Source: Luteibacter sp. dw_328 (lineage in GTDB: Bacteria; Pseudomonadota; Gammaproteobacteria; Xanthomonadales; Rhodanobacteraceae). From it: a DNA stretch of 64,000 nt. Below are positions 1-64,000 of this stretch, piece by piece. The notes under the pieces are model-generated. The model ran no database searches and was not told the origin of the DNA. It saw nothing but the letters and a program-made list of their open reading frames with translations. The DNA lies in assembly GCF_018449605.1 (NCBI RefSeq), contig NZ_JAAVUW010000001.1, positions 1 to 64,000 on the forward strand, read 5' to 3'. Position 1 is the stretch's first letter; each line of letters begins with the position of its first letter. Both the position numbers and the translations under genes were made by a program.

Positions 1-36
1 AGGGGTGCTCGCTGTAACCTGGCCCGCTGCCGCGGG

Positions 37-59
37 ATCGCCGATGAATCGGCTCCCAC
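37..59. repeat. REP palindrome, type A (GATTCAT core)
   Basis: The arm ATCGCCGATGAATCGGCTCC continues with CAC and is one half of a REP pair whose other half would lie before the window. The preceding bases 1-36 resemble the spacers of the pairs at 35563-35643 and 63026-63110 (GGGTGCT..C, then ..CCCGCTG), so a whole paired unit is repeated rather than the arm alone. Confidence 0.8.
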
Positions 60-64
60 AACGG

Positions 65-424
65 CTAGGGCTTTGTCGCCAGCGGGGTGGGGTAGGTGAG
101 CTTGGGACGGTAGGGCTGGACCGAGATGCCGAGGTTCGGGCCCATGCGGTGGCTGAGGCCGTTCGCGTTGTACAGGCCGAGGGTGTTCGAGGGGCGCCTG
201 GTGATGTCCGCGTCGCCGGGCATCGGTACCGGCGTCACAGCGGTCGCGACCATGTGGTTGAGGCAGGCGTAGGAGAGCGTCGCGTTCCCCTCCTCATGAT
301 CGACGCATCCCGGGGTCGCCGACGCATGCACGCCGGGCAGGGTCACGACGCCCTTCGTTTCCTGCGCAAACGCGCCAGACGTTGCTGCGGCGGTGAATAC
401 GAACACGAGTTGCCGAATACGCAT
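65..424 (-). CDS. Small secreted protein of unknown function
   Basis: This 119-residue protein begins with a clear Sec signal peptide (MRIRQLVFVFTAAATSGAFA, cleavage likely before QET). The mature part is about 99 residues and has only two cysteines, in the PGCVDHEE and SYACLNH segments, which could form one disulfide. I recognise no family. It is transcribed away from the signalling gene that starts near 612, so the two share the 425-611 intergenic region with its TTGTCAY repeats. It may therefore belong to the same regulon; this is inference from position only. Confidence 0.6.
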   Translation of the reverse strand: MRIRQLVFVFTAAATSGAFAQETKGVVTLPGVHASATPGCVDHEEGNATLSYACLNHMVATAVTPVPMPGDADITRRPSNTLGLYNANGLSHRMGPNLGISVQPYRPKLTYPTPLATKP

Positions 425-493
425 ACATCATTCCCTGAGTCGTCACTGCGCTGGATAACACGCGCAGCAAGCCCTGCGGAAGTGGCGCGGCTG

Positions 494-545
494 TTGTCAT
501 GGTGTTGTCACTAACTTTGTCACGAAAACAGCGCGGTTGTGTCAT
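494..545. promoter_or_regulatory. PhoB-box-like direct repeats upstream of the signalling operon
   Basis: TTGTCAT (494-500), TTGTCAC (505-511), TTGTCAC (517-523) and GTGTCAT (539-545) start 11, 12 and 22 bases apart, about one or two helical turns. PhoB boxes are tandem CTGTCAT-type 7-mers with 11-base periodicity, so the first pair fits well and the rest loosely. The site lies between two divergent genes. The 12-mer TTGTCACGAAAA at 517-528 recurs in inverse orientation upstream of the TpsB gene (2871-2882). Confidence 0.45.
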
Positions 546-611
546 TTGCCGCGCCTAGCCTTCCCACGAGACAAGTCCCCGTCCCGTACGCCCATGCGCG
601 AAGGAATGACC

Positions 612-1322
612 GTGACACGCTGCGTTTTCGCGCTGGTCGCGTGCACCATCCTGCTCGCATCGCCGCATCTCGCGGCGCAGGTGCGGACCCCGGCGGAGGC
701 ATCACAGGGGTCGGAAGAAACGCATGCGCCAACGCGCTTCGACATCGACGCACAGCCGCTTGCGACCGCTCTTCGCGGTTACAGCGAAGCGACGGGCATT
801 GCTGTCCTCTTCGACGATTCGCTCGTCGCGGAACGTTCGTCGCCCGGTATCCACGGCGTGGCCGACCCACGCGACGCGTTGCGTGTTTTGCTCGTGGGAA
901 CGGGCCTCAGCGCCCATTTCGCCTCGATGAACGCATTCACCGTCACAGCCGATCCAACGACAGCCGCCGAGGCGTCCCTGCCTCCTGAAACGGAGGTGCG
1001 CGACGCCACGCCTTCGCTTGACGAGCGTGGCGCCGCGGTGATCCAGGTCGGCATCGAAGCCGCGCTCTGCGCACACGCGACGACACGGCCAGGTAGTTTT
1101 CGCCTCGCCATGCAAGTGTGGATCGATGGGGCGGGTGCCATCACCGAGGTGTCCGCGCTGGCACCGTCGGACGATCCGCATCGTGACGCACGCGTGGTCG
1201 CTGCGCTGCGCGGTCTGCGTTTGCCTCCGTCGACATCCCGTTTCAGCCCTGTGACAGTTCTGCTAACGCCGTCGGCTCCTGGCGCCTATCGCTGCACCGG
1301 CTCGCGCGCAGGGGAGGGCTGA
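612..1322 (+). CDS. STN-domain cell-surface signalling protein (VreA-like), no beta-barrel
   Basis: The GTG at 612 is chosen because AAGGA lies 6 bases upstream and it gives a clean signal peptide (TRCVFALVACTILLASPHLAAQ); ATGs at 594 and 606 are in frame alternatives. Mature residues about 35-115 form an STN domain (FDIDAQPLATALRGYSEATG, then DALRVLLVGTGLSA), the signalling module of TonB-dependent transducers and secretins. No barrel follows. Residues about 145-225 instead resemble a TonB C-terminal domain (MQVWIDGAGAITEV, AALRGLRLPPS) and align by eye with the TonB-like protein at 6794-7474. P. aeruginosa VreA is likewise a short, barrel-less STN protein encoded before an ECF sigma and a FecR protein. 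It probably acts in the periplasm, relaying a signal to the anti-sigma factor. Confidence 0.75.
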   Translation: MTRCVFALVACTILLASPHLAAQVRTPAEASQGSEETHAPTRFDIDAQPLATALRGYSEATGIAVLFDDSLVAERSSPGIHGVADPRDALRVLLVGTGLSAHFASMNAFTVTADPTTAAEASLPPETEVRDATPSLDERGAAVIQVGIEAALCAHATTRPGSFRLAMQVWIDGAGAITEVSALAPSDDPHRDARVVAALRGLRLPPSTSRFSPVTVLLTPSAPGAYRCTGSRAGEG

Positions 1323-1323
1323 C

Positions 1324-1860
1324 GTGGATACCTCGATGCTGGGGCTGTTCCTCGCCAACTACGAAGACTTCCGTCGCCGGCTGCGCCGTCGCCTGCGCTC
1401 GGACGATCTCGTCGACGACGTACTGCAGGAGACCTACCTGCGGGTGGAACGGCTCGATCCCGAGGCCGAGCGCGCCACGCACCCCACCGGTTATCTGTTC
1501 CGCATGGCTTTGAACATGGCCGCGGACCACCACCGTTCGTCGGGCCGACTGCTCACCGGCGAAGAGGTCGACGACCTGATACAAGGCGTTGACGATCACC
1601 TCGACCCGCCCACCGTATTGTCTTCGCAGCAGGACATCGCGGCGCTGGGCCTGGCCCTGGATATGCTCACCCGTCGCCAGCGCGAGATCCTCATCGCGGC
1701 ACGTATCGACGAGTTGCCCCAGGTAGAAATCGCCGCGCGCTACGGCATCTCCGTGCGCATGGTCGGCAAGGAACTGAAGAAGGCACTTGAGACCTGTGCC
1801 GCAAAAGTGGGAAGAAAATCGGTACAGCGGTTCGGTCCCGGTGCCGGAGATGCGTCTTGA
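1324..1860 (+). CDS. ECF RNA polymerase sigma factor, FecI/VreI-like
   Basis: This 178-residue protein has sigma region 2 near residues 10-75 (SDDLVDDVLQETYLRV and a GYLFRMALNMAADHHR recognition segment) and region 4 near 115-165 (LTRRQREILIAARID, LPQVEIAARYGISVRMVGKE, a helix-turn-helix). It starts at GTG one base after the STN gene stops and overlaps the anti-sigma gene by four bases, so the three are translationally linked. ECF sigmas of this class direct transcription of surface-uptake or secretion genes once released by their FecR-type regulator. The likely targets are the downstream TpsB, ExbBD-TonB, TpsA and secretion genes; that is inference. Confidence 0.85.
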   Translation: MDTSMLGLFLANYEDFRRRLRRRLRSDDLVDDVLQETYLRVERLDPEAERATHPTGYLFRMALNMAADHHRSSGRLLTGEEVDDLIQGVDDHLDPPTVLSSQQDIAALGLALDMLTRRQREILIAARIDELPQVEIAARYGISVRMVGKELKKALETCAAKVGRKSVQRFGPGAGDAS

Positions 1861-2834
1861 CCGGTATGGACACGACTCACATCCACGAGAGCGAACGCGA
1901 GGCCCAGGCGTGGCTGGTGCATCTGACCTCGGGTAAGGCCACCCGCGAGGACGGCGAAGCCTTCCGTCGCTGGTGCCTGGCGAGCGAACAGCATGCGGAG
2001 GCCTTCGCACGGACGCGGCAGATGTGGCAGGACCTCGGTCCGGCCATCGCGCGGCGTCAGCAATCGATCCCAAGGGGCGGACGCCCGGTACCGAAGCACG
2101 CGATACGAATGAGTCGTCGCGCCTTCCTCGGCACCGCTATCACGGCCTCTGTCGCCGCGGTGGTCGTCGCCCGGTATGGATTCGACATGGGTGGCCAACG
2201 CGGCACCGGCGCCACCCTGCGCACGGCGATCGGCGAACAGCGGCACGTGGACGTGACGCAGGGCGTTGCCCTGGAAATGAACACCGCCACGGATATCGGC
2301 GTGCGTTCGTCGGGTAACGCCATCACCGGCGTCCGCCTGCGTTCGGGCGAGGCCGTGGTCCGTATCGACTCGTTGCACACCGCACCCTTCGTCGTTGAAC
2401 TGGAGGATGCGCGCGTCCTTTCGGGTCCGGGCGCCTCGTTCGCTGTGCGCTGCGTGGACGGCGTGTCCACGGTGACCTGCCTGGAAGGGCAGGCGGTGCT
2501 GGCGCGTGCCGCGACGAAGACCCTGGTCAAACCCTCGCAGCAGCTGGCCTTCGATGCCGACGGCCTTGGCGCTGCGGTTGCCGTCAATCCGGATACCGCG
2601 CTCGCATGGAGGCACCGCGTACTGATCTACGACAACCAACCCCTTGCCGACGTCGTCACCGACATCAATCGCTATCGCCCCGGCCGCATCGTCATTACCG
2701 ACCACGCGCTCGGCGAGCGCCGCGTGCATGCGCGTTTCACCCTGGACCAGATGGCCGACGTGGCCACGCTGATCGAAGACGCCTATGGCGCGCACGCCAC
2801 CCATCTTCCGGGTGGTTGGGTGTTGTTGAGCTGA
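1857..2834 (+). CDS. FecR-family anti-sigma factor/sigma regulator (VreR-like)
   Basis: The 325-residue protein has a cytoplasmic N-terminal DUF4880-like domain (residues about 10-60, EAQAWLVHLTSGKATREDGE, FRRWC), one transmembrane segment about 88-110 and a periplasmic FecR domain (RTAIGEQRHVDVTQGVALEM, then FAVRC, VTCLEGQAVL). The C-terminal 70 residues (NQPLADVVTDINRYRPGRIV) look STN-like. The SRRAFLG sequence before the membrane helix resembles a twin-arginine motif, which has been described for some FecR proteins. It should hold the ECF sigma inactive until the STN protein signals. TTG at 1857 is preceded by GGAGA; ATG at 1866 is the alternative start. Confidence 0.85.
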   Translation: MTGMDTTHIHESEREAQAWLVHLTSGKATREDGEAFRRWCLASEQHAEAFARTRQMWQDLGPAIARRQQSIPRGGRPVPKHAIRMSRRAFLGTAITASVAAVVVARYGFDMGGQRGTGATLRTAIGEQRHVDVTQGVALEMNTATDIGVRSSGNAITGVRLRSGEAVVRIDSLHTAPFVVELEDARVLSGPGASFAVRCVDGVSTVTCLEGQAVLARAATKTLVKPSQQLAFDADGLGAAVAVNPDTALAWRHRVLIYDNQPLADVVTDINRYRPGRIVITDHALGERRVHARFTLDQMADVATLIEDAYGAHATHLPGGWVLLS

Positions 2835-2870
2835 CTGTCGCACGGGGTCGGCACCGTCGGCCTCATGAAT

Positions 2871-2882
2871 TTTTCGTGACAA
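2871..2882 (-). promoter_or_regulatory. Inverse copy of TTGTCACGAAAA upstream of tpsB
   Basis: Read on the minus strand, these 12 bases equal positions 517-528 upstream of the signalling operon. The site lies 40 bases before the TpsB start, inside the only non-coding gap between the anti-sigma gene and the transport genes, where a sigma-dependent promoter for the second operon would be expected. Whether it is a regulator site or a promoter element cannot be told from the sequence. Confidence 0.3.
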
Positions 2883-2921
2883 CGGTTCAGTGCCACCACT
2901 GCCCACGCGTCCTTAGGGCAG

Positions 2922-4559
2922 ATGGAACATCAGGGGAAGCTCCGCGTGGCTACACGAGCAGTATGGGTGCGAGGCGCACACGCGCTGGCGCTGGCGATTT
3001 CGCTGTCGTTGACAGGTGCCGCCATGGCGCAGGACGCGCCGACCGCGTTCGACGTGAACGAATACGTCGTCGACGGCAACACGACACTGCAGGCGCTGGA
3101 TATCGAAACGGCGGTCTATCCGTTCCTCGGTCCCGGCAAATCGATGAACGACGTGAGCGCGGCGCGGGATGCACTGCAGAAGCTCTACCAGGCGCACGGC
3201 TACCAGTCCGTGGTGGTGGACCTGCCGCCGCAGCAGGTGAAGGGCGGCGTGGTGCGATTCCAGGTCACCGAGAACACCGTGGGGCGCGTGCGTGTGGAAG
3301 GCGCCACGTACCGTTCCCCCAAGGATATCCGCGATGCGGTGCCGGCCCTGCGCGAAGGCGATGTACCGAACTTCGCCGATGCCCAGCAGCAGCTCACCGA
3401 CGTGAACAAGCGCGGTGGTGCCCAAGTCGTGCCGGTGCTCGCGCCGGGCAAGCTGCCGCAGACGATGGACGTGACGCTCAAGGTCACGGACAGCTCGCCG
3501 CTGCATGCCAGCCTCGAGGTCAACAACGACCATAGCGTCAACACGCCCGAACTGCGCACCGTGGCCAGCGTGCGCGACGACAACCTGTTCCAGAAGGGAC
3601 AGTCCGCGTCGCTGACCTATATCGTCGCGCCCCAGGATCGCAACGCCGCGGAGGTCTGGGCGGGTTCGTATCTTATTCCGTTGAGCACCGACTGGAGCGT
3701 GCTGACCTCCGCTTACAAGTCCAACAGCAATGCCAACGCCGTCGGTGGTACCACGGTACTGGGCAAGGGTAACGCCTTCGGGTTCACCTTTGTGCGCACG
3801 CTCCCGACCCACGGTGAGTACTCGCAGTCGCTGTCCCTGGGCCTGACGCGCAAGCACTTCGATCAGAACATCAGTCTGGGTGGACAGACCTCGAAAGCAC
3901 CGATCACCTATATCCCGCTGGTCGCGAGCTACCAGGGCCAGTCCGTCGGCGAACGCTCGGCGAGCAGCATCGGTATCAGTGGCACGTTCGGCTTCCGGGC
4001 CGGTGGCAGCGACTCGGCCGAGTTCGACAACCAGCGCTACAAGGCGCGGCAGAACTTCTTCTACATGAAGTTCGATGGTGGCCACACGCTCAACTTCGAG
4101 GATGGCTTCAGCCTCGCGGGACGCCTCGGCTTGCAGTTGTCGACCTCGTCGCTGGTCTCCAGCGAACAGTACGCGGCCGGTGGCGACAGCACGGTGCGTG
4201 GCTACCTCGAAGCCGAAGAGACTGCCGACCATGGCGTGATCGGCTCGATCGAATTCCGTACACCGTCCATCGCCCAGCACATCGGTGGCTGGGTGAACGA
4301 CTGGCGCTTCCACGCCTTTGCCGACGCTGCGCACCTCGCGCTGATGAACGCCTTACCGCAGCTTGTCGATCCGGCCAATCCCGCCGCAGGCAGCACGCGC
4401 GTGACGAGCTACGACCTTTCCAGCGTCGGCGTCGGTACCCGTTTCCAGATCTTCAACATCGCTACCGGTGCGTTCGAGGTGGCCTATCCGTTCAACAACG
4501 GGCAGGCCACGCGTGCGCACGACACTCGCATCCATTTCTCACTCAAAGCGGATCTCTGA
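2922..4559 (+). CDS. TpsB outer-membrane transporter, ShlB/FhaC family (PdtB-like)
   Basis: The protein has 545 residues, the usual TpsB length. A signal peptide (ALALAISLSLTGAAMAQ) is followed by POTRA-type sequence at about 40-190 (FDVNEYVVDGNTTL, YQSVVVDLPPQQVKGGVVRF, VGRVRVEGATYRS). A 16-stranded-barrel region runs to the C-terminus and carries the Omp85-superfamily signature VRGYLEAEE near 425. TpsB pores recognise the N-terminal TPS domain of a partner exoprotein in the periplasm and export it. The only partner here is the 4020-residue TpsA 6 kb downstream, with the energy-transduction genes between, as I recall for P. aeruginosa pdtA/pdtB. Confidence 0.85.
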   Translation: MEHQGKLRVATRAVWVRGAHALALAISLSLTGAAMAQDAPTAFDVNEYVVDGNTTLQALDIETAVYPFLGPGKSMNDVSAARDALQKLYQAHGYQSVVVDLPPQQVKGGVVRFQVTENTVGRVRVEGATYRSPKDIRDAVPALREGDVPNFADAQQQLTDVNKRGGAQVVPVLAPGKLPQTMDVTLKVTDSSPLHASLEVNNDHSVNTPELRTVASVRDDNLFQKGQSASLTYIVAPQDRNAAEVWAGSYLIPLSTDWSVLTSAYKSNSNANAVGGTTVLGKGNAFGFTFVRTLPTHGEYSQSLSLGLTRKHFDQNISLGGQTSKAPITYIPLVASYQGQSVGERSASSIGISGTFGFRAGGSDSAEFDNQRYKARQNFFYMKFDGGHTLNFEDGFSLAGRLGLQLSTSSLVSSEQYAAGGDSTVRGYLEAEETADHGVIGSIEFRTPSIAQHIGGWVNDWRFHAFADAAHLALMNALPQLVDPANPAAGSTRVTSYDLSSVGVGTRFQIFNIATGAFEVAYPFNNGQATRAHDTRIHFSLKADL

Positions 4560-4595
4560 CCGGCAGGTCGGACCATAGACTCCAGGGGTATCACC

Positions 4596-6371
4596 GTGAC
4601 TCGAATCTTGTTACTGACCTGCTTGCTCATCCTCGGCTGGGTGCCTGCGGCGCACGCCGACACCTCGTGGTGGAACCAGGACTTCTCCTTCCGCAAGGCG
4701 ATCACCATCGACACGACGGCCAAGGGTGGTCATGTCAGCACGGCGGTCGGCCGTACGCCGCTACTGGTTCGCCTGCACTCGGGCAACTTCACCTTCGACG
4801 GTGTGTCCGAGTCGGGCGCGGATATCCGCTTCGTCGCCGCTGACGACAAGACGCCGCTGAACTTCCAGATCGAAAGCTTCGATCCGGTGCTGGGCGTGGC
4901 GCTGATCTGGGTGGACGTGCCGCAGGTGGCCGCGGACGCGCAGCAGCAGGTGTGGATGTACTACGGCAACACCAAGGCGCAGGGTGCCGAGAAGGCTGGT
5001 GCGGTATTCGACGCCGACTACGCCGCCGTCTATCACTTCGAAGAGCCCGCCGGCACGCCGCCGCACGATGCCACGGCCTACGGCAACAACGCCGTCGGTA
5101 ACGACATCGCGGGCGTCGACGGCATCATCGGCAAGGCCGCGCGCTTCGATGGCTCGAAGATCGTGACGCTGCCGGGCAGCGTGTCGATGAACGTCGCCGA
5201 GGGCGGCACCTTCACCATCAGCACCTGGATCAAGCTGGACGCCATCGCCGATGGTCGCGCGCTGGTCTACGCCCGCCGCCAGGGTGACCAGAAGCTCCTG
5301 ATCGGTCTCGACCATGGCGTGCCCTTCGTGCAGACGGGCGACGCCACCAGCGCCGCCGGTGAGCCGATCAAGGCCGGCGCCTGGACGCACCTGGCCGTCA
5401 CGGCCGCGGGCGACGACATCGAGCTGTATGTCGATGGCAAGCCGTACGCCAAGCTTGCCGCGAAGCTGCCTGCGATGACCAGCCAGGCGACGCTTGGTGG
5501 TGACGCCCCGGGCCAGACGGAAACCTTCGTACCGTTCACCGGCCAGATGGACGAGGTGCGCCTGTCGCGCATTGCCCGCCCGTCCACGCTGATCGCGGTG
5601 GACGCGCAGACCCAGGGAGCGGAATCCAAGCTGCTGAACTACGGCGCCGACGAGAAGCAGTCGGGCGTGGGCTTCGGGTACTTCGGCATCATCGTCAAGT
5701 CGGTCACCGCCGACGCCTGGTCGATCATCGGTATCCTGATGATCATGGCCGTGCTGTCGTGGGTGGTGATGTGGCAGCGTGCGTCGTACGTCAACCGCGT
5801 AACGAACGCCAACGAGGACTTCCTCGAGGCCTTCCGCCAGCAGGGTCGCAACATTCTCGCGCTGTCGCGCGATCCCACCGCTTCCCGCCTGGAAGACGCG
5901 TCGCTGTACCGCCTGTATAAGGTCGGCGCCGGCGAAGTGTGGAATCGCCGCGACGCGGACGGTCACGACCATATCGCGGCTGAATCCATCGAAGCGATCC
6001 GCGCCACCATGGATTCGGTGCTCGTGCGCGAGAACCAGAAGCTGTCGAAGTCGATGGTGCTGTTGACCATCGCCATCTCCGGCGGTCCCTTCCTCGGCCT
6101 GCTCGGCACCGTGGTCGGCGTCATGATCACCTTCGCGGCGATCGCCGCGGCGGGCGATGTGAACGTCAACGCCATCGCACCCGGTATCGCCGCTGCGCTG
6201 CTGGCGACCGTCGCCGGCCTGTTCGTCGCGATCCCCGCGCTGTTTGGCTACAACTACCTGTTGATCCGCAACAAGAACGTCACCGCGAACATGCAGGTGT
6301 TCGTCGACGAGTTCGTGACTCGCCTGGCGGAACAGCAGCGCGCCACCCACCCGTCGGCCGTCGCGGCCTGA
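4596..6371 (+). CDS. ExbB/TolQ-type proton-channel protein with DUF2341-LamG ectodomain
   Basis: This 591-residue protein is more than twice the usual ExbB length. It has a signal peptide (RILLLTCLLILGWVPAAHA), a DUF2341-like region about 25-135 (SWWNQDFSFRKAITIDT, QQVWMYYGNTKA), and a LamG/concanavalin-like jelly roll about 140-335 (YHFEEPAGTPPHDATAYGN, FTISTWIKLD, WTHLAVTAAGDDIELYVDG). One membrane helix near 375-395 leads into a MotA/TolQ/ExbB domain at about 400-585 (GGPFLGLLGTVVGVMITFAA, GIAAALLATVAGLFVAIPAL). With ExbD and TonB next to it, it should form a proton-motive-force motor whose periplasmic lectin-like domain could bind glycan or a secreted partner. GTG start at 4596. Confidence 0.85.
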   Translation: MTRILLLTCLLILGWVPAAHADTSWWNQDFSFRKAITIDTTAKGGHVSTAVGRTPLLVRLHSGNFTFDGVSESGADIRFVAADDKTPLNFQIESFDPVLGVALIWVDVPQVAADAQQQVWMYYGNTKAQGAEKAGAVFDADYAAVYHFEEPAGTPPHDATAYGNNAVGNDIAGVDGIIGKAARFDGSKIVTLPGSVSMNVAEGGTFTISTWIKLDAIADGRALVYARRQGDQKLLIGLDHGVPFVQTGDATSAAGEPIKAGAWTHLAVTAAGDDIELYVDGKPYAKLAAKLPAMTSQATLGGDAPGQTETFVPFTGQMDEVRLSRIARPSTLIAVDAQTQGAESKLLNYGADEKQSGVGFGYFGIIVKSVTADAWSIIGILMIMAVLSWVVMWQRASYVNRVTNANEDFLEAFRQQGRNILALSRDPTASRLEDASLYRLYKVGAGEVWNRRDADGHDHIAAESIEAIRATMDSVLVRENQKLSKSMVLLTIAISGGPFLGLLGTVVGVMITFAAIAAAGDVNVNAIAPGIAAALLATVAGLFVAIPALFGYNYLLIRNKNVTANMQVFVDEFVTRLAEQQRATHPSAVAA

Positions 6372-6381
6372 GGAACGGATC

Positions 6382-6789
6382 ATGCGCGCGCAAGACGAAG
6401 ACAAACCGTACGACGACATCAACATCACGCCCATGCTCGACCTGGCGTACGTGTTGCTCGTGATCTTCATCATCATGACCACCGCGTCGGTGCAGGGCAT
6501 CAAGGTGAACCTGCCCAAGGCCAGCGCCGCGGTAAGCATGGCCAAGCCGCAGACCAAGGCGATCACGATCTCGGAATCGGGACAGATCTTCCTCGACGCC
6601 TATCCGGTGACGATCGGCGAACTCGAAGAACGTCTTCGCTCGCTGAAGGCGATCAACCCGGATTTTCCGGTGGTGGTGAAGGGCGATTCCACGGTCCAGT
6701 ACCAGAAGGTGATGGACATCCTGGATCTGTTGCGTCGCGTGGACCTGCCGCAGGTCGGCCTGGTCACCGGCAAGTCGCCGAAGGGATGA
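6382..6789 (+). CDS. ExbD/TolR-family biopolymer transport protein
   Basis: The 135-residue protein has the ExbD layout: a short cytoplasmic N-terminus with INITPMLDLAYVLLVIFIIM, in which the aspartate of PMLDLAYVLLV is the conserved proton-carrying residue, one membrane helix, and a periplasmic domain of about 90 residues (VVVKGDSTVQYQKVMDILDL). It lies 10 bases after the ExbB-like gene and 4 before the TonB-like gene, completing an ExbB-ExbD-TonB set. Confidence 0.9.
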   Translation: MRAQDEDKPYDDINITPMLDLAYVLLVIFIIMTTASVQGIKVNLPKASAAVSMAKPQTKAITISESGQIFLDAYPVTIGELEERLRSLKAINPDFPVVVKGDSTVQYQKVMDILDLLRRVDLPQVGLVTGKSPKG

Positions 6790-6793
6790 TCGC

Positions 6794-7474
6794 GTGACCT
6801 TGTCTACTTCCCGCCGAAGAACACCTCGTCGCTGGCTCGGTCCGGCGGTCGGTGTCGCCGTGCTTGTACTGCTGGGGGTGCTGATCTGGCATTTCGCTGG
6901 TAGCAGCGTGGGCGTGCGTCGCGAGGCGCCACGCATCGCCACGATCACACCCCTCCCGCCACCGCCTCCGCCGCCGAAGGAAAAGCCGCCGGAGCCGAAG
7001 AAGGTCGAGGACGACATCAAGCCGATCGACAAGCCGCAGGACATCCCGCAGAAGCCGACCGACGCGCCGAAGCCGAGTAACGACGTGGCCAAGAACGTCA
7101 CGATCAACGGCGATGCGCAGGCTGGTAGCGACAACTTCAATATCGGCGCCGGCGATGGCGGCGGCATGGTCGGTTCCGGTGGCGGCAACGGCACGGGTAC
7201 CGGCAGCTACAGCCAGTACCTCGGCTATGCGATCCAGCAGGCCGTGCAGCGCGACGACCGGGTCAACCGCCTGGCCTTCGATGTGCGCGCCGACGTATGG
7301 CTGGATGCCGACGGCAAGCTCGCCCGCGCCGAACTGGTCGGCGGCAGCGGTAACGCAAAGACCGACGAAGCCTTGCTCGAGGCCTTGCGCGCGATGCCGC
7401 GCATCGACGTGGTGCCGCCCGCCTCGCTGCACTTCCCCGTGCGCGTGTCCATCCGCGGGAAGCGCCCCGTATGA
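6794..7474 (+). CDS. TonB-family energy transducer
   Basis: The 226-residue protein starts at GTG and has one N-terminal membrane helix (about 14-34, GPAVGVAVLVLLGVLIWHF). A Pro/Lys/Glu-rich spacer follows (PPPPPPPKEKPPEPKK) and then a Gly-rich linker (GGGMVGSGGGNGTGTG). The C-terminal TonB fold runs about 145-225 (FDVRADVWLDADGKLARAEL, LEALRAMPRIDVVPP). It would couple the ExbBD motor to an outer-membrane partner, but no TonB-dependent receptor barrel is encoded nearby, so the partner is unclear. Its C-terminal domain resembles that of the STN protein at 612-1322. Confidence 0.8.
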   Translation: MTLSTSRRRTPRRWLGPAVGVAVLVLLGVLIWHFAGSSVGVRREAPRIATITPLPPPPPPPKEKPPEPKKVEDDIKPIDKPQDIPQKPTDAPKPSNDVAKNVTINGDAQAGSDNFNIGAGDGGGMVGSGGGNGTGTGSYSQYLGYAIQQAVQRDDRVNRLAFDVRADVWLDADGKLARAELVGGSGNAKTDEALLEALRAMPRIDVVPPASLHFPVRVSIRGKRPV

Positions 7475-7530
7475 CGCCCGCCACGCCAACCCCCTTTGAA
7501 ACACACGCTTTGGAACCCCGGAGAGTTCGC

Positions 7531-9237
7531 ATGACCATCGGAAAGGCCCGCCATCGACCCGCGCGAGCCATGCTGGCCCTCGCCATCGGGCTGTCGCTCT
7601 GCGCGGGCGCTGCCCAGGCGCAGAGTGCCGCGTCGGACAACGCCACGATCAACCTCGTGCGCCTGCTGGTGAAGCGCGGCGTGCTCACCCAGTCGGATGC
7701 GGATGGCCTTATCGCCCAGGCCAACGCCGAAGCCGCCCAGGCACAGAAGCTCGCCGGCACCGCCAACGCGGCGCCGACCACGCCGGGCCAGGTGCGCGTT
7801 ACCTACGTGCCGGAAGTGGTGCGCAACCAGATCAAGGATGAGCTGCGCCAGGAAGTGGTCGCACAGGCCAAGACCGAGCATTGGGCCGAGCCGGGCAAGC
7901 TGCCCGAATGGCTCGACCGGATCAGCTGGACGGGCGACATGCGCGTGCGTGACGAGTTCCACTACTACGACAAGGGCAATGCCTCGCCGGTCGTGGACTT
8001 CGCGCAGCTCAACAAGACCGGTCCGTACGACCTCAACGGCAACAACCCGCCGCCGCTGCTCAATACGCTGGAAAACCGGACGAACTCGCTGCGCATCCGC
8101 GCGCGCCTGGGCGTGAACGTGGATATGGGTGAGGGTGTCACCGCGGGGATCCGTCTCGGCTCGGGCAACGACAACAACCCGGTCTCGACCACGCAGACCC
8201 TCGGCGGTGGCTTTGCCAAGAAGGACGTGTGGCTCGACCAGGCCTGGCTGGCCTGGAAGCCGACCGAGTGGGCGCAGGTCATCGGCGGCCGCATGGCGAA
8301 CCCGTTCATGAGCACGGACCTGGTCTACTCGAACGACCTGAACTTCGACGGCATCGTCGGCAAGTTCAATGTGCCGATGACCGACCAGCTCAGCACCTTC
8401 GCCAACGTCGGCATGTTCCCGATCGAATACCAGGCGGACGACTTCCCGTCGCAGCAGGGCGTCAAGGAGTCCAGCCGCGACAAGTGGATGACCGGCGCAC
8501 AGCTCGGCGCTACCTGGAAGTTCAACGAAGACACCCAGCTCAAGGCCGCCCTGGCGTACTACCGCTTCGACCACATGCAAGGCCAGCTGTCCTCGCCGTG
8601 CTCGATCTACCTGGGCGTCGCTGCCTGCGATACCGACACGAGCCGCTCGGCGTTCATGCAGAAGGGCAACTCGCTGTTCCTGATCCGCGACATCGTGCCG
8701 GATCCGAACTCGCCGACCAACTACGCGCAGCCGCAGTTCGTCGGTCTGGTCTACGACTATCACGTCGCCGATGCCAACGCCCAGTTCGACACCAAGGTGG
8801 CCGACACGCCGCTGCGCATCGAGGCCGACTACATCCGCAACATGGCTTACCACCGTGCAGACGCGTTCCGTCCCGATGTCGGGCTGAATCGCCTGGTCAA
8901 CAACTTCGGCGCGGGCGATATCACCGAGGCGACGTACAAGAGCGGCCCGGTGGGCTGGATGCTTCGCGCCACCCTGGGTGACGTGAACCCGCATGCGGCC
9001 GGCGACTGGAACGTGAGCCTTGCTTACAAGTACCTGCAGCCGGACGCCACGCTCGACGGCCTGACCGATACCGACTTCCACCTGGGTGGCACCAATGCCA
9101 AGGGCTTCATCCTCGGCGGCAGCTACGGCATTTCCAAGTACGCGTGGCTGAGCCTGCGCTACTTCAACGCCAAGGAAGTGTTCGGCCCGCCGCTCTCGAT
9201 CGACGTGTTCCAGCTTGAAATGAATGCCCGGTTCTAA
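7531..9237 (+). CDS. Putative outer-membrane porin
   Basis: The 568-residue protein has a signal peptide (ARAMLALAIGLSLCAGAAQAQ). A short helical segment (INLVRLLVKRGVLTQSDADG, LIAQANAEAAQAQKL) resembles the periplasmic coil of some large porins. A beta-rich region about 145-568 ends in the aromatic C-terminus LEMNARF typical of barrel proteins. Repeated WLAW, GGRMANPF and LRYFNAKEVF strands fit a barrel. The ATG at 7531 is preferred over the upstream in-frame start because AGAG precedes it and the signal peptide follows directly. Its substrate is unknown; a role in the same uptake or secretion pathway is inferred from context. Confidence 0.75.
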   Translation: MTIGKARHRPARAMLALAIGLSLCAGAAQAQSAASDNATINLVRLLVKRGVLTQSDADGLIAQANAEAAQAQKLAGTANAAPTTPGQVRVTYVPEVVRNQIKDELRQEVVAQAKTEHWAEPGKLPEWLDRISWTGDMRVRDEFHYYDKGNASPVVDFAQLNKTGPYDLNGNNPPPLLNTLENRTNSLRIRARLGVNVDMGEGVTAGIRLGSGNDNNPVSTTQTLGGGFAKKDVWLDQAWLAWKPTEWAQVIGGRMANPFMSTDLVYSNDLNFDGIVGKFNVPMTDQLSTFANVGMFPIEYQADDFPSQQGVKESSRDKWMTGAQLGATWKFNEDTQLKAALAYYRFDHMQGQLSSPCSIYLGVAACDTDTSRSAFMQKGNSLFLIRDIVPDPNSPTNYAQPQFVGLVYDYHVADANAQFDTKVADTPLRIEADYIRNMAYHRADAFRPDVGLNRLVNNFGAGDITEATYKSGPVGWMLRATLGDVNPHAAGDWNVSLAYKYLQPDATLDGLTDTDFHLGGTNAKGFILGGSYGISKYAWLSLRYFNAKEVFGPPLSIDVFQLEMNARF

Positions 9238-9246
9238 GGAGGCGAT

Positions 9247-9870
9247 ATGAAACGCACCCTCATCGCGCTGGTCCTGCTTGCCGTGTTCCCCGCGGCACAG
9301 GCACAAACCGCCAGCCTGGAAAGCCGCATGCGCGACCAGCTGCGGGAAACGCGCACGCAGTTGCAGGAGCTCCAGGCCCAGCAATCCACCTGGGCTGCCG
9401 AGAAGGCGGCGCTGGAAAAGGAGCGCGACGCCGCGAAGCAGGAAGCTGCAGCGGCGCATGCGACCAAGGCGGTCCCCGCAGTGTCGCCGGAAAGCACGCG
9501 TGAACTGGCCGCCGAACGCCAGCGACGCGAGGCCGCCGAAGCGAGTCTGCAGCGGAGCAAGTCCGATGCCGAATCGGCCAGCGTGGCCTTGCGCACGGCG
9601 GAAGCCGAGCGCTCACGCCTGGCCAAGGAACTGGAGCTGTCGCATTCGCAGGTGGACGCCTGCACCGCGCGCAACGTCCAGATGTACCAAGTGGGCAAGG
9701 AAGTGATCGCCGCCTACGAGAACATCGACACAACGGACATCGTCAGCTCCCGCCAGCCGTTCGCGGCGAAGTCGCGGGTGAAGCTCGAAAACGCCGCGCA
9801 GTCGTTCGGCGACAAGCTCTACGAACAGCGCTTCGATCCCCGTGCCGGCCAGGTTTCCGCCACGCAATGA
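9247..9870 (+). CDS. Periplasmic coiled-coil protein of unknown function
   Basis: The gene has a strong ribosome site (AAGGAGG, 6 bases before ATG) and encodes 207 residues. A signal peptide (KRTLIALVLLAVFPAAQAQ) leads into a long heptad-rich helix at about 22-150 (LESRMRDQLRETRTQLQELQ, AERSRLAKELELSHSQVDAC). A short C-terminal domain follows (NVQMYQVGKEVIAAYENIDT). It sits directly after the porin gene. It could be a periplasmic scaffold between the ExbB ectodomain and outer-membrane parts, but that is speculation. Confidence 0.65.
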   Translation: MKRTLIALVLLAVFPAAQAQTASLESRMRDQLRETRTQLQELQAQQSTWAAEKAALEKERDAAKQEAAAAHATKAVPAVSPESTRELAAERQRREAAEASLQRSKSDAESASVALRTAEAERSRLAKELELSHSQVDACTARNVQMYQVGKEVIAAYENIDTTDIVSSRQPFAAKSRVKLENAAQSFGDKLYEQRFDPRAGQVSATQ

Positions 9871-9972
9871 ACCAGGACCCGTCAGCCCGGCGGTGGGGCG
9901 CAAAGGAATGCATCGGACATCGCAACGGACAGGGACGTCTCTCTTTCATGAAGCAGGTCAGCGAGGCACGCG

Positions 9973-10449
9973 ATGTATCCCGACCATGATTCGCCATGTT
10001 TGCCCGAATACCGCGCACCGAAGCCGCGTGCTTCACGCGCAAGAGCCGAAGTGGACGCACGGGCGGGCGGTATGAGCTGCCTGCATGCGCTCGCCGAGAT
10101 GCTGCGCCAGTTGTATACGGCGAGGCAGAACAAGGCGGCCGAGGTCCTCATCGACCGTTGCTCGCGGGAAACGCTGGAGCAGCTGCTCGGCGAATCGACG
10201 GCGTTCCTCGGCGGTCGCGTGCGCTATGCGGTCGACGACCGGCTGAAATACCGCAAGGCGACACAGGAAGACACGACGCTGCCGACGATCCGCGCGATCG
10301 CCAGCGTGCTCAACACGTGGCTGCATGACGGACGCCGGCTGGCGATCCGCGCGGTGCTGCGTGAACTCTGCGATGACGAGCTCAGGGAGCTCGCCGCACT
10401 ACCCGAACTTAACGATGAAGTGGCATCGATGACTGGTGATTTCTCATGA
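9973..10449 (+). CDS. Unknown 158-residue protein translationally coupled to TpsA
   Basis: The stop codon overlaps the TpsA start (ATGA), so translation is probably coupled. I recognise no family. There is no signal peptide; residues about 35-155 look helical (LHALAEMLRQLYTARQNKAA, TIRAIASVLNTWLHDGRRLA), suggesting a cytoplasmic protein. An internal ATG at 10072 (MSCLHALAEML) could be the true start. In P. aeruginosa an uncharacterised gene, PA0691, also lies between pdtA and pdtB; homology is untested. A cytosolic chaperone or regulator for the giant exoprotein is one possibility. Confidence 0.6.
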   Translation: MYPDHDSPCLPEYRAPKPRASRARAEVDARAGGMSCLHALAEMLRQLYTARQNKAAEVLIDRCSRETLEQLLGESTAFLGGRVRYAVDDRLKYRKATQEDTTLPTIRAIASVLNTWLHDGRRLAIRAVLRELCDDELRELAALPELNDEVASMTGDFS

Positions 10450-13400
10450 ACAAGCCGCGCCCGACTTTCCGCCGCAATGCCATGTGCCACTTCATCGCCA
10501 TGGCGCTGTTCGGTGGCACGGCCCACGCCGCGACGCCGCCGCCTTTCAGCCAGGCCTGGCTGGCCGCGAAGCAGGCCGGTGCCGCGCAGTCGACGACACC
10601 CACCCCGGGCAGTGCCGCAGGCAATAACGGCGGCAACGTATTCACGCCCGGCAACGTGATGTTGCAGCAGCGCGTGCAACAGTCCATCGCCAACCTGGAC
10701 GCCGCCGCACAGGCCGTTGCGGCGCAGATGGCGGCGCAGAGCAGCGCCCAGAAGGCCGCGCAGCAGCTGGCATCGAACGTGCCCGATGGCATCGCCGCGG
10801 GTGGCCTGAAGGTCGATCGCAACGTCCTCAGCGATCCGACGCTCTGGCAGAACGCCAACGCGCCCACGCAGTCGGTGGCTAACGGGCATACCGACGTCGA
10901 GATCAAGCAGAATGCCGCCAAAGCGATCCTGACCTGGGAGTCGTTCAATGTCGGCCGGAATACGACGGTTCACTTCGACCAGACCGGTGGCACCCGGACG
11001 GACGGCAGCAACCAGTGGATCGCGCTGAACCGGATCAACGATCCTTCCGGCAATCCGAGCACGATTCTTGGCCAGATCAAGGCGGAAGGTACGGTGTACC
11101 TGCTCAACCGCAATGGCATGATTTTCGGCGGCGGGGCGCAGGTCGATACACATTCGTTGATCGCCAGTTCGCTGGATCTGTTCACCCATGACGTGACCAA
11201 GAGCAACGCGTTCTTCCTGAAGTACGGTGTCGGTAGCGGGGCGGACCCGGAGAATATCCTGGGCAACGGTAGCGCTTCGGTCATTTCCCTCACCGATAAC
11301 GGAGACGCGGCCAAGCCGGGTGCGCAACGTGGTGCGATCAAGGTGGAGCAGGGCGCGTCCATCACCGCCTCCGCGGATGGCTTCGCCCTCGTAGCCGCTC
11401 CGGCCATCAGTCAGGCGGGCGAAATCGTCGCCGATAACGGCCAGGTGATCCTCGCGGCGGTACAGGGTCTCAGTATTGCCACGAAGGCGTCTGGTGGTGG
11501 TTTGAGCGCGGTCGCTCCTGTCACGTCGACGGACTTCAACGGATCGATTGAGAACACAGGTCTTCTCCAGGCGCGCCAGGGCGGGATCCAGTGGCTCGGC
11601 GAAGACCTGCACCAGGGTGGCGTGCTGGTGTCGTCCACGAGCCTGAGCCACCCGGGCAGTATCAGTTTCGATCTGGGAAATGCACACAACGTGTCGACGG
11701 TGGTGACGCTGGGCCAGGGCTCGGTCACCACAATCCTTCCCGAAAAGGACGGTGAAACCACCACGTCCACGCCCGATGCCGACGCGGCTTTCGTCACGAG
11801 CAGCGTGGACTTCAACATGAAGGCCGTGTTGAATCCCGGGGCACTGGTCGAGGTCCCGGCCGGGACCGTCACGTTCCACCGGGAGGCGTACGTGGACAGC
11901 GGCGCCACGATCGACGTCTCGGGGCTGGCGAACGTTACCTTGCCCATGTCGTCGCTGCTCGTGATCATTCCGCGCATTGGTCTTAACGAGCTTGCCAACT
12001 CGCCCTTGTTGCGCAACAGCTTCCTGTTCTCGGCAAAGAACGTGGCGGTGGACAGCACGCAGTCGGGAACGCGCAGCGATGGCCTCGACTGGGTGGGCAG
12101 CCCCGTGCTCAACGCAGCGGGCTACGTGAACAACGTGCCGCGTACCGTCGACCAGTTGATGATCAACGGCGGCAGTATTGCGTTCCAGCTCGGCGGAATT
12201 GTTCGCACTGGCGCCCAGCTGCGCCTCGAAGGCGGCTTCCTAAACTACCTGCCCGGGTACATCACCACCCCGCGTCTTCAGGCGGCGAACGGCCTGGTCT
12301 ATGACATCGCCTCGGCGGACCCGAGCGTCGACTACACCGGCTTTGCTGGCGTCTTCAGCCAGAACCACGCCCGCTGGGGCGTGACCGAAACCTATACGAA
12401 CCCGCTATTGGCGAATATGGGCCGGTGGGATCCTGGCTTCATCAGTGGTGGTAACGCCGGCACGCTGTCGTTCGGCCAGAGCGGAAATGTGACCCTGGTC
12501 GACGACGTTATCCTGGATGGTGAGGTGAGCGCGCACGCTTATGCCGGCCGCGAGCAGGTGCGCAGCGGGACCGAGCCGCTGGGCGGCACGCTCGATATCG
12601 ACATCGTCGACATCCCGTTTTTCCAGGCGACCGACAACAATCCGGGTAGAGCAGTCAACTTCGTGATTCAGACGGATCGCATTCCGCTCGAAAGCTATGC
12701 GCCTGACTTCAGTGCCAAGGATCCGTGGCCAACCCCCGGGGGCGATCCGACGGACCCGAACAATCCATTGTGGTGGCACAGCCTCTCGACCGCCATGATC
12801 GACAACGCAGGCCTTCGCAAGGTTCGCCTGACCACGGCGGGCACGGTGTTGGTCAAAGACGGTGCCGACCTTCATGTTGCCGACGGTGGCGAAGTGGATA
12901 TCACCGCGACAAACGTCGACGTCGAGGGATCGATCGTCGCCCACGGTGGCACGATCGATCTGTCTTCGCGCAACACCAACGGCGACCACCTGAGCGACGT
13001 GTCCTCGTCGATCGCCATGGGCGAGCGGGCCCGGTTGGACGCGAGCGGCCTTTGGGTGAACGATGCCGGCCGCACGGCCGATGAGTTGCAGGGAGACCAC
13101 TGGATAAACGGAGGCAGCGTCTCGCTGACCGGTTTGACGAGCGGTGGCGGCAATGCGCCCGACACCACGCCGGATATCTTGCTGGCCCATGGCGCCGTGA
13201 TCGATGTCTCCGGCGGTGGCTATGTCGGGACCGACGACCTGTTGTCGATGGACGGCGACGTGCCGCGCGGGCGCGGTGGCGACGTCACCATTCAGACCCA
13301 TGTGGACGGCCCGGGGTTCAACTACAACTCGCTGGGCGTTCAGCCCAGTGACCTGTCGGGAGGTGCGATCGCGCTCGGCGCCACGCTTATCGCCGAGGGC

Positions 13401-16400
13401 TTCTCGGGCGGTGGAACACTTACATTGCACGCGCCGCAGGTGCAGATCGGTGGCGAGGAATCGTCCGGATCCGACACCGCGTCGCTTTACCTCGACCCCG
13501 CCATGTTTTCTTCGCTGGGCTTCTCGCAATACGACGTGATTGCCGACACGGATGCTACCGTGATGCCGGGCGCGCAGATCATGGTGAGGTCGCGCGCGAT
13601 GCTTGCCGACCAGACGGCACTGCTCGATATAAGCAGTCGCGCCCACCTGCTGGGTGCAGACGGGCAGGGCGATGTGGCGTCCGTGGGCGTTCTCGATCCG
13701 TATGTGCGGTATGCGCATCGGGAGGCGAACGACGGCCTGACCATCGAGGCAGGCGACTATCGCAACTGGCGGGGCCCAGACCTGCCTGGCATCACCGGTA
13801 GCGTGACGGTGGGTGAAGGCGCGCATATCGAGGTGGATGCGGGCGACACGATTGCGCTCAACGCGACAGGCAACGTGGTGGTAGACGGTGCGCTGGTCGC
13901 TCATGGCGGAACGATCGCGTTACACGACCTCGAGCCTGCGGCAGCGAAACCCGATGCGCCCAATCGCAGTGTCTGGCTGGGTGCCGCCAGCGTGCTCGAC
14001 GCCAGCGGTGTATCCCTGCGGGATCCTGCGGCCGGCGCGCTTCCTGGCGACGGTACCGATAACGTACTTCGTGCAGACGGCGTGGTTCTCGCGGGCGGCA
14101 CGGTGCAGTTGTATGCGGACCATGACGTGGTCGCGGAGCGCGGTTCCCGGATACTCCTTTCCGGCGCAAGCGATACGTACGACCTGCCGACGGAAGGTCG
14201 CCGCACGGGCATCGAACAGGCGACGTATCTGGCAACCCCGGTGTGGAGCGATGCCGGAACCCTGGACATTCAGGCAAACGCGGGCCTGTATTTCGACGGG
14301 AGTCTCGACGCCCATGGTGGTGCGGCACAGGCCCGGGGCGGCCAGGTAGCCATCTCGGCTCGGGTGGGTGCTCAACAGGGTAGCCTCAGCAAGGGGCTGC
14401 TCGTGCTCACTCAGGACGGGTGGCGCCTGCCGGAAGGTAGCGATCCGTTCTCGTCCACCAGCCTGGACGAACTGGATGGCGGTGACCTGCGATTCGCCGT
14501 CGACCGTCTCGATGGGTCCGGCGTCGACGATCTCTATCTTGGCCTTCCGATTGCCGGCGGCGACACCACGCAGCTGCAGGCGATGACGGTGGCTTTTGCC
14601 GGTGACGTTTCCCTGCGCACAGGCAGGAGCATCCAACTGCAGACGATCGGCCTGTCCGCGATGGCTTCCGATGCGCGTACTCCCGGCGATGCCCAGGACG
14701 GCCATGCTGGCCAGGTCGATCTCCATGCGCCATATGTGTCGATCCTGGGCTCAGGCATCGCGGCGGCGGTTCCTGCGGCGCCCTCTCAAACCACCCCGTC
14801 TGACGGAACGCTCGAGGTCAACGCCGACGTCATCGATCTCGGCGGACGCGTCAATCTGGCCGGCTTCGGCCAGGCATCGTTCGATGCGAGAGGTGATATC
14901 CGCTTCACCCTGCCGACGAACGACGCCGGCATCAATCAGACCGGATGGCTCTACAGCACGGGCAACCTGGAGTTCACGGCCAGCCGCCTTTATCCGATGA
15001 CGCACTACGCGTTCCTGATCGACGCAGCCAGTCCGTCCTCCGAGACCACGGTCACGTTTCACCAGGCAGTCGCTGCGGACGATTCGACGCCGCTGAGTGC
15101 CGGTGGCACGCTCGCCGTGGCTGCCGATCACATCGAGCAGGACGGCACGCTCTGGGTGCCCTCGGGATCGATCGTCCTGGGCACCGACGATCCTTCGGAC
15201 ATGAAGACGGCTCTCGGACTGGGCAGTGCGCTGCCGGTCGCGTCGACGCGGGACGTGCATCTCGCTTCCGGGAGCGTCACCTCGGTATCGCTGGACAATG
15301 CGATCGTGCCCTACGGCACCACCGAGGACGGGAAGGACTGGCACTACGAAAACGCCACGTCGGCACAGCCACTGGTCGATCGTCCGCCCGAGAAATCGGT
15401 GTCGATCGCAGGTGGTTCGGTGTCCATGGATACGGGGGCGACCGTGGACCTTTCCGGCGGCGGCGACCTCCAGGCCGTGGAATGGATTCCGGGTACGGGC
15501 GGATCGCGCGACGTGTTGGCGCAGACCTATACCGACTATACGAATTCGCAGGCAGGCGTGCAGAAGTCGCAATACGCAGACGACCGCCCGATCTACGCGA
15601 TCATCCCCGGCGTCCAGTCGCCGCTCGCCGCACACGACGCCGCGCTCGAATCAGGGGCCGGTGCGGCGCCTGGCGTCGGTCAGGCGGTGTACCTTTCCGG
15701 TGTGCCGGGGCTCCCCGATGGCGTCTACACGCTGCTGCCTGCCCGCTATGCGACGCTACCCGGAGCCTATCGCGTCGTGCAGAACACGGGCGTAAAAGAC
15801 CCGGTGCCAGGTGCATCCACCACGGCGCCCGATGGCAGCCACCTCGTGACGGGTTACTTCACCGATACGCTGACTGGCGCGCGGGATGCACGGTCGAGTT
15901 CGTTCGTCGTGCAGTCCGCGGATACGTGGGGTCAGTACTCGGAGTATTCGCTGACCTCGGCATCGACATTCTTCACCGACAAGGCCAACGCGAATGGTGA
16001 CGTCGTTCCCCGTCTGGGCGCCGATGCCGGTCGGTTGAGCATTGCTGCCACGGCAGCACTGACCCTGGGGGCGACACTGGATGCCGCTCCGGCGAAGGGA
16101 GGCCGTGGCTCACAGGTGGACATTGCCGGCGAAGCTATCCAGATACTGGGTGCCGGCGAAACCGCGCGCGATGGGTATCTGCACGTCTCTGCCGATGAGC
16201 TTACGACCCTGGCTGCAGGCAGCCTCTTGATCGGTGGCAAACGCGAAAGCACCGACGCCGGCGACAGGATCGATGTGCTGGCGAGCGATGTACTGCTTTC
16301 GAACGACGCAGCGCACCCGTTGCAGGGTAGTGAGATCGTCCTTGTCGCCAGTGGCCAGGGCGGTGTAGTGCTCGACAACGGCAGCGTGCTGCGTGCCACG

Positions 16401-19400
16401 GCCACCGACGATGTCGCGTCTCCATCTTTGCTCATCGGCGAGGCGGCCAGCGGTACGACGCCAGCGGTCAGTGGCGACGGCGCCCTGTTGCGTGTGTCCG
16501 GGCTCGATGCCGCGCCCATCGTGCGCACGAACATCACGGGCCTTGACGGTCCTGCCGGCACGCCGGGCGGCAATCTCGCCATCGGCGCGGGTGCCGTGAT
16601 CAGTGCTGCGAACTCCATCAGCATGGATGCGACGGGGCTGACCTCGCTCGCGCCCGATGCCACCCTTGGCGCACACGAGATCGATGTGACGGCTGGACGT
16701 ATCGGCCTGACCGGCAGCGATCCTACGGTGCAGGACCAGGCTGGTAGCCTGCTTATCGGACCGCGTATCCTCGCGCAGTTCGCCAACAGCGACGAAACCA
16801 CCTTGCGTGGTCGCCAGGCGATCGACCTGATCGGCGACGCCTCGCTATCCGTGTCGAATGCGCTGACGCTGAGCGCCCCGTCGATCCAGAGCGACGGCGG
16901 AAACGCTTCGCTCGCTGCGGGTTCGCTTACCATTGAGAACGATACTGGCGCTGCATCGCCGACATGGTCGGTTGGCACCGGCCAGCTGGAGGTCGACGCA
17001 AACGAGCTGCATCTGGGCTCGGGTACCACGGTATTCAGCGGGCTTGGACAGTTCACCGCGACTGCCGGGTCAGGGGTCTACGCTTCGGGTGTCGGCACGA
17101 TCGATCTGGGGGGCGCCAACGTCGACGTCGCCACACCAGGTGTCGTTGCCCCGATCGGCGCGGACAATCGCGTGGAGACGACGGGTGCCATGCATCTGTC
17201 CACGAACGGCCCGGCACCTGCCTCAAGCGATAACACCGGCGGCAAACTCGCGCTTCAGGCGGGAAGCCTCGATGTCGGCACGGCTATCGTGGCGCCGGGC
17301 GGAAATGTCTCGCTGCATGCCACGCAGGGCGATGTCCACCTCGGTAACCACGCGATCATCGACGTCGCCGGCGTCACGTTACCCTTCATCGATACGACCG
17401 TGCCTGTGCCGGGTGGCGAGGTGACCTTGCAGGCTGACGAAGGCAATGTCGTGACGTCCGCCGGCTCCTTGATCGACGTTAGCGGTCCTGACGGCGGCAA
17501 GAGCTCTGGCAGCGCCGGTGAGCTGGATGTTGTCGCGTCGAAGGGGAGCGCCATGCTGGGCGGCTCTTTCATCGGCCACGCCGCGGATGGATACCTGGGA
17601 GGTACGCTCTCGGTCGATACGGCGAATGCGGTGGACCTCGGTTCGTTGGCCTCGGTGGCAGACGCAGGTGGCATGGACGGGTCGATCTCCGTGCATACGC
17701 GTAGCGGCGACCTTTCGATCGGCGGCGGCCAGACACTGCGCGCCCATGTGGTGAAGCTCACCGCGGACGGCGGCGATGTGAATGTCGCCGGCGATATCGA
17801 CGCGTCGGGAACGTTCGGCGGCACGATCAACCTGACCGGTGCGCGCGGTGTCGATATCGACGGTGGCCTGAACACCAGTGCATCCGCTGCCGGGAAGGAC
17901 GGCGGTGACATCTTCATCGGCACCGGTGGCACTAGCGATGGGCAGCTGAACGCAACCTTCGGGTACGAGGAAGTGCAGCGCACCGACGCGGGTCATATCC
18001 GCATCGGCAGCGGTGCGAGGATCGTACAGGACGGCACAGATGCCGATGGCAAGCTGTACCTGCGAGCACCCTTGCTCAGTGACGGCGACGTACCCATCGA
18101 CATCGCAACGGCGGTGGATCTCTCACACAGCCGCAATCCCACGGTCGAAGCCTATGCGGTGTGGGACACGCGCGATACGCCGGCGGATCCCGTAGCCGAT
18201 GCAGGTAAGCACTTCGACGGTCTGGTTGACGCCGCAGGCTGGTACGCGGCCGATCCGGTGACGGGCGTTCCGACGCTGGTTTCCGGGACGTTCTCCGACG
18301 ACGCAGGCAATCCGATTGCCGGGCCGGATCCCACCAACGCGGCACAGGTGGCCGACTACCTGGCCCGTTACCGCTTCACGCCCACCGACCCCAATCAGGC
18401 GCATGCCACGTTCTACGGCTATGTCAACGGCGACGAAGCGCAGGGTGCCGGCTCGTTGATGAGCTTCATCGAGAATCCGGGTCTTAGCTTCGAATCCCGA
18501 TTGAAGAGCGCGGTGCCCGGGCTGGTCGTACGGCCTGGCGTTGAGTTGCGCAATGACAATGCCGACTGGAATGGCGGCGATATCGCCGTGCTGACCAACT
18601 GGAACCTAGGTGCAGGCACCAGCGACGCCGACGGCACGCTTCACCTTGCGTATCGTTACGGCGATCAGGCGCCGGCGCTGAGCCTGCGCGCCGGGGGCGA
18701 CCTCGACATCCGGGCGAGCATTACCGATGGCTTCTACCAGCAGGGCAGCGCGGGTGGCGTGGGTGGTGCACCGCCGGAATCCGACCAGGCGGAAGCGGAG
18801 ACGTGGTACGACACGATCGTCAGCCAGGGCAATGGTGCTGACCAGATCGATGGTGTCTTCTCGAAGCCGGCCGAGTTTGCCGACGGTGATTCGGAAGCGG
18901 TGAAGGAGTACTACGGCCAGTACGTGGAATATGCGAAGTACCTGACGGCGAAGATCGATGAGTTCAGCTCGGTCGGTAACGACATCAGCCCGGCCACGAT
19001 CATCGCTTTCGGCGTCGGTTTCGGTCTCGTCGACCCGACGGTGGAAGCGCCCGCGAAACTGCCGACGCCGCAAACGCTGGGCGAATTTCCGTCTTATCTG
19101 AACGCGTACAAGAGCTATCTACTTACCTCGGCACGATCAACCGACTTTCCGGATACTTTTTCGGTGCCGAACGACTTCGCCACCCTGGATGGACCACCGA
19201 CGACGCTCGACCTCATCACTCCCACGGCGGCCCCGCTCGACAACAGCCCGTCGCCGCGTGCGACTGCGACCAATCCCCTGCCGATTCTCAGCGCCACCCT
19301 GACCGGCGGCAACAGTTCCAGCTATCGGCTCACGGCAGGTGCGGATTTTACGTCGAGCGATCCCGGCGCCACGCTGCAGGGCGCCCTTGGCGCGGTACTG

Positions 19401-22400
19401 TTGGGTGGGCACACCGACTACAGCGACCCTCAGACGAATCGCGTGCTTGCCGCACCCACCGTTGTGCGCACGGGAACAGGAGACATCGAAATCGCTGCAG
19501 CGGGCGACATCCGCTGGACGGATGATCGCGCTCCAGCCGCCGTCTATACGGCAGGCGCACCCGCGCAAGGCACCACGGCGGATGATGGCGTGTCGATACT
19601 CCGTCCTTCGCTGAACATCGGCCTGGAGCAGTCGGCGACGCCGGAGCTCGTCGTCACCGCCGAGGTCAACCCCGACGATGCGGGTCACCTGAGCTTGCGC
19701 GCGGGCGGCGACATCGACGGTATCCAGAACACCGTCGACACGACCGGCGACCTGACGGGTACGGCAGGAACGCGCACGGCACAGTACTGGTGGCCGTGGA
19801 TGCAGACAGGCAACACCGACACGCGTTCGTCGATCAACTTCGGCGGTTTCGACCAGGGCGTGATGAGTGTTGGTGGTAACGTGAGCGTGCAGGCCGGTGG
19901 CGATATTCGCGATCTCTCGGTATCGCTGCCCACCACCTGGATGATCAACACCGATGCAGCTGGTACACGTAGCCTGCAGACCTTCGGTGGTGGCGATCTC
20001 GACGTCAAGGCCGGTGGCGACATCCTCAGCGGCAGCTACTTCGTAGCGCGAGGGCAGGGCAGCATCCAGGCCAGCGGCCAGATCGGTAGCGATTTCTCGG
20101 TGGGTTATGCGACGCCGATCGGCGGCACGTCGGCGACCATGCCCGTTTCCACACTCATCGCCATGCAGGACAGCCAGGTGTCGGTGCAGGCTGGCGGGTC
20201 GGTGAGGCTTGGCGGCATTTTCGATCCATCGTTGCTCAACAGCAGCAGCGTGATGGCCCTTGCGCCGACAGGTCATCTCGATGGACAGAACTATTCGACG
20301 ACCTCGAGCGTCGACGTGACATCGTTCGCGGGCGATGTCGTCTATGCCGACCTCGCCTCGCCGATGTCGCTGTTCGTGCCCGGTGTACGCGCGCAGACCA
20401 GCATCTCCTCCGATACGGGCGGCGATATCCTCCCGGCATCCGTCAACTTCACGGCCGCTCACGGCGACCTGCGCTTGCTGACCAGCGGAGAACTCTTCCC
20501 GTCGGACAACGGCGACCTGACCCTGTTGGCGCAGGGCGACGTGAATTTCGCCCTCACGGGGCTCGGGCTGGCAACGCGCTACGCCTGGGGCATGATCGAT
20601 GCACCGTTGAGTTCCATGGTGTCGCCGTTGAACCTTCTCCCGATCGATCCCAATGTCTCGCCCGGGACCGACGCACCCACCGGCGGATACCTTGCGCAGC
20701 AGATTTCCACCAACCCGCAAGATGCGGTTCTCTTCCATGCTGCCGATCCCTGGCATGCTGCCGATATCGACCCCGTGCGCGTTTTCGCGCTGGACGGCGA
20801 TATCGTCAATGGTACGGGCGGTGGAGCGGGCGCGGTGTTCCTCATGCCCGACAAGGTGTCGCATATCGAGGCGGGCCGTGACATCGTGGACCTCGCTTAC
20901 GTTGGCCAGCAGCTGCATGGCAACGATATCTCGGTCATCAAGGCAGGTCGGGATATTATCGATACGCCATTGGGCGCCATTCCTCCGGTTGACCTGCCTC
21001 GTGGCATCCTGGCCGTCATCGCCCAGGCCGGGCCTGGTTACCTTTCCGTCGAAGCCGGGCGCAATCTCGGCCGTCTCGCATCGCAGACGGAGTTCTATGG
21101 CAACACGAGGGTTCAGTACAGCACGCTTCTGGCCCCGGGTGGCGGCAATTACACCGGTATCGACTCGGTCGGCAACATCTACAACACCAACCTTGCGGGT
21201 CAGGGCGCGTCGATCATGGCATCGTACGGTGTCGCGCCAGGTGTCGACGACGCGGCCTTCATTGCGCGCTACATCGACCCGTCCGCCGTCAAGCCGCCCG
21301 GCCTCGACGATGGCTCCGCTGGCCTGGTGACGTTCGTCGAGAACTATGACGCTGGTCAGGCCGTGGATACGGGGCTTCTTGCCGATCGGCACGTGCCGAC
21401 CTATACCGTCGAGCAGGCGTGGGCGAGGTTCCAGGCCTTGCCGGATGACGCGAAGGCGATCTTCGTACAGCAGACGCTGTTCGGCGTGCTGGCACAGGTG
21501 GGCAAGGACTACAGCGATGCTTCGAGCCCGTACGCCAACCAGTATGTCCGCGGGTATGCAGCCCTGAACACTCTGTTCCCCGCCTTGCTGGGTTATACCG
21601 CCAACGGACTCGATGGCGGCAGCAATGGCGCCCAACAGCTCGTCCACATGGGTGACCTGGATATCCGCGGCAGCACGATCCAGACCCAGCGGGGAGGCGA
21701 TGTTTCCATTCTTGCTCCCGGCGGTGAGGCGCTGCTGGGAAGTGTTTCCGCTCCGCCTGTCATCGTCGACACGCGCGGCGGCGTGCTTGCGGGCCCGAAT
21801 ACCCAAGGCATCCTGACGCTTCAGAAGGGCGACGTATCGATCTTCACCGACACCAGCACGTTACTTGCGCAGAGCCGTATCTTCACCGAGCAGGGCGGTG
21901 ACGTCACCATCTGGAGCTCCAACGGCGACATCAATGCGGGCAAGGGGGCGAAGACCAACAGCGAGATCCCGCCGGTTCGTTACGAGTGCACGCTGGACGC
22001 CTGGTGTTCGCAGGATGCGGCGGGGCAGGTAAGCGGTGCGGGCATCGCCACGCTACAGACGATTCCGGATGCGCCAGAAGGATCGGTGTACCTCATGGCC
22101 CCGCGGGGCACGGTGGATGCTGGTGATGCAGGCATACGGGTGTCCGGCAATCTCGTCGTCGCGGCGGCGCACGTTGCCAATGCCGATAACGTACAGGTCA
22201 AGGGTGATTCCGTCGGCTTGCCTGTCGTGCAGGCGGTAAATGTCGGTGCACTCAACGCGGCGAGTTCTGCAGCGACTGCGGCAACGAAGGCTGCCGAGGA
22301 CGTTGCACGCCAGCAACAGTCAGACGCGCGCGATCGCCAGCCGTCGATCATCTCGGTGCAGGTGATCGGAGGCGACCCCAGCGCAAGCATCGATAGCGGC

Positions 22401-22508
22401 ACGCATGGTTCGGGCTATGACAGTGCAAGTCCGGTGCAGGTGGTGCGTCGCGCAGGCGTGGCGGGTGATGGACTGACGCCCACGGAGCGTGCTCGCCTCA
22501 TGCAGTGA
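10446..22508 (+). CDS. Giant TpsA exoprotein, filamentous-haemagglutinin family (PdtA-like)
   Basis: The 4020-residue protein has a signal peptide (CHFIAMALFGGTAHA), then an Ala/Gln-rich stretch and a TPS secretion domain at about 115-400. That domain has AAKAILTWESFNVGRNTTVH, the NPNG-like LNRNGMIFGG and THSLIASSLDL. The rest is beta-helix-like sequence with many imperfect repeats around GGTIDL, ATIDVSG and AGGDI. The only cysteines I see in the mature part are C3848 and C3854 (CTLDAWC), about 170 residues from the C-terminus. HMW1-type adhesins anchor through a C-terminal disulfide loop, so this pair may do the same. The C-terminal part may match DUF3739, which I could not test. The TpsB at 2922-4559 is the likely exporter. 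It is probably a surface-held adhesin. Confidence 0.85.
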   Translation: MNKPRPTFRRNAMCHFIAMALFGGTAHAATPPPFSQAWLAAKQAGAAQSTTPTPGSAAGNNGGNVFTPGNVMLQQRVQQSIANLDAAAQAVAAQMAAQSSAQKAAQQLASNVPDGIAAGGLKVDRNVLSDPTLWQNANAPTQSVANGHTDVEIKQNAAKAILTWESFNVGRNTTVHFDQTGGTRTDGSNQWIALNRINDPSGNPSTILGQIKAEGTVYLLNRNGMIFGGGAQVDTHSLIASSLDLFTHDVTKSNAFFLKYGVGSGADPENILGNGSASVISLTDNGDAAKPGAQRGAIKVEQGASITASADGFALVAAPAISQAGEIVADNGQVILAAVQGLSIATKASGGGLSAVAPVTSTDFNGSIENTGLLQARQGGIQWLGEDLHQGGVLVSSTSLSHPGSISFDLGNAHNVSTVVTLGQGSVTTILPEKDGETTTSTPDADAAFVTSSVDFNMKAVLNPGALVEVPAGTVTFHREAYVDSGATIDVSGLANVTLPMSSLLVIIPRIGLNELANSPLLRNSFLFSAKNVAVDSTQSGTRSDGLDWVGSPVLNAAGYVNNVPRTVDQLMINGGSIAFQLGGIVRTGAQLRLEGGFLNYLPGYITTPRLQAANGLVYDIASADPSVDYTGFAGVFSQNHARWGVTETYTNPLLANMGRWDPGFISGGNAGTLSFGQSGNVTLVDDVILDGEVSAHAYAGREQVRSGTEPLGGTLDIDIVDIPFFQATDNNPGRAVNFVIQTDRIPLESYAPDFSAKDPWPTPGGDPTDPNNPLWWHSLSTAMIDNAGLRKVRLTTAGTVLVKDGADLHVADGGEVDITATNVDVEGSIVAHGGTIDLSSRNTNGDHLSDVSSSIAMGERARLDASGLWVNDAGRTADELQGDHWINGGSVSLTGLTSGGGNAPDTTPDILLAHGAVIDVSGGGYVGTDDLLSMDGDVPRGRGGDVTIQTHVDGPGFNYNSLGVQPSDLSGGAIALGATLIAEGFSGGGTLTLHAPQVQIGGEESSGSDTASLYLDPAMFSSLGFSQYDVIADTDATVMPGAQIMVRSRAMLADQTALLDISSRAHLLGADGQGDVASVGVLDPYVRYAHREANDGLTIEAGDYRNWRGPDLPGITGSVTVGEGAHIEVDAGDTIALNATGNVVVDGALVAHGGTIALHDLEPAAAKPDAPNRSVWLGAASVLDASGVSLRDPAAGALPGDGTDNVLRADGVVLAGGTVQLYADHDVVAERGSRILLSGASDTYDLPTEGRRTGIEQATYLATPVWSDAGTLDIQANAGLYFDGSLDAHGGAAQARGGQVAISARVGAQQGSLSKGLLVLTQDGWRLPEGSDPFSSTSLDELDGGDLRFAVDRLDGSGVDDLYLGLPIAGGDTTQLQAMTVAFAGDVSLRTGRSIQLQTIGLSAMASDARTPGDAQDGHAGQVDLHAPYVSILGSGIAAAVPAAPSQTTPSDGTLEVNADVIDLGGRVNLAGFGQASFDARGDIRFTLPTNDAGINQTGWLYSTGNLEFTASRLYPMTHYAFLIDAASPSSETTVTFHQAVAADDSTPLSAGGTLAVAADHIEQDGTLWVPSGSIVLGTDDPSDMKTALGLGSALPVASTRDVHLASGSVTSVSLDNAIVPYGTTEDGKDWHYENATSAQPLVDRPPEKSVSIAGGSVSMDTGATVDLSGGGDLQAVEWIPGTGGSRDVLAQTYTDYTNSQAGVQKSQYADDRPIYAIIPGVQSPLAAHDAALESGAGAAPGVGQAVYLSGVPGLPDGVYTLLPARYATLPGAYRVVQNTGVKDPVPGASTTAPDGSHLVTGYFTDTLTGARDARSSSFVVQSADTWGQYSEYSLTSASTFFTDKANANGDVVPRLGADAGRLSIAATAALTLGATLDAAPAKGGRGSQVDIAGEAIQILGAGETARDGYLHVSADELTTLAAGSLLIGGKRESTDAGDRIDVLASDVLLSNDAAHPLQGSEIVLVASGQGGVVLDNGSVLRATATDDVASPSLLIGEAASGTTPAVSGDGALLRVSGLDAAPIVRTNITGLDGPAGTPGGNLAIGAGAVISAANSISMDATGLTSLAPDATLGAHEIDVTAGRIGLTGSDPTVQDQAGSLLIGPRILAQFANSDETTLRGRQAIDLIGDASLSVSNALTLSAPSIQSDGGNASLAAGSLTIENDTGAASPTWSVGTGQLEVDANELHLGSGTTVFSGLGQFTATAGSGVYASGVGTIDLGGANVDVATPGVVAPIGADNRVETTGAMHLSTNGPAPASSDNTGGKLALQAGSLDVGTAIVAPGGNVSLHATQGDVHLGNHAIIDVAGVTLPFIDTTVPVPGGEVTLQADEGNVVTSAGSLIDVSGPDGGKSSGSAGELDVVASKGSAMLGGSFIGHAADGYLGGTLSVDTANAVDLGSLASVADAGGMDGSISVHTRSGDLSIGGGQTLRAHVVKLTADGGDVNVAGDIDASGTFGGTINLTGARGVDIDGGLNTSASAAGKDGGDIFIGTGGTSDGQLNATFGYEEVQRTDAGHIRIGSGARIVQDGTDADGKLYLRAPLLSDGDVPIDIATAVDLSHSRNPTVEAYAVWDTRDTPADPVADAGKHFDGLVDAAGWYAADPVTGVPTLVSGTFSDDAGNPIAGPDPTNAAQVADYLARYRFTPTDPNQAHATFYGYVNGDEAQGAGSLMSFIENPGLSFESRLKSAVPGLVVRPGVELRNDNADWNGGDIAVLTNWNLGAGTSDADGTLHLAYRYGDQAPALSLRAGGDLDIRASITDGFYQQGSAGGVGGAPPESDQAEAETWYDTIVSQGNGADQIDGVFSKPAEFADGDSEAVKEYYGQYVEYAKYLTAKIDEFSSVGNDISPATIIAFGVGFGLVDPTVEAPAKLPTPQTLGEFPSYLNAYKSYLLTSARSTDFPDTFSVPNDFATLDGPPTTLDLITPTAAPLDNSPSPRATATNPLPILSATLTGGNSSSYRLTAGADFTSSDPGATLQGALGAVLLGGHTDYSDPQTNRVLAAPTVVRTGTGDIEIAAAGDIRWTDDRAPAAVYTAGAPAQGTTADDGVSILRPSLNIGLEQSATPELVVTAEVNPDDAGHLSLRAGGDIDGIQNTVDTTGDLTGTAGTRTAQYWWPWMQTGNTDTRSSINFGGFDQGVMSVGGNVSVQAGGDIRDLSVSLPTTWMINTDAAGTRSLQTFGGGDLDVKAGGDILSGSYFVARGQGSIQASGQIGSDFSVGYATPIGGTSATMPVSTLIAMQDSQVSVQAGGSVRLGGIFDPSLLNSSSVMALAPTGHLDGQNYSTTSSVDVTSFAGDVVYADLASPMSLFVPGVRAQTSISSDTGGDILPASVNFTAAHGDLRLLTSGELFPSDNGDLTLLAQGDVNFALTGLGLATRYAWGMIDAPLSSMVSPLNLLPIDPNVSPGTDAPTGGYLAQQISTNPQDAVLFHAADPWHAADIDPVRVFALDGDIVNGTGGGAGAVFLMPDKVSHIEAGRDIVDLAYVGQQLHGNDISVIKAGRDIIDTPLGAIPPVDLPRGILAVIAQAGPGYLSVEAGRNLGRLASQTEFYGNTRVQYSTLLAPGGGNYTGIDSVGNIYNTNLAGQGASIMASYGVAPGVDDAAFIARYIDPSAVKPPGLDDGSAGLVTFVENYDAGQAVDTGLLADRHVPTYTVEQAWARFQALPDDAKAIFVQQTLFGVLAQVGKDYSDASSPYANQYVRGYAALNTLFPALLGYTANGLDGGSNGAQQLVHMGDLDIRGSTIQTQRGGDVSILAPGGEALLGSVSAPPVIVDTRGGVLAGPNTQGILTLQKGDVSIFTDTSTLLAQSRIFTEQGGDVTIWSSNGDINAGKGAKTNSEIPPVRYECTLDAWCSQDAAGQVSGAGIATLQTIPDAPEGSVYLMAPRGTVDAGDAGIRVSGNLVVAAAHVANADNVQVKGDSVGLPVVQAVNVGALNAASSAATAATKAAEDVARQQQSDARDRQPSIISVQVIGGDPSASIDSGTHGSGYDSASPVQVVRRAGVAGDGLTPTERARLMQ

Positions 22509-22522
22509 TGCCGTGCCTTTCG

Positions 22523-22578
22523 TTGTCATGTGATTTGTCATTAACGTGATAATGCCAACCGTGCGTTAAAGCTGTCAC
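22523..22578 (+). promoter_or_regulatory. PhoB-box-like repeats upstream of the DING gene
   Basis: TTGTCAT occurs at 22523-22529 and again at 22535-22541 (12 bases start to start), and CTGTCAC at 22572-22578. The spacing differs by one base from a canonical 11-base Pho box, so this is a candidate only. It gains weight from its position before a phosphate-binding protein gene and from the similar cluster at 494-545. Confidence 0.4.
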
Positions 22579-22682
22579 GGTCCTGGCATATGCAGGGACA
22601 TCCCCGCGTCACTGGTACGACAACTATCGGGCGAATACTCGGAACGCCTCCAAAAGGAGGTCTAACGACTAGGGGTAACACC

Positions 22683-24065
22683 ATGTTCAAGCGTAATGCT
22701 ATGGGGAACACCCGCGCCAAGCTTCTGGCTGGCGCCGTCCTGATGACGCTCGGTTTGACGGCTGCCGGCGCAGCGATGAGCACCAACGTCGGCGGCGGCG
22801 GTGCGACGCTGCCGGCCGGCGGGTATGTCGGTTGGAACTTCACCACCTCGGGCGCAACGTCCACGATCTTTTCGAGCAGCGTGGCGAGCAAGCCGGGCGC
22901 GACCGTCGACTCGACCTCGCTGATCGGCAACTGGGCCAGCACCAGCGGTAACAGCGTTTCGTACTGCCAGACCGGCAGCGGCGGCGGCAAGAAGATCTTC
23001 GATCATTCCGACGGTACGGCTACGTGGGGTGGCGCTGGTCAGGCTTGCTCGGCCACTGCTAGTGCGACCTCCGGCTTCGGCGCCGATACCTCCATCGTCG
23101 ATCCGCACTTCGTGGGCAGCGATGCGCCGATGTCCCAGGCTGAGTTCAGCTGGTTCGGCAATGGCACCAACCTCGGCAACAAGGCTACGAAGTACGGCCA
23201 GCCGTCGCAGTTCCCGGCCATCGTCGGTTCCGTCGCCATCGCGTTCAACAATCCGGACGCGTCGAGCCTCGACCTGAGCGATGCCGGCATCTGCCGCATC
23301 TTCTCCGGCCAGGTGACCGACTGGACCAACCTGGTGTCGTCCGATTTCCACACCCTGCCGTCGACCTTCCCGCTGCCGGCCCGCGCGCTCAAGGTCGCCT
23401 ATCGTGGCGATGGCAGCGGTACGACCTTCTCGCTGGCCAACCACCTGAGCACGGTGTGCGGCACGATCGCTGGCAAGTTCTTCCAGGCCGACCAGGCGTT
23501 CTCCACCGTTGTCGCCCAGTTTGGTCTGCCTGCGGGTTCGGTCGCCGGCACCGGTAACCCGGGCGTCGTGACTGCCATCAGCACCACACCGGGCGCGATC
23601 GGCTACGCGGAGTCGGCCAACCTGCAGCACACATCGGTTTCGGCCAACACCCACGTTGCCAACGTCAACGGCAAGAACCCGTACTCGGATCTCGCCTCGT
23701 CGTACACCTTCACCACGATCGTGGTCGACAACGTCATCAATGGCTGGAATACCACCGGAACGCTCGGTACGCCGAAGCTCCAGGCCCTGAGCCCGGCCGC
23801 GCCGGTCGGTGGTTGCATGCTGATGGTCAACCCGACGGCCTACGCCAACGGCATCGGCACGAGCTATCCGATCCTTGCCGTCTCCAACCTGATCTTCAAC
23901 GAGAAGGGCAACGGCACGGATGTCACGGCCGTGCGTGACCTGATGTCGTACACCTACAGCGCCACCCGCCGCGTTGGCGCCACGCTCATCGGCACCGGCA
24001 CCGGCTATGCGTTCGTCACCGCGCCGACCGCCAACGTCAAGATCAACACCTGCATCAACGCCTGA
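22683..24065 (+). CDS. DING/PstS-family phosphate-binding secreted protein (LapA-like)
   Basis: The 460-residue protein has a long signal peptide (residues about 1-31, AKLLAGAVLMTLGLTAAGAA). The mature start NVGGGGATLPAGGY parallels the DINGGGATLP N-terminus that names DING proteins. Family landmarks follow: FVGSDAPMSQAEF, FPAIVGSVAIAFNN, LSDAGICRIFSGQVTDW, VAYRGDGSGTTFSLANHL (phosphate-contacting Ser/Thr region) and TPGAIGYAESA. DING proteins bind phosphate, and some act as phosphatases; LapA of P. aeruginosa is described as a substrate of the Hxc T2SS. The next genes are T2SS pseudopilins, so this is the likely cargo. AGGGG lies before the ATG, and a stronger AGGAGG sits 22 bases upstream, too far to serve this start. 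Confidence 0.85.
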   Translation: MFKRNAMGNTRAKLLAGAVLMTLGLTAAGAAMSTNVGGGGATLPAGGYVGWNFTTSGATSTIFSSSVASKPGATVDSTSLIGNWASTSGNSVSYCQTGSGGGKKIFDHSDGTATWGGAGQACSATASATSGFGADTSIVDPHFVGSDAPMSQAEFSWFGNGTNLGNKATKYGQPSQFPAIVGSVAIAFNNPDASSLDLSDAGICRIFSGQVTDWTNLVSSDFHTLPSTFPLPARALKVAYRGDGSGTTFSLANHLSTVCGTIAGKFFQADQAFSTVVAQFGLPAGSVAGTGNPGVVTAISTTPGAIGYAESANLQHTSVSANTHVANVNGKNPYSDLASSYTFTTIVVDNVINGWNTTGTLGTPKLQALSPAAPVGGCMLMVNPTAYANGIGTSYPILAVSNLIFNEKGNGTDVTAVRDLMSYTYSATRRVGATLIGTGTGYAFVTAPTANVKINTCINA

Positions 24066-24108
24066 TCGAATTCTGATCGGATTTCACGGATGAGTCATGG
24101 ACGAGCGG

Positions 24109-24136
24109 AAAGGGCCCTTCGGGGCCCCTTCTTTTC
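24109..24136 (+). terminator. Rho-independent terminator after the DING gene
   Basis: The hairpin GGGCCC-TTCG-GGGCCC with flanking A and T runs (AAA before, CTTCTTTT after) begins 43 bases past the DING stop codon. It should end the DING transcript before the pseudopilin genes. Confidence 0.75.
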
Positions 24137-24196
24137 CTGCGTCATGCGAACGAAACCTAACGCGCCGTACTCTTGTGCAGGAAGGAGGGGAACACG

Positions 24197-24625
24197 ATGC
24201 GGCAACGTCGCGAACACGGATTCAGCCTGCTGGAAACGCTGGCAGCGATGTTCCTGCTCGCGTTGTGTTTTGGCGCCTTGATGAAAGCCGCGGGAGCGTC
24301 CATGGCACTCAACGCCCGGGCCGCCGATTACACGCAGGCCTCGCTATGGGCCACTGGCTTGCTCGACAGGCAATACGTGACCGAGTTTCCCTCCACCGGT
24401 GTGCATGAGGGGCGGTTCGATGAGACCTACCGATGGAAGATGACGGTGTCCGAACCACCATCGGAGGCAATCATGCGGATGAGTGCGCCGATGCGGCTTT
24501 ACCGCATCGAGCTGACCGTCGTTTGGAATGAGAAGGGCAAGGATGCGTCGGCGCGTTTCGAAACCCTCCGCGCCGTCTCCGAGGTTCTGCCCAGGGATGT
24601 CCCATCACCGGGGGGCGACTCGTGA
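24197..24625 (+). CDS. gspI: Type II secretion minor pseudopilin GspI
   Basis: The ATG at 24197 follows AGGAGG by about 10 bases; 142 residues. A short basic leader ending REHG precedes the prepilin-peptidase site and a hydrophobic helix with Glu at +5 (FSLLETLAAMFLLALCFGAL). Length, order before the J- and K-like genes and the C-terminal MRLYRIELTVVWNEK fit GspI, which seeds the pseudopilus tip with J and K in the inner membrane. Its stop overlaps the next start. Confidence 0.8.
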   Translation: MRQRREHGFSLLETLAAMFLLALCFGALMKAAGASMALNARAADYTQASLWATGLLDRQYVTEFPSTGVHEGRFDETYRWKMTVSEPPSEAIMRMSAPMRLYRIELTVVWNEKGKDASARFETLRAVSEVLPRDVPSPGGDS

Positions 24626-25284
24626 AGCGGTCGGCAGGTTTCAGTCTCATGGAAACGCTGGCGGCGCTCGCCTTGTTGGCGTTGCTGCTTCTCGGTGTGG
24701 TGGCATCGCTGGACACGATTGCACGATCGACGCACGCGAGCCTTGCCGCGACACAACGACTCGACGAGATGCGCGCTGCGCAGAACTACCTGCGAAGGGC
24801 GCTCTCGGGCGCGCTCGCTTATCCGTGGGCGCTCGGTCACGACAGGCAAGCGGTGGTGTTTCGTGGCAGTGCGCAGGCAGTCACCTTTGTATCGCCCGGA
24901 CCGGGTTATCTCGCTGCCGATGGACTCCAGCGACAGACGCTGTCGATTGTCGGCACACCGGGTGACCAGCGGCTTGAAGTGTCATTTGCACCGCTCGCCA
25001 CCCGTGCGGGTGCAGGCATTGTACCGGCATCGCCCGAAACGCTGCTCGAGCATGTCGCGTCGGGGCGTATCGTCTACAGCGGCATGGATGACCAGGGTCA
25101 CCCGGTAACCTGGAGGCCATCGTGGCCTTATGAAGATCGCATGCCGACGATGATCGGCCTGGAGCTTCGGTTGCGTGTTGGCCTGCGCTGGCCAACCTTC
25201 GTGGTGCCGCTGCGGATGGATCCGGAAGCGGTGAACACGCGCGAGGCCTTTACCCGGCTGGCCGCTACGCAGGCGAAATCGTGA
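24622..25284 (+). CDS. gspJ: Type II secretion minor pseudopilin GspJ
   Basis: The 220-residue protein starts at GTG overlapping the gspI stop. It has a leader ending SAG and the helix FSLMETLAALALLALLLLG with Glu at +5. The size is right for GspJ. The downstream domain (MRAAQNYLRRALSGALAYPW, VTFVSPGPGYLAADGLQRQT) has the arrangement of GspJ proteins. It should join GspI and GspK at the pseudopilus tip. Confidence 0.8.
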   Translation: MKRSAGFSLMETLAALALLALLLLGVVASLDTIARSTHASLAATQRLDEMRAAQNYLRRALSGALAYPWALGHDRQAVVFRGSAQAVTFVSPGPGYLAADGLQRQTLSIVGTPGDQRLEVSFAPLATRAGAGIVPASPETLLEHVASGRIVYSGMDDQGHPVTWRPSWPYEDRMPTMIGLELRLRVGLRWPTFVVPLRMDPEAVNTREAFTRLAATQAKS

Positions 25285-26144
25285 AAGCGCATGGGCGCGT
25301 CGGTGGGCAGCGGGGCATCGCACTTCTCGTGGTGCTGTGGGGATGCACGCTGGCGGCGATCACGCTTGGTGCGTTGGCGAGCGGCGCGAAGGTCGAAGGC
25401 ATCCAGGCGAGGGGCCAGTACCTGCAGACCAGGGGTTTCTACGCTGCGGAGGCCGGCATCGAGCAGGCCGTGTTCCGACTACGCGCCCAGGCGGCATCAC
25501 AGCGATGGGCTGTCGATGGCCGGACCTACCGCCTGCGCGAGGGCGACGCGACCGTATCGGTCACCGTGACCGACGAGGATGGCAAGCTCAACCTCAACAA
25601 GGCGTCACCCGCACAGCTGGGTGCGTTGCTCGAGGCGTTGGGCGTCGATGCTGGGCAGGTGCCGAGGCTGCGCGATGCCATCGTCCGATGGGGGAGTGGA
25701 GGTGAACGCTACTCCGATAGCCTGTTGGCGAAGGGTGGATTCACCAGTCTGGAAGAATTGCGTCGCGTGCCTGGTTTGCCCGGCGACGTGGTCGATCGAC
25801 TGGAACCGGCGGTGACGCTGTGGTCGGGCTCGGGACCGAACCTGGCTCACGCGCCCGCGGTTGTCGTCGTCGCGATGACAGGGGCGGGGCGGGCGGCTGC
25901 GGAAGCCTATGTGACCGACGTTCGCGCGATGGATCCCGAACACGGCGGCCTTCCTGCGGTGCCCGGCAACGTGGGAGCATCACAGTCCTTCGTACAGGGT
26001 AGTGGCACGGTCACCATCGTCTCTACCGCGACCTTGAGCGACGCACTCGCGGTAAGTATCCGGGCCACGGTGACCCTTCAGAACGCGCCCGGTGATCCGC
26101 GTGCTTATCGCGTGCTTCGATGGACGTCCGTTACATCGTCCTGA
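25281..26144 (+). CDS. gspK: Type II secretion tip pseudopilin GspK
   Basis: The 287-residue protein starts at GTG overlapping gspJ. The helix IALLVVLWGCTLAAITLGAL lacks Glu at +5, which is characteristic of GspK, the tip subunit. The segments DEDGKLNLNKASPAQLGALL and YSDSLLAKGGFTSLEELRRV are typical GspK helical-domain sequences. With I and J it forms the tip complex that contacts cargo and secretin. Confidence 0.85.
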   Translation: MKAHGRVGGQRGIALLVVLWGCTLAAITLGALASGAKVEGIQARGQYLQTRGFYAAEAGIEQAVFRLRAQAASQRWAVDGRTYRLREGDATVSVTVTDEDGKLNLNKASPAQLGALLEALGVDAGQVPRLRDAIVRWGSGGERYSDSLLAKGGFTSLEELRRVPGLPGDVVDRLEPAVTLWSGSGPNLAHAPAVVVVAMTGAGRAAAEAYVTDVRAMDPEHGGLPAVPGNVGASQSFVQGSGTVTIVSTATLSDALAVSIRATVTLQNAPGDPRAYRVLRWTSVTSS

Positions 26145-26261
26145 CGGTCCTGCGTCCTGGAACTGTCATGTCCACGGAGATATGGACATCGCTGAATGGT
26201 CACGAGTACGCGATAGCGTCGTAAGTGATCCACCACCGACATCCATCACCGAGGTGTTCTC

Positions 26262-27254
26262 ATGACGACTCAAAACGTGCCGTCCCATCGCCGCTGGCTC
26301 GCTTCCGCGGCGCGCTGCACGCTTCCGCTCCTGGCTGCCGGCGTGGCACTGCCGGCATCGGCTGCCCACAACAACCATGCGTATGTGGTGAACCAGATCG
26401 ACAACACGGTTTCCGTGATCGATATGGCTACCCATGCCGTGACCGCCACGATTCCGGTGGGCATCACACCCGTGGCTGCTGCGGTCAGTCCCGACGGCAA
26501 TCACGTCTATGTGGTCAACAGCCAGGCCAATACGGTTTCCGTGATCGATGCAGCGACCAATATCGTCGCCGCTAACGTGCTGGTTGGTTCGACGCCCGCC
26601 GCCGTCGCCGTCAGCGCCGACGGTACGAAGGTATATGTCGCGAATTCCGCCGCCGACACCGTTTCCGTGATCAACGCGGTCACCAACTCGGTGGTTGGCG
26701 AGATCGCGGTCGGCAGCGCGCCGCTCAGTATCGCGGTCGGTCCTGGTGGGGCTCGCGTTTACACGGGGAACATCGGCGATGGCACCGTGTCGGTGATCGA
26801 CGTGCGTGCGGGCAGGGTGACGGCCACGGTGGCAGTCAATGGCGTGCCGTTCGGTCTGGGCATGGGGCCCCTCGGAGCGCGCTTGTTCGTGCCCGACGTC
26901 GGCTCCAGCAATGTCTCCATCGTCGATACGCTGCAGAACAAGGTAGTTGGCAACCTCACCGCCGGTAACGGTACCTATGATGTGGCGACCAGCATCGTCG
27001 GTACGCCGGCGTATGTATCCAACTTCGGCGACAACACGGTGTCGGTGATCGAGACCTTCAGCAAGAAGACGCTCGCTACCGTGCCGGTGGGCAATTCCCC
27101 GGAGTCCGTGGCCGTCAGTCGCGACTCCGGTCGTGTCTATGTCACCAACTCGGGCACCAACAACGTTTCCGTGATCGACCCGCTTCGCAATACGGTGATC
27201 GCGACGGTGAACGTGGGTAGTGCGCCGACCGCCGTGGCCACCCAGCCGCAGTAA
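26262..27254 (+). CDS. Secreted YVTN-type beta-propeller protein within the T2SS cluster
   Basis: The 330-residue protein has a signal peptide (LPLLAAGVALPASAA) and then about seven blades of roughly 42 residues, each with a variant of YVVN, NTVSVID and VAVSPDG/PVGxxP. Such propellers resemble surface-layer or YncE-like proteins. It starts after GAGGTG and is bracketed by gspK and gspD, a place where I know no standard T2SS component. It could be a secreted cargo, a scaffold or an accessory factor. Confidence 0.75.
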   Translation: MTTQNVPSHRRWLASAARCTLPLLAAGVALPASAAHNNHAYVVNQIDNTVSVIDMATHAVTATIPVGITPVAAAVSPDGNHVYVVNSQANTVSVIDAATNIVAANVLVGSTPAAVAVSADGTKVYVANSAADTVSVINAVTNSVVGEIAVGSAPLSIAVGPGGARVYTGNIGDGTVSVIDVRAGRVTATVAVNGVPFGLGMGPLGARLFVPDVGSSNVSIVDTLQNKVVGNLTAGNGTYDVATSIVGTPAYVSNFGDNTVSVIETFSKKTLATVPVGNSPESVAVSRDSGRVYVTNSGTNNVSVIDPLRNTVIATVNVGSAPTAVATQPQ

Positions 27255-27281
27255 CGGCTCGGCCGACGTTCGTGGAAGCAG

Positions 27282-27311
27282 CGGCCATCCTCCGGGGATG
27301 GCCGTTTTCTT
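27282..27311 (+). terminator. Rho-independent terminator after the propeller gene
   Basis: CGGCCATCC-TCCG-GGATGGCCG is a perfect 9-base stem with a tetraloop, followed by TTTTCTTT. It ends the gspIJK-propeller transcript, so gspD probably has its own promoter in 27312-27413. Confidence 0.85.
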
Positions 27312-27413
27312 TGCGCGAGTTGCCGGTTTCCGTATGCCATGCAACAGTGCGTCACGGGGTCGCAACACGCACCCCCCAATCTCGCAGGCTTCGGTAACCA
27401 TGATGGTTTTTGC

Positions 27414-29696
27414 ATGACTCGTTTTCTTACGATCGGCGCCACGGCGCTGGTGGTGGCCCTGGCAGGTTGCTCCACGCTGCCGCAGCCCCGCGACGATGGC
27501 GCACTGCAGCGCGAGGCCATGGCCGGCACCGAACTCCCGGCGCCGAAGCCGCGTATCGCGCCGTCGACCAACCCATCGGTGCCGGCCAATACGGCGCCGC
27601 AGGTCACGACGGGTACCGGTGAGTTCATTAAACCGGTCGGGCTGGCCAAGCCGAAGCCTGTTGCCGAAGGCGCGGGCACGGTCACCTTCAATTTCGAGAA
27701 CCAGCCGGTCGAGTCGGTGGTGAAAGCCATCCTGGGCGATCTGCTGCACGAAAATTATTCGATCGTACCGGGTGTGCAGGGCAACGTTTCATTCTCGACC
27801 TCGCAGCCGGTCACGGCGGAACAGGCGCTGCCGATTCTCGAGACCTTGCTCTCCTGGACGGGTAACGCGCTCGTCCACAGCAATGGCCGTTACGTGGTCA
27901 TGCCTGCGAAGGACGCCGTCGCTGGCAACCTCGTGCCAAGCATCGGCGCCAACGCGCCGGCCGGTGGTCTTCAGGCACGGCTCTTTCCGTTGCACTTCAT
28001 CTCCGCGACGGAGATGCAGAAGCTGATCAAACCGTTCGCGCGTCCGGACGCGACGCTGCTCGCCGATCCCACACGTAACGTGCTGGTGATGGCCGGAACA
28101 CCGACCGAGCTCGACAACTACCAGCGCACCGTGGCCACCTTCGACGTGGACTGGCTGCGCGGCATGTCGGTCGGTGTGTTCGCCTTGCAGCGTGCCCAGG
28201 TGAAGGACCTCACGCCCAAGCTCGAAGGCATCTTCGGCGACAAGGGCAACACGCCGATGGCCGGCATGCTGCGTTTCATTCCGATCGAACGGACCAACTC
28301 GCTCGTCGTGCTGAGCCCGCAGCCTGTGTACCTCGAGGAAGTGCGCAGCTGGATCGATCGCATCGACCGGGGCGGCGGTAACGAGCCGCAGTTGTACGTA
28401 GTGGATGTGCGTAACGTGCAGGCCTCGGACATGGCCGATTACCTTTCGGACATCTATGGCAGCGGGTCGGGTGGCCGTTCGGGTGACAAGGGCGGCAAGG
28501 TCGGCCCCGGTCTCAGCTCCGGAACGCTCGGTGGCGGCGACAGCGATCTCGGCAACCGCGGTGGCTCCGGTATCGGTAGCACGACGGGTGCGTTCGGCAA
28601 CACGGGTTCGTCGTCGTCCGGATCGTCGAGCACCGGCGGCATGAGCACGGGTAGCGGTCTCGGTGGTAGCAGCTCGGGTCTGGGTGGCACGTCCACCTCG
28701 GGCCTGGGTTCCGGTTCGGGTTCTTCCGACGATAGCTCGGGTGATCCGGGCAATCGGCATTCCTCGACCACCACCGACGACGGCGTGCGCATCACCTCGG
28801 TCGATGCGAACAACCAGCTCATGGTCCGGTGCCGCCCCGCGCAGTGGACCGAGATCGAAGAGGCGATCAAACGCCTGGACGCCGTGCCGATGCAGGTGCA
28901 AATCGAGACGCGCATCCTCGAGGTGACCCTCTCGGGGGATCTCGAGTTCGGCGTGCAGTGGTACCTCGAAGGCCTGACCGGCACGACCAATGGGCAACCG
29001 ACCCAGCCGGGTAACAAGCATCAGTACGCGCTAGGCGGCGGCGGTGCGACGCTGGCGACAGGCGACAACTTCTTCTACTCCTTCGTCAACAACAACATCT
29101 CCGTCGCGCTGCACGCGATGGAGCAGAACGGAAACACGAAGGTGCTCTCCGCTCCCTCGCTGGTCGTGCTGAACAACCAGAAAGCGCACATCGAAGTGGG
29201 CGACCAGATTCCGATCACGCAGACTTTCGTCAACACCGGGGCGAACACGGACAACACGATCGGCCAGGTGGAATACAAGGACACCGGCGTGATCCTCAAC
29301 GTGCGCCCGCGCGTGAATCCGGGTGGCCTGGTCTACCTCAATGTGAGCCAGGTGGTGAGCAGCCCGGGCATCAAGGACACCACCACCGGCAACTTCCCGA
29401 TCCAGCAGCGCGAAGTGGCCACCCAGGTCGCGGTGCAGAGCGGGCAGACGGTGCTGCTCGGCGGCCTGATCAAGCAGAACGACGCCCTGACCGATACCGG
29501 TATCCCGGGGCTCAACCAGATTCCCGTACTCGGCCGTTTATTCGGCACGACCAGCCGGACACGGACCCGTACCGAGCTGATCGTCCTGATTACCCCACGG
29601 GTGATCACCAATGGAGACGAGGCCAAGCAGGTCACCGACGAGTACCAGCGCAAGTTCGAGTCGCTCCGGCCGTTCACCCAGCCCGCCAGACCTTGA
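27414..29696 (+). CDS. gspD: Lipoprotein type II secretion secretin GspD (liposecretin, HxcQ-like)
   Basis: The ATG at 27414 gives a lipoprotein signal with lipobox LAGC (cysteine near residue 19); the 25 upstream in-frame residues lack signal character. The 760-residue protein has an N0 domain about 85-165 (VTFNFENQPVESVVKAILGD), N1-N3 domains (LFPLHFISATEMQKLIKPFA, VGVFALQRAQVKDLTPKLEG), and a Gly/Ser-rich insert of about 95 residues within N3 (residues about 350-445). The C-terminal secretin domain is intact (QIPITQTFVNTGANTDN, VAVQSGQTVLLGGLIKQND, TRTELIVLITPRVI). It forms the outer-membrane exit channel. An acylated N-terminus lets liposecretins such as HxcQ reach the outer membrane without a pilotin. 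Confidence 0.9.
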   Translation: MTRFLTIGATALVVALAGCSTLPQPRDDGALQREAMAGTELPAPKPRIAPSTNPSVPANTAPQVTTGTGEFIKPVGLAKPKPVAEGAGTVTFNFENQPVESVVKAILGDLLHENYSIVPGVQGNVSFSTSQPVTAEQALPILETLLSWTGNALVHSNGRYVVMPAKDAVAGNLVPSIGANAPAGGLQARLFPLHFISATEMQKLIKPFARPDATLLADPTRNVLVMAGTPTELDNYQRTVATFDVDWLRGMSVGVFALQRAQVKDLTPKLEGIFGDKGNTPMAGMLRFIPIERTNSLVVLSPQPVYLEEVRSWIDRIDRGGGNEPQLYVVDVRNVQASDMADYLSDIYGSGSGGRSGDKGGKVGPGLSSGTLGGGDSDLGNRGGSGIGSTTGAFGNTGSSSSGSSSTGGMSTGSGLGGSSSGLGGTSTSGLGSGSGSSDDSSGDPGNRHSSTTTDDGVRITSVDANNQLMVRCRPAQWTEIEEAIKRLDAVPMQVQIETRILEVTLSGDLEFGVQWYLEGLTGTTNGQPTQPGNKHQYALGGGGATLATGDNFFYSFVNNNISVALHAMEQNGNTKVLSAPSLVVLNNQKAHIEVGDQIPITQTFVNTGANTDNTIGQVEYKDTGVILNVRPRVNPGGLVYLNVSQVVSSPGIKDTTTGNFPIQQREVATQVAVQSGQTVLLGGLIKQNDALTDTGIPGLNQIPVLGRLFGTTSRTRTRTELIVLITPRVITNGDEAKQVTDEYQRKFESLRPFTQPARP

Positions 29697-29780
29697 CCGA
29701 AGGGTGACCGAGGGTGCATACACCCACATCACGGGACGCGTTTCACATTGGAAGCGTGTTCCTGACAGGGGGAGACTCGC

Positions 29781-31457
29781 TTGATACAGGATCTGGCCGG
29801 CTGGTCCACGGTGCTGGAGCTGATGCCCACGGCGATGTTCGTGCGCGATGCGGCGCACCGCTGGGTGTTCGTCAACCGCATGGGCTGCGAATACTTCGGC
29901 CTGAACGCCGACGAGGTGCTCGGCCGGACCGACGCCGAACTCTTCCCGCCCGAGCAGGCCGCCCGCTTCGAAGCGGGTGACGACGCCGTGCTACGCAGCC
30001 ACGAGGTCGTCGAAACCGAGGAAACGGTGACCGACCCCCAGGGCCATGTGCGCACCTTGCTAACCCGCAAGACCTGCATCGACCTGGAAGGCGCGCTCCA
30101 CGTGCTGGCCTCGGTCACCGACATCACCGAGCTGCGCGAGTCCGAGGCGCATGTGCGCTGGCTGGCCTGCCACGATGCGCTGACCGGGCTGGCCAACCGC
30201 ACGGCACTCTTCAGCCGGCTGGACGCCGCCATCGGCCGCGCGGCCAGCGGTGGCCTTCACGCCGCGCTGTTCCACCTGGACATGGACGGCTTCAAGAAGG
30301 TCAACGACACCTACGGCCACCTTGTGGGCGACGAGCTGCTGGTGCAGTTCGGTGCGCGTCTGCGCAGTGTCGTCGGTCCTGACGACACGGTGGCCCGGAT
30401 CGGCGGCGACGAGTTCGCGCTGCTGGTCGACGATCACGGCGACCTCGACGTGCAGGGCCTTGCCGAGCGCATTCTGGCCCTCGCCGGCGAGCCCTTCGAC
30501 GTGCTTTCGACGACCACCTTTATCGGTACGTCCATCGGCATGGTCGCCATCGATGCCGAAGCGGTCGCGGCGGGAGAGATGGCTCGCAAGGCGGATAGCG
30601 CACTGTACGAAGCGAAGAAGAAGCGTAACCGCCTGATGGTTTACACCAAGGCGCTGGACGCCGCGCTCGCCCATCGCCGCGACATCGAGAAGGCGCTGCT
30701 CGAGGCCTTGCTGACCCGCGAGGGCCTGAGTTGTCACTACCAGCCGATGATCCGCAGCTCGGACGGCAAGGTGGTCGGCCTCGAGGCGCTGGCCCGCTGG
30801 CGGCATCCCACCCTCGGCGTGGTCTCGCCGGTGCAGTTCATTGCCGTGGCGGAAGAGACCGGCCTGATCGGCCAGTTGGGCGAATGGGTGCTGCGCACCG
30901 CCTGCGCCCGCGTGGCCAAGCTCGACGAGCTGTTCGTTGCGGTCAACGTGAGCGCCGTGCAGCTGCGCGACGACGACTTCGCCAACATGGTCATGCGCGT
31001 ACTCATCGAGACGCGCCTGTCGCCGAAGCGCCTGGAGCTGGAGATCACCGAGACGGCCATCGTCAATGCCGATGGTGGGTCAGTCCGGCTACTCAAGCGT
31101 CTGCGCCGGGCCGGCGTGCGTATCTCGCTCGACGATTTCGGGACGGGCTACTCCAGCCTGACCCTGCTCAAGGACCTCGCCGTCGACAAGGTCAAGATCG
31201 ACCGCTCCTTCGTGCAGAACGCGACCCAGGCCGGCGATTCGGCGGCCATCGTGCGGGCGGTGTCCAACCTGGGCGCCGCGCTGGGCCTGTGCGTCGTGGC
31301 CGAGGGCGTGGAGACCGAGCAGCAGCGGGCCTTCCTGACCGAAGCCGGTTGCGACGAACTGCAGGGTTTCCTGTTCTCGCCGGCCGTGGCGGAAGACCGC
31401 ATCGACCGGGTCACCGGGCCATATCCGGCCCCGCTGGCGACTCATTCGGCCGGATAG
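29781..31457 (+). CDS. PAS-GGDEF-EAL cyclic-di-GMP signalling protein
   Basis: The 558-residue protein starts at TTG 8 bases after AGGGGGA. A PAS domain (about 8-120, LELMPTAMFVRDAAHRWVFV) is followed by a GGDEF domain (DALTGLANRTAL, with intact RIGGDEF) and an EAL domain (VGLEALARW, LEITETAI, LDDFGTGYSSL, VAEGVET). Both catalytic signatures are present, so it could make or degrade c-di-GMP. No membrane segment is visible; the PAS domain presumably senses a cytosolic ligand. Its end overlaps the convergent gene by 16 bases. Confidence 0.9.
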   Translation: MIQDLAGWSTVLELMPTAMFVRDAAHRWVFVNRMGCEYFGLNADEVLGRTDAELFPPEQAARFEAGDDAVLRSHEVVETEETVTDPQGHVRTLLTRKTCIDLEGALHVLASVTDITELRESEAHVRWLACHDALTGLANRTALFSRLDAAIGRAASGGLHAALFHLDMDGFKKVNDTYGHLVGDELLVQFGARLRSVVGPDDTVARIGGDEFALLVDDHGDLDVQGLAERILALAGEPFDVLSTTTFIGTSIGMVAIDAEAVAAGEMARKADSALYEAKKKRNRLMVYTKALDAALAHRRDIEKALLEALLTREGLSCHYQPMIRSSDGKVVGLEALARWRHPTLGVVSPVQFIAVAEETGLIGQLGEWVLRTACARVAKLDELFVAVNVSAVQLRDDDFANMVMRVLIETRLSPKRLELEITETAIVNADGGSVRLLKRLRRAGVRISLDDFGTGYSSLTLLKDLAVDKVKIDRSFVQNATQAGDSAAIVRAVSNLGAALGLCVVAEGVETEQQRAFLTEAGCDELQGFLFSPAVAEDRIDRVTGPYPAPLATHSAG

Positions 31458-32074
31458 GCGTCCGTCGGCATCGGCCAGGTACGGCGCAGGTCCGGCATGC
31501 CGGGCATGGTGGTCGGCTGCGGTAGCGGCAAGGGCGTGCGGGCATCTACCACGCCGCCCGTCGCGTCGCCGACGATGGCGATGATGCAGGCCCCACTTTC
31601 CTGCGAACTGCCGAAGGAGAGCCGTCCCCAGGGCATCTGCATGACCGTATAGCGGTTCGGCAGCATGGCCGGCGCGGCGGGCAGGTTGGTTTCCGAGGCG
31701 CTCGCGTGGAAAGCTTCGGTCAGCTCGTTCCTCGCGAAGCACGGCCGCTGTTCCAGCTGGATCGAGGTGAAGCGCACCATCGGTACGTCGCCACCTTCGT
31801 TGAAGCCGCGGGCCTCGAAGGCGCTCACGCGGTAGCCGTCGCGGGTGATGAAGGGCACGCTGCGCACGATCTGCGGCGGGGCGTCGGTGGTGGCGTGCAA
31901 GCCGCCCGGCAGCTTGCGGGACAACGCATCCACCGCGTTGGGCAGGGTCCCCATCGTCGAGTTGATGATCTCGACCAGGGTCTTGTCGCTGCGCTGCACA
32001 CTCACGGGATCGGCCGCCGCGGCAGGAGCCAGGGCAGCGCATAACAGGATGGCCAGGAGGCGAGTGGGACGCAT
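31442..32074 (-). CDS. Secreted protein of unknown function
   Basis: The start at 32074 gives a clean signal peptide (RPTRLLAILLCAALAPAAAA); the longer frame upstream runs antisense to SelO and is rejected. The 210-residue product has no domain I recognise. Visible features are SDKTLVEIINSTMGTLPNAV, a single-cysteine LEQRPCFARNELTEAF segment, ACIIAIVGDATGG and a Pro-rich C-terminus. It is probably periplasmic. It converges with the GGDEF-EAL gene and diverges from selO. Confidence 0.6.
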   Translation of the reverse strand: MRPTRLLAILLCAALAPAAAADPVSVQRSDKTLVEIINSTMGTLPNAVDALSRKLPGGLHATTDAPPQIVRSVPFITRDGYRVSAFEARGFNEGGDVPMVRFTSIQLEQRPCFARNELTEAFHASASETNLPAAPAMLPNRYTVMQMPWGRLSFGSSQESGACIIAIVGDATGGVVDARTPLPLPQPTTMPGMPDLRRTWPMPTDAYPAE

Positions 32075-32183
32075 GAGGGCCAGGTTGAGGTGAGCAGGGG
32101 CGCTAGTTTGCACGAGTTGCGTATGCCCTTGCATGCGCCGTGAATGCCCGGATATTGGAAACAACGTCCTACCCCTGATCCCG

Positions 32184-33737
32184 ATGACAGACCTGCGCTT
32201 CGACAATGCCTTCGTCCGCGAGTTGCCGGCCGACCCCGAACGATCCAACGGTCCGCGCCAGGTCGTCGGCGCGGCGTTCTCGTGGGTGGACCCGACGCCG
32301 GTCGCGGCACCGCGGCTGGTCGCGGCCTCGGCCGAGGTGGCGACGATGCTTGGCGTCTCGCCCGAGGCGCCAGATTTTGCGGAGGTGTTCTCGGGTAACG
32401 CTCGCTGGCCGGGCATGACCGGTTACGCCATGGCCTACGGCGGCCACCAGTTCGGCAACTGGGCCGGGCAGCTGGGCGACGGCCGCGCGTTGAGCTTGGG
32501 CGAGGTGATTACCGCCCACGACGGCCGCCAGGAACTGCAGCTGAAGGGCGCCGGCCGCACGCCGTACTCGCGCGGGGCCGACGGCCGTGCTGTGCTGCGC
32601 TCGTCGATTCGCGAATTCCTGTGCAGCGAGGCCATGCACCACCTCGGCGTGCCGACGACCCGGGCACTGTCCCTGGTGGTGACCGGTGACGAGGTGCTGC
32701 GCGACGTGATGTACGACGGCCACCCGGCGCTGGAACCGGGCGCGATCGTCTGCCGTGTGGCGCCCTCATTCATTCGCTTCGGCTCGTTCGAGCTGCCGGC
32801 GGCGCGCAATGACCTCGACCTGTTGCGCCGCCTGGCGGACTTCACTATCGCCACGCATTACCCGGCCTTTGCCGGCCTCGACGGGGAAGGGCGGTACGCC
32901 GCGTTCTTCACCGAGGTCTGCGAGCGGACGGCACGCCTCATGGCGCACTGGATGCGCGTGGGCTTCGTGCACGGGGTGATGAACACGGACAACATGTCCA
33001 TCCTCGGGCTCACGATCGACTACGGCCCCTACGGTTGGGTCGATGACTTCGACCCGGACTGGACACCGAACACCACCGATCGCGCGCACAAGCGCTACCG
33101 CTTCGGCCACCAGCCACGCGTGGCTTACTGGAACCTGCAACGTCTCGCCCAGGCGTTGTCGCCTTTGTTTACCGGCGTCGACGCGCTGCAGGCCGGGCTG
33201 GATCGCTATGTGGAGGTGTTCGAAGCCACCGACGCGGCGTTCTCGGCGGCCAAGCTCGGTCTCGCTAACGCCCGCGAAGGCGACGAGGCGCTGGTCGCCG
33301 ACCTGCGTGGCCTGCTCACCCTGGGTGGGATGGACATGACGATTTTCTTCCGTGACCTCGCGCTGCTCGATCTCGATGCGCCGCATCCGGGTGTCGTCGG
33401 GGCGGCGTTCTACGAGGAAGACAAGCGCGTCGCGACGCAGGAGGCGCTGGCGTCCTGGCTGCAGCGTTATGCGGCGCGCGTGCAGGCCGATGAATCGCCG
33501 GCGTCGGAGCGGCTTGCCCTGATGCATGCCAGCAACCCGCGCTACGTGCTGCGCAACTGCCTCGCGCAGCAGGTCATCGACAGCGCGGAGCAGGGCGACG
33601 ACGCGCCCCTGCATGAGCTGATGGAGACCCTCCGCCAGCCCTACGACGAGCAGGCGGGCAGGGATCACCTTGCCGGCCGCCGGCCCGAGTGGGCACGCGA
33701 CCGGGTCGGCTGCTCCATGCTTTCCTGCAGTAGCTGA
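32184..33737 (+). CDS. selO: SelO/YdiU protein adenylyltransferase (pseudokinase fold)
   Basis: The 517-residue protein matches the SelO (UPF0061) family. It has [60 protein letters not shown] and the metal-binding VMNTDNMSI / [15 protein letters not shown]. SelO transfers AMP from ATP to Ser, Thr or Tyr of proteins in the redox response. The start at 32184 ([13 protein letters not shown]) is the usual N-terminus; the 17 residues upstream have no family character. The C-terminus is CSMLSCSS, similar to the Cys-containing ends of other SelO proteins. Confidence 0.92.
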
Positions 33738-33788
33738 CGGGCCACAGGGTAGAATCAGCGGCCCGGATCTTTAGTCAGGCCTGTCGCG

Positions 33789-34847
33789 TTGTCCGCTGGT
33801 TCCGCCTCCGATGCCGCTCTTGAAGCGCTTTTCGTCCCGTTCGTCACGGGCGATCTCGCGTGGCCCGCGTCTGGCGACGTGCTGATGCTGCGGGCGCGGG
33901 ACGGTTTCGTGCTGCGCGAGCAGCGTCGTCCTGGCTGGGTGCTGCAGCAGTCGTTCAAGCCAGCGGCGGATGCCCTGGCGCGTTCCGGGTTCGCCGTGAG
34001 CGCGGATCTGCCCGAAGGCCGGTTTACCGTCGTCATGGTGCTGCCGACCCGGCAGCGCGAAGAGTCGCGCGCCTTGTTCGCGCAGGCGATGGCCCATGTC
34101 ACGCCCGATGGCGCCGTCCTCGCCGCCGTGCCGAACGCCGAAGGCGCGAAGACCGCCGAAGCCGATCTTGCGCTGCTGGCCGGCGGCGTGACGACCCTCT
34201 CCAAGCACAAATGCCGCGTCTTCTGGACGCGTCCCGGCGCGGTGCCGGATCCCGCCTTGCTCGACGCATGGCTGGCGCTGGACGGGTCCTTGCCGATCGA
34301 CGAGGGTCGCTTTGTCAGCCGGCGTGGCCTGTTCGCCTGGGATCGCATCGACATCGCGTCGGCCTTGCTGAGCTCGGTGTTGCCCGAGAACTTCGCCGGT
34401 CGCGTTGCCGATCTCGGCGCGGGCTTCGGTTATCTGGCCTGCCGTGTCATCGCGACGAATCCCGGCGTCACCGCGGTGGACCTGTACGAAGCGGAAGGGC
34501 GCGCCATCGAGCCGGCCCGTCGGAACATCGCCGCGGCGGTTACCGCGTCGGGCCGCGCCATCGCTACTCACGTGCAGTGGCACGACGTGACCCATGGTAT
34601 CGACGGTGGCTACGACGCCATCGTTTCCAATCCGCCGTTCCATCAGGGACGCGCCGACCAGCCGGAGCTGGGTCGCGCCTTCATTGCGGTCGCGGCGCGC
34701 GCCTTGTCGCCGCAGGGTCGTTTCTGGATGGTGGCCAACCGGCATCTTGCCTACGAAGCCACGCTCGATGCGTGCTTCACCCATGTTCGTACCGTCGCCG
34801 AGCGCGACGGGTTCAAAGTGATCGAAGCGAAGGAGCCTCGTCGATGA
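33789..34847 (+). CDS. RsmC/RlmG-family rRNA guanine-N2 methyltransferase
   Basis: The 352-residue protein has the two-lobed RsmC/RlmG build: a degenerate N-terminal lobe and a C-terminal Rossmann methyltransferase lobe. The latter has the SAM site VADLGAGFGYLACRVIATN and the catalytic NPPFHQGR that accepts an exocyclic amine. It would make m2G in 16S or 23S rRNA. The start is TTG. The stop overlaps rsuA (ATGA), so both rRNA-modification genes are co-translated. I cannot separate RsmC from RlmG by eye. Confidence 0.85.
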   Translation: MSAGSASDAALEALFVPFVTGDLAWPASGDVLMLRARDGFVLREQRRPGWVLQQSFKPAADALARSGFAVSADLPEGRFTVVMVLPTRQREESRALFAQAMAHVTPDGAVLAAVPNAEGAKTAEADLALLAGGVTTLSKHKCRVFWTRPGAVPDPALLDAWLALDGSLPIDEGRFVSRRGLFAWDRIDIASALLSSVLPENFAGRVADLGAGFGYLACRVIATNPGVTAVDLYEAEGRAIEPARRNIAAAVTASGRAIATHVQWHDVTHGIDGGYDAIVSNPPFHQGRADQPELGRAFIAVAARALSPQGRFWMVANRHLAYEATLDACFTHVRTVAERDGFKVIEAKEPRR

Positions 34848-35566
34848 AACTCGTGCGCCTGTTGGCGAACCTCGGCTATGGCAGCCGCAAACAAGTCGCC
34901 TCCCTGTTCCGCGAAGGCGCGGTCACCGATGCCTCGGGCGAGGTGCTCTATGCCGATGACAAGGTCGAACACGCCGACGTGCGCTTCGAAGGCGAGCCGC
35001 TGGATCCGCCGGCCGGCATGCTGATCATGTTGAACAAGCCCGCCGGGTATACGTGCTCGCGCAAGGACGTCGGTCGTCTCGTCTACGAGCTGCTGCCGCC
35101 GCGTTACGGCATTCGCAATCCGGTGCTGTCGACGGTCGGGCGCCTCGACCGCGAGACCTCGGGCCTGCTGCTGTTCACCGACGACGGCCCGTTGCTTCAC
35201 CGGATCATTTCGCCGAAGTCCTCGGTGGCCAAGGTGTACGAGGCGACGCTCGCCGAGGACTTGCGCGGCGATGAAGCGGCGACCTTCGCCGCCGGCACGT
35301 TGATGCTCGACGGCGAAACCGATCCGCTCGAGCCGGCCGCGCTCGACGTGCTTGGGCCGCGTCATATACGTCTGTCGCTTACCGAAGGCCGCTACCACCA
35401 GGTCCGCCGCATGTTCGCTGCCATCGGCAATCACGTCGAAACCCTGGAGCGCGTCGCCTTGGGTGGCCTGACGTTGGAAGGCCTCCCTTCGGGCGAATGG
35501 CGCCAGCTGACTGCCGAAGACACCGCCCGCATCTTCGCTGCCCCCAACGGCGCCCCGGCTCTGTAG
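34844..35566 (+). CDS. rsuA: 16S rRNA pseudouridine synthase RsuA
   Basis: The 240-residue protein has an S4-like N-terminus ([20 protein letters not shown]) and a pseudouridine synthase core with the catalytic aspartate in [14 protein letters not shown], plus KVYEATL and [18 protein letters not shown]. RsuA-type enzymes modify U516 of 16S rRNA. Its TAG stop is part of the REP arm that starts at 35563, so the repeat was either acquired at the very end of the gene or supplies the stop codon. Confidence 0.88.
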
Positions 35567-35643
35567 GAGCCGATTCATCGGCGATCAAGCGCCAGCGGGC
35601 CAGAGTCGGCGCAAGCACCCATCGCCGATGAATCGGCTCCCAC
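35563..35643. repeat. Paired REP element, type A
   Basis: Arms at 35563-35585 (GTAGGAGCCGATTCATCGGC..) and 35621-35643 are inverted copies, one base different at the outer end, separated by 35 bases. The left arm contains the rsuA stop codon. Read in reverse, the spacer resembles positions 1-36. Confidence 0.9.
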
Positions 35644-35720
35644 ATTTATCCATGTGTGGACGTTCCGTCCACGCCGGGTGCAGTATCGGAGAGTCCACAC
35701 GATCACCCAAGGAGCACCTC

Positions 35721-36260
35721 ATGACCAAGATCGCTATTGCCGTCGCCCTCGCCAGCCTCTTCGCCGGTACAGCCACCGCGGGTAACGTCGTCGACAAGAG
35801 TGTCGTCGTCCCGATGACCCTGGTGACCGCCGATGGCGCGGGCGCCTCCGTGGGTACCGTGACTGTCACCCAGTCGGCGGGTGGACTCGTCTTCACCCCG
35901 AACCTCAACGGCTTGCCGCCGGGCGACCATGGCTTCCACCTGCATGAGAAGGCCAGCTGCGATCCGGGCGAGAAGGACGGCAAGAAGGGCGCCGCCCTCG
36001 CTGCCGGTGGTCACTTCGATCCGCAGCACACCGGCAAGCACGAAGGCCCGGACGCCGCCGGTCATGAAGGCGACCTCCCGCGCATCACGGTAGGAGCCGA
36101 TGGCACCGACACCACCGCGGTCACCGCGCCGCACCTGAAGAGCCTGGCCACCCTGAAGGGCCACGCCCTCATGATCCACGCCGGCGGCGACAACTACGCT
36201 GATGAGCCGGCTCCGCTGGGCGGCGGCGGTGCGCGTATCGCCTGCGGCGTGATCAAGTAA
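35721..36260 (+). CDS. sodC: Periplasmic Cu/Zn superoxide dismutase
   Basis: The ATG at 35721 follows AAGGAG and gives a signal peptide ([20 protein letters not shown]); upstream in-frame residues are translated REP sequence. The 179-residue protein has bacterial SodC motifs: [13 protein letters not shown] (metal His and disulfide Cys), [41 protein letters not shown] and GARIACGVI (second Cys). It dismutates superoxide in the periplasm. Confidence 0.95.
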
Positions 36261-36267
36261 GGGTCGC

Positions 36268-36846
36268 ATGTCCCAAGGCGGTCTTTTCGCAGCCGAACCG
36301 CTCGTGATCGTCGATGACGGCCACGGGCGGTTTGCGTATGAGCCGGACGTCATTTCCGTACCGTTGGCGGAGACCTGGTTCGCCACGTTGCTGGCAGACA
36401 TTCCCTGGCAGGCCAAGCGCCGCGAGATGTATGGCCGCGAGGTGGACGTGCCGCGGCTGGTCCAGCATTACGCGCTGGAGGATCCGGCGTTGCCTTCCGT
36501 GCTGCGTGATGCGGGCCGCGAGGTGATCGCGGCGACGGGCGTGCCGTTTACATCGGTGGGCCTGAACCTGTATCGCGACGGGCGCGATAGCGTGGCGCCG
36601 CACAACGACCACATCGAGGAGCTGGCGGAAGGCGCGCCGATCACGTTGCTGTCGCTGGGCGCCACCCGGACGATGGCCTTGCGCGAGCGCGAATCGCCGA
36701 AGCGGAAGTTCGATGTGAAGCTGGAGCCGGGAAGCCTGCTGACGATGAGTTACGCCACGCAGTTCCATTGGGATCATGGGATTCCCAAGGCGCGCGGTGA
36801 GGTGGGCCCGCGGATCAGCCTGGCGTTCCGGGTGAGGCCGCTTTAG
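36268..36846 (+). CDS. AlkB-like 2-oxoglutarate/Fe(II) dioxygenase
   Basis: The 192-residue protein carries the iron ligands in VAPHNDHIEEL (HxD) and FHWDHGIPK, and the 2-oxoglutarate-binding RISLAFRVR. LYRDGRDSVAPHND matches the NxYxdgxdxixpHsD motif of AlkB/ALKBH2-type repair enzymes. It probably removes alkyl groups from nucleic acid bases. It lies 7 bases after sodC, and its end overlaps the convergent GGDEF gene by 4 bases. Confidence 0.85.
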   Translation: MSQGGLFAAEPLVIVDDGHGRFAYEPDVISVPLAETWFATLLADIPWQAKRREMYGREVDVPRLVQHYALEDPALPSVLRDAGREVIAATGVPFTSVGLNLYRDGRDSVAPHNDHIEELAEGAPITLLSLGATRTMALRERESPKRKFDVKLEPGSLLTMSYATQFHWDHGIPKARGEVGPRISLAFRVRPL

Positions 36847-37916
36847 AAGAGATCGATGCTGCCCAGCGCGACGGCTGAACCCAGCTCGCCGAGCTTGGTC
36901 AGTGCCTCATAACCGTGCACGCTGTTTCGGCCATTTTCCTTGGCGAAGTACAGCGCTTTATCCGCGCGGTCGAGCACGATTTCGGGGTAGTCGTTCTCGG
37001 TGATGCGCGCGTAGCCAATGCTCACCGTCACGTGGCCCACCTGGGGGAACGCGTGCTCGGCGACGAAGTGACGGAAACGGTCCAGTGCCATGTGCGCGAC
37101 GCGTTCGTCCTGCGCGGCGATGAGCATGACGAACTCTTCGCCACCAAAACGGAACAGGACATCGCTCTGGCGGAAGCTGTGGCGCATCTGCTGGGCGAGC
37201 ATCAGGATGACCTCGTCGCCGTAGACGTGGCCGTAGGTGTCGTTGATGCGCTTGAAGTGATCGATGTCGAGGATGGCCAGCCAGATCTGCGAGACATCGT
37301 CCTCGAAGGGCAGGCGGCGCTCGTCGTCGCCCTTGGCCGAGGCGCGGGCACGCTGGCGCTGCAACTTGAGCAGGCGTTGCAGGCGTTGCTCGAAGCTGCG
37401 CCGGTTGTACAGGCCGGTGAGCTTGTCGCGCTCGCTCTCGTTGAGCAGCGCGATGTAGTTGCCGTAGATGCGGGCGTAGCCCTCGACCATGTTGCGCACG
37501 CTGTCCAGCGAATCTTCCGATTCCAGCATCAGCGCGCCGATGGCCGCGTGGTCACGCTGGATCGGGATCACCAGGCGGCAGGTGCCGTCGTCGGTGACAT
37601 CGCTGATGGCTTCCAGCGTTTCCATAGCGCAGACGATCGTGTCGATCGGATCGCCGTCGCGCGTGGGATCCAGCGCTTCGACCACGAAGGCGCCTTCGGC
37701 ATTGCGCGAGCAGACCACGATGGAATCTACCGGCAGCTGCAGGCTCTCGCCGCGCTTGCACAGGGTGACGCTGCTGACGGAAATCAGTTCGGCCAGCGAC
37801 AGCACCAGGCTGTGGTCGAGGGCGTCGATATCGCGGTGGTGGGTGAACTCGGCCACGGAGGCGAGCAGGCGCGACTCCGGCGGCCCACCGGCAAGCGAAT
37901 GCCAGGGCGACCTCAT
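36843..37916 (-). CDS. GAF-like GGDEF diguanylate cyclase
   Basis: The 357-residue protein has an N-terminal GAF-like sensor (about 20-165, LSLAELISVSSVTLCKRGES, RLVIPIQRDHAAIGALMLES) and a GGDEF domain about 175-335. The latter has DKLTGLYNRRSFEQRL, LAILDIDHFKRINDTYGHVY and an intact FGGEEF active site, so it should make c-di-GMP from two GTP. No RxxD inhibitory site is obvious before GGEEF. It has no membrane segment. The 235 bases upstream (37917-38151) hold no gene I can support. Confidence 0.9.
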   Translation of the reverse strand: MRSPWHSLAGGPPESRLLASVAEFTHHRDIDALDHSLVLSLAELISVSSVTLCKRGESLQLPVDSIVVCSRNAEGAFVVEALDPTRDGDPIDTIVCAMETLEAISDVTDDGTCRLVIPIQRDHAAIGALMLESEDSLDSVRNMVEGYARIYGNYIALLNESERDKLTGLYNRRSFEQRLQRLLKLQRQRARASAKGDDERRLPFEDDVSQIWLAILDIDHFKRINDTYGHVYGDEVILMLAQQMRHSFRQSDVLFRFGGEEFVMLIAAQDERVAHMALDRFRHFVAEHAFPQVGHVTVSIGYARITENDYPEIVLDRADKALYFAKENGRNSVHGYEALTKLGELGSAVALGSIDLF

Positions 37917-38151
37917 GAGCGCATGTCTCCTGCGACGTGACGTCCGCTATGTGAGCAACTGGCTGGCACCGACCCCTTCCTCCCCTGTTGGTGTCGCGAC
38001 GATGATCCCCTACCGCGCAACCTCGAAGTTGTTAGCGGCACCGTCATCGCGAACTTTAGGGCAAATTCGGCAAGAATTCAGGAAAATGTAGGAAACTGAG
38101 AACGGGTTCCGCTTTTGTCGCTTCACGAATGTGATGGGTTGGGTTAGGGCG

Positions 38152-39084
38152 TCATTCCGGCATGGGTGGCCAATGCGCCAGCAGCGCCGGATCGACGCCG
38201 ACCCTTCGGCAGGATCGCGAGGCGACGCCTTCGGTCAGCGCCACGCGGAACAAGGGCGCCATGCCGCGGAGGGCGCCACGCGCCAGTCGCGCCTTGCGCA
38301 GGTCGCTATCCGTTCGCTGCAACAGTGTTGCCGCCCAGTCCGGCAGCAACGCGGCGCCGGCATGCAGGAACAGGTCGCGCGACAGACCGGCCATCGGTAC
38401 GGGCAGGTCGAGGCGCCTGAGCACGTCGAGCACCACATGCGAGCGCTCCCCGAACACCAGCGTTGGCAGCACCTGCGCGATATACGCGTCCATGTCGGCG
38501 ACTGAGCCCGGTACATCGCGGGCGCCGAGGGCTTCGGCCACTCGACGCGTCTCGTCCAGATAGGCATCGGCGACACGTGGCGTGACGGCCTTAGGCCCGT
38601 AGGCGCGATAGCCGGCCAGAAAACTCGACATCTCGCTGACGTGGACCCAGGTGAGCAGGTCCGGATCGTCGGCCGCGTAGGGAGCCCCGGCCTCATCCAC
38701 GCCGCGCACGTGGCTGTGGATCATGCGCACGTGCCCGATGAGTGCCTGCGCTTCGCTCGTGGGGGCGTAAGTGGTCGCGCCGACGAAGGCGGTGGTCCGG
38801 CGCAGTCGGCCGACCAGATCCTCGCGGAAATTCGAGTGATCCCACACGCCAGCCAGCGCACGCGGGTGCAGCAGTTGCAGGTACAGCGCGCAGAGGCCAC
38901 CGGCAAGCATGCCGCAGAAATCCGAGTGCATGCGCCAGGTAACGCTGGAGGGTCCGAACAGGCCGGGATCGCCCACGGGATGGTCGTAGTCGATGCCGCC
39001 CGAGGGCGGCCTGGGAAACGCCGTGAGCACCCAGCGCCGGATGGGCGCGGAGGCGGGACGAAGCAGGCGCGCGAAGGTCGTCAT
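38152..39084 (-). CDS. DUF2236 (MpaB/latex-clearing oxygenase-like) protein
   Basis: The 310-residue protein fits the DUF2236 family, named after fungal MpaB and rubber oxygenases. Visible landmarks are FGPSSVTWRMHSDFCGMLAG, LQLLHPRALAGVWDHSNF, RLRRTTAFVGATTY, RMIHSHVRGVDEAG and LLTWVHVSEMSSFL. Conserved histidines in these segments probably bind heme. The substrate is unknown. It lies 4 bases downstream of corA on the same strand. Confidence 0.8.
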   Translation of the reverse strand: MTTFARLLRPASAPIRRWVLTAFPRPPSGGIDYDHPVGDPGLFGPSSVTWRMHSDFCGMLAGGLCALYLQLLHPRALAGVWDHSNFREDLVGRLRRTTAFVGATTYAPTSEAQALIGHVRMIHSHVRGVDEAGAPYAADDPDLLTWVHVSEMSSFLAGYRAYGPKAVTPRVADAYLDETRRVAEALGARDVPGSVADMDAYIAQVLPTLVFGERSHVVLDVLRRLDLPVPMAGLSRDLFLHAGAALLPDWAATLLQRTDSDLRKARLARGALRGMAPLFRVALTEGVASRSCRRVGVDPALLAHWPPMPE

Positions 39085-39088
39085 GGAC

Positions 39089-40051
39089 TCAGTCCCCGGA
39101 CCACCAGCCTCGCCATTTAAAGAACCACACCGGCAGGAGCGTGCTGAGGATGATCACGCCCAGCGCGATGGGATAGCCGTACGGCATGCTGAGTTCGGGC
39201 ATGTCCTTGAAGTTCATGCCCCAGATGCCGGCCAGGATGATCGGCGGAATGGTCGCGACGGACGCGACGGTCAGCACCTTCATCACATGGTTCTGGTCGG
39301 TACTGATGAAGCCGAGCGTGGCGTCGAGCAGGAACTGCAGCTTGTTGGTGAGCTGGTCGTCGAACTCGTCCAGCGTCCGCAGGTCGTGATCGACCACGCG
39401 CAGGCGCACCTCCACGTTCTCGGACATCCATTCCGGCTTCTTGGCGCGCACGAACGAGACGATGCGCTGCACGCCCAGCATGGATGAGCGATTGCGCGCC
39501 TGCAGACCCTCGAGCCGGCCGATCTCCAGCATGATGTCGCGCAGCAACGGCGTGCCCAGGCGTTCCGGCGTGAACACGCGGTCGGAGAGTTTCTTCAGCT
39601 CCGCCGAGACATCTTCCATGCGTTGCGCAGCGAGGTTGACGATGGCCTCGATCAGGGTGGCGAGCGCATCGGCACTGGATTCCCAGTGGTGCTCGCGGCA
39701 GCTGTCGCTGGCCAGTTTGAACGCTGGCGATTCGGCGAAGCGCAGCGTCATCAACACGCGGCCGGTGACCACGATGCCGACCGGGCCCGGGTAGTGGCCG
39801 TTGTCGGTGTCGGCGAAATAGGGGATGGACAGGTACATGGCGTCGTCGTCCGTACGGATACGGCTGGACAGGGCCAGGTTCACGATGTCGCTACGCTCGG
39901 GCACGCGCAGTCCGGTGATCTCGGCGGCGCAGCGGCGTTCGTCTTCGTTGGGGTCGAACAGGTCGACCCAGATCGGGGCGTTCGGCTTGCCCATCCCGGC
40001 GGTCCACTGGACGGGGCCGGTGAGATTCCCGTGTTCGTGAATAATCAGCAC
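39089..40051 (-). CDS. corA: CorA-family magnesium/divalent-cation transporter
   Basis: The 320-residue protein has a soluble N-terminal domain, a long stalk helix and two C-terminal membrane helices separated by the selectivity motif GMN (GIWGMNFKDMPELSMPYG). The second helix ends in the basic FFKWRGWW. It is a CorA-type pentameric channel of the inner membrane. The N-terminal part (IWVDLFDPNEDERRCAAEIT) is family-typical. Confidence 0.93.
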   Translation of the reverse strand: MLIIHEHGNLTGPVQWTAGMGKPNAPIWVDLFDPNEDERRCAAEITGLRVPERSDIVNLALSSRIRTDDDAMYLSIPYFADTDNGHYPGPVGIVVTGRVLMTLRFAESPAFKLASDSCREHHWESSADALATLIEAIVNLAAQRMEDVSAELKKLSDRVFTPERLGTPLLRDIMLEIGRLEGLQARNRSSMLGVQRIVSFVRAKKPEWMSENVEVRLRVVDHDLRTLDEFDDQLTNKLQFLLDATLGFISTDQNHVMKVLTVASVATIPPIILAGIWGMNFKDMPELSMPYGYPIALGVIILSTLLPVWFFKWRGWWSGD

Positions 40052-40111
40052 GTGCGATGGTGTCCTTGGCGACCTGGGAGCGCCACCGGCGTAGCCGGCG
40101 GCGCGGGCAGT

Positions 40112-40537
40112 TTACGCTTCCAGCGTCGCGTCCATCGTGATGGCAGCCTTCAGAACTTTCGATACCGGACAGCCTTGCTCGGCCTGTTTGGCGATCGCTT
40201 CAAAGCCCGCCTGGTCGGTACCGGGCACCTTCGCCTTCACGGTCAGGTGGGCCTTGGTGATCGTGAAGCCGTCGCCGTCCTTTTCCAGGGTGATCGTCGA
40301 CTTGGTCTCGATCTTGTCGGCGGTCAGGCCGGCGGCATTGAGCAATCCGGACAGGGCCATGCTGAAGCAGCCCGCGTGCGCCGCGCCGAGCAGTTCCTCG
40401 GGATTGGTGCCGGGGCCGTCCTCGAAGCGCGACTTGAATCCGTACGGGGCTTCCTTAAGAACGCCGGTCTGGCTCGAAATGACGCCCTGGCCGTCCTTGA
40501 TCCCGCCTTGCCATACTGCTGATCCCCACTTTTGCAT
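40112..40537 (-). CDS. OsmC-family peroxiredoxin/thiol hydroperoxidase
   Basis: The ATG at 40537 follows AGGAGAG; the frame upstream is not family-like. The 141-residue protein has the two reactive cysteines of OsmC/Ohr proteins in LGAAHAGCFSMALSGLLN and KQAEQGCPVSKVLKAA, plus NPEELLGAAHAG. It would reduce organic hydroperoxides in the cytosol. The pattern is closer to OsmC than Ohr, but I cannot separate them with certainty. Confidence 0.88.
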   Translation of the reverse strand: MQKWGSAVWQGGIKDGQGVISSQTGVLKEAPYGFKSRFEDGPGTNPEELLGAAHAGCFSMALSGLLNAAGLTADKIETKSTITLEKDGDGFTITKAHLTVKAKVPGTDQAGFEAIAKQAEQGCPVSKVLKAAITMDATLEA

Positions 40538-40657
40538 GATGCTCTCCTCGCTGGTGATGGAATGCCGGTCGGAACACGTGCATGCTGATCCTCGAACGTT
40601 ACCGGCCGGTGCATCCACATAATGCGAAGGGTCGGCCTGGCTTGATTGGAGAGAACG

Positions 40658-40957
40658 ATGAGCGAAACGCCAAAACCGCTTGAGATCAGTCACGACACCG
40701 CGAACCAGCTGTTCGTGGCCAAGGTGGACGGTTACGACTGTGAGCTGGAATACCGGCTGCAGGGCAAGATCATGAGCATTACGCATACCGGAGTGCCTTC
40801 GCCGGTAGGCGGCCGTGGCATCGCGGCGCTGCTAACGAAGTACGCCGTCGAGACGGCGCAGAAGCAGCACTGGAAGATCGACCCGGCGTGCGCTTACGCC
40901 GAGGCGTGGTTCAAGCGGAATCCGGAGTATGCGCATCTGCTGGTGCCTGCGGGCTGA
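40658..40957 (+). CDS. Small GNAT-like acetyltransferase (YjdJ type)
   Basis: This 99-residue protein matches the short GNAT-like family: CELEYRLQGKIMSITHTGVP, the acetyl-CoA loop VGGRGIAALLTKYAVETAQ, WKIDPACAYAEAWFKRNPEY. ATG 40658 is preceded by GGAGAG. The acceptor is unknown. A paired REP starts 12 bases after the stop. Confidence 0.82.
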   Translation: MSETPKPLEISHDTANQLFVAKVDGYDCELEYRLQGKIMSITHTGVPSPVGGRGIAALLTKYAVETAQKQHWKIDPACAYAEAWFKRNPEYAHLLVPAG

Positions 40958-40969
40958 GGTGATCGGGCT

Positions 40970-41035
40970 ATCGCCGCTGAAGCGGCTCCCACAAAAGGCA
41001 GGACTGCTCCCTGTGGGAGCCGCTTCAGCGGCGAT
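40970..41035. repeat. Paired REP element, type B (GCTTCAG core)
   Basis: Perfect 23-base inverted arms at 40970-40992 and 41013-41035 (GTGGGAGCCGCTTCAGCGGC..) with a 20-base spacer. It lies between the acetyltransferase and the S9 peptidase and may act as a transcriptional or mRNA-stability boundary. Confidence 0.92.
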
Positions 41036-41101
41036 GGGTCTCGCCGCAACCTGAACGGACGTGCTAGTTTTCGCGCTCCCCATTCATATTCAGGGTCACC
41101 T

Positions 41102-43156
41102 ATGCGAACGAAGTGGATTGCCGCCGCCGTGGCGCTTGCCTGTGTGGGCTCTGCCCAGGCCGACACCGCCGCGAAGACCGCGGATGACCCGCGTATCGCC
41201 GCAATCCTCGACTCGCTGGGCAAGGTCCGCACCGTCGAATCCGTCGCCTTCTCGCCCGATGGCAAGCACCTGGCCTGGGCCGTGAAGACCAACGGCAAGC
41301 CCGTCGTCGAAGTGGCCGATGCCGACGGCCGCAATGCACACCGGATCACCGCCTCGAAGGGCTGCAGTGAGATCTCCGTGGCATGGGCGCCTGATTCCCG
41401 GCACCTGGCCTTCCTCTCCGACTGCGCCGGCAAGGCGCCGGGTGTGGAAGAGGGGAAGCAGAACGATATCAACGTGGTCGACATCGCCGGCAAAGCGGCG
41501 CCGCAGCGCCTGACCCACCTCACCGGTTACATCGACGGCCTCGAGTGGCGTCCGGACGGCAAGGCGCTCGCCTTCCTTTATGTCCCCAATGCGACCCGCC
41601 GGGCCAGCGCCACCGCCGCGGCCAAGGTGCAGACCGGCGAAGTCGGCGTCGAAGGCATCGAGATCCAGCAGGTTGCCATGGTCGAAGCGACCGGGGGTGC
41701 AGTCACGACGCTGACCCCGGCCGGCCTGCACGTCTATGAATTCAGCTTCGCGCCGGACAGCCGTCGCCTCGCCTATGTCGCCGCCGAACCGCCGGGTGAC
41801 AACAACTGGTGGGTGGCGAAGCTCTACGTGCAGCCCGCCGCGCCGACGGCCAAGCCCGTGACGGTCGTCGATACCTCGACGCTCACCGGTCCGCTGAAGG
41901 ACCTGCAGATGGCCGTGCCGCGCTTCTCGCCGGACGGCTCGCGCATCGCCTTCATCGGCGGCCTGATGAGCGACCAGGGTTCCACCGGTGGCGATATCTG
42001 GACTGTCTCCAGCAACGGCGGTGCCGCACCGGTCGACGTGACCCCGGGCATCACCACCACGCCGGCCTGGATCACCTGGACGGGCGCAGACGAACTGCTC
42101 GTTTCCGAGGCGGCGGCCGGCGCCAGCCGCGTGTCGCGTTACGCGCTTTCGGCCAATGGCGACGCCTCCGCGTCCACCGTGTTCGAAGTGCCGATGACGA
42201 TCGGCGACGGTCGCCTGTCGATGTCCGTGTCGCTCACGGCGGACGCGAACAAGGCGGTCTTCACCGCCAGTTCGTACGACAAGCCGTTCGAAGTGCATGT
42301 CGCCAACCTCGACGGCAAGGCAGCGCCGGTGTCCGTCACCTCGTTCAACGCCGGCCTGAAACCGTCCTGGGGCAAGGCCGAATCCATCACCTGGAAGAAC
42401 GAAGGTCATGACGTCCAGGGCTGGCTGCTTTACCCGGCCAACTACAACCCGAAGAAACACTACGGCATGATCGTCTCGATCCACGGCGGTCCGGCGGCTG
42501 CCGTGACGCCGCGTTGGCCGGGCGCAGGTTATGGCGGTGCGCCGCTGTCCGCGCTGGGCTACTTCGTCTTCATGCCCAATCCCCGTGGCAGCTACGGCCA
42601 GGGCGAAGCCTTTGTCCAGGCTAACCGCAAGGACTTCGGTTACGGCGACCTGCGCGATGTGCTCGCCGGGGTCGATAGCATCGAGAAAACCCATCCCGTC
42701 GACGATAAGCGCCTTGGCCTCACGGGCTGGAGCTACGGTGGTTTCATGACCATGTTCGCCGTGACCCAGACCCATCGCTTCAGCGCGGCGGTGGCCGGTG
42801 CCGGCATCTCGAACTGGCAAAGCTATTACGGCCAGAACCTGATCGACCAGTGGATGAAGCCGTACTTCGGCGCCTCGGTGTACGACGATCCGGGCGTGTA
42901 CGCGAAGAGCTCGGCCATTAACTTCATCAAGGAAGTGCGGACGCCGACCCTGATCGTGGTCGGTGAGCGCGACGCCGAAACACCGGCCCCGCAGTCGTTC
43001 GAGTTCTGGCACGCGCTGCGCGCCCAGAACGTGCCGACCTCGCTCGTGGTCTACCCGGGTGAGGGTCATGGCTTTGCGCGCGACGCCAGCCGGCGTGACG
43101 TGCTGGCCCGGGCCCTGGCCTGGTTCGATCGTTACCTTCCGGCCAACGGGAAGTAG
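41102..43156 (+). CDS. Secreted S9-family prolyl-oligopeptidase-like serine peptidase
   Basis: The 684-residue protein has a signal peptide (KWIAAAVALACVGSAQA) and a WD40-like propeller about 30-420 (VAFSPDGKHLAWAV, FSFAPDSRRLAYVA, RFSPDGSRIAFIG). The C-terminal alpha/beta-hydrolase has Ser544 in GLTGWSYGGFMT, Asp624 in VVGERDAETP and His656 in GEGHGFARD as the catalytic triad. It is a periplasmic acylaminoacyl- or dipeptidyl-peptidase-like enzyme; exact specificity is unclear. Confidence 0.92.
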   Translation: MRTKWIAAAVALACVGSAQADTAAKTADDPRIAAILDSLGKVRTVESVAFSPDGKHLAWAVKTNGKPVVEVADADGRNAHRITASKGCSEISVAWAPDSRHLAFLSDCAGKAPGVEEGKQNDINVVDIAGKAAPQRLTHLTGYIDGLEWRPDGKALAFLYVPNATRRASATAAAKVQTGEVGVEGIEIQQVAMVEATGGAVTTLTPAGLHVYEFSFAPDSRRLAYVAAEPPGDNNWWVAKLYVQPAAPTAKPVTVVDTSTLTGPLKDLQMAVPRFSPDGSRIAFIGGLMSDQGSTGGDIWTVSSNGGAAPVDVTPGITTTPAWITWTGADELLVSEAAAGASRVSRYALSANGDASASTVFEVPMTIGDGRLSMSVSLTADANKAVFTASSYDKPFEVHVANLDGKAAPVSVTSFNAGLKPSWGKAESITWKNEGHDVQGWLLYPANYNPKKHYGMIVSIHGGPAAAVTPRWPGAGYGGAPLSALGYFVFMPNPRGSYGQGEAFVQANRKDFGYGDLRDVLAGVDSIEKTHPVDDKRLGLTGWSYGGFMTMFAVTQTHRFSAAVAGAGISNWQSYYGQNLIDQWMKPYFGASVYDDPGVYAKSSAINFIKEVRTPTLIVVGERDAETPAPQSFEFWHALRAQNVPTSLVVYPGEGHGFARDASRRDVLARALAWFDRYLPANGK

Positions 43157-43307
43157 ACATTCCCGAACGGTGGTTGACCGAACTACCACCATGGATTGCG
43201 TTTTTCCACCGACCCATCATCATTCGGGCTGGTTTCGACACTAAAGTCGGGGGCGGTAGTGGCCGATACTCCCAAGGGAAGCGTCTTGTGCAGGGCCGGA
43301 GCGTGGC

Positions 43308-44855
43308 GTGCTGACAAATCTTAGCGACGCCGGCCTCGACCTGGCGATGGCGAAGTGCGCTCGCTGGTCCCTCATCGGGCCCGGCGAGGGCGACCGCTGC
43401 TCGGGTTTCAGTACCGTCGGCGCAGGCCTCGGCTGGCTGGTCGCCCTGATCGTGGTCAGCGCGCTGGCCGGCCTGGTCATCGGCTGGCTCTACACGCAGC
43501 GTCGGCGCCTCAATGCACGCCTGAAGGACCCGCGCGAGCAGGCCCGGCGCGCGCTCGCCTTCCATGCCTACCACGACACCCTGACCGGCCTGCCCAACCG
43601 CGCCTACCTGATGCAGGAGCTGGAGGAGGCGCTGGCCTCGGGGGAAACGAAGTCGCTGGCGGTGCTCTTCATCGACCTCGACGGCTTCAAGTCGATCAAC
43701 GACACGCTGGGCCACGAAGCCGGCGACGCCTTCCTGCGTGCGGTGGCTACCTCGCTGCGCAGCAGCGTGCGCGAACGTGACGTGGTCTCGCGCTTCGGCG
43801 GCGACGAGTTCGTCGTGGTGGTGCAGGCGTACGGCGGCCTCGAAAACCTCGTGCGTGTCTGCCGCAAGGTGCTCGACCTGGTATCGCAGCCGGTGAACGT
43901 CGCCGGGCAGTTCGTCGCCGTCAGCCCGAGTATCGGTATCGCCGTGGCGCCACGCGATGGCGATGTGGCCGAAACGCTCATCCGTAACGCCGACGCCGCC
44001 ATGTACGCGGTGAAGGAAACCGGCAAGGCCGATTTCCGCTTCTACGAAGAGGGCATGCTCGAGCAGGCACGCGAGCGTCTCGCCCTCACGGTGGAGTTGC
44101 GCGAGGCCTTGCAGCGTGGCGAGCTGGACGTGGAATACCAGCCCAAGCGCAATTTGCGCGACGGCACGCTGGCGGGTGTCGAAGCGTTGGCGCGCTGGCA
44201 TCATCCCGTGCGCGGCGACGTGCCGCCGGCGGTATTCGTGCCGATCGCCGAGCGCTCGGCACTCATCCATGCGCTGGGCGAATACGTGCTGCGCTCGGTG
44301 CTGACGCAGGTGAAGCTGTGGGATGCGGCCGGCACCCACGTCGACTACGTCGCCATCAACCTCTCCATGCATGAGCTCAGCCGGCCGGCTTTCGTCGAGA
44401 CGCTGGCTCGCACGGTGCGTTCCTACGGCGTGGATCCCATGCGGATCCGCTTCGAGCTCACCGAGTCCACCGCGATGCGCGAGCCGGAAGAAACTTTGCG
44501 CCAGCTGGTCAAGCTGCGCTCGCACGGTTTCGACCTGCTGATCGACGACTTTGGTGCCGGCTACTGGAACCTCGGCCACTTGCGTGAGTTGCCCGTCGGC
44601 ACGATCAAGATCGACCAGTCCTTCGTGCGCGGCAGCGACTCCAACCTCGTCGACCGTGAGATCACCGAAGCGATCGTCGGGCTGGCCAAGAAACTCAACA
44701 TGCGCACCATCGCCGAAGGCGTCGAAACCGAAGCGCAGGCCGATTGGTTGCGAGGGCTCGGGTGCGACGTGGGGCAGGGTTTCTACTTTGCGCGCCCCAT
44801 GACGCCGGCTGCTTTCAGTCGGTATCTCGACCCGACGTTGGTCTATGCAGGCTGA
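43308..44855 (+). CDS. Membrane GGDEF-EAL cyclic-di-GMP protein
   Basis: The 515-residue protein starts at GTG. One membrane helix (about 38-62, GLGWLVALIVVSALAGLVIG) precedes a GGDEF domain (DTLTGLPNRAYL, intact RFGGDEF) and an EAL domain (GVEALARWHHP, FELTEST, IDDFGAGYWNLGHL, IAEGVET). The usual DDFGTGYSSL is changed to DDFGAGYWNL, but the metal-binding aspartates remain, so phosphodiesterase activity is plausible. Its last 11 bases overlap the next gene's start. Confidence 0.9.
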   Translation: MLTNLSDAGLDLAMAKCARWSLIGPGEGDRCSGFSTVGAGLGWLVALIVVSALAGLVIGWLYTQRRRLNARLKDPREQARRALAFHAYHDTLTGLPNRAYLMQELEEALASGETKSLAVLFIDLDGFKSINDTLGHEAGDAFLRAVATSLRSSVRERDVVSRFGGDEFVVVVQAYGGLENLVRVCRKVLDLVSQPVNVAGQFVAVSPSIGIAVAPRDGDVAETLIRNADAAMYAVKETGKADFRFYEEGMLEQARERLALTVELREALQRGELDVEYQPKRNLRDGTLAGVEALARWHHPVRGDVPPAVFVPIAERSALIHALGEYVLRSVLTQVKLWDAAGTHVDYVAINLSMHELSRPAFVETLARTVRSYGVDPMRIRFELTESTAMREPEETLRQLVKLRSHGFDLLIDDFGAGYWNLGHLRELPVGTIKIDQSFVRGSDSNLVDREITEAIVGLAKKLNMRTIAEGVETEAQADWLRGLGCDVGQGFYFARPMTPAAFSRYLDPTLVYAG

Positions 44856-47800
44856 CGGGCGGCCGCGCATCTCCCGTTTCCTGGTGGGAGCCGGATTGGC
44901 CTGCTGCCTTGTCGCGGGGGCCATCGCCGCTGAAGCGGCTCCCACGAAGAGCCCGGTTCCTGTGGGAGCCGCTTCAGCGGCGATAGCTCCCGCCGCACCC
45001 ACCGTCGGCGTCGACCCCTGGGCCGTCTACGAAACCGCCTGGTTCGACACGGTCGGCGTCGCCGATGGCCTGCCGCATTCGACCACCACCGCCATCGTGC
45101 AGGACACCCGCGGGGTAATCTGGATCGGCACCTTCGGCGGCCTCGCCCGTTACGACGGCTACCGGATGCAGGTATTCGGCCAGGAGCCCGACGCTTACGC
45201 CGGCGCCGTGCTGCCCGACGCTTATGTGCGCGATCTCATGCCACTGGCCGACGGCGGCCTGCTGATCGGTACGAATGCCGGTGGCCTGGTGCGCTTCGAC
45301 CCGGTGACGACACGATTCCACGTCTATCCCATTGGCGCCGGCGGGACCTCGAACGGCAAGATTTTTTCGATCGCCCGTGCTCGCGAACGCAATGTGTTCT
45401 GGATCGCCACCGAAGGTGGCATCGATCGCGTCGATGTCGGTACGGGCAAGATCACCCACGAATCCGGCCAGCCCGGCGACGCGAAGGACATGCTCGCACG
45501 CACCTTCGTCGTCGCTGAGGACAAGGCGGGCAACGTGTGGGCAGGCGCGGATAACGGCTTGTTCGTGCGCCGCCCGGGCGGGCGCTTCCAGCGCGTGGCG
45601 TCGGACGATCCGGCGATCGACGAAATTCTTCACGACCAGATATGGGCGCTGTTCGAGGACAGCCAGTCGCGCCTGTGGGTCGGCACCGGCCAGTCCGGTG
45701 CCGTCAACATCGACGCCCAGGGCCATGCGCACCTGGTGCCGGGTTTCTCCGGGAAGAACGGCATGGCTCGCCGGCGCACGGTGCGCGCCTTCCACGAGAC
45801 CCCCCAACACGTGCTCTGGGCCGCCACCGACGGTGCCGGCGTGGTCACTTACGACTTCAACACCAGCCAGTTGCGCGTGCTGAGTCACGACGCGGCCATG
45901 CCCTCGTCGTTGCCGGGAGATATCACGCGCGACATCTTCCAGGACAGCACCGGCAACATCTGGGTGGCCACCGAACTGGGCGCGGCGCATTACGACCCGA
46001 ACGGCCGCAAGGTGTTTTCCGTGCTGCCGTCGCCGCTGGAGTCGCACACGCTGTCCAATGCCAACGTGCACTCGGTGTTCGTCGATCCGCGCGGGCGCGT
46101 ATGGCTCGGCCTCGGCATGGGGCGCATCGACGTGCTCGACCTGGGCAAGGGCACGATGCGCCACCTGCAATTGGGCGGCGAACAGGCCGAGCGCGACGTG
46201 CAGGCTTTCGTGGTCGCGCCGGACGGCTCGATCTGGGCAGGCGCACAGGGGATCTCGCGTATCGATCCCGACACCTTCGCCCTGCACAGCTCGATGATCC
46301 CCAGCCTGGACGGCAGGCTCATCCTGTCGATGCAGCGCGATGGCAACGAGATCCTGATCGGCGGCTACGACGGTCTTTTCCAGTACGACACGGTCACCGG
46401 CAAGCTCATCCAGATGCGCCATGACCCGCATGATCCGGCGAGCATCGTGGGTGACCAGGTGCGCCACATCGTGCGCATGCCGGACGCCTGGTGGTTCGCC
46501 ACCATCAGCGGTATCAGCATCGGCTACGACGGCCAGCCGGGTTTCGTGAACCTGCGCCACGATCCCGCCGATCCCAACAGCCTGCCGCAGGATTACACCG
46601 GCTCCATGGTGTTCGACTCGCACCACCGCCTGTGGCTGGGCACCTTCGGCGGCATCGCCTACCTGGACCAGTTCAATCCGCATGGCCCGTTCCGGTTCGG
46701 CCTGATCGGTGCGCGCGAGGGGCTGGTGAACAGCAAGATCAACGCGCTGCTGGTCGACCACGACGATCGGGTGTGGGCCTCTATGGCCAACGGCGTGGCC
46801 GTGATCGACACCGGCAGCCACCGCGTCTCGGACCTGGGCATACGTGACGGCCTGCGCATTCCCAGCTATATCCACCGCGCGGCGGCGGAGGCTCCCGGCG
46901 GCGAGCTGATGTTCGGCGGCCTCGGCGGTCTCACCGTGATTCGTCCGTACTGGGTGGCGCCGCAGATCGTGCCGCCGCGCATGGCCGTCACGCACGTGAG
47001 CATCAACGACAAACCCTTGCCGCTGGCCGACCTGCCCGAAGACGGCGGCCGGATCACCATTGGCGGCGACGGTCGTAACCTGCGCGTGGATTTCGCGTTG
47101 CTCGACTATCGCGCGCCGATGGAAACGCATTACGCCTACCGCATGGACGACGCCGACACGGGCTGGAATGAGGTCGCACGGGGTATTCCGCCCAGCGCGA
47201 TCTATACCAACCTGGCCAGCGGCACCTACACGCTTCGGCTACGCGCCACGATGCGCGGCCTCGATGCGCGTACCGTGGAAACCTCGGTGCGCGTGGACGT
47301 GACCCCGCGCTGGTACGAAAGCCCCTGGACCCTGCTGGCCGCCGTGGCGCTCGCCGTAGCCGCCTTCTTCGGCCTGGTCTCGCTGCGCACGCTGTACCTG
47401 CGCCGCCGTGCGGAGCTGCTGCAGGCCCAGGTCGACGCCCGCACACGTGACCTCAAGGCAGCCAACGAGCGTCTGGATCATCTGGCCGGCACCGACGAGC
47501 TCACCGGTTCGCTCAATCGTCGCCGCTTCCTCGAACAGGCCGAGCGCGTGCGCCAGGGCGCAGCCAACGACGGCATTCCCTTCAGCCTCGTGCTGCTGGA
47601 TATCGACGACTTCAAGACGGTCAACGACACCTTCGGCCATTTGGCCGGCGACACGGTGATCCGCGAGACGATGCGGGTGATTTCGTCGATGTGCCGCGCG
47701 GACGATCTGGCCGGGCGCTTCGGCGGCGAGGAATTCATCCTCTGCCTTCCCGGCGCGCTGGCCGAGCATGCACTGGATATCACCGAGCGCGTGCGCCACG

Positions 47801-47976
47801 CGCTGGCGGCGCTGGTGATCGTCCACGGGGATTACCGGATTCGCATCACGGTGAGCGCGGGCGTGGCAATGTGGCGTTCGCCGGAGTCGCTGAATTCGCT
47901 GCTGGGCCGCGCGGATGAAGCGCTTTATGAGGCGAAGAACGACGGGCGTAACCGGAGTCGCATCGCTGGCCTCTGA
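44845..47976 (+). CDS. Propeller-type receptor diguanylate cyclase (Reg_prop, Y_Y_Y, GGDEF)
   Basis: The 1043-residue protein has a signal peptide, then periplasmic two-component-regulator-type propeller repeats about 55-700 (GLPHSTTTAIVQDTRGVIWI, NIWVATELGAAHYDPNGRKV). A Y_Y_Y domain follows about 720-815 (FALLDYRAPMETHYAYRMDD), then one membrane helix about 830-850, a short coil and an intact GGDEF domain (FGGEEFILCLP). It probably senses a saccharide or similar ligand and makes c-di-GMP. Residues 27-47 are encoded by a perfect REP pair (AIAAEAAPT, VGAASAAIA), which replaces or extends the signal-peptidase region. It overlaps the preceding GGDEF-EAL gene by 11 bases. Confidence 0.88.
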   Translation: MQADGRPRISRFLVGAGLACCLVAGAIAAEAAPTKSPVPVGAASAAIAPAAPTVGVDPWAVYETAWFDTVGVADGLPHSTTTAIVQDTRGVIWIGTFGGLARYDGYRMQVFGQEPDAYAGAVLPDAYVRDLMPLADGGLLIGTNAGGLVRFDPVTTRFHVYPIGAGGTSNGKIFSIARARERNVFWIATEGGIDRVDVGTGKITHESGQPGDAKDMLARTFVVAEDKAGNVWAGADNGLFVRRPGGRFQRVASDDPAIDEILHDQIWALFEDSQSRLWVGTGQSGAVNIDAQGHAHLVPGFSGKNGMARRRTVRAFHETPQHVLWAATDGAGVVTYDFNTSQLRVLSHDAAMPSSLPGDITRDIFQDSTGNIWVATELGAAHYDPNGRKVFSVLPSPLESHTLSNANVHSVFVDPRGRVWLGLGMGRIDVLDLGKGTMRHLQLGGEQAERDVQAFVVAPDGSIWAGAQGISRIDPDTFALHSSMIPSLDGRLILSMQRDGNEILIGGYDGLFQYDTVTGKLIQMRHDPHDPASIVGDQVRHIVRMPDAWWFATISGISIGYDGQPGFVNLRHDPADPNSLPQDYTGSMVFDSHHRLWLGTFGGIAYLDQFNPHGPFRFGLIGAREGLVNSKINALLVDHDDRVWASMANGVAVIDTGSHRVSDLGIRDGLRIPSYIHRAAAEAPGGELMFGGLGGLTVIRPYWVAPQIVPPRMAVTHVSINDKPLPLADLPEDGGRITIGGDGRNLRVDFALLDYRAPMETHYAYRMDDADTGWNEVARGIPPSAIYTNLASGTYTLRLRATMRGLDARTVETSVRVDVTPRWYESPWTLLAAVALAVAAFFGLVSLRTLYLRRRAELLQAQVDARTRDLKAANERLDHLAGTDELTGSLNRRRFLEQAERVRQGAANDGIPFSLVLLDIDDFKTVNDTFGHLAGDTVIRETMRVISSMCRADDLAGRFGGEEFILCLPGALAEHALDITERVRHALAALVIVHGDYRIRITVSAGVAMWRSPESLNSLLGRADEALYEAKNDGRNRSRIAGL
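44923..44984. repeat. Paired REP element, type B, inside a coding region
   Basis: Perfect 23-base inverted arms at 44923-44945 and 44962-44984 with a 16-base spacer. The pair lies in frame inside the propeller-GGDEF gene and is translated as the Ala-rich segment after the hydrophobic core of its signal peptide. Confidence 0.93.
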
Positions 47977-47980
47977 TTCT

Positions 47981-48046
47981 GTGGGAGCCGCTTCAACGGC
48001 GATGCTCTTGGCTGTCAACAGGCATCGCCGCTGAAGCGGCTCCCAC
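47981..48046. repeat. Paired REP element, type B
   Basis: Inverted arms at 47981-48003 and 48024-48046 differ by one base (A for G in the left arm). The pair starts 5 bases after the propeller-GGDEF stop and lies between two convergent genes, a common REP position. Confidence 0.9.
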
Positions 48047-48090
48047 ATAGAGCCGGCTCCTACCGAGCAGGGGCGCGGGCGGCGTAAGCG

Positions 48091-48573
48091 TTAATCGCGG
48101 AAATTGTCGAACTGCAGCGGCAGTTCCACGTCCGCCTTGCGCAACAGCGCCATTGCGGACTGCAGGTCGTCGCGCTTCTTTCCGCTGACGCGCACCTTGT
48201 CGCCGTTGATCTGCGCTTCCACCTTCAGCTTCGCTTCCTTCATCGACGCGATGAGCTTCTTCGCGATCGGCTGCTCGATACCCTGCTTGATGGTGACCTT
48301 CTGCCGGGCCTGGGCGAGGTTCGACTCCGGCTTGCCGACATCCATGGCGCGGACGTCGATATGGCGCGCCGAAAGGCATTCGCGAAGGATGGGCATCAGC
48401 TGCTCGAGCTGGAATTCGTTGTCCGCCTTCAGCGTGACGGTGCTCTCTTCCAGCTCCATGCCGGCCGAGGTGCCCTTCAGGTCGAAGCGGCTCGTCACCT
48501 TGCGGTTGGCCTGGTCGATGGCGTTGGTGAGTTCGTGCTTGTCGACTTCCGAAATGATGTCGAAGGAGGGCAT
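48091..48573 (-). CDS. yajQ: YajQ-family nucleotide-binding protein, candidate c-di-GMP receptor
   Basis: The 160-residue protein is full length for YajQ (DUF520): PSFDIISEVDKHELTNAIDQ, SRFDLKGTSAGMELEE, QKVTIKQGIEQPIAKKLIAS, KVRVSGKKRDDLQSAMALLR. The Xanthomonas homologue XC_3703 is described as a c-di-GMP receptor that acts with a transcription factor. Its location next to two c-di-GMP enzyme genes is suggestive. Confidence 0.95.
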   Translation of the reverse strand: MPSFDIISEVDKHELTNAIDQANRKVTSRFDLKGTSAGMELEESTVTLKADNEFQLEQLMPILRECLSARHIDVRAMDVGKPESNLAQARQKVTIKQGIEQPIAKKLIASMKEAKLKVEAQINGDKVRVSGKKRDDLQSAMALLRKADVELPLQFDNFRD

Positions 48574-48656
48574 GACGGGGATCCCAAAGTCGTGGCGAGG
48601 TCAACAAGTTTACGCGAGGGCGGTACCATGTGTGTTTGCGCGACGGAAAACCCAGC

Positions 48657-49832
48657 ATGGAATACGACGTCCTCGTCATCGGGGCGGGCGCGGCAGGCCT
48701 GATGACGGCCATCGTCGCAGGCGGCCGCGGCAAGCGCGTGCTGGTGGTCGACCACGCCAATCGGGCCGGCAAGAAGATCCTGATGTCCGGTGGCGGGCGC
48801 TGCAATTTCACCAATACCGCCACGACGCCGGCCAATTTCCTCTCGGCGAACCCGCATTTCTGCAAGTCCGCGCTGGCGCGCTATACGCCGTGGGACTTCA
48901 TCGCGATGGTCGACAAGCATGGGATCGCCTGGCACGAGAAGTCCCCGGGGCAGCTGTTCTGCGACGATTCCTCCAAGCAGATCGTGCGCATGCTGCTCGA
49001 TGAATGCACGGCGGCCGGGGTTCGCGTGGAGATCAACTGTGCGGTGTCCCGCCTGCGCGCCACCGATACCGGTTTTGGCTGCGATACACCGCTGGGCCAC
49101 GTGCGGGCGACATCCGTGGTGGTTGCCACCGGCGGGCTGTCGATTCCGAGCCTGGGCGCCACCGGCTTCGGCTACGAGCTGGCAAAGCAGTTCGGTCACG
49201 CCGTCTTGCCGCTGCGCGCGGGCCTCGTGCCGCTGACGCTGAGCGGCAAGCACCAGGAGCGCTTCGAAGGCCTCGCTGGCGTGGCACTGCCGGTGGAGGC
49301 TGCGGCCAACGACGCAAGTTTTCGCGATGCGCTGCTCTTCACTCATCGTGGCCTCAGCGGCCCGGCCATCCTGCAGATCTCCTCGTACTGGGAGCCGGGC
49401 ACCGACCTTCGCGTAGACCTGCTGCCGGGCATCGACGCCGCGGAGGCGCTGCTGGCAGCCCGTGACGAGCGTCCGCTCGCCGAACTCAAGACCGTGCTCG
49501 CCACCTTGCTGCCGCGCCGCCTGGCCGAGCGCCTGTGCGAAATCTGGCTGCCGAATCGTCCCATGCGGCAATACCGTGACGCCGAGTTGAAGGACATCGG
49601 CGCACAATTAGCCAGTTGGCCGGTCGTGGCCAGCGGTACCGAGGGCTATCGCACGGCCGAGGTCACCCTCGGCGGCGTGGATACCGACGAGGTCTCGTCG
49701 TCCACCCTGATGTCCAAACGCCAGCCCGGCCTCTATTTCGTCGGCGAAGTGCTCGATGTGACGGGGCACCTGGGTGGCTATAACTTCCAATGGGCCTGGG
49801 CCTCCGGCAATGCCGCCGGCCTGGCCGTCTGA
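48657..49832 (+). CDS. BaiN/YhiN (HI0933-family) flavoprotein oxidoreductase
   Basis: ATG 48657 opens directly on the FAD motif YDVLVIGAGAAGLMTAIVAG. Other family landmarks are GRCNFTNTA, HEKSPGQLFCDDSSKQIVRM, VVVATGGLSIPSLGATGFGY, FTHRGLSGPAILQISSYW and the C-terminal GGYNFQWAWASGNAAG. It is 391 residues long, about the family norm. These enzymes are mostly uncharacterised; BaiN reduces bile acids in clostridia, but that role is not expected here. Confidence 0.9.
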   Translation: MEYDVLVIGAGAAGLMTAIVAGGRGKRVLVVDHANRAGKKILMSGGGRCNFTNTATTPANFLSANPHFCKSALARYTPWDFIAMVDKHGIAWHEKSPGQLFCDDSSKQIVRMLLDECTAAGVRVEINCAVSRLRATDTGFGCDTPLGHVRATSVVVATGGLSIPSLGATGFGYELAKQFGHAVLPLRAGLVPLTLSGKHQERFEGLAGVALPVEAAANDASFRDALLFTHRGLSGPAILQISSYWEPGTDLRVDLLPGIDAAEALLAARDERPLAELKTVLATLLPRRLAERLCEIWLPNRPMRQYRDAELKDIGAQLASWPVVASGTEGYRTAEVTLGGVDTDEVSSSTLMSKRQPGLYFVGEVLDVTGHLGGYNFQWAWASGNAAGLAV

Positions 49833-49845
49833 CGCGGAGCAACGT

Positions 49846-50727
49846 ATGCGGATCGGTTTTATCGGACTGGGCAACATGGGCACCGGCATGGCCGGTACCC
49901 TGATCAAGGGTGGCCACGAGCTGACGGTATGGAACCGCTCGGCGGACGCGGCGAAGCCGCTGGCGGAGCAGGGCGCGAAGGTAGCCGCCAAACCCGTGGA
50001 CGCTGCCACCGGCGCCGAGGTACTGCACAGCATGCTGGCCAACGACGCCGCCGTGCGCGAGGTCATCCTCGACAGTGGCGTGCTCGATGCCTTGCCGAAG
50101 GGCGCTGTCCACGTGAACCACGCCACCATTTCGGTTGCGCTGGCCCAGGAGTTGATCGCCGCGCACGAGAAGCGCGGTCTCGGCTATGTCGCGGCGCCCG
50201 TCTTCGGTCGTCCCGAAGTAGCTGCCGCGGGCAACCTCAACGTCGTCGCTTCCGGCAAGCCGGACGCGGTAGCGAAGGTGCAGCCGCTGCTCGAGCTGAT
50301 CGGGCAGAAGGTCTGGCCCATGGGCGACGACCCGATCCGCGCCACCATCGTCAAGATCGGCGGCAACTTCCTGATCGGTGCGGCGATCGAGAGCATGGCC
50401 GAGGCGACCACGCTGACCCGCGCCCACGGCGTCTCGGCGGCGGATTTCCTCGATGTCATGTCGAATTCGCTGTTCGCCTCGCCGATCTACAAGATCTACG
50501 GCGGCATGATCGCCGCGCAGACCTATACGCCGGCGGCATTCAAGCTGAGCCTGGGCTTCAAGGACATCGGCCTGGCCCGCGCCGCAGCCGATGCCAAGCG
50601 CGTGCCCATGCCGTTCGCCAGCGTCTTGCACGACGCCTTGCTGGAGTCCCTGGCGGCGGGTGACGGCGAGCTGGACTTCTCGGGCCTGGCCCGTGTGGCC
50701 GAGGGCAGGGCACACCTGAAGGACTGA
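49846..50727 (+). CDS. 3-hydroxyisobutyrate dehydrogenase-like NAD(P) oxidoreductase
   Basis: The 293-residue protein has the dinucleotide site IGFIGLGNMGTGMAGTLIKG, the substrate-region variant HVNHATISVALAQEL, GYVAAPVFGRPEVAAAG and the catalytic lysine segment IVKIGGNFLIGAAIESMAEA. The hallmark DAPVSGG is replaced by AAPVFGR, which places it in the glyoxylate/succinic-semialdehyde-reductase or imine-reductase-like branch. Substrate unknown. It starts 13 bases after the flavoprotein stop. Confidence 0.88.
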   Translation: MRIGFIGLGNMGTGMAGTLIKGGHELTVWNRSADAAKPLAEQGAKVAAKPVDAATGAEVLHSMLANDAAVREVILDSGVLDALPKGAVHVNHATISVALAQELIAAHEKRGLGYVAAPVFGRPEVAAAGNLNVVASGKPDAVAKVQPLLELIGQKVWPMGDDPIRATIVKIGGNFLIGAAIESMAEATTLTRAHGVSAADFLDVMSNSLFASPIYKIYGGMIAAQTYTPAAFKLSLGFKDIGLARAAADAKRVPMPFASVLHDALLESLAAGDGELDFSGLARVAEGRAHLKD

Positions 50728-50823
50728 CGCCGGTAAGGATTTCGGCAAGCCTTCACAATCATTACCCCTGCGGGTCCGCGACAATCGGACCCGCACGCTG
50801 TTGTGCAGCTGAGGAGGGACATC

Positions 50824-51105
50824 ATGACGGTAAGCTGGAAGACGGTATACGAGGGCATGCACGAGGGTCGCGCGGTCCTCGTGAAGGAATCGAACGACGG
50901 CACCTTCAAGCTCGCCACCAAGCAGATCTACCACGACGAAGGCATTGCCTACCAGGAAGGCAGTCGCTACGTGCATGTCTCGCCGGCCAGCGTCGGTGAA
51001 GAAGTCGAAGTGGAAGCGAACTCGCGCGACTCGCTCGAGGAAGCCCTGAAGGAACTGCATTTTTCGTCGGACACCGTCACCGCGATCAGCGGCAAGCTGG
51101 CCTGA
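50824..51105 (+). CDS. Conserved-looking 93-residue protein of unknown function
   Basis: ATG 50824 follows GAGGAGGGAC, a strong ribosome site. The sequence alternates strands and one helix (TVSWKTVYEGMHEGRAVLVK, NSRDSLEEALKELHFSSDTV). There is no signal, membrane segment or cysteine. I recognise no family. Codon usage matches its neighbours, so it is probably a real cytosolic protein. Confidence 0.65.
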   Translation: MTVSWKTVYEGMHEGRAVLVKESNDGTFKLATKQIYHDEGIAYQEGSRYVHVSPASVGEEVEVEANSRDSLEEALKELHFSSDTVTAISGKLA

Positions 51106-51118
51106 CGATCGAACCTGC

Positions 51119-51178
51119 GTTTCTGCCATGATGGGGGCTCGTTCCCCCATCCCGGTGAGCACCGTCCATGGCAGAAAC
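51119..51178 (+). promoter_or_regulatory. Stacked hairpins covering the start codon of the amidinotransferase gene
   Basis: GTTTCTGCCATG (51119-51130) is exactly complementary to CATGGCAGAAAC (51167-51178), which contains the ATG at 51168. A second stem, ATGGGGG/CCCCCAT (51131-51137 and 51144-51150), stacks directly inside it. The structure would hide the start codon in mRNA. No T-run follows, so it is not a terminator. Confidence 0.55.
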
Positions 51179-52025
51179 GATGTCTTCGACGATGGAACGT
51201 ACCGTTCCTCGCGTCCTGATGTGCGCACCCACGTTCTTCGAAGTCAGCTACGTCATCAACCCATGGATGACCGGCCACATCCACGACACGACCTCCGAAC
51301 GCTCCCGCAGGCAGTGGGACGCCCTCCGCGAAACGGTGTCGCGCCATGCGGATGTCGCGCAGGAAGAGCCCGCGCAGGGCCAGCCCGACATGACCTTTGC
51401 CGCCAACGCCGGTCTGGTCTTCGGCAATACCTTCATTCCCAGTCGCTTCCGGTACGCCGAGCGGCAGGGCGAGGAAGCCCCTAACCGGGCCTGGTTCATC
51501 CGCCACGGTTTCGACATCGCGGATCTCCCTGACGACGTCTTCTTCGAGGGTGCCGGCGACGGCCTGTTCGATCGCGGCGTCTCACGTCGCCTGTGGATGG
51601 GTTACGGTCATCGATCCGACCAGGCCGCGGCACCCGCACTGGCGCGGCTGCTCGATGTGGAAGTGCTGCCGCTGAAACTGGCCGACCCGCGCTTCTACCA
51701 CCTGGACACCTGTTTCTGCCCGCTGGCTAACGGCTACACGCTGTATTATCCGGCGGCGTTCGACGCGCCGTCATTGGCACTGATCGAGAAGCACGTCCCG
51801 CCGAGCCATCGCATCGCCGTACATGAGCACGACGCCCTCGATTTCGCCTGTAATGCGGTGAACCTGGGCAAGGTGGTGATCCTCAACCGCGCCAGCCCGG
51901 ATCTGCGTTCGCGTCTGGAGGGTGCCGGGTTCATGGTGATCGAAGTCGCGCTGGACGAGTTCATGAAGTCGGGCGGTGCAGCCAAGTGCCTGACGTTGCG
52001 CCTGGATGAAGCCGTCGGCGCCTAG
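51168..52025 (+). CDS. Amidinotransferase/dimethylargininase-fold hydrolase
   Basis: The 285-residue protein belongs to the pentein (amidinotransferase/DDAH) superfamily. It has LMCAPTFFEVSYVINPWM, PDMTFAANAGLVFGNTF, the catalytic histidine in RFYHLDTCFCPL, and the nucleophilic cysteine near the end in GGAAKCLTLRL. It probably hydrolyses arginine, a methylated arginine or a similar guanidine. The start codon lies inside the hairpin at 51119-51178 and its ribosome site (GTGAG) is weak, suggesting translational control. Confidence 0.85.
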   Translation: MAETMSSTMERTVPRVLMCAPTFFEVSYVINPWMTGHIHDTTSERSRRQWDALRETVSRHADVAQEEPAQGQPDMTFAANAGLVFGNTFIPSRFRYAERQGEEAPNRAWFIRHGFDIADLPDDVFFEGAGDGLFDRGVSRRLWMGYGHRSDQAAAPALARLLDVEVLPLKLADPRFYHLDTCFCPLANGYTLYYPAAFDAPSLALIEKHVPPSHRIAVHEHDALDFACNAVNLGKVVILNRASPDLRSRLEGAGFMVIEVALDEFMKSGGAAKCLTLRLDEAVGA

Positions 52026-52037
52026 CCGCTGGCTTTT

Positions 52038-52059
52038 GTAGGCGTCGATTCATCAGCGA
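52038..52059. repeat. Degenerate REP unit, type A
   Basis: GTAGGCGTCGATTCATCAGCGA departs from the type A arm at three positions. It lies 12 bases after the amidinotransferase stop and opens the repeat-rich gap that runs to 53128. Confidence 0.6.
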
Positions 52060-52084
52060 AAGGACGGTCGCTACGCGACCCATG

Positions 52085-52300
52085 TAACCAGCGGCTTACG
52101 CCGCCTCACGCTTGTGGGTGTGTTGGGAGCCGCGAGGGGCAAGGCCCTTGGGGCCGCGGCGCGGCTCTTCGAGACGGGCCGTAGCTCCTCTTTCGCATTC
52201 CCTGTGAACTGAGCGGCCCTCAGCTTAAGCGTCCCCAAGGGCCTTGCCCCTCGCGCCACCGAACGCCGAGGTTGCGTGTGGCCGAGCAAACCGCCCGCCA
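52085..52300 (+). repeat. Long palindrome element, copy 1
   Basis: The core is a 26-base inverted repeat (52132-52157 and 52229-52254, one mismatch) around a 71-base loop. A small GCGGC-TTAC-GCCGC hairpin precedes it (52091-52104). About 215 bases match copy 2 at 52845-53065 in inverse orientation. No open reading frame of coding character is visible; the element looks like a structured DNA or RNA repeat. Confidence 0.75.
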
Positions 52301-52317
52301 CTCACAGCGCCGCTCTT

Positions 52318-52340
52318 GTAGGAGCCGATTCATCGGCGAT
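52318..52340. repeat. Single REP unit, type A
   Basis: GTAGGAGCCGATTCATCGGC plus GAT, identical to the left arm at 35563-35585, without a partner arm nearby. Confidence 0.85.
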
Positions 52341-52466
52341 AACCAGATCGCGACAACGCCCGGACACCCGTCCGGACGCCCTACGCATCGTCCGCGGACA
52401 CGTCCAGCCTTCTTGGTCGATTCGCAAAACCCGCGCAAGAATGCGCCTTGCCGTTGATTTCCACCG

Positions 52467-52483
52467 TTGGCACGACCGATGCA
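52467..52483 (+). promoter_or_regulatory. Sigma-54-type (-24/-12) promoter candidate
   Basis: TTGGCACGACCGATGCA fits the RpoN consensus YTGGCACG-N4-TTGCW with one mismatch (A for the first T of TTGC); the essential GG (52469-52470) and GC (52481-52482) are spaced correctly. Transcription would start near 52494, 36 bases before the small ORF at 52530. Confidence 0.55.
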
Positions 52484-52529
52484 GAGGTACCTACGACTCC
52501 ACCTCAAACATCGTCAAAGGACAACGACC

Positions 52530-52667
52530 ATGAAATTCGAAACCGCCATGCTGCATACCTTCTTCGCCGCCAGCGTTTTGACCTGCCTGCTGATGCTCGG
52601 TGCCTTTATCGTATCGCCTGCTACGCATGTTGCGTCTGCTGCGGCTTTTGTTGTGGCTGTTCGCTGA
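52530..52667 (+). CDS. Tiny single-span membrane protein of unknown function
   Basis: This 45-residue ORF has AAAGGA 8 bases before its ATG. It encodes a short N-terminus (KFETAMLH), one hydrophobic span (TFFAASVLTCLLMLGAFIVS) and a second mildly hydrophobic Ala/Val stretch ending in Arg. A sigma-54-like promoter lies just upstream. It sits between the two inverted palindrome elements. I recognise no family; it could be a small regulatory membrane peptide. The ORF is short, so chance is not excluded. Confidence 0.5.
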   Translation: MKFETAMLHTFFAASVLTCLLMLGAFIVSPATHVASAAAFVVAVR

Positions 52668-52783
52668 GCGGTTCGGCCTCATCGTTGGTCGCGCGAGTGG
52701 CGCTTTGGATAGCGATATAAGGGCTGTTCAACCGCTCGTCCAATGATCACAAGGCCTCATTCGTTATCTCGACAGCCTGAGGG

Positions 52784-52806
52784 TTCGCCGCTGAAGCGGC
52801 TCCTAC
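52784..52806. repeat. Single REP unit, type B
   Basis: TTCGCCGCTGAAGCGGCTCC plus TAC matches the type B arm except at its first base and at the T before the final AC. It lies between the tiny membrane-protein gene and palindrome copy 2. Confidence 0.8.
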
Positions 52807-52844
52807 GAGAGCGTGGTGCGTCGTCATTCGATACGAGGCAACAA

Positions 52845-53065
52845 AGCGGCGGGGCGTTCTTACCACACGCCACCTCAACGTTCGGTGTCGCGGTCGGGTT
52901 GGCCCTTGGGGCCGCTTAAGCTGAGGGCCGCCCGGTTCCCGTGCCAGCGAGAGCGATGCCTACGGCCCGTCTCGAAGAGCCGCGCCGCGGCCCCAAGGGC
53001 CAACCCGACCGCGACACCCACGGCAGCACGAGCGTGAGGCGGCGAACGCCGCTTAAGGCATGCGC
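52845..53065 (-). repeat. Long palindrome element, copy 2 (inverse of copy 1)
   Basis: The core is a perfect 32-base inverted repeat (52884-52915 and 52987-53018) around a loop of 71 bases, the same length as in copy 1. In the stem, six positions differ from copy 1, and each change is matched by the complementary change in the opposite arm. A GCGGC/GCCGC mini-hairpin lies on the distal side, as in copy 1. The two copies face each other across about 550 bases. Confidence 0.78.
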
Positions 53066-53095
53066 TCGCGGAGCGGGCGATCCGCAGCCAATGCA

Positions 53096-53118
53096 TTCGC
53101 CGCTGAAGCGGCTCCCAC
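53096..53118. repeat. Single REP unit, type B
   Basis: TTCGCCGCTGAAGCGGCTCC plus CAC, ending 10 bases before the yaiI stop codon on the opposite strand. It closes the repeat-rich gap. Confidence 0.85.
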
Positions 53119-53128
53119 GCAATTAGCG

Positions 53129-53584
53129 TTATTTCGCCGAGCGCCGTTTCGCCAGCCATGCATCCAGTGCATTGGCGAAGGCTTGCCGGTCGCGTGGGTG
53201 CATGGTGGCGGGGCCGCCGGTGTTGACGCCGGAGCCGCGGAGTTCTTCCATGAAATTTCGCATGGAAAGGCGCTGCGCGATCGTGTCCTTCGTGTACATC
53301 TCGCCGCGCGGATGCAGGGCGAGGGCGCCTTTCTCGATGGCGAAGGCCGCCAGCGGAATGTCCTGGGTGACGACGAGATCGCCCGGTTCCACGCGGCGCA
53401 CGATCTCATCGTCGGCCACGTCGAAGCCGCCCGGCACCTGGATCGAACGGACGAAACGCGAGGCCGGCGTGCGGATCCACGCGTTGGCGACCAGGGTTAC
53501 GTTGACCTGTTCGCGCTCGGCGGCGCGGAACAGGATGTCCTTGATGACGTTGGGACAGGCGTCGGCGTCGACCCATATCTGCAC
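53129..53584 (-). CDS. yaiI: YaiI/YqxD (UPF0178) family protein
   Basis: The GTG at 53584 gives the family N-terminus ([20 protein letters not shown]); it lies 2 bases after the phzF stop, so the two form an operon. The 151-residue protein has [28 protein letters not shown] and [12 protein letters not shown], all typical. The family has a PIN-like fold and no firmly known function. Confidence 0.9.
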
Positions 53585-53586
53585 GG

Positions 53587-54462
53587 TCAGGCGTCCGTCC
53601 AGTCCACGTGGCCGTCGACGATGGTGTTGGTGCAGCCGCCGACCCATACGGCTTCGCCGTCGATGCGGATGATGATGCGGGCGTCGTGACCGACTTCGCG
53701 GCCCTGGCTGACCACGTAGCCCTTCGCCAACGTGCCGCTGGTGTCGCGTGCGGCGACATAGGCGGCAATAAGGCCATTGGCGGCGCCGGAGGCGGGGTCT
53801 TCCACGATACCGACGCCGGCCGGGAAGGCGCGCACGGCCAGGCCTTCGGCGGAGCGCGCGAACACGCACAGGCCGAGGGTATCCGTGGCCAGGGCGAGCG
53901 CGCGTATGGCTGCATGGTCGGGGCGCCAGCCGCGCAGGGCGGCTTCGTCGGCGAACTCGGCGACCCACCAGCGACGGCCGCCTTCGACGCAGGCCGGGGC
54001 CAGGGCGCCTAGCTTGACGCCATAGAGGACGGCGGACAGCGTCTCACCGGCACACGAGGCGTCGCCGACGATGCGCGCCTTGGGCGACTGCACGAACAGC
54101 TCACGTGCCTTGCCGTCCTTTTCCACGCGGATCGGCAGCACACCGGCGCCGCATTCCTGCCAGATGATGCCGGCCGCGTCGGGGGTGACCAGACCGGCAT
54201 CGAGCGCGGCGTGCGCGCTGCCGATGGTCGGATGGCCGGCGAAGGGGATTTCCTTGGTCGGCGTAAAGATCCGCGCCCGGTAATCGGCGCCTTCGGCGCG
54301 CGCGGGCATCAGGAAGGTGGTTTCGACCAGGTTGGTCCAGTGGGCGAAGCGCTGCATGCGCTCGTCGGACCAGCCCTCGGCGTCGATGACGACGCCCAGT
54401 GGATTACCGCCGCCATGACGGGCGGCGAAGACGTCGAGCTGCTTGTAACGGATGGGGGACAT
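53587..54462 (-). CDS. PhzF-family epimerase/isomerase
   Basis: The start at 54462 ([20 protein letters not shown]) is typical. The 291-residue protein has [25 protein letters not shown] with the catalytic glutamate, [20 protein letters not shown] and [16 protein letters not shown], the two-fold PhzF build. Members catalyse diaminopimelate-epimerase-like isomerisations. No phenazine genes are present, so a phenazine role is unlikely. Confidence 0.9.
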
Positions 54463-54599
54463 CGGTCGTGCCAGGAGCGGGGGAGGTCGTCCATGATAGC
54501 CATCCATCGCCTGTCCGGCATGGGCCGGGGGTTCGACATCGGCGCGCGTTACCGCCAAGATGCGCGCTGGCCCGGTCCTAAAGGACGCTGTTTCGTCGC

Positions 54600-55205
54600 A
54601 TGACTACGCTGCTCATCATCCTCGTGACCGCTGTGGTCTCCTTCTTTGCCTTCAGCAACCGGCGCCTGATGGACGACCTGATCCTCTGGCCGCCCGCACT
54701 CTCGCGCAGCCGTGAGTATTACCGGCTGGTGAGCTACGGCCTGATCCACGCAGACTGGTCGCACCTGATCTTCAACATGCTCACGCTGTATTTTTTTGGC
54801 AGGATCATGGAGGAGTTCTACACCGCGGCCATGGGCGCGCTGGGCTTCGTTACCTTCTACATCGGCGCGCTGATCTTCTCGATCCTGCCGACCTACATGA
54901 AGAACCGTAACAATGCCTCGTATCGCAGCCTGGGCGCGTCCGGCGCGGTCTCTGCGGTCCTTTTCGCCTACGTGCTGCTCAGCCCCTGGTCCAGCATCTA
55001 CGTCTTCATCGTGAAGCTGCCTGCGATCATCTACTCGGTGCTTTTCGTGGCGTACTCGATCTACATGGACAAGCGCGGCGGAGACAACGTGAACCACAGC
55101 GCGCACCTGTGGGGTGCCGCTTACGGCGTGATCTTTACCATCGCGCTCAACCCGGCCGTGCTTCCCCGATTCATCGCGTTGCTATCACAACCGCGCTTTT
55201 CCTGA
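54600..55205 (+). CDS. Rhomboid-family intramembrane serine protease
   Basis: The 201-residue protein has about six hydrophobic spans. The catalytic serine is in SLGASGAVSAVLFAYVL and the histidine in NHSAHLWGAAYGVIF, with HADWSHLIFNMLTLYFFGR as the family's loop-1/helix-2 signature. It cleaves membrane proteins within the bilayer; the substrate is unknown. Confidence 0.92.
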   Translation: MTTLLIILVTAVVSFFAFSNRRLMDDLILWPPALSRSREYYRLVSYGLIHADWSHLIFNMLTLYFFGRIMEEFYTAAMGALGFVTFYIGALIFSILPTYMKNRNNASYRSLGASGAVSAVLFAYVLLSPWSSIYVFIVKLPAIIYSVLFVAYSIYMDKRGGDNVNHSAHLWGAAYGVIFTIALNPAVLPRFIALLSQPRFS

Positions 55206-55373
55206 CCGCGAACCTGAACTTTTACGAACCAGTTATGTGACTTCGGACGACAGCTGATACATCATGCGTTTGTCCGGATCGAACGCCACCCTTTTCCAAG
55301 TCGTCCGGCATGCACGCGGGTCTTCCCCGGTGGGGCGGTTCGCGTCGGCTACTAACGTAGGAGGAGTGAACGC

Positions 55374-56471
55374 ATGGCTACCACCCGCAAGACTGCCACG
55401 AAGAAATCAGCGGCCCGTAAACCGGCCTCGAAAAAGAGCGCGGTAAAGAAGACCGTCGCGAAGAAAGCAGGCGTACGCGCCGCTGCGAAGAAGACCGCAC
55501 GCAAGGCGGCCGCACGTCCGGCAGCGGCGAAGAAGGCCGTAAAGAAGGCGGCAGTCAAGAAGTCAGCGGCCAAGAAGTCACCCGCAAAGAAGTCAGCCGC
55601 AAAGAAGTCAGCCGTAAAGAAAACGGCCGTGCGCAAGGCCGCTGGCAAGAAAGCCACCGTGAAGAAGGCTGCCGGTAAGAAGACGGCAGTCAGGAAGGCC
55701 GCCGCCAAGAAGGCCGTCAAGAAAACTGTCGCGCGCAAGGCCGCTGTGAAGAAGGCACCGGCACGCAAGGTCGCCGCGAAGAAGGCAGCGCCGCGCAAGG
55801 CCGCCGCGAAGAAGGTCAGCACCAAGGCCTCCGCACGCAAGGCTCCGGCCCGCAAGGCGGCAGCAAAGCAGGCTCCGGCCCGCAAGACGGCCGCCAGCAA
55901 GGTCGTCGCGAAGAAGGCGGCTCCCAAGACAGCCGCGCGCAAGGTTGTCGCCACAAAGGCGCCGGCACGCAAGAATACCGCTCCGGCGAAGAAGGTCGCC
56001 GCGACGCCGGTCTCGAAGTCCGCTCCGACCAAGCGCAGTGCAAGCGCGCACACGATCGAACAGAAGCCGGTATCGCGTGTCCCCGCGACCAACACGCCGC
56101 GTAAGCCGCCGCTGACTGTCGCGCCGGCAACCGCCTCTTCGCCAGCGGCAGCCAAGCCGGTCGTCGCCAAGGCGAAACCCGCGCCGAAGCCCCGCCCGAA
56201 GCCGGCGACGCCCGCAGCGACGACTACCGACGAGCCGGTTCAACACATCAGCCAGGAAGAGGCCGTCGCGCACATCCAGGCACTGCTTGAAGCCAAGCGC
56301 GAGCGCGATCGTCAGCCGCCCTCGTGGCCGACGGGAGAGAACAGCAATGGTGTGCCGGCCACGCAACCGGGTGGCGAGCAGAATCCGCCGTCACCTTCGC
56401 CGGCATCGCCGGAAGCCAACTACGCCAATGAGGCGCATCAGCGCGGCGATCAGCAGAAGAGCAAGCCCTGA
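55374..56471 (+). CDS. Histone-H1-like Ala/Lys/Pro-rich DNA-binding protein (AlgP-like)
   Basis: ATG follows GGAGGAG. The 365-residue protein is almost entirely KKxA/RKxA repeats (residues 1-220), such as AKKSAAKKSPAKKSAAKKSA, typical of AlgP and histone-H1-like bacterial proteins that bind DNA non-specifically. The last 80 residues are different (HISQEEAVAHIQALLEAKRE, then a Pro/Gly/Asn tail), so the protein has a distinct C-terminal helix. The repeat number probably varies among strains. Confidence 0.88.
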   Translation: MATTRKTATKKSAARKPASKKSAVKKTVAKKAGVRAAAKKTARKAAARPAAAKKAVKKAAVKKSAAKKSPAKKSAAKKSAVKKTAVRKAAGKKATVKKAAGKKTAVRKAAAKKAVKKTVARKAAVKKAPARKVAAKKAAPRKAAAKKVSTKASARKAPARKAAAKQAPARKTAASKVVAKKAAPKTAARKVVATKAPARKNTAPAKKVAATPVSKSAPTKRSASAHTIEQKPVSRVPATNTPRKPPLTVAPATASSPAAAKPVVAKAKPAPKPRPKPATPAATTTDEPVQHISQEEAVAHIQALLEAKRERDRQPPSWPTGENSNGVPATQPGGEQNPPSPSPASPEANYANEAHQRGDQQKSKP

Positions 56472-56508
56472 TCGACGAAGGCTTCGGTCTGCGTATGCTG
56501 AATGAAGG

Positions 56509-56540
56509 GAAAGGGTCGCTTTCGCGACCCTTTCCTTTTT
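56509..56540 (+). terminator. Rho-independent terminator
   Basis: GAAAGGGTCGC and GCGACCCTTTC form a perfect 11-base stem with a TTTC loop, followed by CTTTTT. It ends the histone-like gene transcript. Confidence 0.9.
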
Positions 56541-56610
56541 AGCGGGCGTTCAATCGCGGGGGCGCAGTGTCGAAGTCGTCCATCGCCGTCATCTCATCAG
56601 AGAAAACCCC

Positions 56611-57141
56611 ATGCGTCGTGCGCATTCCCTGCTTCTCGCTCTCGCGGCAACCCTGCCGCTGGCGGGTTGTTACTACGACCCCGGCTACGTTCGCAGCCGC
56701 TCCGGGGGCGATGCGTATTACGGCACGGAAACGACGACGGTCGTCCAGCCTGCCGGTGCTTACTACGACCCGGGTTACGGCTACTACGGCCCGGGTTATT
56801 ACGGCGGTGGGTACTCGACGATTGCCGTGGGTTCCGCCTGGTACGGCGGCGGTTACGACCGTCGGTATTACCGAGACCGTGACGGGCACGATCATCCGCG
56901 ACCGCCGCCTCCGGGTGGCTGGCACGGTCGTCCCGGCGACGGTGATCATCGACCCCCGGGTGGGTGGCAGGGCGGTGGTCGTCCGCCACCTCCGGGTGGG
57001 CAAGGGGGCAATCATCAGCCCCCGCCGGGTGGTTGGCACGGTGGTGGGCAACCCGGTAACCGTCCGCCGTCCTCGTCGGGCTCGCACTCGCCGCCGCGCA
57101 ACAACGTCAATCGGGGCGCCAGTAATCGCGATGAGCGTTGA
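56611..57141 (+). CDS. Low-complexity Gly/Tyr/Pro-rich lipoprotein
   Basis: The 176-residue protein has a lipoprotein signal with lipobox LAGC (HSLLLALAATLPLAGC). Residues 20-80 are rich in YYDPGY/YYGPGYYGG, and 90-160 in PPPGGWHGG repeats. No catalytic domain is visible. It is likely surface-exposed or periplasmic on the outer membrane; function unknown. The long antisense frame is not coding. Confidence 0.75.
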   Translation: MRRAHSLLLALAATLPLAGCYYDPGYVRSRSGGDAYYGTETTTVVQPAGAYYDPGYGYYGPGYYGGGYSTIAVGSAWYGGGYDRRYYRDRDGHDHPRPPPPGGWHGRPGDGDHRPPGGWQGGGRPPPPGGQGGNHQPPPGGWHGGGQPGNRPPSSSGSHSPPRNNVNRGASNRDER

Positions 57142-57228
57142 CGGCGCGGTGATGACCCACAGGGTTTGACGGGCCAGCGAACCGCTCATCACGCCTAGGC
57201 TGGACCGCCGCATACAACGGCGTCTGTC

Positions 57229-59541
57229 GTGGTGTTTCGCGTTCCTCCGTTATCGCTGGTTTCGCTGGCCGTCGCCGCGCTGCTCGGCTGTACGGCCGTG
57301 CAGTCGCGAGCGTGGCTGCCCGCGTGGCCCTGGTCGATGCTGGCCGCTGTCGTCGCTTTGGCCTGTGCCGTCGCCTTGCCATGGAGGCCCGCGCGACATC
57401 TCGCTGTATTCATGCTGTTCGCCGCATGGGCTGCCCTCCAGGGCGCGCGCGGCGTGGGTGCGAGATTGCCGGCGGACGACGAGGGGAAGGATGTCGTCGT
57501 CACGGGGCGCGTTGTCGATCTTCCGCGAGCGCGTGGCGGCGATGCGTCGTTCCTGTTCGTGCCGGACACCGTAGGCGGTGCGCCACCCGCAACGCGTGGC
57601 ACCTACCGCCTCAGCTGGTACCGCACGCAGGTCTCACCCGCGCCATGTGAGCGCTGGCACCTCACGGTTCGCCTGCGTCGTCCGCGCGGCAACATCAATC
57701 CGGGTGGCGGAGACGCGGAACGCACGGCGCTTCAGCGCGGCATCGTCGCCACGGGCTATGTACGCGCTGCCCCGGAAAACGCGCGCATCGGAGTGGCTAT
57801 GTGCGTGGACGCCTGGCGCGACGGCGTTGCGCGAGCGCTGGACGGCCACCTGGGCGCAGAGGACGCCCGTATCCTCAAGGCGCTCGCCGTCGGCGACACG
57901 CGCGGCCTCGACGCGGCGGACTGGGATATCGCCCGCGCCACGGGTGTGTCGCACCTGATCGCCATCTCGGGATTTCATGTCGGCGTAGCCGCCGGGGGCG
58001 GAGTGCTCGCCACGCGGCTGCTCTACGCGTGGTGGCCGATGCTCGCACTGTTGTGGCCGAGGCAGATGACGCAGGCGATGGTCGGCATGCTGGTGGCGGG
58101 CGGCTACGGGATGCTCGCCGGGCTGGGGCTACCGACCGTGCGCACTTTGCTGATGATCGGCGTCGTGGTGCTGGCGGGGATGGCACGTCGCCGCGCGGGC
58201 GGATTGTCGCTGCTCGCCTTCGCGATGCTCGCCGTGCTGACATTCGATCCGCTCTCCGTGCTCTCAGCGGGGTTCTGGTTGTCGTTCGCAGGGGTGGGGT
58301 TTCTGGTGTGTTGCGTGGCACCGCGGTCGCGGGGTTTTCTCGGCTGGGTCGGCGAACTTCTGAGAGCGCAGGCGGCGATGAGCATCGCGCTGCTGCCACT
58401 GTCCCTGTGCCTGTTCGGCAGCACGTCGCTGATGGGCTTCGTCGCCAACCTGGTCGCGGCACCGTTGGTGAGCTTCGTCGTGGTGCCGCTCACGCTGGTG
58501 GGTTGCGTCCTCCTGGCCGTGCCGTCTCTCGCGGTTCCTTTACTCATAGCGGCGGCGTGGTTGCTCAAGCAGCTGTGGCGAATGCTGGCCGCACTGGCCG
58601 ATGTTCCGGGCGCCCAACTGAGCGTGGCCGAAAGCGGCATCCTGGCGGTTGTTCTGGCGACGGTGGGAGCGCTGTGGCTGTTCATGCCGCGTGGCGTGCC
58701 GCTGCGTGGCTACGGCGCCTTATTGTTCCTGCCGTTGCTGCTGCCTCCACGCGATATGCCCAAGGCCGGCGCCTTTCGCGCTTGGGTGCTCGACGTAGGG
58801 CAGGGACTGGCAGTAGTCGTCCACACGCGACACCACACACTCGTCTACGACACCGGCCCTGCCTACGGCGGCGGCCGTGATGCGGGCGCCGGGATCGTGC
58901 TGCCGTCGATCACGGCCCTGGGCCTGGGCGGTGTGGACACCCTCGTCGTGAGCCACGGGGATGTCGATCACGCAGGTGGTGCAGCGGCCATCGTCGGCCG
59001 CTACCCGAAGGCGCGACGGCTCTCCGGCGAACCGGGCAGGCTGGAGTTTCCGGCAGAGCCGTGCACGTCGGAGGCGGACTGGTCGTGGGATGGCGTCGGC
59101 TTCCACTTTCTCGACGTGCCGCGCGAGGGTCAGGGCAAGACAGCCAGCAACGACCGCTCGTGCGTCCTATCGATCGAAGGAGAAGGAGGGCGCTTCCTGC
59201 TCACCGGCGACATCAGTGCCAAGGCCGAGCGTCGTATGGATCGCGATGCGTTGTGGTCTGAACTGCCGACGGTGACAACGGTAGCGCACCACGGCAGCAA
59301 GCATTCGTCGGATGTGCTTTGGCTTCGGGCTGTGCAGCCTGAGCTGGCTATCGTGTCGTCGGGGTGGCGCAATCGGTTTGGCCATCCGCATGCTTCGGTG
59401 CTGGCGCGGCATGAGGATGCGGGGGCTGACGTGCTCAACACCGCCATCAGCGGCGCGATCGTGGTCGATATGCCGCGTGATGCCACGCCTCGGGTAGTGC
59501 GGGAGTGGCGTCGACCGGCGAGCCGTTACTGGCGGGAGTAA
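57229..59541 (+). CDS. comEC: ComEC/Rec2 DNA-uptake channel
   Basis: The 770-residue protein starts at GTG. The N-terminal part has hydrophobic spans and an OB-like domain (VVVTGRVVDLPRARGGDASF). The competence domain (ILKALAVGDTRGLDAADWDI, ATGVSHLIAISGFHVGVAAG) is intact, and a metallo-beta-lactamase-like domain about 510-770 has VVSHGDVDHAGG, LLTGDIS and VAHHGSKHSS. ComEC carries single-stranded DNA across the inner membrane. Confidence 0.93.
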   Translation: MVFRVPPLSLVSLAVAALLGCTAVQSRAWLPAWPWSMLAAVVALACAVALPWRPARHLAVFMLFAAWAALQGARGVGARLPADDEGKDVVVTGRVVDLPRARGGDASFLFVPDTVGGAPPATRGTYRLSWYRTQVSPAPCERWHLTVRLRRPRGNINPGGGDAERTALQRGIVATGYVRAAPENARIGVAMCVDAWRDGVARALDGHLGAEDARILKALAVGDTRGLDAADWDIARATGVSHLIAISGFHVGVAAGGGVLATRLLYAWWPMLALLWPRQMTQAMVGMLVAGGYGMLAGLGLPTVRTLLMIGVVVLAGMARRRAGGLSLLAFAMLAVLTFDPLSVLSAGFWLSFAGVGFLVCCVAPRSRGFLGWVGELLRAQAAMSIALLPLSLCLFGSTSLMGFVANLVAAPLVSFVVVPLTLVGCVLLAVPSLAVPLLIAAAWLLKQLWRMLAALADVPGAQLSVAESGILAVVLATVGALWLFMPRGVPLRGYGALLFLPLLLPPRDMPKAGAFRAWVLDVGQGLAVVVHTRHHTLVYDTGPAYGGGRDAGAGIVLPSITALGLGGVDTLVVSHGDVDHAGGAAAIVGRYPKARRLSGEPGRLEFPAEPCTSEADWSWDGVGFHFLDVPREGQGKTASNDRSCVLSIEGEGGRFLLTGDISAKAERRMDRDALWSELPTVTTVAHHGSKHSSDVLWLRAVQPELAIVSSGWRNRFGHPHASVLARHEDAGADVLNTAISGAIVVDMPRDATPRVVREWRRPASRYWRE

Positions 59542-59614
59542 GGAGGGCCGTCCACCGCCCGAACCCCCTCCGTGCTGCACCGCCGTTTGACATTCCCAAT
59601 TTAGAACGATTTAA

Positions 59615-62600
59615 ATGCGGGTTCCGCTAGACAAGGGGATGAGCGTGACGGTATCGAAGCACGGTTGGGGCAGGGCGGCGTTCGCTCTGGTGACGGCGTC
59701 TCTTGTGGTACCGGTGGGAGCCCTAGCGGCGACCCAGCGCTTTGACAGCTCCTTCGAGACCGGGCAGCCCGCGCCGCTGGCGGCCAAGGGAACGCTCGAC
59801 GTTCGCGTCGTCGGGGGGCCACCTCCCGAGGCAGTGCTTACCGCGAAGGCCAATGTCGGCTTCACCGGCACGCACTCGCTGCGTTACACGGGTACGGGCA
59901 ATGGCTCGCCGGCGACGACGAAGCTGTTCGACACCGATGTGCGCATCGGCGACGACACGGTGTTGTCCTGGCTGGTCTTCCCTCGCTCCAACAAGGACGA
60001 CCTCGTCAATCCGGCCAACTACCTGGCCGTGGACCTCGTGTTCGACGACGGCACGCGCCTCTCCACCAGCGCCGCGCGCGACCAGCATCGCGTGCCCGCC
60101 ACCGCGAAGGGGCAGGGCGAAGGTCGTGTGCTTTATCCCGACCAGTGGAACTATGTGAGCGTGGATCTGGGCGCCGTGGCCAAGGGCCGTCGTGTCCGTT
60201 CGATCGAACTCACCGCGGACGCTCCTGCGGGCGAAGCCTTCGAGGGCTACCTCGACGACGTGCGCATCGGCGACGTCAAAGTCGTCAACAGCACGCACCC
60301 GACCGACTACGTCGACACGCGTCGTGGCTCCAACGCCAACGAAAACTACTCGCGCGGCAACAACTTCCCAGCAGTCGCCATGCCGCATGGCTTCAACTTC
60401 TGGACGCCGACGACCAACGCCGGGTCCAACTGGATCTACCAGTACCAGGCCCGCAATGGCGAGGACAATCGCCCGCGCATCGAGGCCTTTGCCCTCTCGC
60501 ACGAGCCCAGCCCGTGGATGGGCGAGCGCCAGACCTTCCAGGTCATGCCGGCGCAGGCGGCTTCCGGTGCACCGGCGCTGAAACGCGAGACGCGTGCGCT
60601 GTCGTTCGGCCACGACGCCGAACTGGCGCATCCGGACTACTACCGCGTGCACTTCGATGACGGCATCACCACCGAGATCACGCCGACCGACCACGCGGCG
60701 ATCTTCCGCTTCACCTTCACCGACAAGCGCTCGCAGCTGGTCTTCGACAACCTCAATGAGAAGGCGGCGGTCACGCTCGATCCGGGCCAGCGCAGCATCC
60801 AGGGCTGGTCGGACGTCAAGAGCAGTCTTTCCACCGGTGCCACGCGCCTGTTCTTCTACGCGGTGTTCGATAAACCCGTGACCGAGAGCGGCCGCCTCAC
60901 CGGCGAGAAGCGCGACGCTGCCTCCGCCTGGTTCGGCTTCGATACGTCGAAGAAGGGCGATCGCGTCGTTACCATGCGGATCGCCACCTCGCTGATCGGC
61001 GTTGACCAGGCCAAGGCCAATCTCGCCCAGGAAATCGCGCCGGACGACACCTTCGACAGCGTCCACGAGCGGGCACGCAAGGCCTGGGACGATCGCCTGG
61101 ACACGGTCAAGGTGGAAGGCGCCTCGCCCGACGAGAAAACCATCCTCTACTCGAGCCTGTACCGCCTGTTCCTGTACCCGAACCACGCCTACGAGAACAC
61201 CGGAAGCAAGGACGCCCCCGTGTGGCGTTACGCCAGCCCGTTCTCGGCGCCGGCAGGTTCGAACACGGATACCGCGACGGGTGCGCGTATCGTCGAGGGC
61301 CAGCCGTTCGTCAACAACGGCTTCTGGGACACCTATCGCACGGCGTGGCCGGCCTATGTGCTGCTCACCCCGAACGAAGCAGGCAAGATGATCGACGGCT
61401 TCGTGCAGCAATATCGCGACTCGGGCTGGATCGCGCGCTGGTCGTCGCCGGGCTATGCCGACCTGATGGTGGGCACGAGCTCGGACGTCGCCTTCTCCGA
61501 TGCATGGCTGAAGGGCGTGCGTAATTTCGATGTCTCCGCCTTCTACCAGTCGGCCATCCGCAATGCCTCCAGCGTCAGCGAGGTGAAGGGTGCCGGTCGC
61601 AAGGGCATCCAGCGTTCGCTGTTCAACGGCTATACCGACGACGGCGTCAAAGAAGGCCTGTCCTGGTCGATGGATGGCTACATCAACGACTTCGCCATCG
61701 GCAACCTGGCCCGGGCACTGGCCAAGGACGCGCCGGCCGGTGACGCCTACCGCGCCTCCTACGCCGACGATGCCGCCTGGTATCGCTCGCGTGCCCTCGG
61801 TTACACCAACCTGTTCGATCCCGCCGTCGGTTTCTTCGTCGCACGCGATGCCGCGGGCAAGTGGCGGTGGGATGCGAAGGAGTTCAACCCGATTCGCTGG
61901 GGTGGCGACTACACCGAGACCAATGCCTGGAACATGGCCTTCCACGCCCCGCAGGACGGTGCCGGCCTGGCCGCGCTGTACGGTGGTCGCGAGGCGCTGG
62001 CTGCCAAGCTCGACCAGTTCTTCAGCACGCCGGGCAAGTACGACGTTGGCGATTACGGCGACGTGATCCACGAGATGCTCGAGGCACGCGACGTCCGCAT
62101 GGGCCAGTACGGTCATTCGAACCAGCCCTCGCATCACATCATCTGGATGTACGACGAAGCCGGCCAGCCGTGGAAGACGCAGGACAAGCTGCGCGACGCG
62201 GTGTCCCGCCTCTATGTGGGCAGCGAGATCGGCCAGGGCTATCCGGGTGACGAAGACAACGGCGAGATGTCGGCATGGTGGCTGTTTGGCGCCGCCGGTT
62301 TCTATCCGCTGCGCATGGGCACGCCGGAGTACGTCATCGGTGCGCCGCACTTCCCGCACATGAGTCTTCGTCTGGAAGGTGGTGCGACGATCGACATCAA
62401 GGCGCCGGGCGTGAGCGACACGAACCGCTACGTGCAGTCGCTGACGGTCAACGGCCAGCCGTGGAACAAGCTGACCCTGCCGCACGAACTGCTGGCGAAG
62501 GGTGCGACGCTCGAGTTCACCATGGGGCCGACGCCGTCGACGTGGGGAACCGGTGCGGATGCGCTGCCGGCTTCGATCAGCGCCGAAGGCAGTAAGCCAG

Positions 62601-63007
62601 CGCCGCTGGTCGACCTGACGAGCGAGGGCGGCAAGGCCTTCGGTTCATTGAAGGGCGCCGAGTTGGACAAGCTGTTCGACAACACCTCCGATACCTCGGC
62701 GCATCTGGCCGCGAAGGACGCTGTGGTCGGCTGGCACTTCGATCATCCGGTGACGGTGGAGATGCTCACCCTGACCTCGGGCGCCAAACCGGGCGATGCC
62801 TCGGGCTGGGTGCTCGAAGGGTCGACCGACGGCAAGCACTACAAGGCGGTCGACAAGCGCGAGGGTGAAAGCTGGCCGTGGCGCTTGCAGACGAGGGCGT
62901 TCGCTGTCGGCACGCCGGGCGCGTATGCCTGGTACCGCCTGCGTCTCGTTTCCGCTGATACGACCGGGCTGGATCTGAGCGAGGTCGAGTTCCTCGGCCA
63001 CCGCTGA
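59615..63007 (+). CDS. Secreted GH92 alpha-mannosidase with C-terminal F5/8-type domain
   Basis: The 1130-residue protein has a signal peptide (AAFALVTASLVVPVGALAA) and an N-terminal jelly roll about 35-210. The GH92 catalytic barrel follows: DTRRGSNANENYSRGNNFPA, SHEPSPWMG, YRTAWPAYVLLTPNEAGKMI, QPSHHIIWMYDEAGQPWKTQ, GYPGDEDNGEMSAWWLFGAA. The C-terminal about 140 residues (DNTSDTSAHLAAKDAVVGWH) look like an F5/8 carbohydrate-binding domain. GH92 enzymes are calcium-dependent exo-alpha-mannosidases. Confidence 0.93.
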   Translation: MRVPLDKGMSVTVSKHGWGRAAFALVTASLVVPVGALAATQRFDSSFETGQPAPLAAKGTLDVRVVGGPPPEAVLTAKANVGFTGTHSLRYTGTGNGSPATTKLFDTDVRIGDDTVLSWLVFPRSNKDDLVNPANYLAVDLVFDDGTRLSTSAARDQHRVPATAKGQGEGRVLYPDQWNYVSVDLGAVAKGRRVRSIELTADAPAGEAFEGYLDDVRIGDVKVVNSTHPTDYVDTRRGSNANENYSRGNNFPAVAMPHGFNFWTPTTNAGSNWIYQYQARNGEDNRPRIEAFALSHEPSPWMGERQTFQVMPAQAASGAPALKRETRALSFGHDAELAHPDYYRVHFDDGITTEITPTDHAAIFRFTFTDKRSQLVFDNLNEKAAVTLDPGQRSIQGWSDVKSSLSTGATRLFFYAVFDKPVTESGRLTGEKRDAASAWFGFDTSKKGDRVVTMRIATSLIGVDQAKANLAQEIAPDDTFDSVHERARKAWDDRLDTVKVEGASPDEKTILYSSLYRLFLYPNHAYENTGSKDAPVWRYASPFSAPAGSNTDTATGARIVEGQPFVNNGFWDTYRTAWPAYVLLTPNEAGKMIDGFVQQYRDSGWIARWSSPGYADLMVGTSSDVAFSDAWLKGVRNFDVSAFYQSAIRNASSVSEVKGAGRKGIQRSLFNGYTDDGVKEGLSWSMDGYINDFAIGNLARALAKDAPAGDAYRASYADDAAWYRSRALGYTNLFDPAVGFFVARDAAGKWRWDAKEFNPIRWGGDYTETNAWNMAFHAPQDGAGLAALYGGREALAAKLDQFFSTPGKYDVGDYGDVIHEMLEARDVRMGQYGHSNQPSHHIIWMYDEAGQPWKTQDKLRDAVSRLYVGSEIGQGYPGDEDNGEMSAWWLFGAAGFYPLRMGTPEYVIGAPHFPHMSLRLEGGATIDIKAPGVSDTNRYVQSLTVNGQPWNKLTLPHELLAKGATLEFTMGPTPSTWGTGADALPASISAEGSKPAPLVDLTSEGGKAFGSLKGAELDKLFDNTSDTSAHLAAKDAVVGWHFDHPVTVEMLTLTSGAKPGDASGWVLEGSTDGKHYKAVDKREGESWPWRLQTRAFAVGTPGAYAWYRLRLVSADTTGLDLSEVEFLGHR

Positions 63008-63025
63008 GAGGTTCGCTCTCTCTCT

Positions 63026-63110
63026 GTAGGAGCCGATTCATCGGCGATGGGTGCTCGCGGTAACCTGCAGCACCCCTCTCCGCAGGGATCGCCGCTGAAG
63101 CGGCTCCCAC
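63026..63110. repeat. Mixed REP pair, type A left arm and type B right arm
   Basis: A type A arm (63026-63048) and an inverted type B arm (63088-63110) flank a 39-base spacer that resembles positions 1-36. It lies just after the GH92 stop. A mixed pair indicates that both arm types belong to one mobile repeat family. Confidence 0.88.
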
Positions 63111-63223
63111 AGTAAAGCTGCCTCCTGGAGGGAGGCTGTCTGCCACAAGTGTTAAGGGCGCCTCAGTCCCCATGGCGGGCCCTGCTATGATGCCCGCCTG
63201 ACTTTTGTTCATCCGGGGTTGAC

Positions 63224-63883
63224 GTGCTCGAGATCCTTCTGGCTGGCGGCTGGGCTTTGCTGCCGATCCTCATTTGTTCCTTTGTTGCGCTCGCGATCAT
63301 CCTCGAGCGTTTCTGGGCATTGCGCCGTTCGTCCGTGTTTCCGCCGGGCCTGGGCGCTGAAGTGCGGGAGTGGGCGCGATCCGCCTCGCTCGACGCCTCC
63401 CACCTCGAAGCCCTCGAGAAAGGCTCCCCGCTGGGTGAACTGTTCGCCGGCGCCCTTGCCGTGCGCGACCGTCCGCGCGAGCTGATCAAAGAGCGCATCG
63501 AGGACACCGGTCGCCATGTGGTCCATCGCATGGAGCGCTACCTCAACACGCTCGGCACCGTGGCCCTCATCGGCCCGCTGCTCGGCCTGCTCGGTACCGT
63601 CATCGGCCTCATCCGCATGTTCATGGGTGTGATGGCCGGCGGCATCGGCGATCCGACCAAGATGGCCGGTGGTATCGGCGAGGCGCTGATCTGCACGGCG
63701 TTCGGCCTGGTCGTGTCGATCCCGGCTTACGTGCTGCATCGTTATTTCCGTTCCAAAGTGGGCGGCTATGTCGTGCAGATGGAAAAGGAAGCCACGGCGC
63801 TGCTGGACGACCTGTCCGCGCCGCGCCCGGCACCGCGCCGTCGCACCGCCGCGTCGGAAGCCGCTACCTCGCAGGCTGGCTGA
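63224..63883 (+). CDS. exbB: ExbB/TolQ-family proton-channel protein
   Basis: The 219-residue protein starts at GTG and has a standard ExbB size and layout. An N-terminal helix (LLAGGWALLPILICSFVALA), a cytoplasmic domain and two C-terminal helices (LGTVALIGPLLGLLGTVIGL, GGIGEALICTAFGLVVSIPA) are present. A TATGAT -10 box lies at 63186-63191. In Xanthomonadales, exbB-exbD here usually precede msbA-lpxK, and comEC commonly lies just upstream. It is a second ExbB besides the LamG-containing one. Confidence 0.9.
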   Translation: MLEILLAGGWALLPILICSFVALAIILERFWALRRSSVFPPGLGAEVREWARSASLDASHLEALEKGSPLGELFAGALAVRDRPRELIKERIEDTGRHVVHRMERYLNTLGTVALIGPLLGLLGTVIGLIRMFMGVMAGGIGDPTKMAGGIGEALICTAFGLVVSIPAYVLHRYFRSKVGGYVVQMEKEATALLDDLSAPRPAPRRRTAASEAATSQAG

Positions 63884-63886
63884 TCC

Positions 63887-64000
63887 ATGCGCATCGGTTC
63901 CCGTCGCGAGGACGATTTCGAGATCAACGTCATTTCGTTGATCGACGTGCTGCTGACCCTGCTGATGTTCTTCGTGCTCAGCACCACCTTCGTAGAGCAC
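63887..64000 (+). CDS. exbD: ExbD-family protein, truncated by the window end
   Basis: The first 38 residues are visible. FEINVISLIDVLLTLLMFFV contains the conserved membrane aspartate. It starts 3 bases after the exbB stop, so both are in one operon. Confidence 0.85.
   Translation, partial: MRIGSRREDDFEINVISLIDVLLTLLMFFVLSTTFVEH

Follow-up and report, generated by a model that had tools for sequence, protein, structure and literature searches.

Why should a locus for surface signalling and export carry a DING-like protein together with only a fraction of a type II secretion system (T2SS)? The question is raised by positions 65-29,696 of the window analysed here, which is a stretch of 64,000 nucleotides from Luteibacter sp. 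dw_328 (assembly GCF_018449605.1, contig NZ_JAAVUW010000001.1, positions 1-64,000 of the forward strand). A first-pass annotation had described a rearranged PUMA3-like locus matching the Vre/Pdt/Hxc region of Pseudomonas aeruginosa. Every component type that it named (the STN/ECF/FecR trio, TpsB, ExbBD-TonB, porin, TpsA, DING, I-J-K and secretin) was recovered as an intact frame, nearly always on the + strand, and the locus also holds p207, p158 and a YncE-like beta-propeller (Table 1). G- and L-numbers below label compared genomes, and C-numbers label contigs of the dw_328 genome.

Table 1. Features of the locus and its right flank (window coordinates).
Feature	Position	Strand	Remarks
Small ORF hyp65r, 119 aa	65..424	-	homologues in relatives; no Pfam hit
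Pho-box-like site TTGTCATGGTGTTGTCAC	494..511	+	0 mismatches to YTGTCAYN4YTGTCAY
VreA-like protein, 238 aa	606..1322	+	STN domain (PF07660) and TonB-like C-terminal domain, no barrel
ECF sigma factor, VreI-like	1324..1860	+	
FecR-type anti-sigma factor, VreR-like	1857..2834	+	
TpsB transporter	2922..4559	+	POTRA_2 and ShlB
ExbB with N-terminal DUF2341 and LamG_3	4596..6371	+	domain matches
ExbD	6382..6789	+	
TonB	6794..7474	+	
Putative porin (Porin_5), PA0696 position	7471..9237	+	E 3e-181
p207, 207-aa coiled-coil-like protein, PA0697 position	9247..9870	+	apparent signal peptide
p158, 158-aa protein	9973..10449	+	
TpsA, 4020 aa	10446..22508	+	TPS domain and C-terminal DUF3739
Exchangeable block	10450..27347	.	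DNA identity vs sister G089
Pho-box-like site CTGTCACGGTCCTGGCAT, upstream of DING gene	22572..22589	+	1 mismatch
DING-like phosphate-binding protein	22683..24065	+	GGGATLP kept; not canonical DINGGG
Accessory minor pseudopilin GspI	24197..24625	+	prepilin motif, Glu at position 5
Accessory minor pseudopilin GspJ	24622..25284	+	Glu at position 5
Accessory minor pseudopilin GspK	25281..26144	+	no Glu at position 5
YncE-like beta-propeller	26262..27254	+	apparent signal peptide; optional cassette member
Extra lipobox-bearing GspD	27339..29696	+	copy of secretin upstream of STN in congeners
PAS-GGDEF-EAL protein	29781..31457	+	island's right flank in congeners

The signalling and TPS/TonB chassis

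In the accessible part of the 2009 description (PMC2729926), the PUMA3 receptor-like protein VreA is defined by an STN domain, a TonB/TolA-like C-terminus and the lack of a beta-barrel. The STN protein of the locus fits this definition and is adjoined by the ECF sigma factor and the FecR-type regulator; in searches it matched the signalling domains of siderophore receptors, and the STN profile also cross-hits TonB proteins. With YTGTCAYN4YTGTCAY, which we take to be the Pho-box motif, similar sites (≤2 mismatches) precede STN in 19 of 27 genomes, compared with 1.9% in shuffled sequences (mononucleotide shuffles only). Taken together, the VreA-like two-domain protein, ECF, FecR, TpsA/TpsB, ExbBD-TonB, porin, p207 and Pho-box-like sites identify this part, as far as sequence comparison goes, as a PUMA3/Pdt-type module, which is what had been proposed.

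The genes TpsB-ExbB-ExbD-TonB-porin-p207 follow the published PA0692-PA0697 order (TpsB-ExbB-ExbD-TonB-porin-PA0697; accessible part of PMC7035377), so the word "rearranged" applies to TpsA and the T2SS genes, which are placed differently, and not to this run. The likeness to PAO1 is drawn from the literature on its genes and from the layout of G137, a genome of the same order that is arranged like PAO1. TpsB was detected (E≤1e-30) in 23 of 117 family genomes, dw_328 included, and the core gene order is kept in all 22 other loci, all of which were fetched. There are few departures: the signalling trio is inverted in two loci (G066, G092), FecR is separated from TpsB by several kb in two others (G002, G028), and no STN was seen within the fetched stretch of G028. 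Outside the taxonomic order, all 11 fetched loci carry ExbB-ExbD-TonB-porin-p207; TpsB falls within 8 of the stretches and immediately precedes ExbB in 2 of them. The small ORF hyp65r adjoins STN in congeners, and most other genera have it between p207 and TpsA; the DUF2341 and LamG_3 part of ExbB is probably periplasmic.

The secretin at the right end carries a lipobox, as first annotated, but it is an extra copy. The constant secretin of congeners lies upstream of STN, and its dw_328 counterpart is on C15 (C15:76-2313), a contig that appears to abut the window start. The downstream copy was rejected as a core part, since the congeners showed it only in G000, G089, G010, G303 and G310; a secretin tree, in which G303 and G310 are not represented, points to two independent duplications.

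Accessory tips and the T2SS engine

The locus lacks E, F, G, H, L, M and C, and the dw_328 genome yielded no second T2SS engine; its one GspG lies on C20 with one T2SS-type GspF and GspE beside it. A second GspF-type protein stands on C11 beside a PilB-sized ATPase, and the two presumably belong to a pilus. Two other candidates for a second system were rejected: the C18 ATPase is TfpB, and two genes close to the secretin on C15 encode subunits of a CoA-transferase. When GspG was counted in the 19 genomes with accessory I-J-K (a count that leaves out L111), 18 held exactly one, outside the fetched locus, and G064 held two. A second T2SS hidden in an assembly gap was also rejected, since five single-contig relatives with the cassette (G047, G112, G021, G310 and G346) likewise have one GspG each.

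The accessory tips are intact and under purifying selection: dN/dS of cassette I/J/K was 0.03-0.24 (7 same-type pairs) versus 0.09-0.26 for housekeeping I/J/K (5 pairs), with high dS. In G064, identity between the two T2SS copies is 96.9% for E, 99.0% for F, 99.3% for G, 100% for H and 98.5% for M (over 66 aa), while it is 52.9% for I, 44.1% for J, 48.4% for K and 49.0% for L; the DING-linked copy carries the cassette-type tips. The cassettes require two changes in the I-J-K tree, for which the tree tool warns of long branches meeting, so two separate captures of the tips are possible.

Exchange of the TpsA-DING-I-J-K block

TpsA, DING and I-J-K form a block of ~17 kb that is swapped whole between species, with the conserved chassis around it. 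DNA identity to the sister genome G089 is 90% up to 10449, falls at the start of TpsA and resumes at 27348, and the block ends lie in conserved flanking genes. Across 11 congeners, distances of TpsA, DING and I-J-K correlate at 0.94-0.98 mutually, and at 0.04 with neighbouring genes. Such tests covered genomes with all genes (11 congeners, and 19 genomes in a second test), those without I-J-K being left out, and the control partial correlation between I-J-K and FecR was not zero in the 19-genome test (0.22, p 0.003). Trees of TpsA, DING and I-J-K gave an identical division of the sampled genomes into types A and B; the labels in the 11-congener test follow a distance cut-off that we chose, and G346 is a distant B member. 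Divergence of TpsA between types spans the whole protein and is smallest at both ends, for which reason CDI-like C-terminal swapping was rejected. Adjacency alone could account for the linkage of TpsA, DING and tip, since the A and B alleles may have become too dissimilar to recombine inside the block. TpsA-DING-I-J-K was also found in L111 (Luteibacter yeojuensis).

The DING-like protein reads STNVGGGGATLP in place of the canonical N-terminal DINGGG and is of PstS/DING type with a GGGATLP start. Its best PDB match is 4m1v, named phosphate-binding protein, whose aligned start is DINGGGATLP, and the top five include 2q9t and 3w9v, both named DING. The GGGATLP motif occurs in 22 of 25 DING frames and is invariant in the 21 aligned, four frames having been left out of the alignment, including all three without exact GGGATLP. 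A class-wide search with a cut-off of E≤1e-20 gave matches in 26 of 369 genomes (dw_328 included); apart from the window they were mostly partial and were taken for PstS-like proteins. No Pseudomonas was among the matches listed in the contig scan of relatives, which covered the best 80 of 533.

Many related loci carry DING without accessory I-J-K in the fetched stretch, so a special tip is not always needed for DING export. The tips are absent from the fetched DING loci of six family genomes (G011, G020, G038, G066, G092 and G115), of the congener G303, of Lysobacter L112 and of six of the seven f2 loci; the seventh, G145, reaches a contig end, and neither it nor G062 was judged for I-J-K. 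In G013, TpsA is present, with no DING within the fetched stretch.

Interpretation and relation to known systems

We consider it probable that the locus encodes a phosphate-starvation-linked PUMA3/Pdt-type surface system with an exchangeable cargo-plus-tip cassette that uses the housekeeping T2SS. PhoB would activate the VreA/I/R-like trio, whose VreI-like sigma factor would then switch on the TPS/TonB genes; this signalling step is uncertain, because VreA was reported dispensable for VreI activation in P. aeruginosa (accessible part of PMC7035377). TpsB would be the exporter that places the giant TpsA on the cell surface, and the dedicated ExbB-ExbD-TonB, porin and p207 may serve the TpsA surface structure. 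The DING-like phosphate binder, as the putative cargo, would reach the periplasm and then be exported by type II secretion, a route for which the accessible text of one source gives an experimental result in an organism abbreviated "P.". The cassette would supply only the pseudopilus tip (GspI-J-K), with no machine of its own; this tip would replace the housekeeping tip on the single Xps-type engine and aim it at the cargo, and TpsA, putative cargo and tip are passed on and exchanged between species as one block (types A and B). A broader reading, which we hold tentatively and slightly short of even confidence, is that mobile cargo-plus-tip cassettes retarget one T2SS engine, the substrate travelling with its own minor pseudopilin tip, so that specificity is exchangeable in nature.

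Diversifying selection might instead act on TpsA alone, a possible phage or immune target, with the neighbouring DING and I-J-K hitchhiking and the tips giving the housekeeping T2SS little extra capacity, if any. The pattern of TpsA divergence, the whole-block swaps ending in conserved flanking genes and the common TpsA-DING linkage without tips are consistent with this explanation. However, I/J/K are held by purifying selection as a second set beside the housekeeping one, the engine parts of G064 are near-identical yet its tips distinct, and hitchhiking alone leaves the joint persistence of I, J and K in 19 genomes unexplained; we regard it as rather unlikely.

The locus could also be a degraded or rearranged Hxc system, with its engine lost and the pseudopilins as relics, as the PAO1-like layout of G137 with its own GspG and the haemagglutinin-DING-Hxc linkage in Pseudomonas might suggest. 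Profiles of the cassette pseudopilins matched the housekeeping I, J and K in 20 clusters with E values from 3e-36 to 4e-97, compared with 2e-8 for I, 2e-6 for J and no GspK hit in the Hxc-like G137. By this comparison the accessory I-J-K are assigned to an Xps-like and not to the Hxc lineage, and they are intact and constrained, which makes a relic very improbable; on these alignments the reading appears largely refuted. The lipobox does not restore it, since lipobox-type secretins are common here (a loose lipobox pattern fits 15 of the 19 housekeeping secretins, and MAGC or LCGC stands at that place in the remaining four). With Xps-like pseudopilins, no second engine found and a lipoprotein secretin that is not Hxc-specific here, the Hxc part of the first-pass annotation was not upheld. 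That the tips belong to a separate structure, perhaps a type IV pilus-like fibre or a short pseudopilus powered by a different ATPase, is the most doubtful reading, for although a TfpB-type ATPase is encoded on C18, the tips match the GspI/XpsI, GspJ and GspK families, the block has no GspG-type major pseudopilin, and the same tip type lies within a T2SS cluster of G064.

The main novelty is the exchangeable TpsA-DING-I-J-K block without an engine, which is invisible from one window. We call the cassette unreported because no description of it appeared in the titles and abstract openings searched on accessory minor pseudopilins, Luteibacter T2SS and DING T2SS, subscription papers being mostly outside this scope. 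The signalling part is not new, because PUMA3 clusters with differing arrangement in other bacteria were published by 2009 (accessible part of PMC2729926). An exchangeable surface locus is thereby described in Rhodanobacteraceae; if the cargo-plus-tip model is true, it would explain why a secreted protein linked to phosphate is retained next to only part of a secretion system. To our knowledge, the way in which the T2SS selects its substrates is still debated, and the suspects include the pseudopilus tip and the secretin. Close species with nearly the same chassis and differing cargo/tip pairs, together with the near-identical engines of G064, whose differences are concentrated in I, J, K and L, are natural swap experiments for a direct test of tip-encoded specificity.

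Among known systems, the PUMA3 system of P. aeruginosa shares the two-domain STN and TonB-like VreA without a barrel, the ECF and FecR proteins, Pho boxes, and linked TPS and ExbBD genes (accessible parts of PMC2729926, PMC4971064 and PMC7035377), whereas in the Luteibacter locus the trio and the TPS genes are not separated by Hxc genes. The Pdt TPS system of P. aeruginosa (exbB2-exbD2-tonB4, PA0696-PA0698) has the identical TpsB-ExbB-ExbD-TonB-porin-p207 order, but the Luteibacter TpsA lies downstream of p158, which gave no YbjN (PA0698-type) match in the domain search. As in the Hxc T2SS with LapA/LapB or Psp (DING), a DING-type protein stands between a TpsA-type gene and T2SS genes; unlike it, the Luteibacter locus holds only I-J-K and a secretin copy, with Xps-like tips. 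XphA/XqhA of P. aeruginosa, which we take to be an alternative GspC/GspD thought to work with the main T2SS, offer a parallel for alternative parts serving a main system, whereas the extra parts of Luteibacter are the tip and are linked to a putative cargo.

Composition and borders of the island

All component types that the first-pass annotation had named are present in the locus with intact frames (window, C1:1-64000; genome size, 5.05 Mb). TpsB was found at E<=1e-30 in 23 of 117 family genomes, including that of Luteibacter sp. dw_328 itself. Comparison of the stretches from all 22 other TpsB-bearing family genomes revealed that the core gene order is kept throughout, apart from a few departures: the signalling trio (STN protein, ECF and FecR) is inverted in G066 and G092, FecR and TpsB are several kb apart in G002 and G028, and STN was not seen in the examined stretch of G028.

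Several genes vary in place or number. The small proteins p158 and hyp65r change position between genera; in other genera, p158 follows TpsA and hyp65r lies between the coiled-coil-like p207 and TpsA (14 of 15 loci). Two DING genes per locus occur in G028, G066, G115, G346, G351 and G137, the second one sitting after GspK in G346. The YncE-like beta-propeller gene separates DING from GspI in G010 and G344 and the two DING genes from each other in G115, and has two copies in G066.

Coordinates of individual features in and around the island
Feature	Coordinates	Strand	Remark
hyp65r	65-424	-	small protein
p158	9973-10449		small protein
YncE-like beta-propeller	26262-27254
GspD, right end	27339-29696		lipobox; 82-83% protein identity to the C15 copy
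GspD, upstream	C15:76-2313		lipobox
GGDEF/EAL gene	29781-31457		right flank of island in congeners
GGDEF/EAL gene	36843-37916		downstream of island
GGDEF/EAL gene	43308-44855		downstream of island
GGDEF/EAL gene	44845-47976		downstream of island

A second secretin lies upstream of STN in this genus. In the secretin tree it has short branches and groups as sister to the operon secretins found in other genera, and the genus's own operon secretin is divergent. The T2SS-operon GspD (contig C20 and congeners) is strongly diverged and the copy beside the island is family-typical, as if roles had switched. Five genomes (the window genome, its sister G089, G010, G303 and G310) have a further secretin copy at the island's right end; the pair flanks the island in all five, as direct repeats in the window genome. 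Recombination between the flanking GspD genes could delete the island. In G033 (C1 1843092-1847220) the EAL gene comes directly after a secretin, with the whole ~27-kb island missing between them. The ends of contigs C15 and C1 seem to meet within a gap of roughly 140 bp between the upstream secretin and hyp65r (window 1-64, C15:1-75); by eye the window start looks like a REP-type repeat, which may have caused the assembly break.

Exchange of the TpsA-DING-I-J-K cassette

The TpsA-DING-I-J-K cassette has been exchanged on a conserved chassis. The window and G089 align at 90% DNA identity over 37-10449 and again from 27348 on (88%), while between 10449 and 27348 only shorter pieces align (72-79%); the same holds for G101 and G076. 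Proteins from STN to p158 are 84-99% identical between the window genome and G089, compared with 49% for TpsA, 41% for DING and 34-39% for I/J/K. Similarly, G101 and G076 share 77-99% in the chassis versus 49, 40 and 30-37% in the block. The blocks match across the pairs instead (window genome and G101: TpsA 75, DING 80, I/J/K 66-78%; G089 and G076: 76, 72 and 65-76%).

Among 11 congeners (55 pairs), the distances for TpsA, DING, I, J and K intercorrelate at 0.94-0.98 (Mantel p = 1e-4 for the I-J-K mean, DING and TpsA). Against chassis genes taken singly their correlations are -0.11 to 0.22, and against the chassis mean 0.04 (p about 0.36-0.38). The same division into types A and B emerges from the TpsA, DING and I-J-K trees of the sampled genomes, and the chassis gene tree requires at least 4 type changes. 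Furthermore, partial correlations given the chassis in 19 genomes are 0.92 for IJK-DING, 0.94 for IJK-TpsA and 0.92 for DING-TpsA (FecR control, 0.22, p = 0.003). Such linkage can arise from adjacency alone and is no proof of interaction.

Accessory pseudopilins and the T2SS engine

The window genome has a single GspG, adjoined by T2SS-type GspF and GspE in one Xps-type cluster on C20. One GspG was present in 22 of 24 genomes (two in G064; none found in G062, whose locus stops at a contig end) and in 14 of 16 further genomes (two in G137 and G371). Of the loci surveyed, 14 of 23 in the family and 4 of 5 in further congeners carry accessory I-J-K behind DING, in some cases after an intervening beta-propeller or second DING. 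Each of these 18 genomes has a single GspG, which lies outside the locus; G064, with two, is the nineteenth with accessory I-J-K. I-J-K were not found in six family loci with DING (G011, G020, G038, G066, G092, G115), nor in G013, whose stretch has no DING. In the second family (f2), 6 of 7 loci carry TpsA-DING without I-J-K, and the seventh (G145) is cut by a contig end.

In G064, the DING gene is followed by E-F-G-H-I-J-K-L-M, which run to the contig end; a separate contig carries a second T2SS copy. The copies are nearly identical in E (96.9%), F (99.0%), G (99.3%), H (100%) and M (98.5% over 66 aa); identity is 52.9, 44.1, 48.4 and 49.0% in I, J, K and L, and the DING-linked tips group with type B cassettes in the tree. 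In G064, tips of the cassette type thus accompany an engine that barely differs from the housekeeping one.

The dN/dS values are 0.03-0.24 for cassette I/J/K (7 same-type pairs), 0.09-0.26 for housekeeping I/J/K (5 pairs) and 0.16-0.63 for DING, with high dS in several pairs. By sequence, Glu occupies mature position 5 in I and J of the window and is absent there from K, as expected of a working tip. We propose that the cassette would borrow the housekeeping T2SS engine, with the tip function and cargo both putative.

Putative phosphate link and comparison with PUMA3, Pdt and Hxc

Of 27 genomes, 19 have a Pho-box-like site (YTGTCAYN4YTGTCAY, which we take to be the Pho-box motif; <=2 mismatches, within 300 bp upstream of starts estimated from alignments) ahead of STN, located at -105 to -119 in 15 of them, compared with 1.9% of shuffled sequences. 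These putative sites also occur at promoters of DING (7/27, five of type A), TpsA (4/28), TpsB (2/28) and the beta-propeller (1/7), and at none for Porin_5 (0/28), GspI (0/19) or GspD (0/11). Phosphate control of the module is what we infer.

Cassette profiles matched the tips of 20 housekeeping clusters at E = 3e-36 to 4e-97, and the Hxc-like tips of G137 only at 2e-8 and 2e-6, with no GspK match. The Hxc part of the first-pass annotation is therefore not supported: in this comparison, where G137 proteins represent the Hxc side, the cassette does not resemble what would be left of an Hxc system. G137 (f2) has a PAO1-like layout of STN-ECF-FecR, T2SS genes with their own GspG, two DING genes, TpsA, reversed pseudopilins and TpsB-ExbB-ExbD-TonB-porin. 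Outside the order, the TPS genes of G457 are adjoined by T2SS genes and a DING-like gene, and its genome has one GspG.

The nearest solved structures to the STN domain of the first protein are signalling domains of siderophore receptors, and its C-terminus is TonB-like (its profile and TonB proteins cross-match). It thereby shares the unusual VreA layout described for P. aeruginosa PUMA3 (PMC2729926), where VreI activation is reported without need for VreA (PMC7035377). PA0692-PA0698 are given as pdtB, exbB2, exbD2, tonB4, a putative porin, a protein structurally homologous to channel-forming colicins, and a YbjN-family member (PMC7035377). TpsB, ExbB, ExbD, TonB, Porin_5 and p207 of the window follow the same order; p158 gave no YbjN match.

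In a class-wide search, the porin was detected at E<=1e-40 in 24 of 369 genomes, 22 of them outside the order. ExbB-ExbD-TonB-porin-p207 order was kept in all 11 outside-order loci examined, each with TpsA in the stretch, and the module is therefore widespread. Of these 11 stretches, 8 also contain TpsB, which immediately precedes ExbB in G441 and G562; G598 and G662 have TpsA/TpsB reversed. The earlier likeness to a surface module of PUMA3/Pdt type is supported by the VreA layout and the PA0692-PA0697 gene order, and the recurrent Pho-box-like sites fit a putative link to phosphate. Such a module is known in kind, and PUMA3-linked variants were already noted in 2009 (PMC2729926).
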